A DNA stretch of 53,647 bases from Planctomycetota bacterium (GTDB taxonomy: Bacteria; JAJVIF01; JAPKYR01): the NCBI GenBank assembly GCA_030614715.1, contig JAUWTM010000010.1, positions 1-53,647 of the forward strand. The letters run 5' to 3'. Below, one piece after another: positions 1-53,647 of the stretch. The notes under the pieces were generated by a model. It searched no databases and had not been told where the DNA came from. It saw nothing but the letters and a program-made list of their open reading frames with translations. How positions within the stretch are numbered: position 1 is the stretch's first letter; each line of letters begins with the position of its first letter. The translations under genes and the position numbers were made by a program.

Positions 1-1192
1 CGATAGCGAGTGTCAGGCCACCCTTCCGGTTCGTGATGAGCATGTCTGTCAGAGTCCTGTCGAGGGCTGCGATTCGATTCGATGGCAGGCTGATTTTCAG
101 GTGGAAATCCCGCTCAACTTCTTTCATGCGCTTGATGAAATTCTGCAGATCGGGCCAGTCGGTCGCTGATAAGGCGAGAAAGCTCTGCTCCTGCTGCCCG
201 GTCGATTCGAGCAGCGTCTCGGCCTGATCGACAAGGAGGTCAATCGACCGTTGTCGGTACGGACGGTAGATCATCCCGGCCTGGCAGAACCTGCAACCGT
301 GCGTGCAACCGCGTACAGGCTCAACTGTCACACGGCTCGACACTCCCTTCATGTGCGGGATTGGAGGTTGTATCACCCACGGTGCGCTGTCCAGGTCCTT
401 TACGAACGCCTTCTCAATGATCTCGGGGCCACCTGCGATGTTTGTGATACGTTCGATCATGCCTTTGTCGTCCTGCACGACTTCAAAATGCTTCGGGATA
501 TACACTCCCTGTATTTCCTGGTTGGTTCCCGCTCCACCCCAGATGTCGAGGATCCTGTTTACAACCTCCCTTTCCACGTCGGGATTACCCCGTGCAGTGT
601 CGATCTCGTTCCGGTGTTCCGCTATCACGGAAACAAGATCTAACGTCACCTCCTCCCCTTCTCCAAGGACGAACGCGTCGACAAAATCAGCGATCGGTTC
701 GGGATTAAAAGCCGCCGAACCACCGCACACCACTATCGGGAAACCTCTCTCATCAGAACGAAGCGGTAACCCAGCGAGGTCGATCAACTGTAGCATGTTG
801 CTGAAGCTGAGCTCGTGCGAAAGCGAGACTCCAAGTACATCGAATTCGTTTACTGGATGGTAACTCTCAAGCGCGTAGAGAGGTGTGCCGGTTTCCCTCA
901 GACGTTCCTCCATGTCGGGCCAGACTGAATAAACTCTTTCACAGAGGTACTCATCGCGCGAGTTTATTACGTGCTGGATCAGTTTGTGGCCAAGGTTAAC
1001 GACCGCAATTTCGTAGACATCGGGGAATGCAATCACGATCCTCGCCCGTGCAGTCTCCCAGTCTTTTATGACGATACCGATGTCCCCGGCGAAGTACCGT
1101 CCGGGCTTTTCCACGTGGGGAAGGATGTCATCGAGGCGTCGCCTGATGTCAGCAGGTCCAATTGCCTTTAAATCTCTTAACACGTCATTCAA
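1..1192 (-). CDS. B12-binding radical SAM protein (TIGR03960-like), 3' part missing
   Basis: The reverse strand is open from the left edge to a stop at 1195-1193. The start is TTG 1192 or GTG 1183; neither has a clear Shine-Dalgarno. The N-terminus reads LPHVEKPGRYFAGD, then a cobalamin-binding-like region (IAFPDVYEIAVVNLGHK, VCGGSAAFNPEPIADF, VLGEGEE) as in the TIGR03960 family. At about residue 295 comes the radical SAM cysteine motif CTHGCRFCQAG (CX3CX2C for the 4Fe-4S cluster), preceded by VEPVRGC. Family members are large cytosolic radical SAM proteins of uncertain substrate, often encoded near tRNA or ribosome-maturation genes. The C-terminal part of the radical SAM barrel and any downstream domain lie outside the window. 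Family assignment is firm; the reaction is unknown. Confidence 0.85.
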   Translation of the reverse strand, partial: MNDVLRDLKAIGPADIRRRLDDILPHVEKPGRYFAGDIGIVIKDWETARARIVIAFPDVYEIAVVNLGHKLIQHVINSRDEYLCERVYSVWPDMEERLRETGTPLYALESYHPVNEFDVLGVSLSHELSFSNMLQLIDLAGLPLRSDERGFPIVVCGGSAAFNPEPIADFVDAFVLGEGEEVTLDLVSVIAEHRNEIDTARGNPDVEREVVNRILDIWGGAGTNQEIQGVYIPKHFEVVQDDKGMIERITNIAGGPEIIEKAFVKDLDSAPWVIQPPIPHMKGVSSRVTVEPVRGCTHGCRFCQAGMIYRPYRQRSIDLLVDQAETLLESTGQQEQSFLALSATDWPDLQNFIKRMKEVERDFHLKISLPSNRIAALDRTLTDMLITNRKGGLTLAI

Positions 1193-1342
1193 TTATACAA
1201 AACATGGACGCACATAACCTTACGATACTACTCAGTGTACATTATTTCGCACTAAACAGTTTTGTTATTGACAGGCCGGCTGGTTATATGAAATTCACCG
1301 GAAATCGGATCAAAAGAATATGTAGAAGGAAGTGATCGATTG

Positions 1343-1573
1343 ATGATCAGACACGATTGTTTTCATTTGAAAAGAGTGACCAACAACGATATCCACGAGG
1401 GTTGCAAGGGTACGCTCCGCTGCGACGTGAACCGTGGGGCCCCGGACGGCACCACAGTCGCGGGTATCAGTTGTCCCCAGGACTGCATGGGTTACCGTCC
1501 CATGCAGGCCAGGAAAGATACACCGTTTTCCAAGATCAAGGAGAAATTCATGTCGCTGATCGGCATGGATTAA
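1343..1573 (+). CDS. small cysteine-rich protein, possible metal-binding
   Basis: A 76-residue ORF starts at ATG 1343, ten bases after AAGGAAG (1326-1332). A TTG codon directly in front is a less likely start. Five cysteines are visible: one near the N-terminus (HDCFH), then EGCKGTLRC and a final CPQDC. Spaced pairs of this kind with neighbouring His residues suggest a small zinc- or iron-sulfur-binding fold, but I do not recognise a named family. The C-terminus is basic and amphipathic. It is divergent from the radical SAM gene, with about 150 bases between the two starts. Function is unknown; coding status rests on the good ribosome site and the cysteine pattern. Confidence 0.6.
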   Translation: MIRHDCFHLKRVTNNDIHEGCKGTLRCDVNRGAPDGTTVAGISCPQDCMGYRPMQARKDTPFSKIKEKFMSLIGMD

Positions 1574-1613
1574 TTCGCACCCCTATCCCCACAACCTGAT
1601 CGGTGCCCCAGGC

Positions 1614-1844
1614 CTACTGTGCCATCACCTGCATGGTAGATTCCAGCCTGTTTAGAAGGACTATCGTCGCCCATCCGAAAAACGCACTCGCAATCAGTCC
1701 CCCGACAAAACCCAGAATCGCCATCAGACGCGCTTCCGAGTTGTAATTTTCCCTTGCAAGGGAGCCGAGAGACTTGAACGCTGCTATCAGGCATCCGAAT
1801 GAGAGGAAAATCGATCCGAGCAATCCAAGTCCGAGTATGAACAT
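1614..1844 (-). CDS. small hydrophobic membrane protein, unknown
   Basis: A 76-residue ORF with two predicted membrane segments: residues about 2-25 (LGLGLLGSIFLSFGCLIAAF) and about 43-66 (AILGFVGGLIASAFFGWATI), joined by a short polar loop with a basic stretch. The pattern, an amphipathic tail after the second helix and no signal peptidase site, fits a small inner-membrane protein. No clear ribosome-binding site precedes ATG 1844, and the start abuts the palindromic element at 1.9-2.05 kb, so the upstream region may have been altered. I do not recognise a family. An overlapping longer frame (1570-1983) has an arbitrary composition and is not supported. Confidence 0.5.
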   Translation of the reverse strand: MFILGLGLLGSIFLSFGCLIAAFKSLGSLARENYNSEARLMAILGFVGGLIASAFFGWATIVLLNRLESTMQVMAQ

Positions 1845-1894
1845 CGTGGACAGGATAACATCTGGGGATTGGGGATGGAATGGATGTGAATTGG

Positions 1895-2061
1895 GAAAAG
1901 GGGACAGGCCTCTGCAGGAAAAGGGGACAGGCAGCCTTTTTGCTGTAGAAAAAGTGACCTGTATCTATGCTTGGACGACGCAAAAAGGTGACAGTTCCCT
2001 TTTCCTTTGCACATAATCTATTACAGGTAAAAAGGCTGCCTGTCCCCTTTATTCCCCTTTA
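1895..2061. repeat. REP-like palindromic element with 22-bp perfect inverted repeat
   Basis: The arms at 1920-1941 and 2029-2050 are perfect reverse complements over 22 bases, each consisting of AAAGGGGACAGG followed by CAGCCTTTTT or its complement. The 87 bases between them hold related pieces (AAAAAGTGACCTGT near 1949-1962, AAAAAGGTGACAGTTCCC near 1982-1999). A further AAAAGGGGACAGG lies just outside at 1896-1908. This GGGGACAGG/CCTGTCCCC vocabulary is typical of non-autonomous REP sequences mobilised by IS200-related REP-associated tyrosine transposases (established knowledge). No transposase gene is present in this window. It could also form a long hairpin in RNA. Confidence 0.7.
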
Positions 2062-2138
2062 CGCTTCATGCCTTTATTGATAAACTGAAATTTGATGAAA
2101 TCGAACCATCATTACCTGATACGAAAAGGATTTAAACG

Positions 2139-4061
2139 ATGAACCTGAAAACTGCATTCCCTGCCATGTTCCTGACAATAGCTGTCATGATATTGATCGG
2201 GTGCACATCAACTCCCGATTCACCGGTAAACCCCGGCGTTCAGCAATCCGATTCAACGACCCAGTCATCTCGTCAGCTCTGGGGCTTTTACGATGTAGAG
2301 GTCATTCCTGACAACCACGGAAGCGCAGACGTTATTTTCACTCCCCTTCGTTCGACCCAGATACATATGAACGTAGTCGGGCTGATGGAATCCGGCTCGA
2401 CAGGTTCTGCTGTCGGTATCGTACCTCCGGTCTCGTTTGTCGACGGGGTACTCGATATCGATATCAAGCTTACCCATCCGTTCCCGCTGCCCCAGTTTAC
2501 GGGATTCGATGTACGGGGAATTATGATCGGGCATGGGTCGATCGCGGGATTCAGTGAGTCCTTTTTCTATGCAGGCGTCAATGATATCGACCTGCTCAAT
2601 GCCGATGGCCACACGAACCTGTGGAATCCGACCGAGTACACCGGGAACGGGTATGTCGATGGAAAATTAGGCGTACCGGATACAATCGCGAACTACACCG
2701 CCACGCTGAACGGTTATAAATACTTCAGCAACGATCTAACCGCCAACCTGGGCATTTCGGACATGGTCAAGGCTAATCGGGGTGCATTCATAGCCGGCTC
2801 GATGAATGTGCGCCATTACACGATCAAACTCGGGGACCAGGGCCTTACATTCCAGTATGCAATCGATGCGAACTGGTGGTCACCGAATGAACCATACACT
2901 GTACCGGATGACTTCGATGTCGAACAGGCCAATTGCCCTGAGCCTTATCATCTCGATCTGTGGGTCGGGCACGGAATCACGGGTGACGGAGGATCGGCAC
3001 CGTTCCATGTGGACGTCTACGACTGGCAGAAGGATGTTGACACGATCTACCTCGAGGCTCCGCTGCTGATCAACGAATCCATGACACTGACAGGTCCGGA
3101 AGACCTCGGCGATTACGTCCGATTTTCCGGCACGCTCACAAACGAGCTGCTTCCCGCAGCCGATCAGGTAGATATTCTTGTCTACGGTCGTGGTGAAGAT
3201 CCTGTGACATCGATAACATATACTGATTACCACCTTTACCGCCTGCCGACACCGCATATACCTTCGAGCGGTGTCATTATCACGATCCCGGAGGACATCG
3301 CGTACAAAACGATCGGTGTGGAGTACACGTACGGCAGCTCAGGATACGATTACGGTGGAGGTAATCCTGCGCCGATCGATTACTCAGACGCAAACGGGCC
3401 GTGGGACTTCACGCTGGTCCCGAACATTGATTCAGCGACGAGAATTGCGCTTGCACCTACCGATCCGGAGGTAGCCGGGTTCGCCGGTGATTTCAGTGCA
3501 CATGTAACGCACTTTTTCAAGACGCAGATGGGTCTCGGGGGTGACCTGAACGAGGTATACCAGGCTGAATCGCACAACGAGGGTGCAAATATCCAGCGTC
3601 TGTGGGGTATCTACTCATCGGAGGAGATAGTAGAGGGTGTTCAGGCGTTCCCACTCGACCCACCGGTCGATTTCCAGTATCCGCTGACCACATCGACCGA
3701 CTACACGGTTAATGAGAACTACACAATAATTCCGTTCCTGCTGACGCTGACCGTAACATTCTCCCACGAAGGGCTGGGAGAGGGATTCGCGTTCGTCCCG
3801 GTCGAACCGGGGGTTTACGGCTGGGGATGGGACGTCCAGCCGGCACTCCTGACGAGGACGATCGCAGAATTCGAGACAGGCGGGTTACTGGGACAGGGCT
3901 CGATGGGCAAGGCCCTGTTGTATGAATGGATCGCTGATGACGGTACCGGTTACGGCTCTATCTCGTGCGGAAACAGCCCCGATGCAGATCCGAATTTCAA
4001 CGAATCTACGTTTGAGATCACGGGATCAGCGTCGGCAGTGGCATTATATGCGGTAAATTAG
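2139..4061 (+). CDS. large secreted lipoprotein, WG-W-V/FTGFDV paralog family
   Basis: 640 residues, with ATG preceded by AAAGGA eight bases upstream. The signal peptide ends in a lipobox LIGC (Cys22), followed by the tag S-P-V-N-P-G. The conserved domain then shows LWGFYDVEV (about 47-55), PLRSTQ (about 69), THPFP..FTGFDVRGI (about 112-128), LLNADGH..WNPTEY (about 152-167), TLNGYKYF (about 188-195) and FQYAIDANW. A second, weaker RLWGIYSSEE in the C-terminal third (near residue 489) hints at an internal duplication. No catalytic motif is recognised. It is predicted to be anchored in the outer membrane or exposed at the cell surface. It is the only family member here next to housekeeping genes (dapA follows). 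Function unknown. Confidence 0.85.
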   Translation: MNLKTAFPAMFLTIAVMILIGCTSTPDSPVNPGVQQSDSTTQSSRQLWGFYDVEVIPDNHGSADVIFTPLRSTQIHMNVVGLMESGSTGSAVGIVPPVSFVDGVLDIDIKLTHPFPLPQFTGFDVRGIMIGHGSIAGFSESFFYAGVNDIDLLNADGHTNLWNPTEYTGNGYVDGKLGVPDTIANYTATLNGYKYFSNDLTANLGISDMVKANRGAFIAGSMNVRHYTIKLGDQGLTFQYAIDANWWSPNEPYTVPDDFDVEQANCPEPYHLDLWVGHGITGDGGSAPFHVDVYDWQKDVDTIYLEAPLLINESMTLTGPEDLGDYVRFSGTLTNELLPAADQVDILVYGRGEDPVTSITYTDYHLYRLPTPHIPSSGVIITIPEDIAYKTIGVEYTYGSSGYDYGGGNPAPIDYSDANGPWDFTLVPNIDSATRIALAPTDPEVAGFAGDFSAHVTHFFKTQMGLGGDLNEVYQAESHNEGANIQRLWGIYSSEEIVEGVQAFPLDPPVDFQYPLTTSTDYTVNENYTIIPFLLTLTVTFSHEGLGEGFAFVPVEPGVYGWGWDVQPALLTRTIAEFETGGLLGQGSMGKALLYEWIADDGTGYGSISCGNSPDADPNFNESTFEITGSASAVALYAVN

Positions 4062-4216
4062 TCGAAATAAGGCCACACACAAAGTCGAGGATGATTCTAT
4101 CTACCAGGTTGGATTTTAAATGAGCCAATGGGATCATACTTGCACCTTTGGTCCGAATCCTGCATCATTGAATCTCATTAAGACCCTTACCTGTAGCCTG
4201 TAGAGTGGAGGACTGC

Positions 4217-5104
4217 ATGTTCGCTCCATTTGGAAACCTCGTGACCGCGATGGTCACACCCTTCGACAATAAGGGCAAGATCGCAATGGACCTTGTCGAG
4301 GGGCTGGTCAAGCGCCTGATGAACTCGGGCACGGACACGATACTGGTCGGCGGAACCACCGGTGAAAGCCCAACCCTGACCGAGGAAGAATTAATGTCGC
4401 TGATCGAGAAGGTCAGGGAGGAGATCACCGAGGACGCCAGGATCATAGTCGGTACCGGGACCAACTCCACCGAAAAAACGGTAAAGCTGTCGATGAAGGT
4501 CGCCGAGATGCCCATAAACGGGCTTCTCATAGTGAATCCGTACTACAACAAGCCGACGCAGAGCGGCCTCGAGGCACATTTCAAGACGGTGGCTGAGTCT
4601 GTCGATGTCCCGATTCTCCTTTACAACATTCCAGGACGTACCGGTGTTAACTGCGAGCCTGAAACCATCGCGAAACTCGCAGGAATAGGAAACATTGTAG
4701 GTGTAAAAGAAGCTGCCGGGTCAGTCGATCAGGCTGCGTGTATCAATGCTTTAACAGATGAGAGCTCCTTCGCAATCTACTCCGGAGATGACAGCCTGAC
4801 GTTACCGATGATGTCTGTTGGTGCCGTGGGTGTGGTGTCGGTGGCATCGCACATTGTCGGTGCGAAGATCAGGGAAATGATTATGGCATTCCTCGACGGC
4901 AGGACCGATGACGCAAAAAAAGCTCATGTCTCGATGCTCCCGCTGTTCAAGGCCATTTTCTGCAGGACAAATCCGATTCCGATTAAATACGCTCTGAACA
5001 GGATCGGCACACCGGTGGGGAATTACCGTCTACCATTGACCCCGATGGACGACGAAGGCAAGGAGATAGTCGATAAAGCGTTGAAGAATTTCGGCTTGAT
5101 CTAA
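4217..5104 (+). CDS. dapA: 4-hydroxy-tetrahydrodipicolinate synthase
   Basis: 295 residues, normal length for DapA. It condenses pyruvate with aspartate-4-semialdehyde in the cytosol, the first committed step to lysine and meso-diaminopimelate. The (beta/alpha)8 Schiff-base aldolase motifs are all present: GGTTGES (Thr47-Thr48), NPYYNKP (107-113), the proton-relay Tyr136 in LLYNIPGRTG, and the Schiff-base Lys164 in GVKEAAG. The C-terminal half contains YSGDDSLTLPMMSVGAVGVVSV as expected. ATG 4217 is chosen because GGAGG lies at 4207-4211; a GTG 12 bases earlier would overlap that site. Related NAL/KDG aldolases share the fold, but the motifs and the GTTGES form best match DapA. No other lysine-pathway gene is adjacent. 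Confidence 0.93.
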   Translation: MFAPFGNLVTAMVTPFDNKGKIAMDLVEGLVKRLMNSGTDTILVGGTTGESPTLTEEELMSLIEKVREEITEDARIIVGTGTNSTEKTVKLSMKVAEMPINGLLIVNPYYNKPTQSGLEAHFKTVAESVDVPILLYNIPGRTGVNCEPETIAKLAGIGNIVGVKEAAGSVDQAACINALTDESSFAIYSGDDSLTLPMMSVGAVGVVSVASHIVGAKIREMIMAFLDGRTDDAKKAHVSMLPLFKAIFCRTNPIPIKYALNRIGTPVGNYRLPLTPMDDEGKEIVDKALKNFGLI

Positions 5105-5114
5105 AAGAAAAAGA

Positions 5115-5153
5115 GCAGGGAGACCAAACCATAAGGCTCAGGTTCCTCCCTGC
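5115..5153 (+). terminator. hairpin after dapA
   Basis: GCAGGGAG (5115-5122) pairs with CTCCCTGC (5146-5153) across a 23-base loop, eleven bases after the dapA stop. There is no T-run, so it is a weak or factor-dependent terminator candidate, or a processing structure. Confidence 0.4.
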
Positions 5154-5349
5154 TTGTGACAAGGATGTGGATCACTATGTTTGACGAATCCCATCCAGAC
5201 TTGTTCCCCAACCCCTGATTTTCGAGATTACTTCCCCCATAAACCTTGATAAATGTTCATTAAATCTGTACCTGATACCGTCGTGCAGGCCGATATTAAA
5301 TCAGATATACTAATGACTCTGAATGACCGAAGCCCTCTGGCTTGAATGC

Positions 5350-5382
5350 GGGCAGGCGACTGTATTTTCCTGCCCGTGGAGG
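5350..5382 (+). promoter_or_regulatory. hairpin next to ribosome-binding site
   Basis: GGGCAGG (5350-5356) and CCTGCCC (5369-5375) form a 7-bp stem with a 12-base loop, ending two bases before the GGAGG ribosome site (5378-5382) of the aminotransferase-like gene at 5393. Such placement could modulate translation initiation, but no riboswitch class is recognised. The remainder of 5154-5349 shows no feature I can support. Confidence 0.3.
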
Positions 5383-5392
5383 ACACTGGTAA

Positions 5393-6262
5393 ATGACTCG
5401 AAACAGGGTATTTTTCGATGGCGCAATACGGTGGGAGGATGAAGCACTAATCAGTCCACTCTCCACCGGACTTCTATACGGTGACGGGCTTTTCGAGGTC
5501 ATGAGAAGCTATAATGCCGTTCCCTTCAGGTTTGCCGACCACTACGAACATCTCCGTGCAAGCTGCGAAGCACTCCGTCTCAACCTCCCGTTCGACGAGG
5601 AGAATCTCTGGCTGGTCATGCGTGAACTACTCAGGCAGAATGATGCGACCGAGGGTGACGCTTATATTCGTATTACAGTTTTCGGCTCAGAGCTCAATAT
5701 GATCGCAACGTCAGCCGGCGTGACCACCCACACATACGCACATGCCCGTCCGTTCACACCACCGAAACCGGCAAAGTATAAAAACGGGATCAAGGTTCGG
5801 GTATCCAGCTACCATACGAGTCCTTTCAATCCGATAGCCGGGCACAACACGATCTGTTTTCTGCCAATGATACTGGCCCGTCGCGCAGCATGGGAGCGAG
5901 GGCTGGATGAGGTCCTGGTTCAGAACACCGAGGGCGGGATCTGCGAGGGCACTACATCGAACCTCTTCATAGTCCGGAAGGGTAAAATATACACTCCACC
6001 GGCTGCCGACGGCATCCAGCTTGAGACAGCGAGGTCGGTGGTAATTGAACTGGCCGGGAAGATGGATATTCCCCTCGAGGAGAAACGTATAAGCCAGAAA
6101 ATTCTCAAGGCTGCCGACGAGGTATTCATAACCAACAGCCTTATTGAAGTGATGCCTGTCAAAGAGATCGACGGAGTGATAATCGGTAAAGGCAGTGCCG
6201 GCACAATAACGAAGAAATTGCACAAAGGTTACCGTAACCTGGTAAAAGCTGAGTGTAGTTAA
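5393..6262 (+). CDS. class IV aminotransferase-fold protein (ADC lyase/BCAT-like) lacking the PLP lysine
   Basis: 289 residues, ATG with GGAGG ten bases upstream. It has the full fold-type IV PLP enzyme layout: VFFDG, LLYGDGLFEVMR (27-38), FRFADHYEHLR, the second domain with DEVLVQNTEGGICEGTTSNLFIV, and a C-terminal ADEVFITNSLIEVMPV. Length and motifs fit 4-amino-4-deoxychorismate lyase (PabC) or branched-chain aminotransferases. The catalytic lysine normally sits in an H-K-T motif; here the sequence is GHNTICF, and Asn152 (codon AAC at 5846-5848) occupies the lysine position. Either the enzyme is inactive or repurposed, or this is a one-base sequence error. lipA follows 34 bases downstream, so the two are probably cotranscribed. 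No pabA or pabB is in view. Confidence 0.85.
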   Translation: MTRNRVFFDGAIRWEDEALISPLSTGLLYGDGLFEVMRSYNAVPFRFADHYEHLRASCEALRLNLPFDEENLWLVMRELLRQNDATEGDAYIRITVFGSELNMIATSAGVTTHTYAHARPFTPPKPAKYKNGIKVRVSSYHTSPFNPIAGHNTICFLPMILARRAAWERGLDEVLVQNTEGGICEGTTSNLFIVRKGKIYTPPAADGIQLETARSVVIELAGKMDIPLEEKRISQKILKAADEVFITNSLIEVMPVKEIDGVIIGKGSAGTITKKLHKGYRNLVKAECS

Positions 6263-6296
6263 AATTACTCATGACCCGATCAAAGAGGCTCGGTAC

Positions 6297-7205
6297 GTGT
6301 CAAGCGAAACACATGACAGGAAGGTGACCGGAGAACCCCTGCGTCCGCCATGGATAAAAGTGAGGGGAATACGTGCCGATATCCAGGCGGAGATGCAGAG
6401 CAAACTCGCCGGATGCAACACCGTCTGTCTCAGTGCGAAATGCCCGAACCTTGGCGAATGTTTCGGACGCGGTGTCGCGACGTTCATGATCGGCGGTCCC
6501 ACATGCACACGTGCATGCAGGTTCTGCGGTGTCGGTCACGGGCATCCTGAGCCGCTCGATAAGGATGAACCCGGTAAAATAGCTGAGAGTGTGAAAGCAC
6601 TTGGACTGAATTTCGTTGTTATTACAGGCGTAGCCCGCGACGATCTCGACGACGGTGGAGCCGCACATTATGCAGATACAGTGCGTGCCATCCACGAGTT
6701 AACACCATCGACAGGGGTGGAGGTGCTGGTACCCGACTTCAACGGATCAGCAGAAGCGTTAAAGACAGTCCTTGAATCCGGGCCTTCGATCTTAAACCAC
6801 AACATCGAAACCGTACGGCGCCTGACCCCGGATGTCAGGAGCAAAGCGACGTACGAACGTTCACTAGATGTATTGAGAGTTTCAAAGAGCATCGCACCGG
6901 AGGTTCCGGTGAAAAGCGGGCTGATGGTCGGGTTCGGTGAGACATGGGAAGAAGTTGTCGAAACCCTGGAAGACCTGGTAAATGCCGGCTGCGAACTTCT
7001 GACAGTCGGGCAGTACCTTCAGCCTCGCGCATCAGCACAACTGAAGGTGGTCAACTACTGGACGCCCGATCAATTCGATAAATTGAAGGAGGTCGCACTG
7101 GAAATGGGCTTTACAGGTGCAGCATCGGGTCCTTTTGTCAGGTCCAGCTACTTTGCAGAGGAAATGGCACTTAAAGCAGATAAAAGCGACTCCCCCTCGT
7201 CATAA
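6297..7205 (+). CDS. lipA: lipoyl synthase
   Basis: 302 residues. A radical SAM enzyme that inserts two sulfurs into protein-bound octanoyl groups to make lipoyl cofactor for 2-oxoacid dehydrogenases and the glycine cleavage system. Both iron-sulfur sites are visible: the auxiliary cluster CX4CX5C (Cys44, Cys49, Cys55 in TVCLSAKCPNLGECF) and the SAM cluster CX3CX2C (Cys70, Cys74, Cys77 in CTRACRFC). The C-terminal serine ligand motif RSSY is present (FVRSSYFAEE). The start is GTG 6297, preceded by AAGAGG (6283-6288). No lipB or lplA lies beside it. Identification is secure. Confidence 0.96.
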   Translation: MSSETHDRKVTGEPLRPPWIKVRGIRADIQAEMQSKLAGCNTVCLSAKCPNLGECFGRGVATFMIGGPTCTRACRFCGVGHGHPEPLDKDEPGKIAESVKALGLNFVVITGVARDDLDDGGAAHYADTVRAIHELTPSTGVEVLVPDFNGSAEALKTVLESGPSILNHNIETVRRLTPDVRSKATYERSLDVLRVSKSIAPEVPVKSGLMVGFGETWEEVVETLEDLVNAGCELLTVGQYLQPRASAQLKVVNYWTPDQFDKLKEVALEMGFTGAASGPFVRSSYFAEEMALKADKSDSPSS

Positions 7206-7266
7206 TGGTCCAGAAAATGTAAAATTGACCAGCTCTATAGAAACTCAGCAGGGGAAAAATCCTGAT

Positions 7267-8229
7267 ATGCCGAAAACAACCGGGCCTCGCCCTCACACAC
7301 CCATTAAACCGTCACCCATGTCACAGCCGTCACTGAGTCCAAAGGGACCAAGGCCTGATGGCGACGATAATTTTCCACCACCTCCGAATCAGCGATCGTT
7401 CGTACAATGGTTTTTTAACACGGACAATCCCTTGTGGCTCATGTTCCCGGTAATCCTGTCGGTGGCGGCACTGTATTTCGCATACAAGTCAAACGTGATC
7501 AACAGGGAATGGGCGGACGTCCACCTTCGAATCACCCAGCAGGCGTTCGTGGGCTGGATGACCGGTGATTTCTTTGTGGAGGATGAGGTCTTTTACTTCA
7601 CAGCCACCATAGGAGACACCTCGAACATCGTTGAACTGATGGACCAGGCAACGATAGCAGGTAATGAACTCAGTTTTAAGTGGTACGCCGAAGCCATCGG
7701 GTGGGAAACAGAGGAAATTGATCCGAACACACTGCCGTATAACCAGTACTTCCTGATGTTCGCACTGGCAAACGACGGAGATCAGATTGCTGAAAATCTG
7801 TACGTGGAGTGCGAATGGTACAACGCAGAGGACGACGATGCGCTGCGGGGAGAAGACCCTGAGGTCGAGGGTGTTGAACCTGAGGAATGGAAATACGGAC
7901 CGGGGGTTCTGGCACCGGGTCAGTGGGTAATAATACCAATTGCCTCCTGTTTCCTCAGGATCGATCCGAACAGCGAAGAGCTCTCAGTCCGGTATATCGG
8001 GGATTACTATAATCCGGTGGCTATCACGTATGAATCAACGGTCAGTGGAACTCACAGAATACCTGTAAATCTTGACGACGTCCCACAGACCATGACAGCC
8101 TTCACAAATCCACCATTACCTGAGGCAGATAAGACCGGGGAGGAATCAGTCTACCAGGATGTTCCCGAACGAGAACGGGACGAGGGACGTACGTCAGGAC
8201 GTGACAGCAGGGATTACCGCAGAGATTAA
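7267..8229 (+). CDS. membrane-anchored protein with proline-rich cytoplasmic tail, unknown
   Basis: 320 residues from ATG 7267, chosen because CAGGGG lies upstream and because the longer GTG frame would overlap lipA by 89 bases. Residues 1-45 are proline-rich and polar (PPPPNQ). One membrane segment spans about 55-73 (PLWLMFPVILSVAALYFAYK). The remaining 245 residues form a predicted extracytoplasmic domain with acidic loops and a beta-rich pattern (VFYFTATIGD, YNQYFLMFALANDGDQIAENLYVECEW), reminiscent of an Ig-like domain describing tension between parallel strands. The C-terminus is charged and repetitive (ERERDEGRTSGRDSRDYRRD). No family recognised. Its stop is ten bases from the convergent polyprenyl synthase stop. 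Confidence 0.75.
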   Translation: MPKTTGPRPHTPIKPSPMSQPSLSPKGPRPDGDDNFPPPPNQRSFVQWFFNTDNPLWLMFPVILSVAALYFAYKSNVINREWADVHLRITQQAFVGWMTGDFFVEDEVFYFTATIGDTSNIVELMDQATIAGNELSFKWYAEAIGWETEEIDPNTLPYNQYFLMFALANDGDQIAENLYVECEWYNAEDDDALRGEDPEVEGVEPEEWKYGPGVLAPGQWVIIPIASCFLRIDPNSEELSVRYIGDYYNPVAITYESTVSGTHRIPVNLDDVPQTMTAFTNPPLPEADKTGEESVYQDVPERERDEGRTSGRDSRDYRRD

Positions 8230-8238
8230 TTTGAGTGG

Positions 8239-9309
8239 TTAAAAGTCGCGATTGGTAATTTTTCCGAGCAGGTCCCGGAAAGCGTCGTTTGCCTTACCCG
8301 GTGGCAGCCTGTCAAGATGGTCCAGCGCGATCTTGCCGTGGTGCCTTACGAGGCCCTGCGCGTACTGCATTGCACCATTGGACCGTAACACGTCGGCAAT
8401 TTCGTCAACTTCTTCACTTGTGATATCCCCACGTCTGAGGATCGGAACGAACCGCTCGACGAACTCCGCGTTTTCCCCGAGGGCGTAGATAATCGAGCAC
8501 GTGTAGATATCGCTTCGAATGTCCGATCCCTTGTGCTTGCCGGTGGCATCCGGGTCGCTGAAGAGGTCGAGGAGATCGTCCGACAGCTGGAAGGCCAATC
8601 CGAAGTTCAGGCCGAATCCTGCAAGATCCTTTTCCTGTTCGGGTTTCGCTCCACCGAGGTGCCCGCCAATTGTCGCGGCCATCCTGTAGAAGTTAGCGGT
8701 TTTGCCCGTAATTATCTCCAGGTGCCGCTCCTCGGTAAGATCGAGGTCGCGGGTATGCCTGATCTCCTCCATTACGCCCTCTGCGAGGGAGCGACACATG
8801 TCTACAAACAACTCGATGATCCTGAAGTCACGGTCCTTCGTGAGGAGCTTGAAAGCGAGAACGAAGAATTGATCGCCTGCGATCACAGCACTCTTGTTAC
8901 CCCAGATTGAATTAGCCGCCTGCTTCCCCTTTCGGATGGTCGCCTGGTCGATAACGTCGTCGTGGAACAGGCTGGCACAATGGATCAGTTCCGCAGCGGC
9001 GGCGCAGTCCACGGTAACCGGGAGCGTTTCATCGATAAACATGTGCTGTGACAGGAGGACAAAGATGGGTCTCAGACGTTTTGCGTAACCGAAAAGCATG
9101 TGCCGTCCGATTTCCCTGGTGAGAGGATCACCGGAACTAATCTCTGACTGGAGCAGATCCTCGACGCGGGCGATCATGCCCTCCACCCACGGATCGGGAC
9201 GGAAGTAGAAGTCGCTCCGGTCAGCCTTGTAACCAAGGCGGTCGGGAATCAGCCCGTTCGATCTCAATGTGTTAGTATCCGGTAATGCATCCATGCCTAT
9301 AAGCCGCAC
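8239..9309 (-). CDS. trans-polyprenyl diphosphate synthase
   Basis: 356 residues. It elongates allylic diphosphates with IPP to give a long prenyl chain, most likely for quinone side chains. Both aspartate-rich motifs are intact: first DDVID (117-121) in CASLFHDDVIDQATIRKG, second DDLLD (244-248) in AFQLSDDLLDLFSD. The usual GGKR-x-RP reads YAKRLRP (75-81). Lys203 and Thr204 (TGKTANFY) match the family. The start is GTG 9309 or ATG 9294; neither has a good ribosome site. It is the last gene on this strand after ccsA-resB, with 76 bases between, consistent with a respiratory-quinone role, though co-transcription is not proven. Product chain length cannot be read from sequence. Confidence 0.9.
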   Translation of the reverse strand: MRLIGMDALPDTNTLRSNGLIPDRLGYKADRSDFYFRPDPWVEGMIARVEDLLQSEISSGDPLTREIGRHMLFGYAKRLRPIFVLLSQHMFIDETLPVTVDCAAAAELIHCASLFHDDVIDQATIRKGKQAANSIWGNKSAVIAGDQFFVLAFKLLTKDRDFRIIELFVDMCRSLAEGVMEEIRHTRDLDLTEERHLEIITGKTANFYRMAATIGGHLGGAKPEQEKDLAGFGLNFGLAFQLSDDLLDLFSDPDATGKHKGSDIRSDIYTCSIIYALGENAEFVERFVPILRRGDITSEEVDEIADVLRSNGAMQYAQGLVRHHGKIALDHLDRLPPGKANDAFRDLLGKITNRDF

Positions 9310-9385
9310 TTATTCTGCGATTTCGGATTATAGCACACCCCCCCGTCGATGGGCATGTTTTAAACCCGTTTAAGCCTCTCTGTAC

Positions 9386-10933
9386 TTACTCTTTTATGAC
9401 AGACTTGCTGATTTCGTCGCTGAATTCACTCCAGTTACCGCCTGCAGCCCAGTTTACGCTTTTGCCGGACTGAGTCAGAATGATCCGACCGGTTCTCCAG
9501 GGTAAATACAAGGCGAGAGTCAGGCCGATTATCAACGTGAAGGCTCCGAAATACACAATTGGCACGCCAGGATCATACACGTATTGAAGAATTGTATATT
9601 CGTCAACCTGATCGAGTGCTATTTCGTAATTACTGATAACAAGCGGCACGTCCTCATAGACATAACCGAGTAGATCAGGCTCATCGGTCATTCCTGCGAA
9701 AAATGCCCTCAGATCGTGCAGCTTTATCCTGTACGGCATCTCCTCACGGGTGCCGTCGAGGGTCTCCCAGATCCCCCCGACCGAATCCACAGGTGACAGG
9801 CCGCTCTGTATTTCAATCAGCGGCAGAACAAACGCCTCTCCGGCAGCAGTTGTTACACTCTCCTGAGTGCCGTCCGGAGCTGTGACGGTGAAATGGTAGA
9901 TGGATCGAACCGAGGTCTGATAATATCCGATCCCGTTATACCTGAGCGGACGGTTTACCTCCACCATCTTTTCCATGAGCACATTATTGTCGCCATTGTG
10001 TTCGTGACTGACCACCTGGACATGGCTTATGTAGTCGGACGGCATTCCCTTGTATTCAAGCGGGAAGCCGGACACCGGGTCGATTCCGGGGAAATCGCGT
10101 TCGCGGTAAATATTCTGGTATTCGACGAGGTAAAGCCTCTCATCCGTGTCGGGGGTGTATTGCTGCTGAGCATCTGCTGCTACGCTGGCTTCGCGGGACC
10201 CAAGCGGTTTCATGTCACCCTCGCCCAGGATCACGTAGCCATCGTAGCCGAACGTACGCTGATCGCCAATGATACCGCCGATCAGGATAAAGACGAAAGC
10301 AAAATGGAATGCGATCGATGCTATGTGACGTATCGCATTCTTACGAACGAGGAACCATTCGGTTCCAGCATCGTCCTTTTCTTCGAAAACCTGGAAATGA
10401 TGGGACTTCAACCACGACCTGACGCGGTCGCCGACTTCAGCAACGTCGTCGTCGACAGAACCACTCGCGCTGTTGGACATGGCCTTAACAGTGTCCACGC
10501 TGACCTTCGGCTTCTTCTGAGCAAGCAGCTTTCTGGTAATCTTCACCTTATCAAATGCACACAACATGGACGATATCGATAACAGCGACAGCAGGATGAG
10601 ATAAAGGTTAGTTTTGAAGATACGGTACAACTGCAGCGGATTAACAATGTTGTGGTAGATAAACTCACCAGTGGTGTTAACGCCGTCATCGGGATCGATA
10701 CTGAAAATCTTAATGTACTTGTGTGCGAACTCATCCGGGTCCTGCGTCAGGTGCTCCTGCGGAAGAATAGTGCCGGCAAGTGTGAACACGGCTAAAATTA
10801 TGAAGACCCAGATCGCGAAACTCATCGTCCGCATGAGCTTTGGAATATCAAGAATCGCGGCCCAGACCAGCTCGAACAGACCCATTCCCTGATCCGGGGG
10901 CTTTGCGTTTTTATTATTTTCTGTATCTGTCAT
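9386..10933 (-). CDS. resB: cytochrome c biogenesis protein ResB/Ccs1
   Basis: 515 residues from ATG 10933, seven bases after the ccsA stop; a longer TTG/GTG reading would overlap ccsA. ResB works with CcsA in system II cytochrome c maturation, moving or presenting reduced heme outside the inner membrane. Three N-terminal membrane segments are visible (FAIWVFIILAVFTLAGTILP, LYLILLSLLSISSML, IAFHFAFVFILIGGIIGD), then a large extracytoplasmic domain and a final C-terminal segment (IVYFGAFTLIIGLTLALYLPW). A His in the third segment (AFHFAF) is the usual heme-ligand position. The gene order ccsA-resB supports the assignment. Confidence 0.9.
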   Translation of the reverse strand: MTDTENNKNAKPPDQGMGLFELVWAAILDIPKLMRTMSFAIWVFIILAVFTLAGTILPQEHLTQDPDEFAHKYIKIFSIDPDDGVNTTGEFIYHNIVNPLQLYRIFKTNLYLILLSLLSISSMLCAFDKVKITRKLLAQKKPKVSVDTVKAMSNSASGSVDDDVAEVGDRVRSWLKSHHFQVFEEKDDAGTEWFLVRKNAIRHIASIAFHFAFVFILIGGIIGDQRTFGYDGYVILGEGDMKPLGSREASVAADAQQQYTPDTDERLYLVEYQNIYRERDFPGIDPVSGFPLEYKGMPSDYISHVQVVSHEHNGDNNVLMEKMVEVNRPLRYNGIGYYQTSVRSIYHFTVTAPDGTQESVTTAAGEAFVLPLIEIQSGLSPVDSVGGIWETLDGTREEMPYRIKLHDLRAFFAGMTDEPDLLGYVYEDVPLVISNYEIALDQVDEYTILQYVYDPGVPIVYFGAFTLIIGLTLALYLPWRTGRIILTQSGKSVNWAAGGNWSEFSDEISKSVIKE

Positions 10934-10940
10934 TTTATTA

Positions 10941-11786
10941 TCAACCCGCGTATGTATGCAGTCCGGGATTTTCAAGTAATCGACTAACAAGATTCAGTCC
11001 AAGCCAGGTAAACACCACGCAGAAAAATCCTATCAGATTGAAGATATTAGCCCTGACACCTTTCCAGCCCATGACAAGCCGTGCGTGGAGATAACCCGCG
11101 TAGACCAGCCATGTGACCAGTGCAGCAGTTTCCTTCGGGTCCCAACCCCAGTAACGTCCCCAGGCTTCGTTCGCCCAGACCGCACCGAGAAGGATACCCA
11201 TGCCCAGCAGCGGAAAAGCGAATGTAACGAGCTTGTAACTCAATTCGTCGACCTTCGGATTTCTCTTAACAAGGTAGATAATGCTTGCACCCGCCGAGAT
11301 AGCGAATCCTGCGTACGACAGGAAAGCGGTAGCAATGTGCACGTCGAGCCATGGTGAATCGAGTGCCGGCACGAGGGGTGATCCCTCACGAGAGACATCG
11401 GGCCATTGCCAGATGTATACAAGTATCAGGCCGGCGATGATGTTTGCAATTGTGCTTGGGAGCCTTGATTTGACCGACAGGTCGGCAATCACAGCTATCA
11501 ATGCGATCGACCATGCAACGAAAAGGTACGTCTCGTACAGCTGGACGTATGGAATATGCCCAACGTTGATGTACCTTACAACGAGCGACAGGGTCAATAC
11601 GAGAGTTGCCAGTATCGTAACCACGAGTGATCCGACACCGACATAGCCATTCCTGGAGAACCAGTAGATGATGCTCACAAGAGCAGCCAGTAAAAAAATC
11701 CCCGCAGCAATTTCCAGAGTCAGAAACTCCAGCGCTATCTGTGGATCCATGACATCCTGAGTCAGTTCAATTGTTTCCTCAACCAT
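10941..11786 (-). CDS. ccsA: cytochrome c biogenesis protein CcsA (ResC)
   Basis: 281 residues, ATG preceded by AAGGAAA. A polytopic inner-membrane heme-handling protein of the CcmC/CcsA family that ligates apocytochrome c to heme together with ResB. The tryptophan-rich WWD-type motif appears as WGRYWGWDPKETAALVTWL; flanking histidines occur in the membrane-bordering loops (HIPYVQLYE, LDVHIATAFLSY, YLHARLV). About eight membrane segments are predicted. Start and spacing give a tight pair with resB. The 118 bases between rex and ccsA contain no other feature. Confidence 0.93.
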   Translation of the reverse strand: MVEETIELTQDVMDPQIALEFLTLEIAAGIFLLAALVSIIYWFSRNGYVGVGSLVVTILATLVLTLSLVVRYINVGHIPYVQLYETYLFVAWSIALIAVIADLSVKSRLPSTIANIIAGLILVYIWQWPDVSREGSPLVPALDSPWLDVHIATAFLSYAGFAISAGASIIYLVKRNPKVDELSYKLVTFAFPLLGMGILLGAVWANEAWGRYWGWDPKETAALVTWLVYAGYLHARLVMGWKGVRANIFNLIGFFCVVFTWLGLNLVSRLLENPGLHTYAG

Positions 11787-11904
11787 GATATTTCCTTAAA
11801 ACGTCCTCTGACGGCTTCATTCAGCCGCTTGTCGATAAGATCCCCCGACTTTTTACATCCCGCTCAGGATTTATGTCCAGATATTGTGGTCTCCGAATTC
11901 CCCA

Positions 11905-12579
11905 TTAACCGGGTATTGCGACCTTACCATCCTTACCACCTGAAACATCCTGCCCGGCCAGGTAGTGGGATAAAATCTTCAGCTCACTGGCAATGTCCAC
12001 CTGCAGGCATGTGATTTCGGGTCCCGTCTTTATGCTCACCGGTGCAAAGTTCAGTATCGATTTTATACCGGCTTTAATCACCGCTTCCGCTGCAGCACGT
12101 GCAGCCGGAGCCGGGACGGTCAAAATCACGATTTGAATATTTTTCTCTTTAACCACGTTAGCCAGGTTATCGACATGATAGATATGAATTCCCGACCTGG
12201 CGCTGCCAACCTTCTCAGGATCATCGTCGAACAGTGCGGCAACCCTGAAACCTTTCTCGTTAAGCCCCTTGTACCTGAGCAGGGCGGTCCCCAGGTTCCC
12301 GACACCGATTATCGCGATCGCCCATTGACGGTGAAGGCCGAGAATTTTTCTCAACACCTCAGCGAGTTTCGAGACGCTGTAGCCCATGCCCCTTGTCCCG
12401 AATTCCCCGAAATAAGCAAGGTCCTTCCTGAGTTGGGACGGTTTTACATGAAGCTCGTTAGCCAGCTCTTCGCTCGAAATCGTTTCGTAGCCCTGTTCCG
12501 AGAAATGTTCCAGCACGCGAAGGTATCGTGATAAACGTTTTACGGTAACCTGCGGTACTTTTTTTCCATTTTCAATCAT
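11905..12579 (-). CDS. rex: redox-sensing transcriptional repressor Rex
   Basis: 224 residues, normal size. Rex binds DNA as a dimer and is released by NADH, so it reports the NADH/NAD+ ratio. The N-terminal winged helix holds the signature RKDLAYFGEFGTRGMGY (51-67) and the Rossmann domain begins with IIGVGNLGTALL (91-101). ATG 12579 lies behind AAGGGG. It sits twenty bases after gatB and upstream of the cytochrome c maturation genes, so it may regulate the respiratory pair. I looked for the TTGTGAA-N4-TTCACAA type operator next to ccsA and rex and saw none. Confidence 0.95.
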   Translation of the reverse strand: MIENGKKVPQVTVKRLSRYLRVLEHFSEQGYETISSEELANELHVKPSQLRKDLAYFGEFGTRGMGYSVSKLAEVLRKILGLHRQWAIAIIGVGNLGTALLRYKGLNEKGFRVAALFDDDPEKVGSARSGIHIYHVDNLANVVKEKNIQIVILTVPAPAARAAAEAVIKAGIKSILNFAPVSIKTGPEITCLQVDIASELKILSHYLAGQDVSGGKDGKVAIPG

Positions 12580-12599
12580 CAGCCAGTTCCCCTTCGTTG

Positions 12600-14081
12600 C
12601 TAGGTCTGATTCCTTTTGAATAAAATCAACTCTGTAAGCAGTTCATTCACCCGTCTCGGGTCCGCCTGCCCTTTGCTTTTCTTCATTGCCTCACCCACAA
12701 GAGCGCCGATCGCGGTTTCCTTACCCTTCCGGATGGTCTCCACGATTTGCTCGTTTTCCTCCATTACTTCCCTGACCAGCGTGACAAGTTCATCTTCATC
12801 GGTAACCTGAACGAATCCCTCCCGCTGGACCACGTCCTTGACCTTCCCCCCGTGCTCGAGCAGGAGGTTCAGAGCCTTCTTTGCGTTCGTGATGCTGAGC
12901 TCATCCCTGGAGACCATTTTTGTAATCTCAGCCAGCATTTTTGGTGTCAGATCTGTCTCATCGAGCATACGTCCGGTCTTGTTCACAAACTCAAAAACGG
13001 TACCGGTGATGAGATTAGCCGTCTGTGTGCCCTGGGCACCGTGACGGTCGATGGCCTCGATCAGGAAATCCGCCATGTAGTACGGATTCTCCTCTGAAAC
13101 ACCTGTTCCGGACATCATCAGGTTGGCACCAAACGGCGGGACGCCGAATCGGTCGATCAGTTCACTGACACGACGTGCCGGGATATTGTTCAGATCGAAC
13201 GCCGACTCGTTCATGATATCGCCTTCGAGTGTCAGGTTCGGCAGATCTGGTTCAGGGAAGTAGCGGTACTCGGATACGGTTTCCTTGAACCTGTGATGCA
13301 CAGTCTTGTCGATGTTTTCATCCCAGCCGCGGGTTTCCATGCGGATTTTCTGTCCGCCGGCAAGGATTTTTGTCTGACGTTTTATCTCGAATTCGATTGC
13401 ATGCTCGACCGCCCGAAAACTGTTCAGGTTCTTAACCTCAACCCTCGTGCCCAGTACGCCGCTATCCTCCGGGCTCAGAGAGATGTTCAGCTCGCACCGA
13501 AGGTTACCCTCCTCCATGTTGGCGTCCGAAATGTCGAGGAACCAGAGAAGGCGCTTCAGTTCCTTTAAATACCGTACCGCTTCGCTTCCTGAACTGATCT
13601 CCGGCTTGCTGACAATTTCAAGGAGCGGCAGACCGGCACGGTTGAAATCAATATAGGTCCCTGCTGCACCTTCGTGGAAAAGCTTTGCAGTATCTTCCTC
13701 AAGATGTACGCGTTCTATTCCCCTGCCCTTGGACAACTTGTCGTGCTCGTTCATCAGGTCGATGTGACCCTCGGTTCCGAGCGGGAAGCGGTACATCGTA
13801 ATCTGGTAACCCTTTGGAAGGTCAGGGTAGAAATAATTTTTTCTCGCGAACTGAGCAATGGGTGGGATTGCACAATGAAGCGCTCTTGCAGCTTTCAAAC
13901 CGAGTACGACTGCTTTCCTGTTAACTCTCGGGAGGCTTCCGGGCATACCCAGGCATACCGGGCATGTGTGAGTGTTAGGCCTGTTCCCGAACGACGTGGA
14001 ACACCCGCAGAACATTTTTGAGTCAGTCTTGAGCTGCGTGTGAACTTCAATTCCAATTGTCGGCACGTAGTCTTTGATCAT
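12600..14081 (-). CDS. gatB: Asp-tRNA(Asn)/Glu-tRNA(Gln) amidotransferase subunit B
   Basis: 493 residues. GatB phosphorylates the misacylated Glu-tRNA(Gln) or Asp-tRNA(Asn) and completes transamidation with ammonia delivered from GatA. The N-terminus shows IGIEVHTQL and the zinc cysteines Cys25, Cys27, Cys40, Cys43 (MFCGCS..HTCPVC). Downstream are NFNRAGLPLLEIV-like (IDFNRAGLPLLEIVSKPE), MRCEANIS-equivalent NLRCELNIS, and SEYRYFPEPDLP. The C-terminal YqeY-like helical domain ends in RRVNELLTELI. It is separated from gatA by a cyclase-like gene, unlike the usual gatCAB order, and begins eight bases after that gene's stop. Confidence 0.96.
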   Translation of the reverse strand: MIKDYVPTIGIEVHTQLKTDSKMFCGCSTSFGNRPNTHTCPVCLGMPGSLPRVNRKAVVLGLKAARALHCAIPPIAQFARKNYFYPDLPKGYQITMYRFPLGTEGHIDLMNEHDKLSKGRGIERVHLEEDTAKLFHEGAAGTYIDFNRAGLPLLEIVSKPEISSGSEAVRYLKELKRLLWFLDISDANMEEGNLRCELNISLSPEDSGVLGTRVEVKNLNSFRAVEHAIEFEIKRQTKILAGGQKIRMETRGWDENIDKTVHHRFKETVSEYRYFPEPDLPNLTLEGDIMNESAFDLNNIPARRVSELIDRFGVPPFGANLMMSGTGVSEENPYYMADFLIEAIDRHGAQGTQTANLITGTVFEFVNKTGRMLDETDLTPKMLAEITKMVSRDELSITNAKKALNLLLEHGGKVKDVVQREGFVQVTDEDELVTLVREVMEENEQIVETIRKGKETAIGALVGEAMKKSKGQADPRRVNELLTELILFKRNQT

Positions 14082-14089
14082 GACTTCAG

Positions 14090-14806
14090 TCAGTCGACGA
14101 ATTTATACGCCATGTACGATTCGCCGGTTTCGGTAGACATCCACGGCCAGTTAGTGCCGGTAGAAGCCTTACGGAAAAATTTCCCCCGGAATTCCTCCTC
14201 CAGGCTGAGATAACAGTTTTCCCCCACCCAGATTTCATTGTCGCCTGCGAGAAAGTGAAGGTTCTCAGCGATATGAGTAGGGGGACCGAGCGGGACAAGC
14301 GAATTGTTACCCCTTCGGCCGACAGCAGCGATATGAACGGGACCCTGGTCCATTCCAATCGAACATTTTAATCCCTGGGGCAGCATGCGTCCGATGAACT
14401 TGTCGGCAAGGTGCTCTATGAAATTTGTCATGTAAAGAGCCGCCTGCAGAGCGGATTTAGCAGAGCCTGCGGCCTCACGGGCCTCCAGCCCGAACAGGGC
14501 GAGAACCTGGTCGCCCAGGATTGTTACGGTGATACCGTTGAAATCGGAAATAACCTTTAAAACAGTTGGGATTACGGTGTTAAGGAGCAGCGCAGCATTC
14601 AGGTTATCTGAACCTGTACGGGTCAGGACCGAGAACTTGACGAGGTCGAAATAGAGCACGGTCGTGTAATAGCTGTTAGCCTCACCGACCAACAGATTGT
14701 CCGGAAGCGGGCTGATTTTACCATCGGCAATCTTCGTGATACGACCCTGTGCCGCCTTGTAGTTGGCGGTCATGTCGTCGCGCAGGATGTCGAAATAATC
14801 TTGCAT
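14090..14806 (-). CDS. class III nucleotidyl cyclase-like protein inside the gat operon
   Basis: 238 residues from ATG 14806, which has GGAAGAG upstream; a longer frame would overlap gatA. The single cyclase-homology domain shows TTVLYFDLVKFS with the first metal Asp, a second Asp in ILGDQVLALFGLE, the alpha/beta core (CSIGMDQGPVHIAAVG) and a final strand. The transition-state Asn and Arg of active cyclases (usually V-N-x-A-x-R-L) read T-H-I-A-E-N-L here, so both are replaced. The protein is therefore probably a non-catalytic nucleotide sensor or a divergent enzyme. It has no membrane segment or fused sensor. Tight spacing (22 bases from gatA, 8 to gatB) implies co-expression with tRNA amidotransferase. 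Confidence 0.8.
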   Translation of the reverse strand: MQDYFDILRDDMTANYKAAQGRITKIADGKISPLPDNLLVGEANSYYTTVLYFDLVKFSVLTRTGSDNLNAALLLNTVIPTVLKVISDFNGITVTILGDQVLALFGLEAREAAGSAKSALQAALYMTNFIEHLADKFIGRMLPQGLKCSIGMDQGPVHIAAVGRRGNNSLVPLGPPTHIAENLHFLAGDNEIWVGENCYLSLEEEFRGKFFRKASTGTNWPWMSTETGESYMAYKFVD

Positions 14807-14828
14807 TGTTCTCTTCCGTCGTCGATCT

Positions 14829-16352
14829 TTACACGTGTTCCCGCTCAAAAGTCCTGGCTGCCCGCAGGAGATTGCCTTCCATGAAGGGTGCAGTGGTCAG
14901 CTGGAGTCCAATGGGAAGCCTCTTTGTATATTTGCCGAAGCAGTTTCTCCTTTTCGATTTCACGAGTTTTGTAACCCCGTCATCATCAATTTCAGTCCAC
15001 CCACCGTTAACACTGATCGCTGGGCATCCTGCCATCGCCTGCATCAGCACGAACCTGTCGGCCTGGTACATTTCATACGGATCGACAGTGGCTGATTCAA
15101 GCATGAAGGGCGGAGTCGGTGACGTGGGCGAGATTATCACGTCGACATCGGTCCAGAGCTTGTCCATTTCGGCTCGCAGCCTGCTCCTGACCTTCTGAGC
15201 CCTCTGGTAATAAGCATCGTAGTAGCCGGACGACAGCGCGAAAGTACCGAGCATGATCCGTCGTGTAACTTCCGGCCCGAATCCCTGTCCACGATTCTTA
15301 CGGTAGAAATCCATCAGGTCAGCGGCAGTGTTTTCATCGACCTCTTTTCCCTCTTCCTTGAGATCGACACTCGGCCCGTACTGTATTCCGTCGAACCGGG
15401 CAAGGTTGCTGCTGACCTCGGCCGGCGCGATGATGTAATACGCAGCGAGGATCATGTCGAAGGACTTGATACTGATCTCCTGCAGGCTCTTTGCATGGCC
15501 ATCGAACCATGCCACGTTTTTCTCGAATGATTCCTTAACCCGGGTGTCTACCCAGTCGGCGAAACTGACGTCCAGCACCCCTACTCTCAGGTCCGACATG
15601 CCGTTTTCAATGGTCTCGAAATAATTTTCCTTCGGCCTCTGAACGAGGGTGGAATCAAACTCGTCGGGTCCCTCGATGACCATTAATGCGTGCGCTGCGT
15701 CGCGAACAGTATTGGTGATCGGTCCAATCTGGTCCAGCGACGATGCAAACGCGATGAGTCCCCACCGGGATACTCTGCCGTACGTGGGACGCAGTCCAAC
15801 GCATCCGCAGAAAGCTGCGGGCTGTCGGACGCTGCCACCGGTGTCGGATCCGAATGCAAGAGGCGCCATTCCCGATGCGACAGCGGCAGCGCTGCCACCG
15901 GAAGAGCCACCGGGCACACGTCCGGTGTCCCACGGGTTCATGGTTGGACCCCAGGCTGAGTATTCCGTGCTTGAACCCATCGAGAATTCGTCCATGTTGG
16001 ATTTCCCGATCAGCCTGAAGCCGGCCTGGAGAGCCCTTGCATCGACAGTAGCAGCGTACGGGGGTACGAAACCCTGCAGTATCATGCTCGAACAATCGGT
16101 CGCGATACCGGTTGTACAGATGTTGTCTTTCTGGACGTAGGGAATACCACTGAACGGGCGTGCCGGATCGTACTGCCATTCGTCGATACGAGCCACAGCC
16201 CTGTCGAACGTCTCCCGGTTAAGGGCGTTAATGGCGGATTCGATCCTGTCGACCTGCTTGTTGCACTGCTGGATGAGGTTACGGGGGTGTAGTGCGCCCC
16301 GTTTGAGCTCATCTGCAAGCTTCTCCATTTTCAGATCATTCAGCCCGTCCAT
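14829..16352 (-). CDS. gatA: Asp-tRNA(Asn)/Glu-tRNA(Gln) amidotransferase subunit A
   Basis: 507 residues. An amidase-signature enzyme that hydrolyses glutamine (or asparagine) and channels ammonia to GatB. The Ser-cisSer-Lys triad is present: Lys in PYVQKDNICT, the glycine/serine loop VPGGSSGGSAAAVASG, and the nucleophile in GSDTGGSVRQPAAFCG. The C-terminal half has the typical PTSPTPPF and PAISVNGG segments. gatC ends 34 bases upstream. Together with gatC and gatB it supplies Gln-tRNA and/or Asn-tRNA by the indirect route, implying that a direct GlnRS or AsnRS may be absent elsewhere in the genome (inference). Confidence 0.96.
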   Translation of the reverse strand: MDGLNDLKMEKLADELKRGALHPRNLIQQCNKQVDRIESAINALNRETFDRAVARIDEWQYDPARPFSGIPYVQKDNICTTGIATDCSSMILQGFVPPYAATVDARALQAGFRLIGKSNMDEFSMGSSTEYSAWGPTMNPWDTGRVPGGSSGGSAAAVASGMAPLAFGSDTGGSVRQPAAFCGCVGLRPTYGRVSRWGLIAFASSLDQIGPITNTVRDAAHALMVIEGPDEFDSTLVQRPKENYFETIENGMSDLRVGVLDVSFADWVDTRVKESFEKNVAWFDGHAKSLQEISIKSFDMILAAYYIIAPAEVSSNLARFDGIQYGPSVDLKEEGKEVDENTAADLMDFYRKNRGQGFGPEVTRRIMLGTFALSSGYYDAYYQRAQKVRSRLRAEMDKLWTDVDVIISPTSPTPPFMLESATVDPYEMYQADRFVLMQAMAGCPAISVNGGWTEIDDDGVTKLVKSKRRNCFGKYTKRLPIGLQLTTAPFMEGNLLRAARTFEREHV

Positions 16353-16386
16353 AATCAGTTGTGCACATAGTGCACGGGGGTAATTC

Positions 16387-16707
16387 TCAGTCTCCTTCGT
16401 CGTGAATCGATGGTGCCCGGAAGAACTCGTCGGTACGTACGCGGGTGTTGGCCAGTGCTTCTTCCTGGGAAAGCCAGTTGAGCACCTTGTCGTCTCTCAA
16501 AGAAATTGGTGTCGGGTTAATATGGATAGTCGGATCGATACCCTCAACCGTGACCTTTGAGAGGACCTTGAAATGTTCGAGAATCCTCGAAAGGTGATGC
16601 TTATGCATCGCCATTCCCGGGGCAAGCGGGTCCAGTCTCGCGAGTTCGATCACCCTGGCGATCACGTCATCAGTGATCTGGGGCATATCAGATTCTTTAA
16701 GCTTCAT
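16387..16707 (-). CDS. gatC: Asp-tRNA(Asn)/Glu-tRNA(Gln) amidotransferase subunit C
   Basis: 106 residues, or 99 if the second Met (MPQITDDV) is the start. GatC is a small belt subunit that wraps GatA and GatB. The family start I-T-x-x-x-(I/V)-x-x-(V/I)-x-x-L-A-R-L is visible as ITDDVIARVIELARL, followed by the amphipathic helix ILEHFKVLSKVTVEGIDP and the C-terminal RVRTDEFFRAP. First gene of the gatC-gatA-cyclase-gatB-rex series. The 138 bases upstream, to 16845, separate it from the helicase gene and hold no feature I can support. Confidence 0.93.
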   Translation of the reverse strand: MKLKESDMPQITDDVIARVIELARLDPLAPGMAMHKHHLSRILEHFKVLSKVTVEGIDPTIHINPTPISLRDDKVLNWLSQEEALANTRVRTDEFFRAPSIHDEGD

Positions 16708-16845
16708 AACTCAGCCAACACGCATACAAAAATCAGCGCAGTCCGGATTACCGTCAGCGCACGAACGGGTCATTATATCAAAATTAAAACTATTTAGGAT
16801 GGGTTAAATGAAAAAAGTGAAAATATTCACGATCCGGTATCTATG

Positions 16846-19800
16846 CTACTCGCCCGATATCCGGTCCTTTGTCCGGTAGGTTTTTGTGGCAATTTTAGGT
16901 AATTCGTGCAGGAACATCGATTTGCTTCGCCAGAACCCGTTTCTGCGTCTGACATAGACAAGGGCAGCTCGTTTTCGCGCACGTGTAATGCCGACATACA
17001 TCAGGCGTCGCTCTTCTTCGATCTCCGATACCGTCTTTCCAAGAGCCAGCCGGTGCGGCAGGTTGCCCTGTTCGAGGCCAAGGATGATCACGCGCTCGAA
17101 CTCAAGTCCCTTGGCAGCGTGAAGGGTCATCATCCGGACCGCGTCCTCGTCCGAATCGAAATCTCCGTTGGTCAGGAGCGCGATATGGGCGAGGAATTCA
17201 GCCAGGCTTACGTCCGAACTCTCGTCCTCCAGACGCAGGGCTTCCTCCCTGAGAAGTGCGATTCGGCCTGCCAGTGCCGTGTCCTCTGATGACATTTCAA
17301 ATGAAGTCCGCGACAGGGTCTTGAGCGTATTCACAACAGTGTCGAGACCCCTCGGGCTCAGGTCTTCAGCCAGCGACACAACAAACGGATACTCACCGAT
17401 CTCGCCCTCGTACCGTGCGATGAGACGTGCAGCAGCTGTATTAACTATCGCTGCATCGGCGTCGGTGTCCTGATCGACTGCATATGCGACAGCTAGTATG
17501 ACCGGAAGATCCTGGGAGAATGCCCTCGCGCGTGTATCGTCGTCAGTCGCGATTAATTCATTAAAAACACCGATGTTTGTCCGGACATCGTCCAGCGCCC
17601 TGTGGGCCGTGCCCTTGTCGATGCCGAACTTGTCAGCCAGTACACCCAGCCTGTGAGGTTCATCGGGATACATCCGCCTTGAGATCGGCAGGGTATCGAG
17701 GGTCAGGTTCGGGACAACGCCGTCCATGACTTCACTCGCGTAACGCCTTAAAATCGGGACGTCGAACTTGTCGATATTATGGCCTGCAAGTGGTGCGTCG
17801 CCGATAAATTCCAGGAATCTCGGTAGTACATCCGCAATGGACGGTGCATCACTGACGTCATCATCGCTGATGCCGTGGACCGCCTTTGCTCCGGCTGGTA
17901 TCGAAGACCTGGGCTTGACAAGCGAATGAAATTCACCGACCTCCCTGTACTCGCCACCCTTCAGAAGCACCTTGATTGCAGCTATTTCGACGATTTCCGA
18001 GCGGAAAATGTTTGTGCCGGTTGTCTCGAGGTCGAAAAATACGATCACCTCGTCCTCTCCGCCACCGGGACGGTATCCCACGAGATCAGATGCGAATTTG
18101 TGCGCAACAAGTGCCAGAATATAGCTCTCTTTGTATGCCGCCGATTCAGGTGCAGTGTCCGAGACACCTTCGGGGGAAAGGTAGGTCGCTCCCGAAAGGA
18201 GTGTCTCGGTCAGGAAGAACATTTCCGGTGAGTAATTCAGTCCGACAAGGCATACCGGGCGCCCATCCACCGGAAATTCGATCATTTCATCGCCGGGAAA
18301 CGGCAGCGCGATCCTTTCGACCTTAATACCAAGGATTTCAACACATGCAGTCTCGAGCATTCCGGCAGCGAGGAGTGCGGTTATAGTCGGTGCATGGAAA
18401 ATACGGATACCGTCCTTTGAGTCCCGCCATTCATCGAGTACAGTCGCCGCCGGGACGCAATCGATTCCGCACAGCGTACGTTCCTCCATTTTCAACCATT
18501 GATCCTCGTCTTTGCGCCAGGGTGATTTTGATTCGTACAGATGTGCTGTCACAAGGTTGAGCAGTATCGACGGGGCTTCCGTGGGCTCCTTTCTCCTGAG
18601 TGCCTTAACGAATTTATCGAGCCTTGACAACTGAGTACGGGCGAGTGAAGACAATTTTTTAAACCGTGACGGTCGACCGAGAAGTGTATGCAGCGGTACG
18701 CCCTCCCTGATTGCAGCAAGCCTTACCCGGAGGTCGTCGAGCTCACCGAGACGGTCCCTCGGCAGGCCGATTGCGCGGTCCCAGTCCCATTCGGTGTCGT
18801 GCGACGCAAGCCGCAAGAGCGGAAGCGGGTCACCCGGGACCTCATCACGCTGGCGGTCGGGAAGCAGGCGAAGGACCGGGATGTCCTGGTTGATGAGATA
18901 GCTTTCGCATTCATCGGCGAGGTAGTGCACGCGGTACAGGATTGCGATGTCCCTGTACTCGGCGCCGGCTTTTACCCAACTGTTTATCAGCTTTGCGGTG
19001 ACATGCGCTTCCTCTTCCTCGTCCTCGAGCTCGAAAATACCAAGGGGCGGGTGTAAGCGAAGGTCGGATGGCGGTTTGGGGGCAAGCTGGTAAAACCGCT
19101 GGTTTTTAGCTATGAGCGAACCAGCGGAGTAAAGGATTCCATCGGAGCAGCGGTAACTCGTGCCAAGCGGAATCAGTTTAGCATTGAAATCAGCCACGAA
19201 TTGATCGATGAAAACACCCGACGATCCCCTGAATGCATAAATTGTCTGATCTTCGTCGCCAACCGCGAACAGGTACAGTCCGGGGTAGCTCATCGCTTCA
19301 ATAAGGCGATACTGTGCGGGATTTATGTCCTGGAATTCATCGATAAGCAGGTGTTCGATCCCGGAAAGGATCTCATCGCGGATGTCGGGATGCATGTAAA
19401 GGAGCCGCAGCGCGTTAAGAAGGATATCCGCAAAGTCCAGTGCCCCACGAAGACGCAGCTCCTCCTGGTATGACCTGAAAAGGTCTGAAATAAGCTCGAA
19501 GTGCTCCGGGTCGTAGCGCGAGTCCATCAGGGGGTACGCGACCTCCGCTTTCACCCGGTCGAGGAGCTGTTTCAGATGCCGAACCGGAATTGCTTCCTCG
19601 GGAATCCTTCGCTCTCCCAGGAGGCGCATCAGTAACTGCTCCTGCGCATCCTCGTCGAACACAACAGGCTCACGCGGGTAGTCGAGGATCTCGTAATATT
19701 TCCTGACAAGCTGGTATGCCCACGAGTGGAAGGTCGACACCTGCACCTCGCTCGCAGGAGAGTCGCCTTTATCCGGTGACCGTCCATGGAGTCGCGTACG

Positions 19801-19995
19801 CATTTCCGCAGTTGCGCGATTTGTGTACGTGATCGCCAGGATCTTGTCAGGATCGACGCCTTTCTCTTCGGTGAGCCACACTATGCGAGCTGTGAGGACA
19901 CGTGTCTTACCCGTGCCGGGCCCGGCGACAACCATGACCGCCTGTTCTTCAGACTCGACAGCCTCCCTCTGATGTTCGTCAAGTTCCCACGGCAT
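16846..19995 (-). CDS. UvrD/Rep-type helicase with embedded DEDDh 3'-5' exonuclease domain
   Basis: 1049 residues. SF1A helicase motifs: Q/motif I GPGTGKTR (25-32), Ia AITYTNRATAEM, II LLIDEFQD (216-223), III AVGDEDQTIYAFRG (244-257), IV LGTSYRCS, V MTLHAAKGLEF (956-966), VI RRLMYVGITRARKR (996-1009). Between IV and V, in the 2B region, residues about 648-815 form a DnaQ-like exonuclease: FFDLETTG (Asp655, Glu657), AGHNIDKFD (Asp745) and AHRALDDV (His798, Asp803), all active-site residues kept. A unique segment (about 490-645) precedes it. The fusion suggests coupled unwinding and 3' trimming in repair or mismatch processing. It starts 131 bases from the divergent lipoprotein gene. Confidence 0.93.
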   Translation of the reverse strand: MPWELDEHQREAVESEEQAVMVVAGPGTGKTRVLTARIVWLTEEKGVDPDKILAITYTNRATAEMRTRLHGRSPDKGDSPASEVQVSTFHSWAYQLVRKYYEILDYPREPVVFDEDAQEQLLMRLLGERRIPEEAIPVRHLKQLLDRVKAEVAYPLMDSRYDPEHFELISDLFRSYQEELRLRGALDFADILLNALRLLYMHPDIRDEILSGIEHLLIDEFQDINPAQYRLIEAMSYPGLYLFAVGDEDQTIYAFRGSSGVFIDQFVADFNAKLIPLGTSYRCSDGILYSAGSLIAKNQRFYQLAPKPPSDLRLHPPLGIFELEDEEEEAHVTAKLINSWVKAGAEYRDIAILYRVHYLADECESYLINQDIPVLRLLPDRQRDEVPGDPLPLLRLASHDTEWDWDRAIGLPRDRLGELDDLRVRLAAIREGVPLHTLLGRPSRFKKLSSLARTQLSRLDKFVKALRRKEPTEAPSILLNLVTAHLYESKSPWRKDEDQWLKMEERTLCGIDCVPAATVLDEWRDSKDGIRIFHAPTITALLAAGMLETACVEILGIKVERIALPFPGDEMIEFPVDGRPVCLVGLNYSPEMFFLTETLLSGATYLSPEGVSDTAPESAAYKESYILALVAHKFASDLVGYRPGGGEDEVIVFFDLETTGTNIFRSEIVEIAAIKVLLKGGEYREVGEFHSLVKPRSSIPAGAKAVHGISDDDVSDAPSIADVLPRFLEFIGDAPLAGHNIDKFDVPILRRYASEVMDGVVPNLTLDTLPISRRMYPDEPHRLGVLADKFGIDKGTAHRALDDVRTNIGVFNELIATDDDTRARAFSQDLPVILAVAYAVDQDTDADAAIVNTAAARLIARYEGEIGEYPFVVSLAEDLSPRGLDTVVNTLKTLSRTSFEMSSEDTALAGRIALLREEALRLEDESSDVSLAEFLAHIALLTNGDFDSDEDAVRMMTLHAAKGLEFERVIILGLEQGNLPHRLALGKTVSEIEEERRLMYVGITRARKRAALVYVRRRNGFWRSKSMFLHELPKIATKTYRTKDRISGE

Positions 19996-20001
19996 GGCCT
20001 G

Positions 20002-20007
20002 ATTATA
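20002..20007 (-). promoter_or_regulatory. possible -10 element at the helicase gene start
   Basis: Read on the minus strand these bases are TATAAT, ending only six bases before ATG 19995. If used, transcription would begin at or within a base or two of the start codon, giving a leaderless mRNA. No good -35 is visible, so this is tentative. Confidence 0.25.
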
Positions 20008-20053
20008 CCGGAGTCGAAGTCACAAATGTTGGTATACATGACAGTTATTAGTT

Positions 20054-20062
20054 TGTTATAAT
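20054..20062 (+). promoter_or_regulatory. extended -10 promoter, lipoprotein gene
   Basis: TG-T-TATAAT at 20054-20062 is a textbook extended -10. It lies 65 bases before the ATG at 20127. No convincing -35 is required for such promoters. The same nine bases occur upstream of the protease gene at 30357. Confidence 0.5.
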
Positions 20063-20126
20063 ATGCGATAGGCGATGGACATCAATTCCGCCTGATTAAA
20101 AAAAACAAAATCATCTGGGGGTCTCC

Positions 20127-22940
20127 ATGTCACGCGGTTACTTCACAGCTGTGCTGCTGATCGCAGGTATGTTTGCTGTTGCCTGCTCAAGCGGTACGTC
20201 GTCACCAATTCTACCCGGTACGGGCAATCCGGAACTGACATCCGGATCGACTGGAATTCAAAGGGATGCCACATCCAAAGGCACCTGGGGCATCTGGGAG
20301 GTGTCAATCGACACAGCAACGTGGGATGTGACAATCGTTCCACTTCGGGGGACACAGTTCACTGTTGACGTCGTCACGTTCCTGCAACCACCTGACGGGA
20401 ATCCATCGAATTTATCGATAGATGTAACCGATGTATCCGGGTATTTCGACCAGGGCCTGATCACGGTCCTTGCCGGACTCAGACATCCGTTCGCCGGACT
20501 GGACATGTACACCGGGTACGATGTTTACGGAGCACTCATGTCTCCGGGGTCACTGTTCGGCTCGTACGATGCCGATGTCTCCTACTCAAACGGTGTATCT
20601 GACGTGAAACTGTTGAATCCGGACGGTTACACGCGCTGGATGAACCCGACAGAATTCCCTGACACCGGGACTATCCTTGACTTCACTCCCGGCAACCTGG
20701 GAATCCCGGACATCAGCCTGTTCACCGCGACATTAAACGGGTACAAATACTTCGCCGATAACCTTGATGCCGAGACCGATCTCGGTACCCACTTCGAGCA
20801 GGCGTTAAACGTTGAAAATCGCGGTTACTTCCGTCCCGGCTCATTCAACCGCAGAATATACGAACTCCAGTTCCCGATGGTGGGTGGAGAACCTGCACTG
20901 ATATTCCAGTACGCGGTAATCGCAAGCTGGGTTGATCCCGATCCTGCACTTACGGGCGATCCCTTGCTGATTGATGTACCGGGTGATTTTCCATACGAAG
21001 CTAACGCCGATGAAGCGATCTATATTCGGGCGACGGATGACTCGACATTGTTCTATATAGATGGCAGTGGCGGTGGATCGATCAATCTAGGGCTTGAGGT
21101 TTTCGACTGGGGAGCGATCCAGGATGGGATCTCGGTACCAGATGAGATTCACCAGATCATTGTCGAATCACCGGGAATAATCCCCGGCGACTTCGTATTC
21201 ATCGATCAACCAACCCTGATTGCTAACGCTGTCGATGGCACGACAGTAATATCATCGGTATTCAACGTGGAAATTTCAGGATGCACGCCGATGTCAGGCA
21301 ACGACGCACCTGTGCTTGTAACTGTTGAAAGTTTCGCTCCCGACACATTCGATGTCGGTATTGGTGTACCCAACAACGATGACCGTCTCGCGGGTTATTT
21401 CAGGTTCGACCTCCCGGTGCTGGATATTATTCCACTGTCGATCGAGGTACTTAATCCCAACGGCGGCGAAACCCTGTACATGGGAATGAGCCACGAGATC
21501 ATTTGGGATCCGGGTCCCCCGGGGATCACGAATGTTGACATAGAATGGTCGACGGATAGCTTTGTCGATGATGTCCGGACTATCGTTGAAAACACACCCA
21601 ACAGCGGCTCATATGAGTGGAGACCTATACCTGTCGAGGAAACTACGACCGGCCGTGTCAGGATCAGCAACGCTGACGGCATAGGCTCTGACACATCGGA
21701 TGCGGATTTCTCGATTGTCCTGCCTGTCTGGCTGGCTTTTGAGGACGCATTTACGTTCGATGACACCTCAATTCCGTGGACCGGATACTACCCCTACGAG
21801 CACCAGAGGGATGAAATCTCTCCGGCTATCTCACAGGACACGGATGGCATGGTGCATATCCTGTTCTACGGTGTTAATTCCGGTGTTGGCAGCAGAGACA
21901 TGCAGGCAAGAAGTCAGACCGGTACAAGCTGGGCAGGTCATACCGGCTTTTTCAACTCGAGCAACATTAACTATGGTCGTGCCGATTACGCGAAAATTGC
22001 ACCATCCCATAACGGTCTGAGCTGGGCGTGCTGTAACCTGTCCTGGATCAGCGTTGGCTGGTACTCCGATATCGACCGCATGTGGGGCGGCCCAGGCTAC
22101 TACTGCTTCGACGGACCTGGTGCTCGTTACGGCTATCCCTGGGATCCGAATTACCTGTACCCGGAAATCGCTACGGACTCAGCAGGCTACGTCTTCATGT
22201 TCGGTGACGACGATATCCCGAACCGCATCGACTGGAATAAGACCATCGTGCCCGGATTCACGGCGTACGGCGGTGCCGGACAGGTGACCTCGATTCAACC
22301 GCTTTCAATTAACGGAATGATCAGCAAGTCAAGGTCATGGGCACGCCAGGATACCGGGGTCGCTCTTATTTATTACACGGTTCAGGGTGACATTAAACTA
22401 GCTGAAACGACCGATGCCCCTGCCAACGACACGTGGGATGACTCAGAGGTTATATTCTCACAGGGCACCGATTACCAGGATGCTTTCCATCCCTGCATCA
22501 ATGCGGACTCGAGCGACAGGTTGTTCGCTGCGTGGATCGCACAGGACAACGTCGGTGACTGGTACATACTCGCATCGATGCGTGAATCCGAAGGCGATCC
22601 ATGGTCCGATCCGGTAATTGTAACAACGTCAACCAGCCAGTTCCTGGACATCCACATCTCGTCAGCGCAGGTCGATATGCCGACCGGCACGACTGAAGAT
22701 GTAGCGGTAGTCGGATGGGAAGTCAATGGTGAAGTCGGATCGGCACTGTCACCGCTCGATCTGATGGCATTTCTGCCGGAACAGGACGTCAGCGACACGG
22801 GAGTCAACTGCCTGTCGCCGGATGTCATGTGCCTTACCTCAACAATGGGATACCAGTTCGATGTCCTGTTCTCGTACACAATCGAAGATGGCACGAACTG
22901 GGACATAACGATCAATAACGCTGATTTCGAAACGCCGTAA
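20127..22940 (+). CDS. large lipoprotein, WG-W-V family, with Ig-like and propeller-like C-terminal regions
   Basis: 937 residues, ATG preceded by TGGGGG. The lipobox AVAC (Cys20) is followed by SSGTSSPILPG. The family domain (about 53-430) shows WGIWEV (54-59), PLRGTQ, RHPFAGLDMYTGYDV (119-133), LLNPDGYTRWMNPTEF (162-177), ATLNGYKYFAD (201-211), RGYFRPGS and FQYAVIASW (260-268). Next is a Kre9/Knh1-like Ig fold (about 435-530) recognised from LNPNGGETLYMG..HEIIW and the closing ADFSI. The last 400 residues carry SQDTDGMVHI, ARSQTG and repeated SxDS-type turns, suggesting a sialidase/BNR-like propeller without visible catalytic residues. Its closest relative is the next gene downstream. Predicted cell-surface protein; substrate unknown. 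Confidence 0.85.
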   Translation: MSRGYFTAVLLIAGMFAVACSSGTSSPILPGTGNPELTSGSTGIQRDATSKGTWGIWEVSIDTATWDVTIVPLRGTQFTVDVVTFLQPPDGNPSNLSIDVTDVSGYFDQGLITVLAGLRHPFAGLDMYTGYDVYGALMSPGSLFGSYDADVSYSNGVSDVKLLNPDGYTRWMNPTEFPDTGTILDFTPGNLGIPDISLFTATLNGYKYFADNLDAETDLGTHFEQALNVENRGYFRPGSFNRRIYELQFPMVGGEPALIFQYAVIASWVDPDPALTGDPLLIDVPGDFPYEANADEAIYIRATDDSTLFYIDGSGGGSINLGLEVFDWGAIQDGISVPDEIHQIIVESPGIIPGDFVFIDQPTLIANAVDGTTVISSVFNVEISGCTPMSGNDAPVLVTVESFAPDTFDVGIGVPNNDDRLAGYFRFDLPVLDIIPLSIEVLNPNGGETLYMGMSHEIIWDPGPPGITNVDIEWSTDSFVDDVRTIVENTPNSGSYEWRPIPVEETTTGRVRISNADGIGSDTSDADFSIVLPVWLAFEDAFTFDDTSIPWTGYYPYEHQRDEISPAISQDTDGMVHILFYGVNSGVGSRDMQARSQTGTSWAGHTGFFNSSNINYGRADYAKIAPSHNGLSWACCNLSWISVGWYSDIDRMWGGPGYYCFDGPGARYGYPWDPNYLYPEIATDSAGYVFMFGDDDIPNRIDWNKTIVPGFTAYGGAGQVTSIQPLSINGMISKSRSWARQDTGVALIYYTVQGDIKLAETTDAPANDTWDDSEVIFSQGTDYQDAFHPCINADSSDRLFAAWIAQDNVGDWYILASMRESEGDPWSDPVIVTTSTSQFLDIHISSAQVDMPTGTTEDVAVVGWEVNGEVGSALSPLDLMAFLPEQDVSDTGVNCLSPDVMCLTSTMGYQFDVLFSYTIEDGTNWDITINNADFETP

Positions 22941-22975
22941 TCAGCAATATAAAAACTGCCAGGTTAAAACACACA

Positions 22976-22998
22976 GGCGCGATCCACACGGTCGCGCC
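22976..22998 (+). terminator. Rho-independent-like terminator
   Basis: GGCGCGA (22976-22982) pairs with TCGCGCC (22992-22998) across a nine-base loop and is followed by TTTATCTTT. It lies 36 bases after the lipoprotein stop and separates the two tandem paralogs into distinct units. Confidence 0.75.
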
Positions 22999-23117
22999 TT
23001 TATCTTTACTAATACAGGATTCCCCCGTGCAATTGCGCAATGCTATTTTATGCAGTAGTATGATTATGTAAACCTTCTTACAAACGTGCAAATCCGCTGA
23101 ATCCTGGGGATATAGAA

Positions 23118-25952
23118 ATGAAACGAGGTTTTATCGCCGCTATTGCATTACTCCCGATTCTGGTAATTTTCGGCTGTTCAGGCGGAACATCGCCAATCCT
23201 TCCAGGCCTGGCATCACCCGCATACACAGCAGGTCAATCAAACGGTCTCGACGGCATTCCAACCAAGGCCGTATGGGGCATCTGGGATGTCATTATCGAT
23301 CCGGATACCATGGACGTGACAATTGTCCCGCTTAGAAACGCTGAATTTACAGTCGATGTAGTAATGTTCCTTCAGCTTCCGGATGGGAATCCTGCGAACC
23401 TGCAGATCCAGGTTACGGACACGTCCGATTTCTTCACCGAGGGCATCCTGAATGTGGATGTCGGGCTGACGCATCCCTTCCCGGGACTGGATCAATTCAC
23501 GGGTTTCGATGTACTGGGTGTCGTGCTGGGATCAGGCGGGTTTGCATCTTATTACGATCCGGCTGTTCAGTATTCGGACGGTCATTTCGATTTGAAACTG
23601 CTTAACGCCGATGGATACACCCGCTGGATGAATCCAACGGAATTCGAGCCAAACGGTACAATCCTCAGGTTCTATCCGGGTGCCCTTGGAACGAACAACC
23701 TCGAAGCCATCACCGCGACAATCAACGGTTATAAATACTTCGCTGACGGCCTTGCGGACAACGAAGACCTGCACGGATTTTTCATGAATCCAGGATCGAT
23801 TGACGATCGCGGGAAGTTCTCCCCAAGCAACACGAACTGGCGTGAATTTGTCATCGATTTTCGCATGGATTCAGGCTTTCCACTCATCGAGTTCCAGTAC
23901 GCGGTCCTGGCAAGCTGGATCCTTCCCGATCCAACGCTTTACGGAGAACCTAACGTAATAGATGTCCCCGAGGATTACCCGCTGTCCGCAAATACGGCCG
24001 AAAGCTTCCTCTGCACGGTCACCGACCATTCGAACCTGTATAACGACGGTGTAGACAGCGGAGGTAACATCGTCCTCGATCTTGAAATCTACGACTGGGC
24101 GTCGCTTGATGACGACATTACCGTTCCCGGTGAAATCAGCAAGATCACAATCGAGAGCCAGGGAACACTTATCCCCGGGGGACCACAGGAAATACTCGCA
24201 CCAACATTCAACCTTACCGCAATGCCCGGTACGACGAACGCGTCATCGGTTTTCACGGTCGAGATTTTCAACTGCATGCCCCAGAGTTCGGTCGACCAGG
24301 AATTATTAATAACAATCGAACAGAACTACGGTGAGTTCTCACCGGCCGACGGCGAACCACCGCTCGTGGACAGTCCACTGGCAAGTTATCTGCTCCATAC
24401 CGTGCCTGTATCCGACATCGCACCTGTCGATGAGTTCCAGGTGCTCGATCCGAATGGCGGGGAGACTCTCTGGATGGCTCTCTATCATGAAATTACATGG
24501 TTCTCTGACGATCCCGCCATCTCAACGGTCTCAATTGAGTTTTCAACTGACGATTTCACGTCCGAAGTGATCACGGTTGTCGACAGCACCGAAAACGACG
24601 GGACATACAGGTGGTATCCGATACCAAACATGCCGACCGACACCGGGAAAATCAGGGTCACGGATCCCGGCGGACTCGGGCAGGATGAATCGGACAACTA
24701 TTTCTCGATCGAGCTGCCCGTATGGCTCGATTTTCAGGATGAAGTTCCCGTAGACGATGGAACCATACTATGGAACGACTGGGGTGGGACCACCGAGTAC
24801 GACGGAACGTTCAGCGAGTACTCACCCGCGCTGTCGCAGGACCTCGACGGACTCGCGCACATCGCGTGGCACTCGGAGATCGTCCTCCCGGACGTTGACC
24901 CGCCCCATCGCGAGGCGCGCGACACAGGAATAAGGTCGATGGACGGTGTCGACTGGGATGGCGACGCGTTCTTCTTCACGTGGGGCGGTTCGCCGGACCC
25001 GGCACATGAGCTCCGGGGTGATTTCATGAAGATCGCTCCAGCCGCGAACAACACCACGTTCGCCGCGATCCAGCACTGGCACATTTATTTCTCGGTGGAT
25101 GTCGATCACTTCCCGAACAGCCATAATTACTACAACTCCGGACTTCTCAACAACCGGATCTACTACGCTGCAGAGATCATGGCCGACGCGGATTACCTGT
25201 ACCTTGTCAGCGACGGGTATACAGACGGGATTAACGACGGTCCGGGCATCTACCAGGAGCGGTTCGACACACCGGACTTCCAGTGGTCGGCACCGGTCAT
25301 CCCGATGACCGTGATGACAGATGTCGGCGAGGTCAGCCACAGCCGATCGTGGGCGTTCCACGGTGGAGAGCTCGTGATGGCGTACTTCACGACCGACGGA
25401 ACGATCAAGTTGCTGCGCCAGACCGACCAGGTAGACGACCTCTGGGACGACACGGAAGTGATCTTCGACGGTGCCGGATATACGGTGTGCAAGGACCCGT
25501 CGATCAGCGTCGACCCTACGGAGCGCATGTTCGCTGTCTGGACGGGCCTGAACAACGACAACAGCGAGTATGAAATACTCGCTTCAATGAAGGAAACACC
25601 GTTGAGTGCATGGACGATACCGATTGTTGCCAATTCGTCGGCAACACCTTTCGACGACCAGCACATGACGACGTCATTCGAGGAAGTCCTTCTGCCAACC
25701 GGAGATCTCGAGTACATGGTTCTGATCGCATATTCGCTGGAGGACGCGGTCTACTACCAGATCAGCCCGATGGACCTCTGGTCGTTCCTGCCGGAGATAC
25801 AGGTCAGTGATGAAACGGATACGTCGAGGGATCCGGACGTGCTCTGTTACCAGGCCCCGTACGTGTACGATGCATTGTTCGCGTGGAGTGTAGAGTTCAC
25901 GCCGGAGGACTGGGACATTCGTTTCAGAAACGGGGATTTTGTTACGCCGTAG
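23118..25952 (+). CDS. large lipoprotein, tandem paralog of the preceding gene
   Basis: 944 residues, ATG after TGGGGATA. The lipobox IFGC (Cys20) is followed by SGGTSPILPG. It matches the 20127 protein block for block: VWGIWDV, PLRNAEFTVDVVMFLQLPDGNP, LTHPFPGLDQFTGFDVLGV, LLNADGYTRWMNPTEF, ATINGYKYFAD, RGKFSPSN, FQYAVLASW, DVPEDYP, then the Kre9-like LDPNGGETLWMA..HEITW domain and a long C-terminal region starting at about residue 540 with QDLDGLAHIAW. The C-terminal third is visibly more GC-rich than the first two thirds. It arose by tandem duplication with strong divergence of the C-terminal region. Its stop overlaps the convergent ELM1-like gene by 11 bases. Confidence 0.85.
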   Translation: MKRGFIAAIALLPILVIFGCSGGTSPILPGLASPAYTAGQSNGLDGIPTKAVWGIWDVIIDPDTMDVTIVPLRNAEFTVDVVMFLQLPDGNPANLQIQVTDTSDFFTEGILNVDVGLTHPFPGLDQFTGFDVLGVVLGSGGFASYYDPAVQYSDGHFDLKLLNADGYTRWMNPTEFEPNGTILRFYPGALGTNNLEAITATINGYKYFADGLADNEDLHGFFMNPGSIDDRGKFSPSNTNWREFVIDFRMDSGFPLIEFQYAVLASWILPDPTLYGEPNVIDVPEDYPLSANTAESFLCTVTDHSNLYNDGVDSGGNIVLDLEIYDWASLDDDITVPGEISKITIESQGTLIPGGPQEILAPTFNLTAMPGTTNASSVFTVEIFNCMPQSSVDQELLITIEQNYGEFSPADGEPPLVDSPLASYLLHTVPVSDIAPVDEFQVLDPNGGETLWMALYHEITWFSDDPAISTVSIEFSTDDFTSEVITVVDSTENDGTYRWYPIPNMPTDTGKIRVTDPGGLGQDESDNYFSIELPVWLDFQDEVPVDDGTILWNDWGGTTEYDGTFSEYSPALSQDLDGLAHIAWHSEIVLPDVDPPHREARDTGIRSMDGVDWDGDAFFFTWGGSPDPAHELRGDFMKIAPAANNTTFAAIQHWHIYFSVDVDHFPNSHNYYNSGLLNNRIYYAAEIMADADYLYLVSDGYTDGINDGPGIYQERFDTPDFQWSAPVIPMTVMTDVGEVSHSRSWAFHGGELVMAYFTTDGTIKLLRQTDQVDDLWDDTEVIFDGAGYTVCKDPSISVDPTERMFAVWTGLNNDNSEYEILASMKETPLSAWTIPIVANSSATPFDDQHMTTSFEEVLLPTGDLEYMVLIAYSLEDAVYYQISPMDLWSFLPEIQVSDETDTSRDPDVLCYQAPYVYDALFAWSVEFTPEDWDIRFRNGDFVTP

Positions 25953-27027
25953 TTTTCTGACCGATTAATTCCATCAACCTTTCCGCTGCTTTTGACGTGT
26001 CGTCCAGGCATGGGAATTCAACCTCACCCTTTAAAATCCTCTCAAGCTCGTCATTTATCTGAGACGGGGTCTGTATTCTGCTCCCGTAGCCCCCGCGGAG
26101 AAGCCTGTCGACCATCCTGTCCTGTTTCGATTTACTTCCGTTGTCATTTTTCGATTCACTCGCCTGGTACACGATCGGACCACATCCTGCGCTTGCCGCT
26201 TCGGCGACCATGCTGACCGAGTCGGATGTAACGATTGCCAGTCTTGATCTGCAGAACATCGCGTAGAGCGGATTACGTCGATCCCTGTGCCAGAGAAGCG
26301 ACCACGTCAACGACGGGTATCCCGAACGGATCTTCTCAATAGCTTCTTCCAGCGATTCCGGGGTACGTCGCGCGGTCGACAGCCAGACCTGCCAGCCGTT
26401 GAATTTCGCCCAGACCAGTGTCTCAAGAAGTCCGCCAAGTACATGATTACCGTCGAAACGCGCGCTTGCTGACGGTCCCCCGATGATCCACGAGATCACC
26501 TTGTCACCGGGCGGCAATTCGTCCCACCATTTTTCTGCTTCCTCGCCAAGCATTGAATCGGAGACGCGGTTCGGGGCGGAGATTGTGCGCACGATGTTTG
26601 GAGCGTCCGGTGGATTGTCGTGTTCGGGAATGATGGCGAGGTCGAACATGGAAAGTGGAAGCAGGCTCGGTTTCATGCAGACGCAGGTTCTCGCTCCGGT
26701 GAACTTTCCAGCGAGAATATTGAGTGCAGCGGACAGTGTGCCCGATGAGATCACGGCTTTCGGACGATGTTCTCGTAATCTGTTGATTTCCGATTCGTCG
26801 AAAGCGTATTGAAGGTACTTTGCAGAATTGTTTCTCACGATACCGAAATTTCGAACGAGGAAACGCAGCCAGAATTCGTTGAAATCCTCCTTCAGATTGT
26901 GCCTGAAGAGGCGGATGTCGCTGTTCGGGATGTACTCGGCGATCCCGAGGCTCTGGTTTTCATGCCCGGGTTTACCGTCGGAGATGACAGCGATGGGGAC
27001 TTTGTCTGTGATGTTGCCGCTTACCAC
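25942..27027 (-). CDS. ELM1/GtrOC1 family protein (DUF1022)
   Basis: 361 residues from GTG 27027; no good ribosome site is visible and a shorter start is possible. The family (mitochondrial fission ELM1, also bacterial putative nucleoside-diphosphate-sugar epimerases) is marked by ISDGKPGHENQSLG at the N-terminus, WIIGGPSASARFDG in the centre and VTSDSVSMVAEAASAG near the C-terminus, all present. The fold is glycosyltransferase-B-like; bacterial members often sit with lipid A or capsule genes, so an envelope-glycan role is possible. Here it stands alone between a lipoprotein gene and a repeat region. Bacterial function is not established. Confidence 0.85.
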   Translation of the reverse strand: MVSGNITDKVPIAVISDGKPGHENQSLGIAEYIPNSDIRLFRHNLKEDFNEFWLRFLVRNFGIVRNNSAKYLQYAFDESEINRLREHRPKAVISSGTLSAALNILAGKFTGARTCVCMKPSLLPLSMFDLAIIPEHDNPPDAPNIVRTISAPNRVSDSMLGEEAEKWWDELPPGDKVISWIIGGPSASARFDGNHVLGGLLETLVWAKFNGWQVWLSTARRTPESLEEAIEKIRSGYPSLTWSLLWHRDRRNPLYAMFCRSRLAIVTSDSVSMVAEAASAGCGPIVYQASESKNDNGSKSKQDRMVDRLLRGGYGSRIQTPSQINDELERILKGEVEFPCLDDTSKAAERLMELIGQKTTA

Positions 27028-27072
27028 GAAGGATGATTATACACGAGGAGGAGATGTGTGACATGGGTATTA

Positions 27073-27320
27073 GAATCCGAAATCAGGATGATTCCGGTCC
27101 GGCCGACAGGATGTTGCCCCTCCCAGTACATCAGGTCCGGCAGACAGGATATCGCCCCTCCATAGCTATGAATGCATGAGGGATGTTTGGCCTCGGAATC
27201 CGAAATCAGGATGATTCCGGTCCGGCCGACAGGATGTCGCCCCTCCCAGTACATCAGGTCCAGCAGACAGGATGTCGCCCCCCCCCAGTAAGCCCCTCGC
27301 AGGATGTCGTCCCTTCAAGT
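27073..27320. repeat. GGA-centred palindromic repeat cluster, downstream copy
   Basis: Successive units read CCGAAATCA-GGA-TGATTCCGG, then GGTCCGGC and CGACA-GGA-TGTCG or close variants (27079-27117, 27131-27160, 27199-27240, 27257-27290, 27299-27312), each followed by CCCCTCC. In the best units both arms around GGA are complementary, so every unit can form a small hairpin, a REP/BIME-like design. The spacing is irregular and no coding sequence is credible here. The cluster lies between the ELM1-family gene and the 3' end of the PKD-LVIVD gene, and its core recurs at 29982-30128. Confidence 0.8.
27152..27251 (+). repeat. 100-bp direct repeat, copy A
   Basis: These 100 bases recur at 30019-30118 with a single mismatch (C at 27217, T at 30084). 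The two copies, 2,867 bases apart in the same orientation, bracket the PKD-LVIVD lipoprotein gene. Similarity extends about 20 bases further left with two differences. Confidence 0.9.
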
Positions 27321-27349
27321 ACTCATTAATTGTCAATTAAGAAAAGGTA

Positions 27350-27430
27350 TTACCATGACTCAACAATAAAGGCGAGCGATTACCATTACTCTACGATAAA
27401 AGCGAGTGATTACCATAACTCAACGATAAT
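27350..27430 (-). repeat. 30-bp tandem repeat at the 3' end of the propeller gene
   Basis: Three consecutive units start at 27350, 27380 and 27410, each beginning TTACCAT.ACTC.AC.ATAA on the plus strand; the third is partial (21 bases). The third unit contains the stop codon and last seven codons of the PKD-LVIVD gene (27410-27430), so the untranslated copies are duplicates of its coding end. Units differ by four or five bases. Confidence 0.85.
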
Positions 27431-29890
27431 CAATTCTATTGTGCTGGACTGTGTATTAACGCAGTACAACAGGTCACCCTCGATCGCACATTTTGTTACC
27501 AGGCTGTCGACTCCCGCGAAACTCACCGTGGCAGGTGCAAGGGGATCGATTAAATCCACGACTGTGATATTACCTAGTGGCGTGAAAGCAAACCGTCCGG
27601 AAATAATCGAATCGGAATCGAAATGCTCCCTGAAGGTAGCTGCAGGAAACGGCACTTCGGGATCGGATATATCCATGGCAACCATGTTGTAGGAACCATC
27701 ATTCAGAATGTAATTATAGAGAGTTTGATCGTAGATTCCGACAACGGCGGAACTGTAAGACGTTTTACCCTCCGGAGCCGGGATCTCAACCATATTTACA
27801 TGTTGGGGATTGTATGGATCGGAAACATCGAAAACCTCAAGGAATCCCGGGTTTTCATAATATGTCGCTGTGGTGAGGAAGACATAGTCACCGTAGACGA
27901 TGCTGCTGCGTGAGGACATGATGAACCATGTCTCGCCTGTCACCTCAAGGTTATGCGGATCACTGATGTCTATGACCGTAAATGCGGACGTGTCCCCGTT
28001 AACGGTATAAGCATAATTTCCATCGACCGAAATATTCCAGGCTACCAGACCGTCGATTACGTCTGTTACCACAGGATTAAATGGATCGCGAATGTCGATT
28101 GCAACGACACTATAGTCCGGGTAAGTCCTTCCGATGATAGTGTCTCCACTGATTCCGCACACAACAAATCTTTCGGTAAACGGCAGGCTGGCAATTATTT
28201 GAGGGTTATAAGGATCCCGGATATCCGCGACATGGAGACCGTACGAAGTTGTACTTATGTACGCGTGATTTCTGTCCGCACGGATGCAATTATATGAGGC
28301 CATGGTATCGCTTTGCTCGATTTCTGTATAAGAAACAGCGAGAGGGCCCGATGGATCGGAGATGTCGTAGATAAATATCCCCAGATCACCACCGGCCATC
28401 ACAAGGTAATTTTCATATACAGCGATATTGAAATAGTTGGCGCTGTAATCGAGAAACGGTTCTGGCGTATAACCCAGTATGACCGGGTTAAGCGGATCGG
28501 TGATGTCCAGATACTCTATAAATGAACCGATGTAAACTATGAGCAGGCTACCGGAAACTACAACGGGTCCAATTCCGTTCACTCGCGCGGTTGACGCTTC
28601 AAATGGATTATATGGATCGCTGACATCGATAATCGACATTTCTCCAAGCTTGTACACACCGTAAATTAAATTCCCCGACTTTACAGACCTGTGATAGTAG
28701 TTAATTGGAATCCCGTAACTTGCGACCTCGGTGATCCCCCCGGGATCTTCGGTGTCGAAGATATGAATGTATTCCTCTCCAGCGACATAAAGATACTGGC
28801 CATCGGGCATAATACTGCCCTTCCCGAACTCAAGATCCAGCGTCCAGACAACTTCCGGGGTTTCAGGATCACTGATATCTATGATGTGAACGCAGGCGTT
28901 GCACCCAACATAAGCTTTGGTTCCATCGATAACTATCTCTGTCACACCGCTGGTCTCAATACTGCAGTACCCCAGGTCAAGGGGATTAAAGGGATCGGAA
29001 ACGTCGACCACTGAAACCCTATTAAAAAACGAATATACAACGGCAATCCCGTCAGCCACGTCAATCACACGTGGATTGTGAGTGGTTTCCCTGGAAACGA
29101 CCTGCGGTGATGATGGGTTTGTGAGATCGACAATTACCACCCCCCCTGACTCGTCAGCGACATATGCATAATTTCCCTGAACTTCAACATCACGCGCATT
29201 GCCGAAAAGTTCCAGGTTTGCGACAATCGGCGGTCCAAGCGGCCAACCGAATGAGAGCCTGACAGGATCCGATTCCGTCACCCATCCATCCTGATCTGTT
29301 ATGGTAAGTGTTATCTCGACATCGGATTCAAGGTCGTATTCGTGGCCTGCTTCAGGCTCATCCTGATCGTCCAGCGTACGACCATCACCGAAATCCCATG
29401 AGTAACTCAGGGTACCCCCTTCAGGATCGGAAGAGCCCGATGCATCAAAGAGAATCTCCGAGCCGGGCTGGAAACCGTCCGGTGCAACATACCAGAATGT
29501 CGCTGACGGTGGTGACCCCGGCGGGATGATTTCGACAGTCTGCGTAGTACTGTCTGTGAATCCCGCAAGGTCAGTGATGGTCACCGTTACTTCATACGTG
29601 CCGATGCTGCTGAAGACATGGTTGGTAAGGGGATTAACTGTTGTCTCTGAAACGCTTTCATCTCCCCATTCCCAGACGAATTTGACTATTTCGAAGAAGG
29701 AATCAACTGAGCACGAAGCACCAAACTCAACCGGCTCGTTCACAATGCAGTCGACCGGGTCGTTGAACGTAAAACAAGCCAGGATCTTCTGGTCGAAACC
29801 CGGCGCGATATTTCCGTTGTCACCCCTGCATCCTGAAGCAGCAACAAAGATCAGGATCACCAGAATTGAGACATAACATTGGATTTTCAT
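27410..29890 (-). CDS. lipoprotein with two PKD domains and LVIVD beta-propeller repeats
   Basis: 826 residues. The signal peptide ends ASGC (Cys21). Residues about 30-115 form a PKD domain (FVWEWGDESVS...VFSSIGTYEVTVTITD) and about 118-210 a second (ILFDASGSSDPEGGTLSYSWDFGDG). The rest is a chain of LVIVD repeats of 40-50 residues, with YAYVADESGGVVIVDLTNPSSPQVVS the clearest, giving one or two seven-bladed propellers. Such proteins are extracellular adhesion or scaffold proteins; no catalytic site is seen. Codon use is visibly more AT-rich than in dapA or gatA. It is bracketed by the 100-bp direct repeats and ends in VELW, like the LTIVRLW end of the propeller protein at 44604. Confidence 0.88.
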   Translation of the reverse strand: MKIQCYVSILVILIFVAASGCRGDNGNIAPGFDQKILACFTFNDPVDCIVNEPVEFGASCSVDSFFEIVKFVWEWGDESVSETTVNPLTNHVFSSIGTYEVTVTITDLAGFTDSTTQTVEIIPPGSPPSATFWYVAPDGFQPGSEILFDASGSSDPEGGTLSYSWDFGDGRTLDDQDEPEAGHEYDLESDVEITLTITDQDGWVTESDPVRLSFGWPLGPPIVANLELFGNARDVEVQGNYAYVADESGGVVIVDLTNPSSPQVVSRETTHNPRVIDVADGIAVVYSFFNRVSVVDVSDPFNPLDLGYCSIETSGVTEIVIDGTKAYVGCNACVHIIDISDPETPEVVWTLDLEFGKGSIMPDGQYLYVAGEEYIHIFDTEDPGGITEVASYGIPINYYHRSVKSGNLIYGVYKLGEMSIIDVSDPYNPFEASTARVNGIGPVVVSGSLLIVYIGSFIEYLDITDPLNPVILGYTPEPFLDYSANYFNIAVYENYLVMAGGDLGIFIYDISDPSGPLAVSYTEIEQSDTMASYNCIRADRNHAYISTTSYGLHVADIRDPYNPQIIASLPFTERFVVCGISGDTIIGRTYPDYSVVAIDIRDPFNPVVTDVIDGLVAWNISVDGNYAYTVNGDTSAFTVIDISDPHNLEVTGETWFIMSSRSSIVYGDYVFLTTATYYENPGFLEVFDVSDPYNPQHVNMVEIPAPEGKTSYSSAVVGIYDQTLYNYILNDGSYNMVAMDISDPEVPFPAATFREHFDSDSIISGRFAFTPLGNITVVDLIDPLAPATVSFAGVDSLVTKCAIEGDLLYCVNTQSSTIELIIVELW

Positions 29891-29981
29891 GGCACGGACC
29901 GTCCTGAAGTGGAAGTATTGAAATTATACACTCATTTTGTGTTACCCGATATGGATATGTACTGATATCGGCGCCTGCAAA

Positions 29982-30128
29982 CCGAAATCAGGATGATTCC
30001 GGTCCGGCCGACAGGATGTCGCCCCTCCATAGCTATGAATGCATGAGGGATGTTTGGCCTCGGAATCCGAAATCAGGATGATTTCGGTCCGGCCGACAGG
30101 ATGTCGCCCCTCCCAGTAAGCCCCTCCC
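29982..30128. repeat. GGA-centred repeat cluster, upstream copy (100-bp direct repeat copy B at 30019-30118)
   Basis: Two units in the same order as at 27073-27320. At 30068-30088 the palindrome is perfect: CCGAAATCA, GGA, TGATTTCGG. A CGACA-GGA-TGTCG palindrome follows at 30099-30111 and also at 30009-30021. The region 29891-29981 and 30129-30300 shows no gene I can support. Confidence 0.85.
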
Positions 30129-30302
30129 GTTGGGATATGTAATTTTTACCTGCTTTACATAACTTTTTGTAATCTCGCGATTGAACCCAGCAGTTCAACT
30201 TTAAGTCCCAGTAAGTAACATTAATCATGTATATCAAAAGAGAGGCTGTATCCTGCTTGCGACGTGGCTGTACGTATAGTAGGCTTGTTTCCTGACATAA
30301 TC

Positions 30303-30311
30303 TGTTATAAT
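30303..30311 (+). promoter_or_regulatory. extended -10 promoter, protease gene
   Basis: TG-T-TATAAT at 30303-30311, with TTGTTT at 30285-30290 as a loose -35 (15-base spacer). It lies 46 bases before the protease ATG. It is the same nonamer as at 20054-20062. Confidence 0.55.
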
Positions 30312-30356
30312 CAGACTGAAGAATCAGTGGAAAACTCTCCACCGAGGTGGAAATAG

Positions 30357-31991
30357 ATGAAATTACGCGTTCATCTTTTAATCTTAATGGCGGTCACCGC
30401 GCTTGGTGTCACGATGCTCGGAAGCGGTGCTGTCGCGCAGCAGGCAGGATCACCGAATATCGCGATCGACAGCGACCTCGCCATCCAGTACGATACCGGC
30501 GGGATGATCACGGACCAGGTGATTATCGAGTTCAACACGCACGCAGAGCAGCGCGCAGCACAGGCATCCGACATTCTGCCGGGTGTTATTTTCGACAGGG
30601 CAATGTCGAGCCGCCCGATCGCGCGGTATAACATCACTGATAACTCGACTCCTTTCGAGGTGATCACCCACCTGAGGAGCTTCAGCAGCATCGCCGAGGT
30701 TTACCCGAACTACAAACGCAGTGCAGCCCGAATCCCGAACGACCCGTACTACCAGCAGCTTCAGGCTGAGGAATTCCAGGTGGCACAGCTGCCAACCGCG
30801 TGGGACATCGAGACCGGCAGCCATTCTGTTCTTGTCGGCGTAATCGACACGGGTGTCGCGACGGCGCATGAGGACCTTATCGACAATCTCGTACTGCCCG
30901 GAATCAACGTGCGCGAGGGTGACCAGTGGCCGAACATAGTCGAGGACGACAGCGGTCACGGCACGGCTGTCTGTGGAGTTATCGGAGCGGTAGGCAACAA
31001 CGGCATCGGATGCGCGGGAACCGCGTGGACCGTGAAAATGCTCCCGATCCGCGCCTGCGGAGGTCAGTACCTCGACTGCGACCTGTTCGATGAGGTCGAG
31101 GCCATCGATGCTGCCCGTTTAAACGACTGCGACATTATCAACCTGTCAATAGGCGGCATCGGAACAATCTCGGTTGAAGAGGCTGCGGTAACCGAAGCAT
31201 ACAACGCGGGAATTGTGATTTTCTCAGCCGCGGGTAACGCAAATCCCGGAAGATTATACGAAGCAACCGGCGATCCCGCTATCGACCGCACGTCGCTCTA
31301 TTACCCCGCTGCACTTCCAGAGGTAATCGGTGTCGGTGCGATCGACAACAACGGTGAAAAGGCTGATTTTTCTAACTACGGAGAGGACATCCTGAGCATC
31401 ATGGCACCGGGTGTCGATATAGTGACCACCGTTCCGGACGACGAAGTGTACCTGTACGATGGTGTCGGCCCTCCATACGGGCTTGCGAGTGGAACGAGTT
31501 TCTCAACCCCGATGGCTACCGGAGTCGCTGCGCTGATCCTCAGTCACTACCCGGGACTCAGTCCGGACGACGTACGGGCGAGAATTGAAATGACGGCGAT
31601 CCCGATGCCGGGTCCTGATGACGATCAGAACGGCATTAACGACCATTTTGGATACGGAATACTGAATGCAGCTGGAGCTGTCGGCCAGACGGGATCAACG
31701 GGCAATAATTTCATGCAGGTCGGAGTCGCGCAGAGCCCGATATTCCCGGGTGAAGTGCTTGTGATCGTCAAGGCGCTTGTACCGATGACCAGCCCGCCGA
31801 CCATCAACTGGTCGATGCGCGACACATCGGGCGGCGGAATCGTCCCGACATCCGAGGTCGATACCCGTCCGGGTCTTTACATTGGACGATTCAATCCCAC
31901 CGATACCGGGAACATAAGTATCACGGTTACCGGCATGACCGACGGTGCACCTCTTACCCCGGTAACAGTGCTGTACCTGTTCGGCGGTTGA
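30357..31991 (+). CDS. secreted subtilisin-like serine protease (S8)
   Basis: 544 residues, ATG with GAGGTGG nine bases upstream. A signal peptide (residues 1 to about 28, ending AVAQQ) has no lipobox, so the protein is secreted. Residues about 50-120 resemble a fervidolysin-type inhibitory prodomain (DQVIIEFNTHAEQ...AEVYPNYKR). The catalytic triad is intact: Asp164 (GVIDTGVA), His201 (DDSGHGTAVCG), Ser381 (SGTSFSTPMATG), with the oxyanion Asn294 in SAAGNANPG. The last 100 residues form a beta-sandwich (PIFPGEVLVIVKA...DTGNISITVTG) that probably serves as an attachment or processing domain. The lipoprotein at 32051 follows 59 bases later. Confidence 0.93.
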   Translation: MKLRVHLLILMAVTALGVTMLGSGAVAQQAGSPNIAIDSDLAIQYDTGGMITDQVIIEFNTHAEQRAAQASDILPGVIFDRAMSSRPIARYNITDNSTPFEVITHLRSFSSIAEVYPNYKRSAARIPNDPYYQQLQAEEFQVAQLPTAWDIETGSHSVLVGVIDTGVATAHEDLIDNLVLPGINVREGDQWPNIVEDDSGHGTAVCGVIGAVGNNGIGCAGTAWTVKMLPIRACGGQYLDCDLFDEVEAIDAARLNDCDIINLSIGGIGTISVEEAAVTEAYNAGIVIFSAAGNANPGRLYEATGDPAIDRTSLYYPAALPEVIGVGAIDNNGEKADFSNYGEDILSIMAPGVDIVTTVPDDEVYLYDGVGPPYGLASGTSFSTPMATGVAALILSHYPGLSPDDVRARIEMTAIPMPGPDDDQNGINDHFGYGILNAAGAVGQTGSTGNNFMQVGVAQSPIFPGEVLVIVKALVPMTSPPTINWSMRDTSGGGIVPTSEVDTRPGLYIGRFNPTDTGNISITVTGMTDGAPLTPVTVLYLFGG

Positions 31992-32050
31992 TTTGAATAA
32001 GACAGATTATATCGAGGTTACTGCTTGAAAGGATTTGAGAGGATAAGAAA

Positions 32051-32941
32051 ATGCGAAGACTTCTTTACGCAGCTTTGATAACGATAACACTCCTGGGACT
32101 GATGTCCTGTGGCGGAGGTCAGAGCGGAACCCTGATGGGACGCGTGGTCGACGGGTTCGGAAACCCGCTTGGCGGCGAATACGTCATGGTCACGCTGTCC
32201 GGAAATCCGGCCGTTCACCGCCCGGACCAGTACGGTAATTTCATCGTTCGAGCCCCTACGGGCAGTTACACGATGAGAATCTCATTTTCGAACCCAGCTG
32301 CGGGATTCAACTTCAGGCTCGATGAGAACATAGACGTCGTTCACGGCTCAAAGCAGCTCGGGACGTTCACTCTACTGAGCGTGCAGAACTCTGCCGCGTG
32401 GGAGAGATACCGTGCCGGGGACTACTCCGGAGCCGCGCAGCTGTTCAATGAACAGGCGAACATCGCGCGCGCCGGTGCTGTCTGGCTGCCGTACATGAGG
32501 TACATCGAGGGTGAGGAGGGCCAGAACACGCTGCTTACCCAGGGAGTGCTGTCGGCTGAAAACGGCCTCGGATGGTGCCTGTCGAGAGGTTCCGGAAATC
32601 ACCAGGAGGGCATGATCCATTTCGAGCAGAGCCTGTTCGGCGGCTACAACAATTACGACGCGTTTGTCGGGATGGCAGGAGTCGCGCTTGGTGAAGGAGA
32701 TCCTGCTCGTGCGCTTGAGCTGCTGCAGCAGACCATCGATGAGCCGGGTCTTTACGACTCAACGCAGATCCACGACAACGTCAAGGAAGTCGACCTTATC
32801 GCGTGCAAGGCTCTCGCACAGTTCATGCTGGGGCAGGACGGTTACAGCCGTGATACGATGGCGTCGATCAGCGATGAGGTCGCAACGGACGGCAATACAG
32901 GCTCGGTTGAAATTCTTGGCATTCTCGATACGTTTTTGTGA
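32051..32941 (+). CDS. lipoprotein with carboxypeptidase-regulatory-like domain and TPR-like helices
   Basis: 296 residues; AGAGG precedes ATG by eight to nine bases. Lipobox LMSC (Cys20), then GGGQSGTLMGRVVDGFGNPLGGEYVMV, a CarboxypepD_reg-like/CNA-B beta-sandwich that includes the typical D-x-x-G-N-F turn (DQYGNFIVRAPTGSYTM). From residue about 115 the protein is alpha-helical with TPR-like spacing (AAWERYRAGDYSGAAQLFNEQ; LGEGDPARALELLQQTIDEP). This combination is seen in periplasmic or surface scaffold lipoproteins. It probably shares a transcript with the protease upstream. No post-lipobox S-P-x-x-P tag, unlike its neighbours. Confidence 0.85.
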   Translation: MRRLLYAALITITLLGLMSCGGGQSGTLMGRVVDGFGNPLGGEYVMVTLSGNPAVHRPDQYGNFIVRAPTGSYTMRISFSNPAAGFNFRLDENIDVVHGSKQLGTFTLLSVQNSAAWERYRAGDYSGAAQLFNEQANIARAGAVWLPYMRYIEGEEGQNTLLTQGVLSAENGLGWCLSRGSGNHQEGMIHFEQSLFGGYNNYDAFVGMAGVALGEGDPARALELLQQTIDEPGLYDSTQIHDNVKEVDLIACKALAQFMLGQDGYSRDTMASISDEVATDGNTGSVEILGILDTFL

Positions 32942-32986
32942 ATGACAAAAAATAACTTTTCAGTTAAAATAGTGAAAATAATACTG

Positions 32987-33008
32987 AGCCCCGGCTTTCG
33001 CCGGGGCT
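32987..33008 (+). terminator. GC-rich terminator hairpin
   Basis: AGCCCCGGC (32987-32995) and GCCGGGGCT (33000-33008) form a nine-bp stem with a TTTC tetraloop, followed by GTTTCC. It is 45 bases after the TPR lipoprotein stop. Confidence 0.8.
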
Positions 33009-33016
33009 GTTTCCTT

Positions 33017-33046
33017 GGTGAGTAACAATGTTACTCACCTTTTTAT
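33017..33046 (+). terminator. second terminator with T-run
   Basis: GGTGAGTAAC (33017-33026) and GTTACTCACC (33030-33039) form a perfect ten-bp stem with an AAT loop followed by TTTTTT. In tandem with the previous hairpin it fully insulates the convergent lipoprotein gene. Confidence 0.9.
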
Positions 33047-33076
33047 TACCAATTTAATAACAGCATGGTAGAACTG

Positions 33077-35368
33077 CTAATATCCATGCCAGTTATCTTT
33101 ATAATCCCTGAGCCATTCCCCAAAGAAAACTCCCTGAGCATCCAGGAAATCATACATGTGTGGTGGCCTACCACCCTCATATTGCCACATCACATTATGC
33201 TTGGGTGTACCATAAAGCGATTCTCGAGGATATGCGGCTAGTTTGTTACAATACCACGGATCATCAGGATAATCTGTGCACCAATCGTTCACCGAGCAAG
33301 TTAGGTCCTGCACCAAGTATTCATCGTTGGGGTTTGAATCCAGTTCTGAAATATCAAAAAGGCGTCCAATCGCCCTGGCTAACAGGTTTGCTGAGGAGAC
33401 ATTATTATAATCTGGCCATTCACCCCATATTTCGGCGCCCATAACGATACATGTATTAATGGAGTTCTGATACTCACTTTGACAAGTCACTGGCCACTCG
33501 TCACTCCAGGCATACATAGACCCTTCAGTATCACCATCTATGCTCCAGACGTAATACAAGCTCAAGCAATCATTGTAACTATACCCGTAGTCAGGATCGT
33601 CAAGTACTAAATTGTGTAATTCAATAGCTTCGTCTTCATCCTCAATGTCCCAATAGTCATTCGACAACTGAATATGGACTGGTTCATTACCCATAATTGA
33701 AAACCTAATACCGTACTGCATGAAGAATTGGTTTAGGTTGTCAATGTCAGTATAAACGTCATCATCAAACCACGTGGGGAACCATTGATACAAATCCCAG
33801 TCATACCAGTCAATGATGTACGCCCTGAGCCATAGTTCTCTCTCAATCGGGTAACCATAATCTGTTGCCCCAATACCCTGCAGCCATGGTTCACCGTTGT
33901 ACTCCAGGACTGGCAGAACGAAATAAGCAATCCGTGCATCGATCAAATCATACATGGGAACAGTCTCTTCAACATATTGCGAAAACCAGCCCTCATTTGT
34001 TTGCCGCGCATTCTCATCGATAAAGAATGACTCTTGTGTATGACCGAGATCTTCGTAATACCAGATCGCTTCATCGAAATCGTAATCGAGCCTGTATACA
34101 TAGTACGTGATCATGGGACTCAATGGATGCCAGGTTAATGTAACCTGATTATAGACCCCATAATCAGTGCCATCAGCAGCCTTAAGATATGGCAGGTAAA
34201 GATCCAGGAATTCTACATCAATACATGCTATTTTATATGCTGTCTGAGATGGCACCTCATAATCCTGAACACTCACCAGGACTTTATACCTGCCCGGTGG
34301 TGCCAGATTGTAATTCGGGATATCAACCTCATACTTCTCATAATACCCGTAAATTGGATCAAAGCCAGAACCTGCATGGGTTGTTGGTAATGTGCCGATA
34401 AATAATTCCGGACATTCCACTATCGGTAGTTGATCATCAGGATCATAGGGAGGAGGGTTATAGGGGTCCAAGTCGTAATCGTAAACTTCGATGGTGAGTT
34501 CGGCACTTCCACCAACATTGTAAATGCCGGGAGTAGGGTCAACGGAGGTCTCGATGTTCCACGGTTCAGGGCAATTAGCATTGCGAGGGAAGTCATCAAA
34601 TGGGTCATAAGGTGGAGTTCCCGGCGCCCAGTTTGCATCTACTGCGAATTCAAATGTGAATGATGTGGGTCCTGTATCAGAAAGATAATAGTGATTCTCG
34701 ACCATGGTTTGATCGAAATAATGACGGTAGTTTATAAGGTGGGAGGTGCCGGTGAAGAAATACTTGTACCCGTTCAGGTTAGCAGTGGTTTCTGGGGAAT
34801 CCCATAATGGCGTAAAACCATTCGCATTACATAGTTCGATAACATCCGGGCCTTGCAATGCATCGGCAACGATCATCGATGAAGCCGGGAATAAATGACT
34901 GCCGTTAAACATGGCAATCCCCCTAACATCGAATCCAGTAAATTCTGGACCAAGCGGATTTGTAAGCTGTACACGGATTACATCTACGAGTATCGTTTCA
35001 CCGGGATGTCCCTCAGGGTCCCATTCCCACTCGTAATCCTGCAATCCAAGTAAGAACCAGATGCAGCCCAAGGGACAAATCTCGGGATTCATTAGTAGAC
35101 CAGTGATGTCGAAATGCGCCTCCAGGCTCCTGAGCGGTACAGCCATTACTTCATTAAGCGCGGTATCTACGTGGACTTGCCAGTACCCCCAGAGGTGGCG
35201 ACCATCAGTATTGGCCGCTTGTTCTCGATCTCCGTTGAGATCACCTACTATGGTGCTCGTCGGATCGGTGACTGCAGGTGCTGCCGGATCATCTGATCCA
35301 CTAGAACAACCACACGTCAATAATAGTGCAATAAGAATTACACCCAAGAGACGATACTTGAGTATCAT
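33077..35368 (-). CDS. WG-W-V family lipoprotein with degenerate zincin-like C-terminal region
   Basis: 763 residues, AGGAGGAGAGAC before ATG. Lipobox LTCGC (Cys21), then SSGSDDPAAP. Family blocks are present in a more diverged form: LWGYWQVHV, PLRS, EFTGFDVRGI, LCNANGFTPLWDSPET, NLNGYKYFFTG, FEFAVDANW. A fibronectin-like region follows. Near residue 665-680 the sequence LLARAIGRLFDIS aligns by eye with the zinc protease signature of the form L-A-H-E-x-G-H-L-F-G, with both histidines and the glutamate lost, following NTCIVMGAEIWGEW, which resembles the strand before that helix. The C-terminus may thus be a pseudo-metalloprotease (inference). Codon use is conspicuously AT-rich relative to its neighbours, a sign of transfer or relaxed selection. 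Confidence 0.8.
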   Translation of the reverse strand: MILKYRLLGVILIALLLTCGCSSGSDDPAAPAVTDPTSTIVGDLNGDREQAANTDGRHLWGYWQVHVDTALNEVMAVPLRSLEAHFDITGLLMNPEICPLGCIWFLLGLQDYEWEWDPEGHPGETILVDVIRVQLTNPLGPEFTGFDVRGIAMFNGSHLFPASSMIVADALQGPDVIELCNANGFTPLWDSPETTANLNGYKYFFTGTSHLINYRHYFDQTMVENHYYLSDTGPTSFTFEFAVDANWAPGTPPYDPFDDFPRNANCPEPWNIETSVDPTPGIYNVGGSAELTIEVYDYDLDPYNPPPYDPDDQLPIVECPELFIGTLPTTHAGSGFDPIYGYYEKYEVDIPNYNLAPPGRYKVLVSVQDYEVPSQTAYKIACIDVEFLDLYLPYLKAADGTDYGVYNQVTLTWHPLSPMITYYVYRLDYDFDEAIWYYEDLGHTQESFFIDENARQTNEGWFSQYVEETVPMYDLIDARIAYFVLPVLEYNGEPWLQGIGATDYGYPIERELWLRAYIIDWYDWDLYQWFPTWFDDDVYTDIDNLNQFFMQYGIRFSIMGNEPVHIQLSNDYWDIEDEDEAIELHNLVLDDPDYGYSYNDCLSLYYVWSIDGDTEGSMYAWSDEWPVTCQSEYQNSINTCIVMGAEIWGEWPDYNNVSSANLLARAIGRLFDISELDSNPNDEYLVQDLTCSVNDWCTDYPDDPWYCNKLAAYPRESLYGTPKHNVMWQYEGGRPPHMYDFLDAQGVFFGEWLRDYKDNWHGY

Positions 35369-35868
35369 GTCTCTCCTCCTTTGATTAAATTTGTTTTGGT
35401 GGTTTATTTATATTAACGCCGAAGCGAGCCATCAGCATCGACCTTATTCCTCCTGATTTTTTCCGCCCCAGGGCGTTGAGGTTCCCGGAAATCAACAGCA
35501 TTACATAGACGACCTGGTTAAAGTGTCCTATACCTCGTACACCGTTGGATCAGGAATACTCTCTACAGCATTAACAAGAATGTAAGGGGGGTACAGTCAA
35601 ACAACCTCCACTGTTTGACCCGACAACATTAACCAATCCAGTCATGGATCTGCTTAATTTTATTATGCTTTTCTCCTCTCATCTCCCCAAATTAAGCCTG
35701 TAACTATTCACATATCATGTCATTTATATTTCTGCAAGATGTAATTGGGGGAAATCAACAAAAAAGTTGATTAAAAGGATTATTATCACTTAAAATATTT
35801 TGAGCTAAACTATATTATTACCATATACGATATAACTCACTGTAACCCAAATGATTTTACCGAAGGCC
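35369..35868. other. AT-rich intergenic region with possible leader ORF and hairpin
   Basis: On the minus strand an AGGAGGA (35448-35454) precedes ATG 35438 and a 17-codon ORF ending at 35385 (MLMARFGVNINKPPKQI), 16 bases before the lipoprotein ATG. It could be a leader peptide, but it is too short to prove. GTCAAACA (35596-35603) and TGTTTGAC (35612-35619) form an eight-bp stem with an eight-base loop. The part near 35700-35860 is AT-rich and carries no recognisable gene. Confidence 0.35.
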
Positions 35869-38172
35869 TTAACCACCTACCTGTGTGAGCGATGAAACCA
35901 TCGGGAATCGATGGTATGCCACCTCGTAGCTTTCGACTGTTGCGATGTCTTTATATGTCTGGACCGTAACTCCGAGTGTATTGGGACCGCCGAGTGGAAA
36001 CACGAACGCAACCACCAGCAACGACCTACTGTTACCGGATGAAACGCCGATTCCAAGGTCGGTGAACCTGACCCTGTTCAGACCGGTGACGTCCACGCTT
36101 GAAATCAGTTCGTCCAGACCGGAATCGTAGAATCCGTTGCCTGTTGTGTCCTCGTAGAGATCGATCTGAGCAATCGTGGCAAGCGGCTGGGTGCCGTAGA
36201 GCTGGAAATTGATGCCATCGATTGTTGTCAGCCCGTTCGAGGAACAATCCAGCCTGAGCAGGGCAACTTCACCACCTGCGGGACTTGCAGCGGGAGCGAT
36301 GTCCACACCGATCACGTCGAAAACGGACTCGTTTTCAAGTGTCAGATCGTAGAGCGATGAATCGCCGACATTATTCGAGTGCACGCTCAGATACAGGGTC
36401 TGGCCCGCGATGACATCGATGTCGATTGACTCGACATTGTTCCATGGATCGTTAGCTATCGTTGAATCTGCAAGCAGATTGGTCATAGCCGGATCGGAAT
36501 AAAGCGCCAGGTCGAGGTCCTCGCCCCAGGTATAGATGTAGCATGAGATGGTGAGAGGACCGTCGCCGACCACTTCGATTTTATAGAGGTCCTCGGGATC
36601 GTGGTACGGATTTCCCGGCACGTCATGGATGGTGTCATGGAAACGCGCCGATGGCAGGTTGACCGGTACGAATCCCATCGGGTCTTCGAGCAGCGAGTAC
36701 CGGTCGGAACCGTACACGGCGCGGACCGCGTTCACCCTGCCCTCGCCCGACTGGTCGTCCCAGCCGAGTGAGTGGATGTCATCGCATGTGTAACGCAGGC
36801 GGTCGCGAAGCCACGCAGCGTTCTCGCCGGGATTGAAGGTCTTGACCAGCGCCACCACGCCAGCAGCCATCGGGCATGCACAGGACGTTCCGCCAAAGAA
36901 GAAATCGTCATTACCGTCCCAGTACGCGCTGTAATGTTCACCGTACGTGGTTGTGTACTTGTCGCCGTACGCGGAGATTTCAAGCTGGGTACCCCAGGTC
37001 GATCCCCACGGGAATCCGGATGCCGCACTGATACGCTGCTCCACGATACGCTGGTTGGCGTCGTTAAACGCGCAGCAGGCTGCGACAGCCATGACGGAGT
37101 CGTGACCGGACGGCCAGTGAGCGTCGTTCGTGCCGCTATTTCCAGCAGAACCGAGCAGGACGACGCCGTTGCCGTCATCGTAGGCATAGGAGCAGGCTTC
37201 ATCCATGGCGATTGAATAGGTTGTCGATCCAAACGACATACTGGCGATGTCGGCGTCGTTGTCTTTCGCGTAGTGCAGTGCGTTTACAACGCTGCTGACG
37301 TAAGCATTAAAATTCCAGCCGTTCAGGTTGACCCTGAGCACCATGACCTTCACGCCCGGAGCGATTCCGGTAAGTCCGCGGTTGTTATCTATCTGTGCCG
37401 CGACGATACCGGCGCAGGCCGTGCCGTGGTACGGATAACCGCCAGTGTCGTGCGGACCATTGTCGCTGTAATGAAAATCCCACCCGAACCAGTCGTCCAC
37501 GTATCCGTTGGCGTCGTCGTCGATTCCGTTGTTGGATATTTCGTCGTTGTTGTACCAGAGGCGGTAGAAAAGGTCCTCGTGGTCATAGAGGATGCCGGTG
37601 TCTATAACAGCGACTACGATGTCCTCTGTGCCGATCGATTCGTTCCAGACGATCGGAGCACCGGATTTTGCGGGACCCCACTGGTCGAAGACGTTGTCGC
37701 GCGGGTCATTCCCCGCGTCGCCGCGTTCCCACATCGGATCGTTGGGAACGTAAGGTGCATCCTCGAATGTGAGGATGTAATTCGGCTCAGCCCAACGCAC
37801 CCTCGAATCGTTGTTCAGCTTGTCAACAATGTCGGTGACGATCTGTCCCTGAGGAATTTTCAGACGGTACATCGGACCCCAGGATACGTCGCTGATATCG
37901 ATCACTCTCAGGTCGAATTCAGCAGCCCAGATAATGAGATCGGGATTGGACAGCGGCTCGTTCAGAGTGAGAAGGACCTCACCCGGAGCATAAAGGCCGT
38001 CACCGGAGTCACCCTCCATGGGATCGAAGATCGGACCGCCGGTGGATCGATCAGCGGTGTCGGGTGTTACCGGGGAATTTCCGCCGGAACAGGAAACGAG
38101 GAACAGGAGGATTAAAAACGCGGCCAGAATTACGGACCGCCTTCGGAGACCAAACAGAATTATGGATGTCAT
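35869..38172 (-). CDS. lipoprotein subtilisin-like protease with PPC domain
   Basis: 767 residues, GAGG before ATG. A long signal peptide ends LVSC (Cys28), followed by the shared tag SGGNSPVTPD. Residues about 60-140 form a prodomain (APGEVLLTLNEPLS...VRWAEPNYIL). The triad is intact: Asp191 (VAVIDTGIL), His249 (YHGTACAGIV), Ser430 (GGTSCACPMAAG). After the catalytic domain a pre-peptidase C-terminal (PPC) beta-sandwich is visible (EDLYKIEVVGDGPLTISCYIY...GQTLYLSVHS) and a further beta domain. It is a surface-anchored protease, in contrast to the secreted one at 30357. The calcium-site-like NDEISNNGIDDDANGYVDD insert at 208-227 is characteristic of thermolysin-processed subtilases. Confidence 0.93.
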   Translation of the reverse strand: MTSIILFGLRRRSVILAAFLILLFLVSCSGGNSPVTPDTADRSTGGPIFDPMEGDSGDGLYAPGEVLLTLNEPLSNPDLIIWAAEFDLRVIDISDVSWGPMYRLKIPQGQIVTDIVDKLNNDSRVRWAEPNYILTFEDAPYVPNDPMWERGDAGNDPRDNVFDQWGPAKSGAPIVWNESIGTEDIVVAVIDTGILYDHEDLFYRLWYNNDEISNNGIDDDANGYVDDWFGWDFHYSDNGPHDTGGYPYHGTACAGIVAAQIDNNRGLTGIAPGVKVMVLRVNLNGWNFNAYVSSVVNALHYAKDNDADIASMSFGSTTYSIAMDEACSYAYDDGNGVVLLGSAGNSGTNDAHWPSGHDSVMAVAACCAFNDANQRIVEQRISAASGFPWGSTWGTQLEISAYGDKYTTTYGEHYSAYWDGNDDFFFGGTSCACPMAAGVVALVKTFNPGENAAWLRDRLRYTCDDIHSLGWDDQSGEGRVNAVRAVYGSDRYSLLEDPMGFVPVNLPSARFHDTIHDVPGNPYHDPEDLYKIEVVGDGPLTISCYIYTWGEDLDLALYSDPAMTNLLADSTIANDPWNNVESIDIDVIAGQTLYLSVHSNNVGDSSLYDLTLENESVFDVIGVDIAPAASPAGGEVALLRLDCSSNGLTTIDGINFQLYGTQPLATIAQIDLYEDTTGNGFYDSGLDELISSVDVTGLNRVRFTDLGIGVSSGNSRSLLVVAFVFPLGGPNTLGVTVQTYKDIATVESYEVAYHRFPMVSSLTQVGG

Positions 38173-38255
38173 TTAATGCGAACCTCTACCGGTAATAACT
38201 GAGTGAACGAACTAATCGTATCATGTAAACGGGGTTACGACAATACATAGAATGC

Positions 38256-38275
38256 CACCAACCTTACGGTTGGTG
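38256..38275. terminator. hairpin between fliR and the S8 protease
   Basis: CACCAACC (38256-38263), TTAC loop, GGTTGGTG (38268-38275): a perfect eight-bp stem without a T-run. On the minus strand it lies downstream of fliR and upstream of the protease gene. A short ACACCATAATGGTGT palindrome follows at 38289-38303. Confidence 0.45.
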
Positions 38276-38346
38276 CACTGTAATGGTACACCATAATGGT
38301 GTTGTATTTGTGTTAATGATAAAGGAATGGGTAAAGTTGTGATTAA

Positions 38347-39126
38347 TTACAACAAATGCATCAGGCCGTAGAACTGCTCAGCGAGCCATTCGAAGTCGAA
38401 ACGCATCACGAGAGCGAAAAATGGGAAGGCCAGGCCCAGTATAAACATCCCAAGAAGGCTTTTTAACGGAAGTCCGACAATAAAGACGTTCATCTGGGGG
38501 ACCGTCTTCGCGATGATCCCAAGAGACACGTCCACGAGGAAAATGGCACCGACAATGGGCATCGCAAGTTTCAATCCAAGCCAGAACATCCGTCCGAACG
38601 TCTCGACCAGCCACGCGACCGAAAATTGCGACACCGCGAAGCTTCCAGCCGGCGCAATTATAAAGCTGTCCGCCATACCCTTGAGAAGTATGTGATGCGC
38701 GTCCATTACAAGGAAGTAAAGCATCGCGAAAAGGAACAGGAACTGTCCGAGGATCGATACCTGCTGGTTTGAAACCGGATCGAGCACGTTCGCGACCGCG
38801 AAACCCATCTGGTAGCCCATCATCATGCCACCGAGCTGCACTCCCGCGAACACGAGACTGACCGAATATCCAAGTGTCAGGCCGAATGCAACCTCTCCCG
38901 CGACAAGCAAAAACACCTCAAGCATGTTTACCGGTACCGATGCCGCTATCGGTCCCGTGACAAACAGTACAAGAATCGAGGTCAGGGCTGCGAATCCAAC
39001 CTTTGCAAGAACCGGCATGGTCGAACCGCCGAAAATTGGTGCGGTGTAGAAGAATGACGTGAAACGTATCAGGATGATGATGAAACTATAGAAGTACAGC
39101 TCGAGTATTTGGACAGGAAAAGACAT
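38347..39126 (-). CDS. fliR: flagellar biosynthesis protein FliR (type III export gate)
   Basis: 259 residues, normal length. FliR forms, with FliP and FliQ, the export gate of the flagellar type III secretion system in the inner membrane. The N-terminus LIRFTSFFYTAPIFGGSTMPVLAKVGFA and the conserved centre GVQLGGMMMGYQMGFAVANVLDP are typical. Six or more membrane segments and a C-terminal FPFFALVMRFDFEWLAE fit. No other flagellar gene is beside it, and the neighbours are lipoprotein genes, so fliR stands alone here. The 5' region lacks a clear ribosome-binding site. Confidence 0.93.
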   Translation of the reverse strand: MSFPVQILELYFYSFIIILIRFTSFFYTAPIFGGSTMPVLAKVGFAALTSILVLFVTGPIAASVPVNMLEVFLLVAGEVAFGLTLGYSVSLVFAGVQLGGMMMGYQMGFAVANVLDPVSNQQVSILGQFLFLFAMLYFLVMDAHHILLKGMADSFIIAPAGSFAVSQFSVAWLVETFGRMFWLGLKLAMPIVGAIFLVDVSLGIIAKTVPQMNVFIVGLPLKSLLGMFILGLAFPFFALVMRFDFEWLAEQFYGLMHLL

Positions 39127-39252
39127 GGTGAAGCAGGTCGGATGCGTACCGACATATTAATTTCGATTAAATCACCTTCAGAGTGAACACTCTCAACGTG
39201 ACAGTATTTTAAAAGGGCAAGCTTACTGACTGTTAAGCTTCTACGAATGCGC

Positions 39253-39258
39253 TATAAT
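39253..39258 (+). promoter_or_regulatory. possible -10 for the SGNH-bearing lipoprotein
   Basis: TATAAT at 39253-39258, 140 bases before the ATG at 39398. No good -35 and no extended TG, so tentative. A GGAGGG-TCG-ATG with a ten-codon reading frame lies at 39273-39311; its meaning is unknown. The rest of 39127-39397 holds no gene. Confidence 0.3.
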
Positions 39259-39397
39259 AAATATGATGTCCGGAGGGTCGATGATTTCCGTTACAAGGGA
39301 AATTCAGTGCTGATTCAGGGCATTTTTGAATACTCTGGAACCGTAAGTGCCGTTATAACAACCGAACATTACTGATTCTGTTCCCGAGAGGTGTTCC

Positions 39398-41272
39398 ATG
39401 AACAAACCTTCGCTGGGATTTCTACTAATCCCTGCACTAATCTGGGCATTCTTCGGCTGCTCGAACCCAAATCCGGTCACACCGAAGGTTTCAGGCTCAA
39501 GGTCGGCCGACTCCGCACCGCTTGTGTGGGGGATCTGGGATGTGTTGATAACTGATGACGGAACTGTCGAAGCGGTTCCGTTACGTCATGCAGATTTCGC
39601 CTTGAATGTAACAGGGATGATCGACAGCGTCCCGGGATGTCTCGGATTGTCGGTCGATAACATCTACCATCACACCGGTTACACCGATATCACGCTCGAT
39701 ATCAGCATCACGCACCCTTTCCCGGACGCCACAAAGTTCACGGGATTCGATGTGATGGGTGTGCTTCTCGGCAACGGATCGGTCGCGCATCCGCACGATC
39801 CTGATCTCTATATGGCCGGACCGGATGACATCCAGCTTAGAAACGCTGACGGCTGGACGCGATGGATGAACTACCCTGAATTCCTCGGCACGGATCCTGA
39901 AATGCTGGGATTCATCTACGGAGAAATGGGCACGCAGGGACTCTCACCGTCCGCGATAATCAACGGGTACCGTTATTTCGCCGACGACCTTGAACCGAAA
40001 GTACACCCGATAGAGTACTTAACAAACAATCCCGCGAACCGGGGAATGTTCCAGGCGGGATCGACGAACACCCGTCACTATAACATTCGATTCCCCGACT
40101 CAGCTGGATTCAGCTTCCAGTACGCAGTGATCTCCCGCTGGGAGCAGAACATCCACAGCCCCGATCCACCCGAATACGTGCCAGATGACTTTCCATTGAC
40201 CGCAAACGCCCGGGAATCGGTGGCATTTGCCATACTCGGCACGACGTCCGACTGGTACTGGGATGGCAGCTCGGGTGGTGGAAATTTCAGGGCTGATATC
40301 TCGGTTGGCAACTGGCACGTGCAGCCCGGACCCGGGAATGTCGTGGACGATTACGTGATCTCGCTTTATTCCGATGCATGGTCAGGTGCAGCTCATCCGG
40401 ACATGACCGCAACGAGTTACGGTCCAAACCACTGCATCTTCGCGGTAGACATCCCGGCATCACCGACCGCTGCAGGACCACTGGATATCTGGGTCAGCAT
40501 CGAGCAAACAGGTGAAACCTACGCAAACCCCTTCGGCGTACCGACACTCGCTGAAGATGAACCCCTTGTTGCGCACTTCTACTGGCTGGAAATCGTCCCG
40601 CTCATCAGTGAACAGTGGGAGCCGCCGACCGATCACGATCCACGGTTCCTTTTCATCCATCATTCGACCGGCGAGGGATTCCTGTACGACGGCGGGATGT
40701 GGACCAAGCTCGAAGCGGAGGGATTCGATGTGCACAACAGGACGTACGGCGATGGCTGGGTCGGGGATAACACCGATCCCGAACACTGGCCGACCACTTT
40801 CACGGATTATTACGACGACATGATCTCGTGGGAGCTCGAAGCAGGGCAGTACTACGATATCGTCGCGTTCAAATCGTGTTTCCCGGCCTCCTATATCTAT
40901 GACCAGGCGATGCTCGATGAATACAAGAGCTATTACAACGCCGTGAAGACAGTCACGCAGCTGCATCCCGAGACGCTGTTCATTCCGTACACTACACCAC
41001 CACTCGTGCCGAATGAGACAGAACCCGCGATCGCCGCAAGGGCGCGTGAGTTCGCCGACTGGCTGACGGGAGCGTACGATGAGGGAGAATTTAACCTCGT
41101 GGCTTACGACGTGTTTGACGTTCTCGCGGGTGATGATCCGATGAGCGGCGACTTCAACTGCCTGCGCTACGAGTACCAGGATGATCCGTGGGATTCACAT
41201 CCGAACGTCGCGGGAAGTACCGCTGTAGGGAATGATTTCTCTGCGTGGCTGTCTGACTTAGTCTGGAACTGA
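39398..41272 (+). CDS. WG-W-V family lipoprotein with C-terminal SGNH-like hydrolase domain
   Basis: 624 residues, GAGAGGTG before ATG. Lipobox FFGC (Cys21), then SNPNPVTPKV. The family domain shows VWGIWDVLI, PLRHADFALNVTG, THPFPDATKFTGFDVMGV, LRNADGWTRWMNYPEF, IINGYRYFADDL, FQYAVISRW and PDDFPLTAN. From residue about 415 a second domain begins FLFIHHSTGEGFLYDGG with candidate nucleophile Ser423, and ends with DSHPNVAGSTAVGNDF, giving candidate Asp599 and His601. The HPN-x-x-G ending is typical of SGNH hydrolases, but Asp-x-His spacing is shorter than the usual Asp-x-x-His, so catalysis is an inference. The next gene contains the same domain alone. Confidence 0.85.
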   Translation: MNKPSLGFLLIPALIWAFFGCSNPNPVTPKVSGSRSADSAPLVWGIWDVLITDDGTVEAVPLRHADFALNVTGMIDSVPGCLGLSVDNIYHHTGYTDITLDISITHPFPDATKFTGFDVMGVLLGNGSVAHPHDPDLYMAGPDDIQLRNADGWTRWMNYPEFLGTDPEMLGFIYGEMGTQGLSPSAIINGYRYFADDLEPKVHPIEYLTNNPANRGMFQAGSTNTRHYNIRFPDSAGFSFQYAVISRWEQNIHSPDPPEYVPDDFPLTANARESVAFAILGTTSDWYWDGSSGGGNFRADISVGNWHVQPGPGNVVDDYVISLYSDAWSGAAHPDMTATSYGPNHCIFAVDIPASPTAAGPLDIWVSIEQTGETYANPFGVPTLAEDEPLVAHFYWLEIVPLISEQWEPPTDHDPRFLFIHHSTGEGFLYDGGMWTKLEAEGFDVHNRTYGDGWVGDNTDPEHWPTTFTDYYDDMISWELEAGQYYDIVAFKSCFPASYIYDQAMLDEYKSYYNAVKTVTQLHPETLFIPYTTPPLVPNETEPAIAARAREFADWLTGAYDEGEFNLVAYDVFDVLAGDDPMSGDFNCLRYEYQDDPWDSHPNVAGSTAVGNDFSAWLSDLVWN

Positions 41273-41341
41273 AAATTAACGGGACATAAATGAGGGATTG
41301 AATGTCGATGAGCAAAATTCATAATGAACGAGAGGGGCGAC

Positions 41342-42130
41342 ATGCGCAACTTCAAGCTCACATTCATCTTCATTCTTGCCCTCTGCACGATCTGCCTTGG
41401 CTGCTCGTGTACAGGAGCCGCAAACGCCTGGAGTCCTGACACAAACCAGGACAACAATCCATCGGGGAACAACCCGGGCAGCACCGCAGACGGGCTGAAA
41501 TTCCTTTTCATCCATCATTCAACAGGCGAGGGATTCCTGTATGACGGTGGTATGTACGACCTGCTGGTCGACGCCGGGTTCGACGTGCACACGCGGACGT
41601 ACGACGACGGGTGGGTCGGTGACAACACCGATCCCGAGCACTGGCCGACAACCTTCACCAGTCACTTTGACGACATGATGACGTGGGACCTTCCAGCCGG
41701 AGAGCGTTACAATATCATTGCATTCAAATCATGCTTCCCGGCGTCCTACATCGAAGATTCCGCGATGCTGAACGAGTACAGGGATTACTACAACACGGTC
41801 AAGTCGGTTGTCGAGCAGCACCCCGGGACCCTGTTCATTCCGTTCACAACCCCACCGCTGGTACCGACCTACACAGAACCCTCTGTTGCAGCACGTGCGC
41901 GTGAATTCGCGAACTGGCTGACAGGGCCGTACGATGACGGGATCGACAATCTCGCGGCTTACGATGTGTTCGACGTACTCGCGGGAGATAATTCCGGGAG
42001 CGGTGATTATAACTGCCTGCGGTATTCCTACCAGTACGATCAATGGGATTCTCACCCAAACGAGGCAGGCTGCACAGCTGTAGCGAATGATTTTGTCGAC
42101 TGGCTTGTGTCCCTTGGCTGGGGCTCGTAA
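41342..42130 (+). CDS. lipoprotein consisting of the same SGNH-like domain
   Basis: 262 residues from ATG 41342, which has GAGAGGGG just upstream; an earlier ATG at 41324 is less likely. Lipobox CLGC (Cys21), then a short asparagine- and proline-rich linker. The rest aligns with the C-terminal domain of the preceding protein over almost its full length: FLFIHHSTGEGFLYDGG (Ser60), GDGWVGDNTDPEHWPTTFT-equivalent, AFKSCFPASYI, FIPFTTPPLVP, AARAREFANWLTG and DSHPNEAG (Asp236, His238). It arose by domain duplication with loss, or the large protein by fusion. Only 69 bases separate the two genes, so they are probably cotranscribed. Confidence 0.85.
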   Translation: MRNFKLTFIFILALCTICLGCSCTGAANAWSPDTNQDNNPSGNNPGSTADGLKFLFIHHSTGEGFLYDGGMYDLLVDAGFDVHTRTYDDGWVGDNTDPEHWPTTFTSHFDDMMTWDLPAGERYNIIAFKSCFPASYIEDSAMLNEYRDYYNTVKSVVEQHPGTLFIPFTTPPLVPTYTEPSVAARAREFANWLTGPYDDGIDNLAAYDVFDVLAGDNSGSGDYNCLRYSYQYDQWDSHPNEAGCTAVANDFVDWLVSLGWGS

Positions 42131-42170
42131 GTAGATTATCTTCGACTAAAAATTCAGGAAAATTCGTGAC

Positions 42171-42200
42171 ACACGCAAACTCGTGATCGAGTTTGTGTGT
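42171..42200. terminator. hairpin between convergent genes
   Basis: ACACGCAAACTCG (42171-42183) pairs with CGAGTTTGTGTGT (42188-42200) with one G-T wobble and a four-base loop. It lies between convergent genes, 40 bases after the SGNH stop, and could serve both strands. Confidence 0.65.
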
Positions 42201-42222
42201 GGTTTAGATAGCAACCATGTAT

Positions 42223-42636
42223 CTAAAAGACCTTACGGGGTAAAGTATCGCCTGTACCCATGTTGAGGTAATCGACCGTCTCGGGATGGATCTTCAGCAG
42301 GATGTAGTCCGGGTCCGAGCTGTCGGGCCAGTACATCTCCCACTCTTCCTTCCACATTTCATCCTTTAATGCCTGGTCCTTTACAATCTCGGCAGTACCA
42401 AAGACGCGGACGTAACCCGGCTCTGCGACAAATATGGTGCAGACTTTCGGATTACCGGCAATATGGCGTGCCTTGTTGGATGATGCTCTGGTCGAAAGCC
42501 AGACGGTGAAGTCATCCTCAATTTTCACCCAGTGCATAAGCCTCACGTGGGGCTGGATATCATCGCATGTTGCGAGGTTAGTATGATGGACACCCCGAGC
42601 GAACTCGAGTGCATCCTGCAGAAGGTCTTCGGCCAT
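42223..42636 (-). CDS. pyridoxamine 5'-phosphate oxidase-fold protein
   Basis: 137 residues, GGAGG seven bases before ATG. The split beta-barrel FMN-binding fold is recognised from THLATC-like HTNLATCDDIQPHVRLMHW, DDFTVWLSTRASSNKARHIAGNPKVC, and YVRVFGTAEIVKD. Members include pyridoxamine oxidase-like and general-stress flavin reductases; this short form lacks the C-terminal PLP site of PdxH and is best called a PNPOx-family flavoprotein of unknown substrate. It stands alone, with 186 bases to the divergent ATPase gene at 42823. Confidence 0.85.
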   Translation of the reverse strand: MAEDLLQDALEFARGVHHTNLATCDDIQPHVRLMHWVKIEDDFTVWLSTRASSNKARHIAGNPKVCTIFVAEPGYVRVFGTAEIVKDQALKDEMWKEEWEMYWPDSSDPDYILLKIHPETVDYLNMGTGDTLPRKVF

Positions 42637-42822
42637 TGCATCGCCTCCCTGTAATCTAAATCGGTACAGACAGCAAACGAGTGATAATTATACATCAACA
42701 TGACCAGATTTCAGAAAATCGGCCTGATTTCCTCAAAATCTCTTTGCGTATCATAATCCTAATGATATATTTTGATCAAATTCGACTATCAGACTTAATA
42801 TCACAGAGGAAGGAACAATATC

Positions 42823-44439
42823 ATGGCAGCAAGGAAAAGAGCGACTAAGACTAGATCGAGCCGGGAGAAATCAAAGGTGAAACCCAGGCAAGGAGCAAAG
42901 AAGAAGACCTCAACGACGAAAACATCGGACAGTGCACCCAGGTCGGGTGAAACCGGTGAGCTCATCGACATGCAGGAGGCCATTGAGCTTCTGAAAACCA
43001 CGCGTCCCACGTTCTACCGCTGGCTGCGCTCCGGGAAGATAAAGGGAATGAAGGTCGGACGTCAATGGCGTTTCTACAGGGACGATATCGACAGGTTCCT
43101 AAAGGGTGAGGAGCCACGTATCGGTCTCTCGGCAGATATCACTCCATTGATAAAAACCCTCAGTAAGAAACTGAAAGAAGTAACCGGCAGGAAGGTGCCT
43201 CAATTGGATGAATCCGAGCTGGTGCGGGCAGCAGACCTGATAATGGCGCTCGGTGTCGCAACGAACTCAAGCGACATACACATCGCGCCGCAGATGACAG
43301 ATCATGGACGTGAGCCTGAAACGATCATGCGTTTGAGAATCGATGGTGTACTTCACCGGGTGACTGACATGGACAACAGACTGCTTCCCCCGCTCGTGGA
43401 GGAGTTCAAACGTCGCGCGGGTTGCGATATCCACACAAAAGACCGTCCGCAGGACGGCAGGATCCTGAACAAAATGGTAATACCCGGCAGCGGAAAGTCG
43501 GAAAAGATGCTGGACTTCAGGGCATCCTTCCTTCCGACCGGCCTGGGTGAGGCATTGACCTTCAGGATTCTCGATTCATCAGCGGTGTCGATCGGCCTGG
43601 ACGTGATCGAGTTTTCGGAATCCGACAGGGATCGCCTCATGCAGGCGCTCGGATCTCCGTGGGGACTCCTGGTCATATCCGGTCCGACCGGAAGCGGTAA
43701 AACGACAACGCTCTACTCATGCCTGAGCGAGAGAACCGGACCGAAGGTCAAGACGGTCTCTGTGGAGGACCCGATCGAGTATTACCTACCGTGGGTCAAC
43801 CAGGTCGCGGTGAATCCCTCGGCTGGAGTGACCTTTTCCAGTGCGGTCAAGGCGATCCTCCGTACCGATCCAGATGTTATTGCGGTCGGCGAGATACGCG
43901 ATTCGGAAACGCTGCTAGGTGCGCTTCAGGCCGCGCTGACCGGGCACCTCGTCATGACCCAGATGCATGCTCCAACGGCTGTGAAAGCTCTTACCAGGAT
44001 GGGGGTCCTGGGAATAGATGTATTTATGATCACTGAGGCCACGAAGCTGGTCCTGGCGCAACGCCTGGTTCGCAAACTATGTGTAGAATGCTCGGAAAAG
44101 TACAAGCCGACAACAACAGAGCTGGATAGAATGGCCGCGATAGCCCGTGACGGCGGCCTTAACTGGCATTCGCTGAAGAGGAACTTCAGAAGGGCTGTCG
44201 GGTGCGATGCATGCACCAGAACCGGATATAAGAGGCGCAATGTAATCACCGAGACGCTTGTGGTGACGCCTGAAATCGCGAAGGCGTTATCCGCGGATGC
44301 GTCGCACGAGGAGATCCAGGACATCGCGATCAACCAGGGAATGGTCACGCTGGCAGCGGATGGGGTTCGGAAGGCGGCTTCGGGTGAGACAACTATCGAG
44401 GAGGTACTTCGGGTACTTGGGCTGTCGGGGAAATATTGA
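42823..44439 (+). CDS. GspE/PilB-type secretion ATPase with N-terminal excisionase-like HTH
   Basis: 538 residues, AGAGGAAGG before ATG. Residues 1-45 are lysine/threonine-rich and probably disordered. Residues about 46-94 are a MerR/excisionase-type HTH (LIDMQEAIELLKTTRPTFYRWL, KIKGMKVGRQWRFYRDDIDRFL). The rest is a complete type II secretion/type IV pilus ATPase: Walker A GPTGSGKT (287-294), Asp box SVEDPIEY (313-320), Walker B DPDVIAVGEIRD (349-360), His box GHLVMTQMHAPT (374-385), and the zinc cysteines Cys420, Cys423, Cys461, Cys464. The usual N1 domain is replaced by the HTH. No pilin, PilC or PilT is adjacent, so partners must be elsewhere. Confidence 0.92.
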   Translation: MAARKRATKTRSSREKSKVKPRQGAKKKTSTTKTSDSAPRSGETGELIDMQEAIELLKTTRPTFYRWLRSGKIKGMKVGRQWRFYRDDIDRFLKGEEPRIGLSADITPLIKTLSKKLKEVTGRKVPQLDESELVRAADLIMALGVATNSSDIHIAPQMTDHGREPETIMRLRIDGVLHRVTDMDNRLLPPLVEEFKRRAGCDIHTKDRPQDGRILNKMVIPGSGKSEKMLDFRASFLPTGLGEALTFRILDSSAVSIGLDVIEFSESDRDRLMQALGSPWGLLVISGPTGSGKTTTLYSCLSERTGPKVKTVSVEDPIEYYLPWVNQVAVNPSAGVTFSSAVKAILRTDPDVIAVGEIRDSETLLGALQAALTGHLVMTQMHAPTAVKALTRMGVLGIDVFMITEATKLVLAQRLVRKLCVECSEKYKPTTTELDRMAAIARDGGLNWHSLKRNFRRAVGCDACTRTGYKRRNVITETLVVTPEIAKALSADASHEEIQDIAINQGMVTLAADGVRKAASGETTIEEVLRVLGLSGKY

Positions 44440-44603
44440 ATAGTTGGTGTAAATGTAATTAATTTGATTCACCCGCAAGCACCCCGAACGGGATAGGATG
44501 ATTCAAACTGGACATGGCGCGTGCAGGCGGCATATTTTTTTTCATTCTCTTTAAGGTGGGTTGTTAGCTCGAAACAAGAAGTGTTTGTATTGCTGCATTT
44601 CCC

Positions 44604-47594
44604 TTACCAAAGCCTTACGATTGTGAGGTCGAGGGCACCGTTGGCGGAAATGTAGTAGTTTTCGTGGATAACCTTGCCCTGCCCGTTGGTATAGTTCGCG
44701 TCCCAGTCGAACGCTCTCGGTATGTCAACAAGACTCATCCACCAGCCGAAATCGGGCACTTCGGGCAGCTCATTCAGATCGAAAATCGCAAGCTCTCCCC
44801 AGTTGGAACCACCAAGTTTTCCCTTGGGAACGTAGAGATACGATCCGTTAATAATTTTTCTAAACGCGAATGCGTAAACGATGAATGGATCGTCGGTCAG
44901 CCAGTTGTCTACATCGAATTTAACTGTGTACTCCGGGTACAAACCCGGGAGCGAATCGTTCCTGTCCAGGATGTACGGGCTGTTTACGTCGATCCAGCCA
45001 CCCGACGCGTCGAGGCCGGTCCTCGTCTGCGATGTCGGAGGCCAGCCTGAATTTAGGTCGTACCTTGTGAGCGAGTAGTTGTTTCGTGCCCATAATGCAT
45101 CCTGGTAGATTTCCACGTCCCATGTGGGGCCGTCAGAGCCGTCGAGAGGATTAACCGTTCCAAGATGTGTCGGGCTGTATGGATCGGTGAGTTCCCAGAC
45201 CATGATCCCGTCATCGCCTGCAGCAGCGAATGTATTGTTCCTGAGATCGATTGTACGAATGGCGGTGTATGCAAGTTCACCTATCTTGAGCGGGGAGAAT
45301 GGATCGGCGAGGTCGAAGATCTCCACACCTGTGCCTTCAGTGGCAGAATATGCAACCAGGCCGCCTGATGCCTCGTACAGCCTTATATCCCGGGCTTTCC
45401 CGGATGTCTGTACCCATGTGTACTGTTCAGGTGGATCGGGCAAGTTCGAGATGTCGGCAATCAGTATGCCCATGTTATTTTCCGCAATAGCAACGATGTC
45501 TCCAGATGCGTCAACAGCCTGCGAATGGCTGTCGTCGTAATAATCTATTACACCGATGATATTGCTGAGATCATCGGAATCCGCTATAACGACAGCGCCA
45601 AATGTCTCAGGGTAGATTGCACCCCATTTACCGTTTGCAGATATAAATAGATCACCGGTTATTTCTGGTGTCGATGCATAGTACCAGTCATTAAGGCCAT
45701 TGCCGTCCCAGTAGATATCTACGATGGCAGGATCAAGTGGATCGCTTATGTCAAGGATAACAGTAGCTTGATTATGGCTGGGATCATACCCTGGCAGGTA
45801 GTAATAACCGTTTTCCCTTAGCTTTCCATCTCCCAATATATATCCCTCTCCTTTTGGGAACACATTGAATGGCTCAATTTCCTGCCAGCCATCGAGCTCA
45901 GTGTAATGCCATCGCAGCACATCAGCTTCAGTGTCAGAGAGGAATAGCACATCGTTGTAGACTTTAGCCCACCGACGCCAGTTCGGCTGGTCCATCACAA
46001 TCTGGTACTCCGGTTCGTCCTCAATGCTGACCGGCCTTCTGAAAATCTCTATGACGTTAGATTCAAAGGTATCCTCGTATCCCATCAGCACAAACCAGTC
46101 TTCATTTGCATCAAGTACGTAATCGCTGTGATCGTATGTAACTGAGGCGATATCGGTATAAACTGGGTTGTACGGATCACTACAGTCCAAAAGCACATAA
46201 TAAAACTGGTCATACTGACCAGAAGATCCTGCTCTCATTGCTAAGGTTGTGCCAAATATTCGCTCGTATATTCCTCCATTAAAACCGGTTCCGGGTGGTC
46301 CCCCATTTATACTTGCCCAGTTGTACAAATCAGGAAATGGATCAACACTCAGATCATAAAAATACGTTCTCGTGTCCAGTGTTATTTCGGATAACTGTCC
46401 AGTAAACATCCCGAACCCAGGGCCTACAACCCAAGTTGTTGAGCCAGCTCCAGGATACAAGCCCTTAATTAGTTCCATATGTGATCCCATCGGCTTCGGA
46501 TCGGACGGATCGGAGATATCGAATGCCATCCACCCCTCGTTGTAGAAATAAGCCCACAACGTTGTCCCGTTCACATACACCGGATAGCCCGGATACGGCG
46601 GGTAGTCGGGTACGATGTTCCAGACCAGCTCAAGCTGCGGATTGATCGGAATCCCCTCATCCCCGACAGCCACATCCAGATATCCATAAAAGCCAGGATC
46701 ACCGGTCGACGTCTCGACGCTCACAAGCAGCCTGTACTTCCCGACACCCGCTCCGTTCGGGTTGGTGAACTGCCCCTCCCAGACATCCTCGTACTGCATG
46801 GATTCAGTCAACGCCACTACTCCCAGCCCGAATGCTGAGGCATCCACATACACAGCCGTCACGTCGTCCTGAAAGTCCCTGACCTCGATGAAATATTCAT
46901 ACGTGCCGGTGCCATCGATTACCAGTTGCCCGATCGGTCCGTGTTGCAAGTCCTCCCTGATCCTCCACGGCTCTACGGGTTCGGAAGGCCACGACGTCTC
47001 GATCAAATAATCGATCTCAACGATGTCCCCGGCACCGTTCGGCAGGAAGATCGTCCAGTCCCTCGAGATCTCGGAGTGACCTTCGACCGGATCGCCGCTG
47101 TCCTGCAGGTTACGAACCGGATCGAGATCGGGACCGACTCCATCCTCGTACCACGCATGATACCCATCCGGTTGGACCAGCACGAACGACTCGTCGGGAA
47201 ACAGCAGAACCGCCCTTGGAACGAACACTGTCAGCCCTGTCGGATTCGTCACGGTGACAGTGAAATCGAGACGTCCTGTCAATTCGTCCCAATGTGTACC
47301 GGAAAATTCGAGGCAGTAATCACATTCAGGGGGGAGAAGGAAATTCTTGACTTCCCACCAGGCTGTGGATGTCCTTAACGGAACAAGCTCACCGGTTTCA
47401 CGGTAGAAGGTCAGGCTCCAGGCATCGACTAACTTCCAATCCGAGCCATCTGGCAGTCCGGTTACGATCTCAAGAGATTCACGAGGTCCCGAAAGGCTGC
47501 TCCCCGAATCCGGCATCACCGGCGAATCGCTGACCCCACCCCCGGAACATCCGAGGAGGAGACATGCAAGAGATATGAGGAATATGTATCTCAT
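44604..47594 (-). CDS. lipoprotein with LVIVD propeller, distant WG-W-V relative
   Basis: 996 residues; no strong ribosome site. Lipobox LLGC (Cys16), then SGGGVSDSPVMPD, the shared tag. The first 310 residues are beta-rich and keep weak family blocks (DAWSLTFYRETGELVPLRTSTAWWEVKNFL, GRLDFTVTVTNP, VLVQPDGYHAWYEDG, IDYLIETSW). The remaining 680 residues carry LVIVD-like repeats (WMAFDISDPSDPKPMG; TVILDISDPLDPAIVD; GIMVWELTDPYSPTHLG; GVEIFDLADPFSPLKIG), a propeller. The end DLTIVRLW resembles that of the 27410 protein. Base composition shifts: 45.5-46.5 kb is clearly more AT-rich than 46.6-47.5 kb, suggesting a mosaic gene. Confidence 0.85.
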   Translation of the reverse strand: MRYIFLISLACLLLGCSGGGVSDSPVMPDSGSSLSGPRESLEIVTGLPDGSDWKLVDAWSLTFYRETGELVPLRTSTAWWEVKNFLLPPECDYCLEFSGTHWDELTGRLDFTVTVTNPTGLTVFVPRAVLLFPDESFVLVQPDGYHAWYEDGVGPDLDPVRNLQDSGDPVEGHSEISRDWTIFLPNGAGDIVEIDYLIETSWPSEPVEPWRIREDLQHGPIGQLVIDGTGTYEYFIEVRDFQDDVTAVYVDASAFGLGVVALTESMQYEDVWEGQFTNPNGAGVGKYRLLVSVETSTGDPGFYGYLDVAVGDEGIPINPQLELVWNIVPDYPPYPGYPVYVNGTTLWAYFYNEGWMAFDISDPSDPKPMGSHMELIKGLYPGAGSTTWVVGPGFGMFTGQLSEITLDTRTYFYDLSVDPFPDLYNWASINGGPPGTGFNGGIYERIFGTTLAMRAGSSGQYDQFYYVLLDCSDPYNPVYTDIASVTYDHSDYVLDANEDWFVLMGYEDTFESNVIEIFRRPVSIEDEPEYQIVMDQPNWRRWAKVYNDVLFLSDTEADVLRWHYTELDGWQEIEPFNVFPKGEGYILGDGKLRENGYYYLPGYDPSHNQATVILDISDPLDPAIVDIYWDGNGLNDWYYASTPEITGDLFISANGKWGAIYPETFGAVVIADSDDLSNIIGVIDYYDDSHSQAVDASGDIVAIAENNMGILIADISNLPDPPEQYTWVQTSGKARDIRLYEASGGLVAYSATEGTGVEIFDLADPFSPLKIGELAYTAIRTIDLRNNTFAAAGDDGIMVWELTDPYSPTHLGTVNPLDGSDGPTWDVEIYQDALWARNNYSLTRYDLNSGWPPTSQTRTGLDASGGWIDVNSPYILDRNDSLPGLYPEYTVKFDVDNWLTDDPFIVYAFAFRKIINGSYLYVPKGKLGGSNWGELAIFDLNELPEVPDFGWWMSLVDIPRAFDWDANYTNGQGKVIHENYYISANGALDLTIVRLW

Positions 47595-48145
47595 TTGGAT
47601 AACTACTTAAGTTTATCACATGCTGTTAATTTGATGAAGAAATTGTCCGATTGAAGATGGGGAGTACGTAGAGGAGGTCTACATTAGATGAAACACCCTC
47701 AAGCACCAGTTACACGAAGGGGAAGTGAACCGCGTTGTATGCTTGAGGGAGGCATTGATTTTTGTTGATTATTGGGAGAAATGGGTGGCGAAATTTTCAA
47801 TTCACGCAGAACTTACCTGCCATTGACAGCATGAACTCGCAGAAATGGTACTCCATTATCCATGACGTGCACAGGCTGTTGCGGTAGCCCTTAACTTTCC
47901 CGCTGGACCACTGCTTCCTGTTCCTGATCATTGGAACCAGCATTAAATTACTCATAATGGCATCACTTACTTCACGAATGCTGTCACATTCGCTCTATTA
48001 ATAATATCGACCGAAAAAACAAAATCGGGGCCACTTAATGCCGTTTCTTGTTCCACACTTTGCCTCTGCACATCTGTTTCAACACATAAAATAGTAAAAA
48101 ACCCGGGCTTATGCCCGGGTCGTTGAATTTCATATCTTAACTCGC
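47595..48145. other. 550-base intergenic region with inverted repeat
   Basis: CCCTCAAGCA (47696-47705) and TGCTTGAGGG (47740-47749) form a ten-bp inverted repeat with a 34-base interior, 100-155 bases upstream of the LVIVD gene start. A second small palindrome GTAGA...TCTAC lies at 47668-47682. On the minus strand 47797-47955 is open for 52 codons from an ATG but has no ribosome site and no recognisable similarity. No other gene is visible. Confidence 0.5.
48096..48120 (-). terminator. Rho-independent terminator of the 48146 lipoprotein gene
   Basis: ACCCGGGC (48101-48108), loop TTAT, GCCCGGGT (48113-48120). On the minus strand the hairpin is followed by TTTTTT from the A-run at 48096-48101, so it terminates the gene ending at 48146. 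Confidence 0.88.
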
Positions 48146-50071
48146 TTACTCAAGGGGCAGCGGGTACATAAGGACCGCTTTCTCATCGTATTCGGTTGCC
48201 ACGAGAGTCAACACGTGCGGGTCTTCAGTAAGCCACTGGCCGCAGGTGAAGTAGTGATACACTTCGACACCATCCGTGAGCCAGTGCCACGTGATGTTGC
48301 TGGTCCAACCGTCCGCCGACTCAGGAGTCGCGCCACCACCGTACTCCATAAGCATTCCGAGCCAGTCGAAGATGTTGTCGAGGCTCGGGACGTGCATGTT
48401 GGAGCTCTTCTCGCACATGAAGATCAGGATTCCGCCGTTCTCAATGAATTCCTGCATGTCGTGTGCCTCTTCCTGTGTGAACGGTGGATCGAGTGGTGTG
48501 TTGACGTTCGACCAGATCACGGCTAGAACAACACGGCTTCCACCTGGGTCGAAATAGTCATTGTGGGTGCGCTCGAACGAGTAGCCGAGGGACGCGCATG
48601 TGTCCGCTAATGCGTCTGAATTCTGACCCCAGACGTAGGAGGTTGTTTTCCCCTCCCAGCTCTGGATGTGGGTGAAATCGTTGTAGTAGCCCTCGACGTT
48701 CTGGCTGATAATGTTGCTGATCAGGAGCTGATTCTGTGAGTCGCTTGCACACTGGTAACGCATTGTCGCGCACCAGTCCGGGACGAAGTAACAGTACGCA
48801 TACTCACCGGTCGGTGTCAGGTTCGTGACCGGAACGTCACCAATGCAGTATGCAGCAAGGGGGGCATCCGGATACACCCACATGCTCGTGTCGCCCTCGA
48901 TCTGGGGCTCGAAAGAGTCAGGATCTGTGCTTTCGACCGTGATCAACATCTGCTGCCCGTCGAGAGCAGTCGGGAACATGTCCTCGATAAATATCCTGTA
49001 GGTTGCCTGGGTATCGTGACCGCTCGAAACGAACTCCATAGTGTCCCTGACATCAACCGGGAACTCAAACAGAGTTGGTGACTCGATCCAGACATGTGAA
49101 ATCTCATCGAGGACGTTTCCACCGACAGCCTGCCAGTCGCCAATGGTAAGGAGGAACTGGAGATTGCCACCCGCAACGTATTCATCGACGTAGTACGGGA
49201 TGTCCTCGTATTCCTCGATCTTGACCATGTAGGGTTCCTGCATGTTTGCCATAGAGTCGAACGCTTCAATAGGATATTCAGGCGCAAAGTCAGGATCGGG
49301 TCTCGACCAGTTTGCCGATATCGAGTACTTAAACCGGTACATGGGAGACTGGGTGTCGTCGAACTTGATCCTGTACATCCGCTTTGAAAACCCGTCGATC
49401 GCCGGGAACGTGCATCGCTGCTCGTAATCCATCTGGTAGTACGGTTGCCGGGGATCAAGCGACGGGGTATGGATCTTGTACGGGCAGATGGTCTGCGTGG
49501 AAGTGTAATTTGGTACTGCATAGTGACCTTCCGTATATCCGAAGAGCAGCCCGTAGTTGGTGAATTCAACCTGGTTGAACCAACGAGTAAAGCCGTCCGG
49601 GTTGGTCATATGTATTCCGTCCGGTGGGTTAATCACGGCACTCGGGTCGTATTTTCCGATGGCGCCGCCGTCAGCATGAATGATTCCCCGGACGTCGAAA
49701 CCCCTGAAGAGGGTCTTGCCCGGGAACGGGTGACGCAAAGTGACATCCATTGTGATGAGGCCGGTTAAAATGTCGGATTCCGCCATATTAATGGACATCC
49801 CTACCAGCTCGATTGGCGATATCGGGGGCTGGAGGAACCTCGTTACGTTGGCGGTGAAATCTCCTGATCTCTCCGGGACCAATTCAATCTCACCAGAATT
49901 TGCATCGATCGTGACATCCCACGTGCCCCAGCACATTGACTGGGAGACGGAAGCGTCCCTGATCGTGTCAGTGAGTCCGGGATCGACCGGCACTGAATCC
50001 CTGCTGCACGCCGTAACGGCAAGCAGAAGCAGTAAAACCATGAAGCATAGTTTTGCGGATTGGGAAAGCAT
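48146..50071 (-). CDS. WG-W-V family lipoprotein with C-terminal glutaminase-like (ThuA/DUF4350-like) domain
   Basis: 641 residues from ATG 50071, with GAGGT eight bases upstream; a TTG six bases earlier is less likely. Lipobox VTAC (Cys22), then SRDSVPVDPG. Family blocks: CWGTWDVTI, PERSGDFTANVTRFLQPP, LRHPFPGKTLFRGFDVRGI, MTNPDGFTRWFNQVEF, RMYRIKFDDT, FKYSISANW and EAFDSMAN. The LNGYKYF block is lost. The C-terminal 190 residues look like an alpha/beta class I glutamine-amidotransferase-like fold: LLISNIISQNVEGYYNDF, TSYVWGQNSDALADTCASLGY, VVLAVIWSN, then MQEFIENGGILIFMCEKSSN. No catalytic Cys-His-Glu triad is assured. A promoter-like GATAAAAT lies upstream near 50119-50130 on the minus strand. 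Confidence 0.83.
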   Translation of the reverse strand: MLSQSAKLCFMVLLLLLAVTACSRDSVPVDPGLTDTIRDASVSQSMCWGTWDVTIDANSGEIELVPERSGDFTANVTRFLQPPISPIELVGMSINMAESDILTGLITMDVTLRHPFPGKTLFRGFDVRGIIHADGGAIGKYDPSAVINPPDGIHMTNPDGFTRWFNQVEFTNYGLLFGYTEGHYAVPNYTSTQTICPYKIHTPSLDPRQPYYQMDYEQRCTFPAIDGFSKRMYRIKFDDTQSPMYRFKYSISANWSRPDPDFAPEYPIEAFDSMANMQEPYMVKIEEYEDIPYYVDEYVAGGNLQFLLTIGDWQAVGGNVLDEISHVWIESPTLFEFPVDVRDTMEFVSSGHDTQATYRIFIEDMFPTALDGQQMLITVESTDPDSFEPQIEGDTSMWVYPDAPLAAYCIGDVPVTNLTPTGEYAYCYFVPDWCATMRYQCASDSQNQLLISNIISQNVEGYYNDFTHIQSWEGKTTSYVWGQNSDALADTCASLGYSFERTHNDYFDPGGSRVVLAVIWSNVNTPLDPPFTQEEAHDMQEFIENGGILIFMCEKSSNMHVPSLDNIFDWLGMLMEYGGGATPESADGWTSNITWHWLTDGVEVYHYFTCGQWLTEDPHVLTLVATEYDEKAVLMYPLPLE

Positions 50072-50194
50072 GTACAATTACCTCGTTTGTGTTTTTAAAC
50101 AAGTAATAAGAGGATGTAATAATTTTATCACACCTTCCGAAGTTTCCATACTAATAAATTATTATTGGGATATGAAAGTTGTGAAAGCGAGGGA

Positions 50195-51337
50195 TCAGAA
50201 ATAGCTGGTCCTGATGATGTAGAACATGTCGGGGTAGGCACCGTACTGGCTGATAAGATGGCCCTCATAGTGCTGGAAACCCACCCGCAAGTCAGTAGAA
50301 TTTGACAGCGAATGCTGGACCGAGATATCAGCGAACCATGAATCATCGCTGAGATTGGCAATCCCGACCAGCCCGAGCGTGCTCAACCCACCGGGGTTAT
50401 ACATGCAGTTGAGACCCGCGTACCATCGTCCGAGGTAAAACTCTCCCCTCTCGACTGCCTGTGGATCGTAATTCAGCACATCTGTCATTCCCGGTCCGTT
50501 GTAGAAGACCTCACCGGAGATGTAGGCGCTGGAATTCGGAGCGAAATCGGATTCGAACGCCACCAGCCAGGGTTCACCGACCTCAACGTCGCGCCAGGAC
50601 GCCTCCAGCCTTATTCCAATATCGTTATAATCACCGCTGGTTTCAAATGCAACGAAATTCTCTCCCCTGATCCTTCCGACGGAATAACCTGACTCAAAAT
50701 CACCGTGAACCTTATGGTACCGGACAGCAAAAGCCTCGCTGCCGTGATCGTCGAACCAAGCATACAACGCTTCCCAGCCAGCGGTCGGACCGGTCGGAAT
50801 CTGAAGCCTGACGGCGTCTGTACCCGGTTGCTCGGGAACGAACGGGTCGCCGGGACGTACGGGATGAAACATGTCCAGAAACGACAAGGTCTGGACTGAG
50901 CCCCAGGCTATCCGCTGCCTGCCGATATCCAGCGTGAAGTCATCATTGCGGTAATTGAGGTTAAGGCGGTCGAGTTGGTGGCCTGCGGCCCAGTTCGGGT
51001 GCTTTTCCAGGTTCCAGTCAAGGTCAACAAGCCCACTGGGACCCATGTCGGGGATCAGGCCGATACTTTCAAAGTATGTGTAATCCCCCTGCCACGCGAA
51101 TTCGAGTTTCCACTCGGGATTGAATGAGTAGCTGCCAAACAGTCGGACGTTGAATTCACCGAGAAGGCTTTCGGGAATGAACTGGCGCTCGAAGGAGTAA
51201 CCACCAGCGGTGAAATTTCGTCCGCTCATGCGAAGGCCATCGGGCAGGTCATCCTGCCATGCAGCGTACGAAGCTCCGGACATCGCAATGAGTAAGATAA
51301 ACGTTAAAATCAGTATTTTATAAATCCTGCAGCTCAT
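50195..51337 (-). CDS. outer-membrane beta-barrel protein
   Basis: 380 residues, AGGTCGAGA before ATG. A signal peptide (SGASYAAW) is followed by alternating amphipathic strands typical of a porin-like barrel (FNVRLFGSYSFNPEWKLEFAWQGDYTYF; DFTLDIGRQRIAWGSVQTLSF; GIRLEASWRD) and the protein ends ...YIIRTSYF, with the C-terminal aromatic that the BAM machinery recognises. The IGRQRIAWGS pattern is like DUF1302/alginate-type barrels. Last gene of the export operon, 21 bases after the ABC ATPase. It may be the outer-membrane receptor or channel of this system; substrate unknown. Confidence 0.85.
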   Translation of the reverse strand: MSCRIYKILILTFILLIAMSGASYAAWQDDLPDGLRMSGRNFTAGGYSFERQFIPESLLGEFNVRLFGSYSFNPEWKLEFAWQGDYTYFESIGLIPDMGPSGLVDLDWNLEKHPNWAAGHQLDRLNLNYRNDDFTLDIGRQRIAWGSVQTLSFLDMFHPVRPGDPFVPEQPGTDAVRLQIPTGPTAGWEALYAWFDDHGSEAFAVRYHKVHGDFESGYSVGRIRGENFVAFETSGDYNDIGIRLEASWRDVEVGEPWLVAFESDFAPNSSAYISGEVFYNGPGMTDVLNYDPQAVERGEFYLGRWYAGLNCMYNPGGLSTLGLVGIANLSDDSWFADISVQHSLSNSTDLRVGFQHYEGHLISQYGAYPDMFYIIRTSYF

Positions 51338-51358
51338 TCTCGACCTGTAATTTACTCC

Positions 51359-52057
51359 CTATCCTGACACTCGTTCGATTACCTTCTCATTTACTATAAC
51401 GCCATCCTCCAGGGTAGCGATTTTATTCGCCCTTTCCACGACCCTCGGATCGTGTGTCGAAAACAGGAAGGTAACACCCTCTTCTTTGTTCAATTTCTCC
51501 ATGATAACCAGCAGTGCGTTACCGGTCTTAGAATCGAGGTTGGCAGTGGGCTCATCGGCCAGGATAAGGGCCGGCTTGTCGGAAATCGCACGGGCGACAG
51601 CAATTCTCTGCCGCTGCCCCCCCGACATTTCATCGGGACGCTTGTTCGCCATATCCAGAATCTCGACAGCCTCGAGGAGTTCGAGCGCACGTGCTTTGGC
51701 CTTGTCTGACGGCCAGTTACGCAACAATAATGGAAGCTCGATGTTCTCCCGTGCAGTCAGGACCGGCACAAGGTTATAAGACTGGAAAATGAAGCCGATT
51801 TTGATACGCCTTAGTTCTGAAAGCCGGTTGGCGTTCCAGTTAGTGATATCTTCGCCCTCGAACCAGACTGAACCGCTTGTGGCGCTGTCGAGACCACCGA
51901 TGATATTCAACATCGTGGTTTTACCCGATCCGGACGGACCTACGAGGGCGGTGAATTCACCTTCGGACAGGGTAAAGTCCACTCCCCGGAGGGCTTCGTA
52001 CTCCACCTTGCCGGTAATATATATCTTTGTGACTTTTTTCAGTTCTACGAGTGTCAT
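51359..52057 (-). CDS. LolD/MacB-type ABC transporter ATP-binding protein
   Basis: 232 residues. It energises an FtsX-type permease, in the lipoprotein-releasing or MacB export family. Walker A GPSGSGKTT (40-48), the Q-loop FIFQSYNLVPVLTARENIELPL characteristic of LolD/MacB, signature MSGGQRQRIAVARAI, Walker B LILADEPTANLD and the H-loop STHDPRV are all visible. ATG 52057 lies behind AAGGGG. It is fifteen bases after the permease stop, so the two are one transcript. LolD, MacB and FtsE share these motifs; context decides for an envelope exporter. Confidence 0.93.
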   Translation of the reverse strand: MTLVELKKVTKIYITGKVEYEALRGVDFTLSEGEFTALVGPSGSGKTTMLNIIGGLDSATSGSVWFEGEDITNWNANRLSELRRIKIGFIFQSYNLVPVLTARENIELPLLLRNWPSDKAKARALELLEAVEILDMANKRPDEMSGGQRQRIAVARAISDKPALILADEPTANLDSKTGNALLVIMEKLNKEEGVTFLFSTHDPRVVERANKIATLEDGVIVNEKVIERVSG

Positions 52058-52072
52058 TTTTATATCAACCCC

Positions 52073-53341
52073 TTACACGTGCCTTAAAGCATCGACTGGT
52101 TTAAGATTTTTCGCCCAGTATGCGGGCCAGATTGAAGCAAGTATCGTGAAAATATAGATGCCGATGACAGCTTTTAAGATGTTCGACCAGACCAGGGTCG
52201 GATAGATTTTCTCCGTGTAATCGAAGGCTACGAGGTCTCCCATCTCCTTGTAATTGCTGAAATCCCACGGGATCTTCATGTTGATGTAGAACAACAACAA
52301 GCCGAACAGCAGGCCCCCGATTGCACCAATCAGCCCAAGCAGCAGCGATTCAAGCGTGACGAGCTTGAAAATCATCGCCGGTTTTGAGCCAAGGCTCATC
52401 ATGATCCCGAACTCCCTGATTCTTTCAAAAACGGCCATGAGCAGAGTGTTCATTATGCCTACGGCCACGACTGCGAATATGATAATCATCATGATGTAGA
52501 TAACGTAGTCATCCATCTCAATGGCCTGCATGATTCCCGGCTGCATCTGCTGCCAGTTCAGAACTTCCAGGGGCTGCGAACGCTCCCCGACAGCGGCAAC
52601 CGCGTTGGCAGTGAAGAGATCCAGGTTGTAATTGGGTTCGATCTGGACCGTAACCTCATGGGCGGCATTACTGAACCTTTCGACGTCGGCTGCAAGGACA
52701 CTCCTGAGAGAATCGATCGGGACCCAGGCCATATTCTTATCCAACTCATTGATTCCCGTGCGGAATATACCATGGACGAAATATACGGCGTATGCCACAT
52801 CGCCGGTCAGACCCTGGACCATGAGGAAAACCCGGTCACCAAGCTCAACCTCGAGTTTTTCCGCCATCGCCTGGCCGATTACAATCGGGAGACGTCCCTC
52901 AGGATCGTAAGTATCCGGGAGCCATTCCCCTTCTTTGATCTTTTCCGGATAAAATGAAAGGTCAGGTTCTGCGGAAGGATCCGTACCAACAAGCATCACG
53001 GTCTGCGATGCGTTTCCATGGCTGGCAAGTCCGAAAGTATTCAGTCGTGTGCCCACCCCCTCAACACCGGGAAGTTCCCTGAGGGCGTCGACGATAGGTG
53101 CCGGATCCAGGATCACATCTTCAACTTTCTTGTCGTCCTGGTATCCCTCAGCATGAACCTGCAGTGCCGCAGGCCCGAAGTCCAATTGCGCCTGGATAAA
53201 ATACAGATGGAAGCCGTCCATGAATGTAATCATCCAGATCATGAAACCCACGCTCAGTACCATAGCCACGAGCGTGATTGTGGTCCGACGGCTGTTCCTC
53301 CAGATGTTTCTCCAGGCCAGCCTGGTTATAAGTGTGTTCAT
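52073..53341 (-). CDS. FtsX-like ABC transporter permease
   Basis: 422 residues, GGAG seven bases before ATG. Topology: one N-terminal membrane segment (TTITLVAMVLSVGFMIWMITFMDG), a periplasmic MacB_PCD-type domain of about 220 residues (VEGVGTRLNTFGLAS...GRLPIVIGQAMAEKL), then three segments in the C-terminal FtsX domain (IYIMMIIIFAVVAVGIMNTLLM, LLLGLIGAIGGLLFGLLLFY, ILKAVIGIYIFTILASIWPAYWA) with the conserved VFERIREFGIMMSLGSKP loop. It pairs with the ATPase directly downstream to form the LolCDE/MacB-like exporter that uses mechanotransmission to extract lipidated or secreted cargo. Confidence 0.93.
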   Translation of the reverse strand: MNTLITRLAWRNIWRNSRRTTITLVAMVLSVGFMIWMITFMDGFHLYFIQAQLDFGPAALQVHAEGYQDDKKVEDVILDPAPIVDALRELPGVEGVGTRLNTFGLASHGNASQTVMLVGTDPSAEPDLSFYPEKIKEGEWLPDTYDPEGRLPIVIGQAMAEKLEVELGDRVFLMVQGLTGDVAYAVYFVHGIFRTGINELDKNMAWVPIDSLRSVLAADVERFSNAAHEVTVQIEPNYNLDLFTANAVAAVGERSQPLEVLNWQQMQPGIMQAIEMDDYVIYIMMIIIFAVVAVGIMNTLLMAVFERIREFGIMMSLGSKPAMIFKLVTLESLLLGLIGAIGGLLFGLLLFYINMKIPWDFSNYKEMGDLVAFDYTEKIYPTLVWSNILKAVIGIYIFTILASIWPAYWAKNLKPVDALRHV

Positions 53342-53391
53342 TTCTGCACTCCGAATTTTAAATCTCTATTGCATTCATACTGATTACTTTT

Positions 53392-53647
53392 TTACGGATT
53401 CTGAAGGTTCTGAAGACTGAAAACATCGTCATCAAGTTCGATGTCGTATTCCATCTCCACGTAGATGATCTCCGTGTACCGGTCTTCCTCATCGAGAGGT
53501 ATCATCCTCATGACGGTAGGGGTGATACGGTCATACATAAATTTGAACTCCGAGAAAACCATGTATCGTGCGAGTTCCATGTCATCGTCGTAATATTCCT
53601 GACGGAGGGGAAGCAGATCCTCGGCCCTGAGGAAAATCTTCATAGTC
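53392..53647 (-). CDS. outer-membrane lipoprotein-sorting protein, C-terminal part
   Basis: Cut by the right edge; 83 codons from an internal ATG to the stop at 53392 are seen and the frame is open to the edge. The ending DIELDDDVFSLQNLQNP is the characteristic C-terminus of the LolA-like outer membrane lipoprotein-sorting protein family, usually found with MMPL or FtsX exporters. The preceding FSEFKFMYDRITPTVMRMIPLDEEDRYTEIIY fits the LolA-like beta-barrel half. It is 50 bases upstream of the permease and so is part of the same operon, supplying a periplasmic carrier. Confidence 0.8.
   Translation of the reverse strand, partial: TMKIFLRAEDLLPLRQEYYDDDMELARYMVFSEFKFMYDRITPTVMRMIPLDEEDRYTEIIYVEMEYDIELDDDVFSLQNLQNP

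Follow-up and report, generated by a model that had tools for sequence, protein, structure and literature searches.

Genes of the window

The window (the whole analysed stretch of 53,647 nucleotides) contains seven genes with a common N-terminal domain of 250-390 residues, followed by a C-terminal part that we call the payload. All seven open reading frames listed in an earlier note on this DNA were present at the starts it gave; for the gene at 48146-50077, a TTG lies two codons upstream of ATG 50071, the start used in that note. The features are the following:

2253..3263, plus strand: N-domain of gene 2139-4061 (E 5.7e-118, alignment)
3264..4061, plus strand: payload of gene 2139, no Pfam match
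20268..21428, plus strand: N-domain of gene 20127-22940 (E 6.4e-161)
21429..22940, plus strand: payload of 20127, PNGGE-type Ig segment (by eye) and propeller-like repeat
23256..24419, plus strand: N-domain of gene 23118-25952 (E 1.5e-162), the copy chosen for folding
24420..25952, plus strand: payload of 23118, aligning with that of 20127
33077..34213, minus strand: payload of 33077, zincin-like pseudo-enzyme
34214..35224, minus strand: N-domain of gene 33077-35368 (E 3.6e-105)
39500..40600, plus strand: N-domain of gene 39398-41272 (E 1.4e-138)
40601..41272, plus strand: payload of 39398, possibly SGNH-like (putative label), no Pfam match, relatives exist
41324..42130, plus strand: lone lipoprotein-like gene, 39398-type payload without N-domain
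44604..46652, minus strand: payload of 44604, LVIVD beta-propeller (PF08309, E 1.1e-5)
46653..47468, minus strand: compact divergent domain in gene 44604-47594 (E 1.7e-121, from a subfamily profile partly built on 44604 itself)
48146..48817, minus strand: payload of 48146, about 220 aa, common to a few other members, no Pfam match
48818..49960, minus strand: N-domain of gene 48146-50077 (E 2.1e-156)

The neighbouring paralogues 20127 and 23118 have N-domains 49% identical. The payload of 2139 is 29-35% identical to the C-terminal ends of several other members, and that of 39398 also occurs free-standing beside it, in the lone gene (72.6% identity over 208 aa). Among the partner names proposed earlier, the pseudo-zincin was supported: the payload of 33077 has LLARA where its relatives L255 and L150 have HENGH/HELGH. 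SGNH-like and glutaminase-like gained no Pfam support and are still guesses, while the propeller of 20127 matched BNR_2, only below the Pfam cut-off (E 0.006). The PF08309 match in 44604 was above its cut-off (25.2 vs 20.2 bits).

Around the copies lie ordinary genes, including an export protein, a T2SS ATPase and an ABC transporter, and a barrel-like neighbour at 50195 matched no family. None of the ten window neighbours scanned points to a common partner.

The shared N-terminal domain

In the alignment of the six main copies, the domain displays the blocks WG-x-(W/Y)-(D/E)-V, PLR and HPFPG..FTGFDVRG, then LLNADGYTRWMNPTEF, and after it NGYKYFAD, FQYAV..W and P.DFP..AN. The order is kept in all six, with gaps and substitutions in some. 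Identity to the N-domain of 20127 ranges from 22 to 49% across the other six of the window.

Gene 44604 lacks several blocks. Profile comparison with hhalign placed it in the family, as the distant member the earlier note had taken it for: it aligned to a profile built without it (probability 97.1, E 7.6e-11, 247 columns), and its subfamily profile aligned to the family (probability 100, E 7.5e-39). The WMNPTEF block is present in the alignment of the main copies, but its wording is not universal across the family: a 45-member subfamily has NPDGYT-x-LYNP-x-T instead, and the corresponding block of 30 compact members is NPD-x-YT. The more stable core of this block type is N-x-D-(G/D)-x-T.

The first reading of the DNA had found no named family for the domain, and the searches agreed. 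None of 58 shared-domain sequences matched Pfam or PHROGs, the domain had no NCBIfam match in any of the seven window proteins, and PDB (solved-structure) sequences gave no match up to E 1. The sole Pfam match inside the domain of a window protein had E 0.14, far below the cut-off. Thus, placement in a known Pfam family, named at the outset as evidence against the proposal, was not found, nor did we find the family in the profile libraries searched (Pfam, NCBIfam and PHROGs).

Copy number and distribution

The genome of the window (4.29 Mb in 254 contigs, 87% complete, 0.61% contamination) holds at least 265 places of the family on 121 of its contigs, as the union of three profile searches. 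Within this genome, 150 scored matches out of 314 candidates had E-values from 1.5e-162 to 7.2e-53, far beyond chance. When 52 places from the listing of a fourth search were checked against the union, none was new. The 246 genes or pieces read amount to 609,678 bp, or 14.2% of the assembly. About one seventh of a bacterial genome is devoted to one protein family.

All five genomes of the phylum examined contained the family, with 51 to 265 matches each. Six copies inspected in two distant genomes (G003 and G004) all had the lipoprotein-first layout described below; one more locus of G003 (L296), like two loci from outside (L297, L298), had no family-profile match at E 1e-3. A draft assembly such as this one could give rise to a family by misassembly or wrong binning, or Ig-like folds could resemble each other by chance. 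We consider this explanation negligible: contamination is low, the window copies sit among ordinary genes, the near-complete G003 (4 contigs, 99% complete) has 51 matches, the same family occurs in MAGs obtained independently, from Lac Pavin sediment and from a cold-seep catalogue, and the E-values speak against chance.

Outside the phylum, none of 381 genomes had a full-length match at E ≤ 1e-5 (386 genomes sampled, five of them in the phylum, with at most seven candidates scored per genome). Two of the 381 matched the profile only over a short stretch at its Ig-like end, at positions 172-241 (E 1.4e-6) and 154-242 (E 2.9e-6) of 245. A smaller search found relatives in none of 55 outside genomes, and the plasmid collection gave no match. 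The 17 pattern matches on viral contigs were not relatives. The pattern scan of genome contigs reaches close relatives only.

Lipoprotein signal and architecture

A lipobox was found in 144 of the 153 open reading frames with a complete 5' end; a stricter rule was positive in 175 of 246 and missed 71. Nearly all copies whose start is complete have the N-terminal signal and lipobox cysteine of bacterial lipoproteins. The linker from this cysteine to the domain has a median of 27 residues, is often C-S-G-G-x-x-P-V-x-P-like and is low in charge. Of 249 profile hits, 248 have the domain start no later than residue 150, and none of the 249 has two copies in one protein. The layout is then lipoprotein signal, short linker, one domain copy and a paralogue-specific payload. 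Omp85 was present in all five phylum genomes, which indicates a diderm cell.

The copies are dispersed: 161 of the 265 have no same-strand family neighbour within 4.5 kb. Of 174 starts, 53 (30%) have the exact word TATAAT no more than 100 bp away, vs 10 of 71 controls.

Payload exchange and retention

Payloads comprise beta-propellers, PKD/Ig arrays, beta-helix-like repeats and a few enzyme-like or pseudo-enzyme folds. Among 144 C-terminal ends, the payload families were PKD_4 (20), LVIVD (18), SBBP (13), PQQ_2 (11) and Kre9_KNH (11).

One gene, L168, is a clear chimera. Its N-domain is 76% identical to that of L153, their payloads are unrelated, and the DNA similarity between them stops at the domain boundary; the payload of L168 scores 587 bits to that of L210, vs 29% identity between their N-domains. 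More widely, 151 of the 475 N-domain pairs above 50% identity have payloads lacking detectable similarity. These results support the proposal of an expanded paralogous lipoprotein family with a common N-domain and exchangeable C-terminal modules. In this family, nature has run a domain-swapping experiment on a large scale.

Payload class follows the N-domain tree as well. From 249 profile hits we retained 236 (at least 60 bits and a span of at least 200), of which 209 had a payload of at least 120 aa and 161 of those could be labelled (classes of at least five). On a FastTree tree of the N-domains, these 161 genes in six classes required 43 payload-class changes vs a shuffled mean of 96.9, the lowest of 60 shuffles being 88. 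The number of changes varies with the definition of the classes: 37 vs 85.2 when two plainly similar classes were merged, 37 vs 67.7 in another scheme, and 11 vs 39.6 with the coarsest classes. In addition, 31 of 45 relatives (the comparable ones among 48 with a payload) had the same payload as the window-genome copy that was their best N-domain partner. Therefore, many payloads have been held over long times.

This bears on whether the many diverged paralogues serve as a reservoir of surface variants, for antigenic variation or self/non-self recognition. Such a repertoire would suit a very large, diversified and dispersed family of likely envelope proteins, but we regard it as quite unlikely. 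Judged by divergence, the paralogues are old, as 20,374 of the 21,708 pairs of N-domains are less than 40% identical, and the retained payloads weaken it further. Only three DNA tracts above 85% identity (at least 150 bp) were found among the fetched copies, excluding tracts above 99.9% and 300 bp, which concerned 17 locus pairs that are overlapping stretches of one contig.

Predicted structure and conserved insertion

We predicted the structure of one copy (23118), whole and first half; the kinship of the other copies comes from alignments. The model (pLDDT 84.7, pTM 0.83) presents two Ig-like sandwiches with a large insertion in the first, all-beta except for short helices. Among known folds, the nearest comparisons are the transglutaminase C-terminal beta-barrel and Ig-like folds, the beta-barrel being a candidate for the second sandwich. 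The insertion (101 of 381 residues) contains 22 of the 43 columns above 3 bits, as well as the WMNPTEF and NGYKYF blocks; part of its conservation is an effect of retrieval, as one of the two patterns used to fetch relatives was derived from one of these blocks. The insertion may be a docking site for a common surface partner, and the two blocks may bind a ligand or partner, as the earlier note suggested. Alternatively, binding could be the task of the shared domain itself, as in an adhesin that depends on carbohydrate or calcium, with the payloads as accessories, which we consider possible but rather unlikely.

SusD is helical, unlike the predicted domain. This is one of the reasons why we find it very improbable that the copies are SusD/BtuG-type nutrient-uptake lipoproteins, each serving as the lid of a TonB-dependent transporter and binding its substrate. 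Sus-like lipoproteins are described as abundant on the Bacteroidetes surface and involved in carbohydrate acquisition (PMC5080379). Here, each of the five genomes has only one TonB-receptor plug domain above the cut-off vs 51-265 family matches, and none of the ten neighbours scanned, the barrel-like 50195 included, matched a receptor family. The single plug domain per genome largely refutes Sus-type uptake through paired transporters.

A proposed lipid-anchored display domain

We propose, with a probability of roughly 0.6, that the shared domain is a phylum-specific domain for display, tethered to the outer membrane by a lipid anchor. At least 265 copies carry exchangeable rear parts, and therefore the family looks like a general extracellular display platform. 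The proteins would be exported by Sec and lipidated, and would then presumably follow the Lol route to the outer membrane. The shared domain would lie next to the membrane, where it could set spacing and orientation or dock, through its conserved insertion, on a common surface partner. Propellers, PKD/Ig rods, beta-helices and occasional enzymes would be held outward, their targets for binding or cleavage being polymers, particles or other cells. Joining a secreted payload to the ready-made anchor would create new surface proteins. Over half of the copies are solitary and a share of the copies has an ordinary promoter word, so joint expression of many is possible; the paralogues may be co-expressed and form a mixed coat rather than being switched singly.

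Anchoring that faces the periplasm is equally compatible with the sequences. A bolder version, which we put forward tentatively as the less likely one, is that the domain is the hallmark of a hitherto unseen, phylum-wide surface-display system. In it, a common domain for docking or export, lipid-anchored and preceded by the S-G-G-x-x-P-V-x-P linker, would present hundreds of interchangeable payloads as a mixed coat on the outside of the outer membrane.

The family marks a poorly sampled phylum (five genomes), and its ready-made anchor could be useful for display engineering.

Comparison with known systems

PE/PPE proteins of mycobacteria are not lipid-anchored and use type VII secretion. By description and architecture our family resembles them: both are giant, lineage-restricted families with a conserved N-domain followed by variable C-terminal modules. 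M. tuberculosis has 169 PE/PPE genes, about 7-10% of its coding capacity, and in a published model the N-domain, which is helical, delivers the C-terminal modules (PMC12209268). With 265 places and about 14% of the assembly, the present family exceeds them in both number and share, and its domain, behind a lipoprotein signal, is predicted to be all-beta except for short helices.

The family is also like the proteins with the type IX sorting domain of Bacteroidota, in that one shared domain is joined to many payloads. The type IX domain, common to many unrelated cargo domains, is C-terminal and cleaved, whereas the shared domain here is N-terminal (248 of 249 hits). The SprA_N profile matched none of the five phylum genomes, and a control profile was likewise silent everywhere.

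Finally, Bacteroidota surface lipoproteins carry a short N-terminal export signal, K-(D/E)2 or Q-A-(D/E)2 (PMC5080379). The proteins described here are similar as probable outer-membrane lipoproteins with a short N-terminal segment after the cysteine. They differ in that this segment is often S-G-G-x-x-P-V-x-P-like, with little charge, and leads into a large folded domain. If surface-exposed, they would point to a route for protein display or lipoprotein export that differs from the routes of Bacteroidota and of mycobacteria.

Shared domain and copy number

The seven genes named in the earlier note proved to be genuine ORFs, and the common N-terminal domain claimed for them was found, spanning about 250-390 residues. 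Kinship is plain in six, the domains of the other five main window copies being 26-49% identical to that of gene 20127. Gene 44604, the seventh window member, is a compact divergent copy; we count it in the family because it aligns across 247 columns of a profile built without it (E 7.6e-11) and its subfamily aligns with the main family by profile (E 7.5e-39). A cysteine pair (C-x-x-C, e.g. P-C-T-D-C-L) is kept in the first sandwich of many members (44604-47594 and those of alignment A9) and is missing from the main window form. The statement that no named family fits also holds: nothing in Pfam, NCBIfam, PHROGs or PDB sequences matched the domain above cut-off. The domain family is new to these libraries, and its design is a variant of a known one.

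The genome to which the window belongs, as contig 22, measures 4.29 Mb in 254 contigs, with 87% completeness and 0.6% contamination. There the first profile gave at least 150 matches (150 of 314 candidates scored, all matching), and two more subfamily profiles added 93 and 22 places, which brings the total to 265 places, spread over 121 contigs. Comparing 52 of the places listed by a fourth profile with these 265 turned up no new one. Together, the 246 genes or pieces above 40 bits in the fetched stretches cover 609,678 bp, or 14.2% of the assembly, counted as stop-to-stop frames, some truncated at stretch ends, and with some of the last 22 places left out. A same-strand family neighbour is absent at 161 places, and there are 35 runs of 2 to 7 members. 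At one fetched locus, a short stub (L168:257-568; 104 residues, stop to stop) adjoins an intact copy.

Distribution across genomes

All five genomes of the phylum examined carry the family: 265 places in the window genome and at least 142, 119, 51, and at least 121 matches in G001 to G004, these being matches rather than curated genes, and those of G001 and G004 coming from the best 150 candidates scored. Six copies inspected in the distant G003 and G004 run from lipoprotein signal through linker and domain to more C-terminal sequence; a third G003 locus did not match the family profile. With a cut-off of E <= 1e-5, full-length matches were absent from all 381 genomes outside the phylum, two of which gave a short match only at the Ig-like end of the profile. 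In genome contigs, a pattern scan that reaches close relatives only returned 43 loci, every one of them in either a MAG from Lac Pavin sediment or a cold-seep MAG labelled Planctomycetota. No member was found in the viral contigs and plasmids searched.

Payloads and module exchange

Two sets of 72 C-terminal parts were scanned; among these 144, payloads matched PKD_4 (20), LVIVD (18), SBBP (13), PQQ_2 (11) and Kre9_KNH (11), with single matches such as Redoxin; by eye, some look like parallel beta-helices. The HExxH zincin motif is retained in three members and gone in gene 33077, in support of the pseudo-zincin partner named in the earlier note.

Window genes discussed for their payloads
33077-34213: zincin-like pseudo-enzyme payload; LLARA where relatives L255 and L150 have HENGH and HELGH
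41324-42130: own lipobox, no N-domain; corresponds to the payload of 39398 (72.6% over 208 residues)

On a FastTree of 209 N-domains, with 161 genes labelled in six payload classes, 43 class changes were needed, against a shuffled mean of 96.9 (lowest of 60: 88) and a possible minimum of 5. These classes are clusters of repetitive proteins, two of them with similar payloads; merging those two gave 37 changes vs 85 shuffled, a second merging 37 vs 68, and the coarsest 11 vs 40. Under every scheme, payloads are in part inherited along with the domain and in part exchanged. The N-domains of the chimera L168:2321-5011 and of L153:2134-4050 are 76% identical and their payloads unrelated; DNA similarity between the two genes spans the domain and stops where it stops. 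The payload of the chimera scores 587 bits against that of L210:315-2867, the two N-domains being 29% identical. Payload similarity was undetectable in 151 of the 475 N-domain pairs more than 50% identical. Between genomes, relative and best N-domain partner had a common payload in 31 of 45 cases and different ones in 14. The lipoprotein-like 41324 lies beside 39398, so that one module stands in adjacent versions, with and without the shared domain. Thus, the class changes, the chimera and this stand-alone gene bear out the claim of interchangeable C-terminal modules. That the family is an antigen-switching cassette is unlikely, since its paralogues diverged long ago and few conversion tracts occur among the fetched copies.

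Neighbouring window genes

A Subtilase lipoprotein (35869-38172) without the shared domain has the identical C-S-G-G-N-S-P-V-T-P linker, which suggests that this motif is common to a broader group of lipoproteins. A PKD and LVIVD-propeller protein (27410-29890), also without the domain, has a lipoprotein-like N-terminus and a payload 22-28% identical to those of several family members. The product of 50195-53341, beta-barrel-like by eye and with no Pfam match, adjoins an ABC transporter ATPase and a MacB/FtsX-like permease.

Proposed role and known parallels

The cell envelope is diderm, Omp85 being present in all five genomes of the phylum examined. The shared domain would act as a membrane-proximal display or docking domain, the simplest reading given the lipid anchor, short linker, single fixed domain and freely chosen binding-type payloads. 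We infer an outer-face location, and a partner for the conserved insertion in the first sandwich. Sus-type uptake was rejected on transporter number, with one plug domain over cut-off per genome. Of 174 family starts, 53 have an exact TATAAT no more than 100 bp away, vs 10 of 71 controls, which fits ordinary promoters for part of the family genes.

T9SS cargo has a similar design, but its sorting domain is C-terminal, whereas the domain fixed here is N-terminal. In sequence, the linker is unlike the Bacteroidota lipoprotein export signal described in PMC5080379. The PE/PPE proteins, according to PMC12209268, comprise 169 genes and about 7-10% of coding capacity, with an N-domain proposed to deliver C-terminal modules. 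Their N-domain is helical, whereas ours is predicted all-beta apart from short helices, which argues against membership; the overall design is nevertheless similar.
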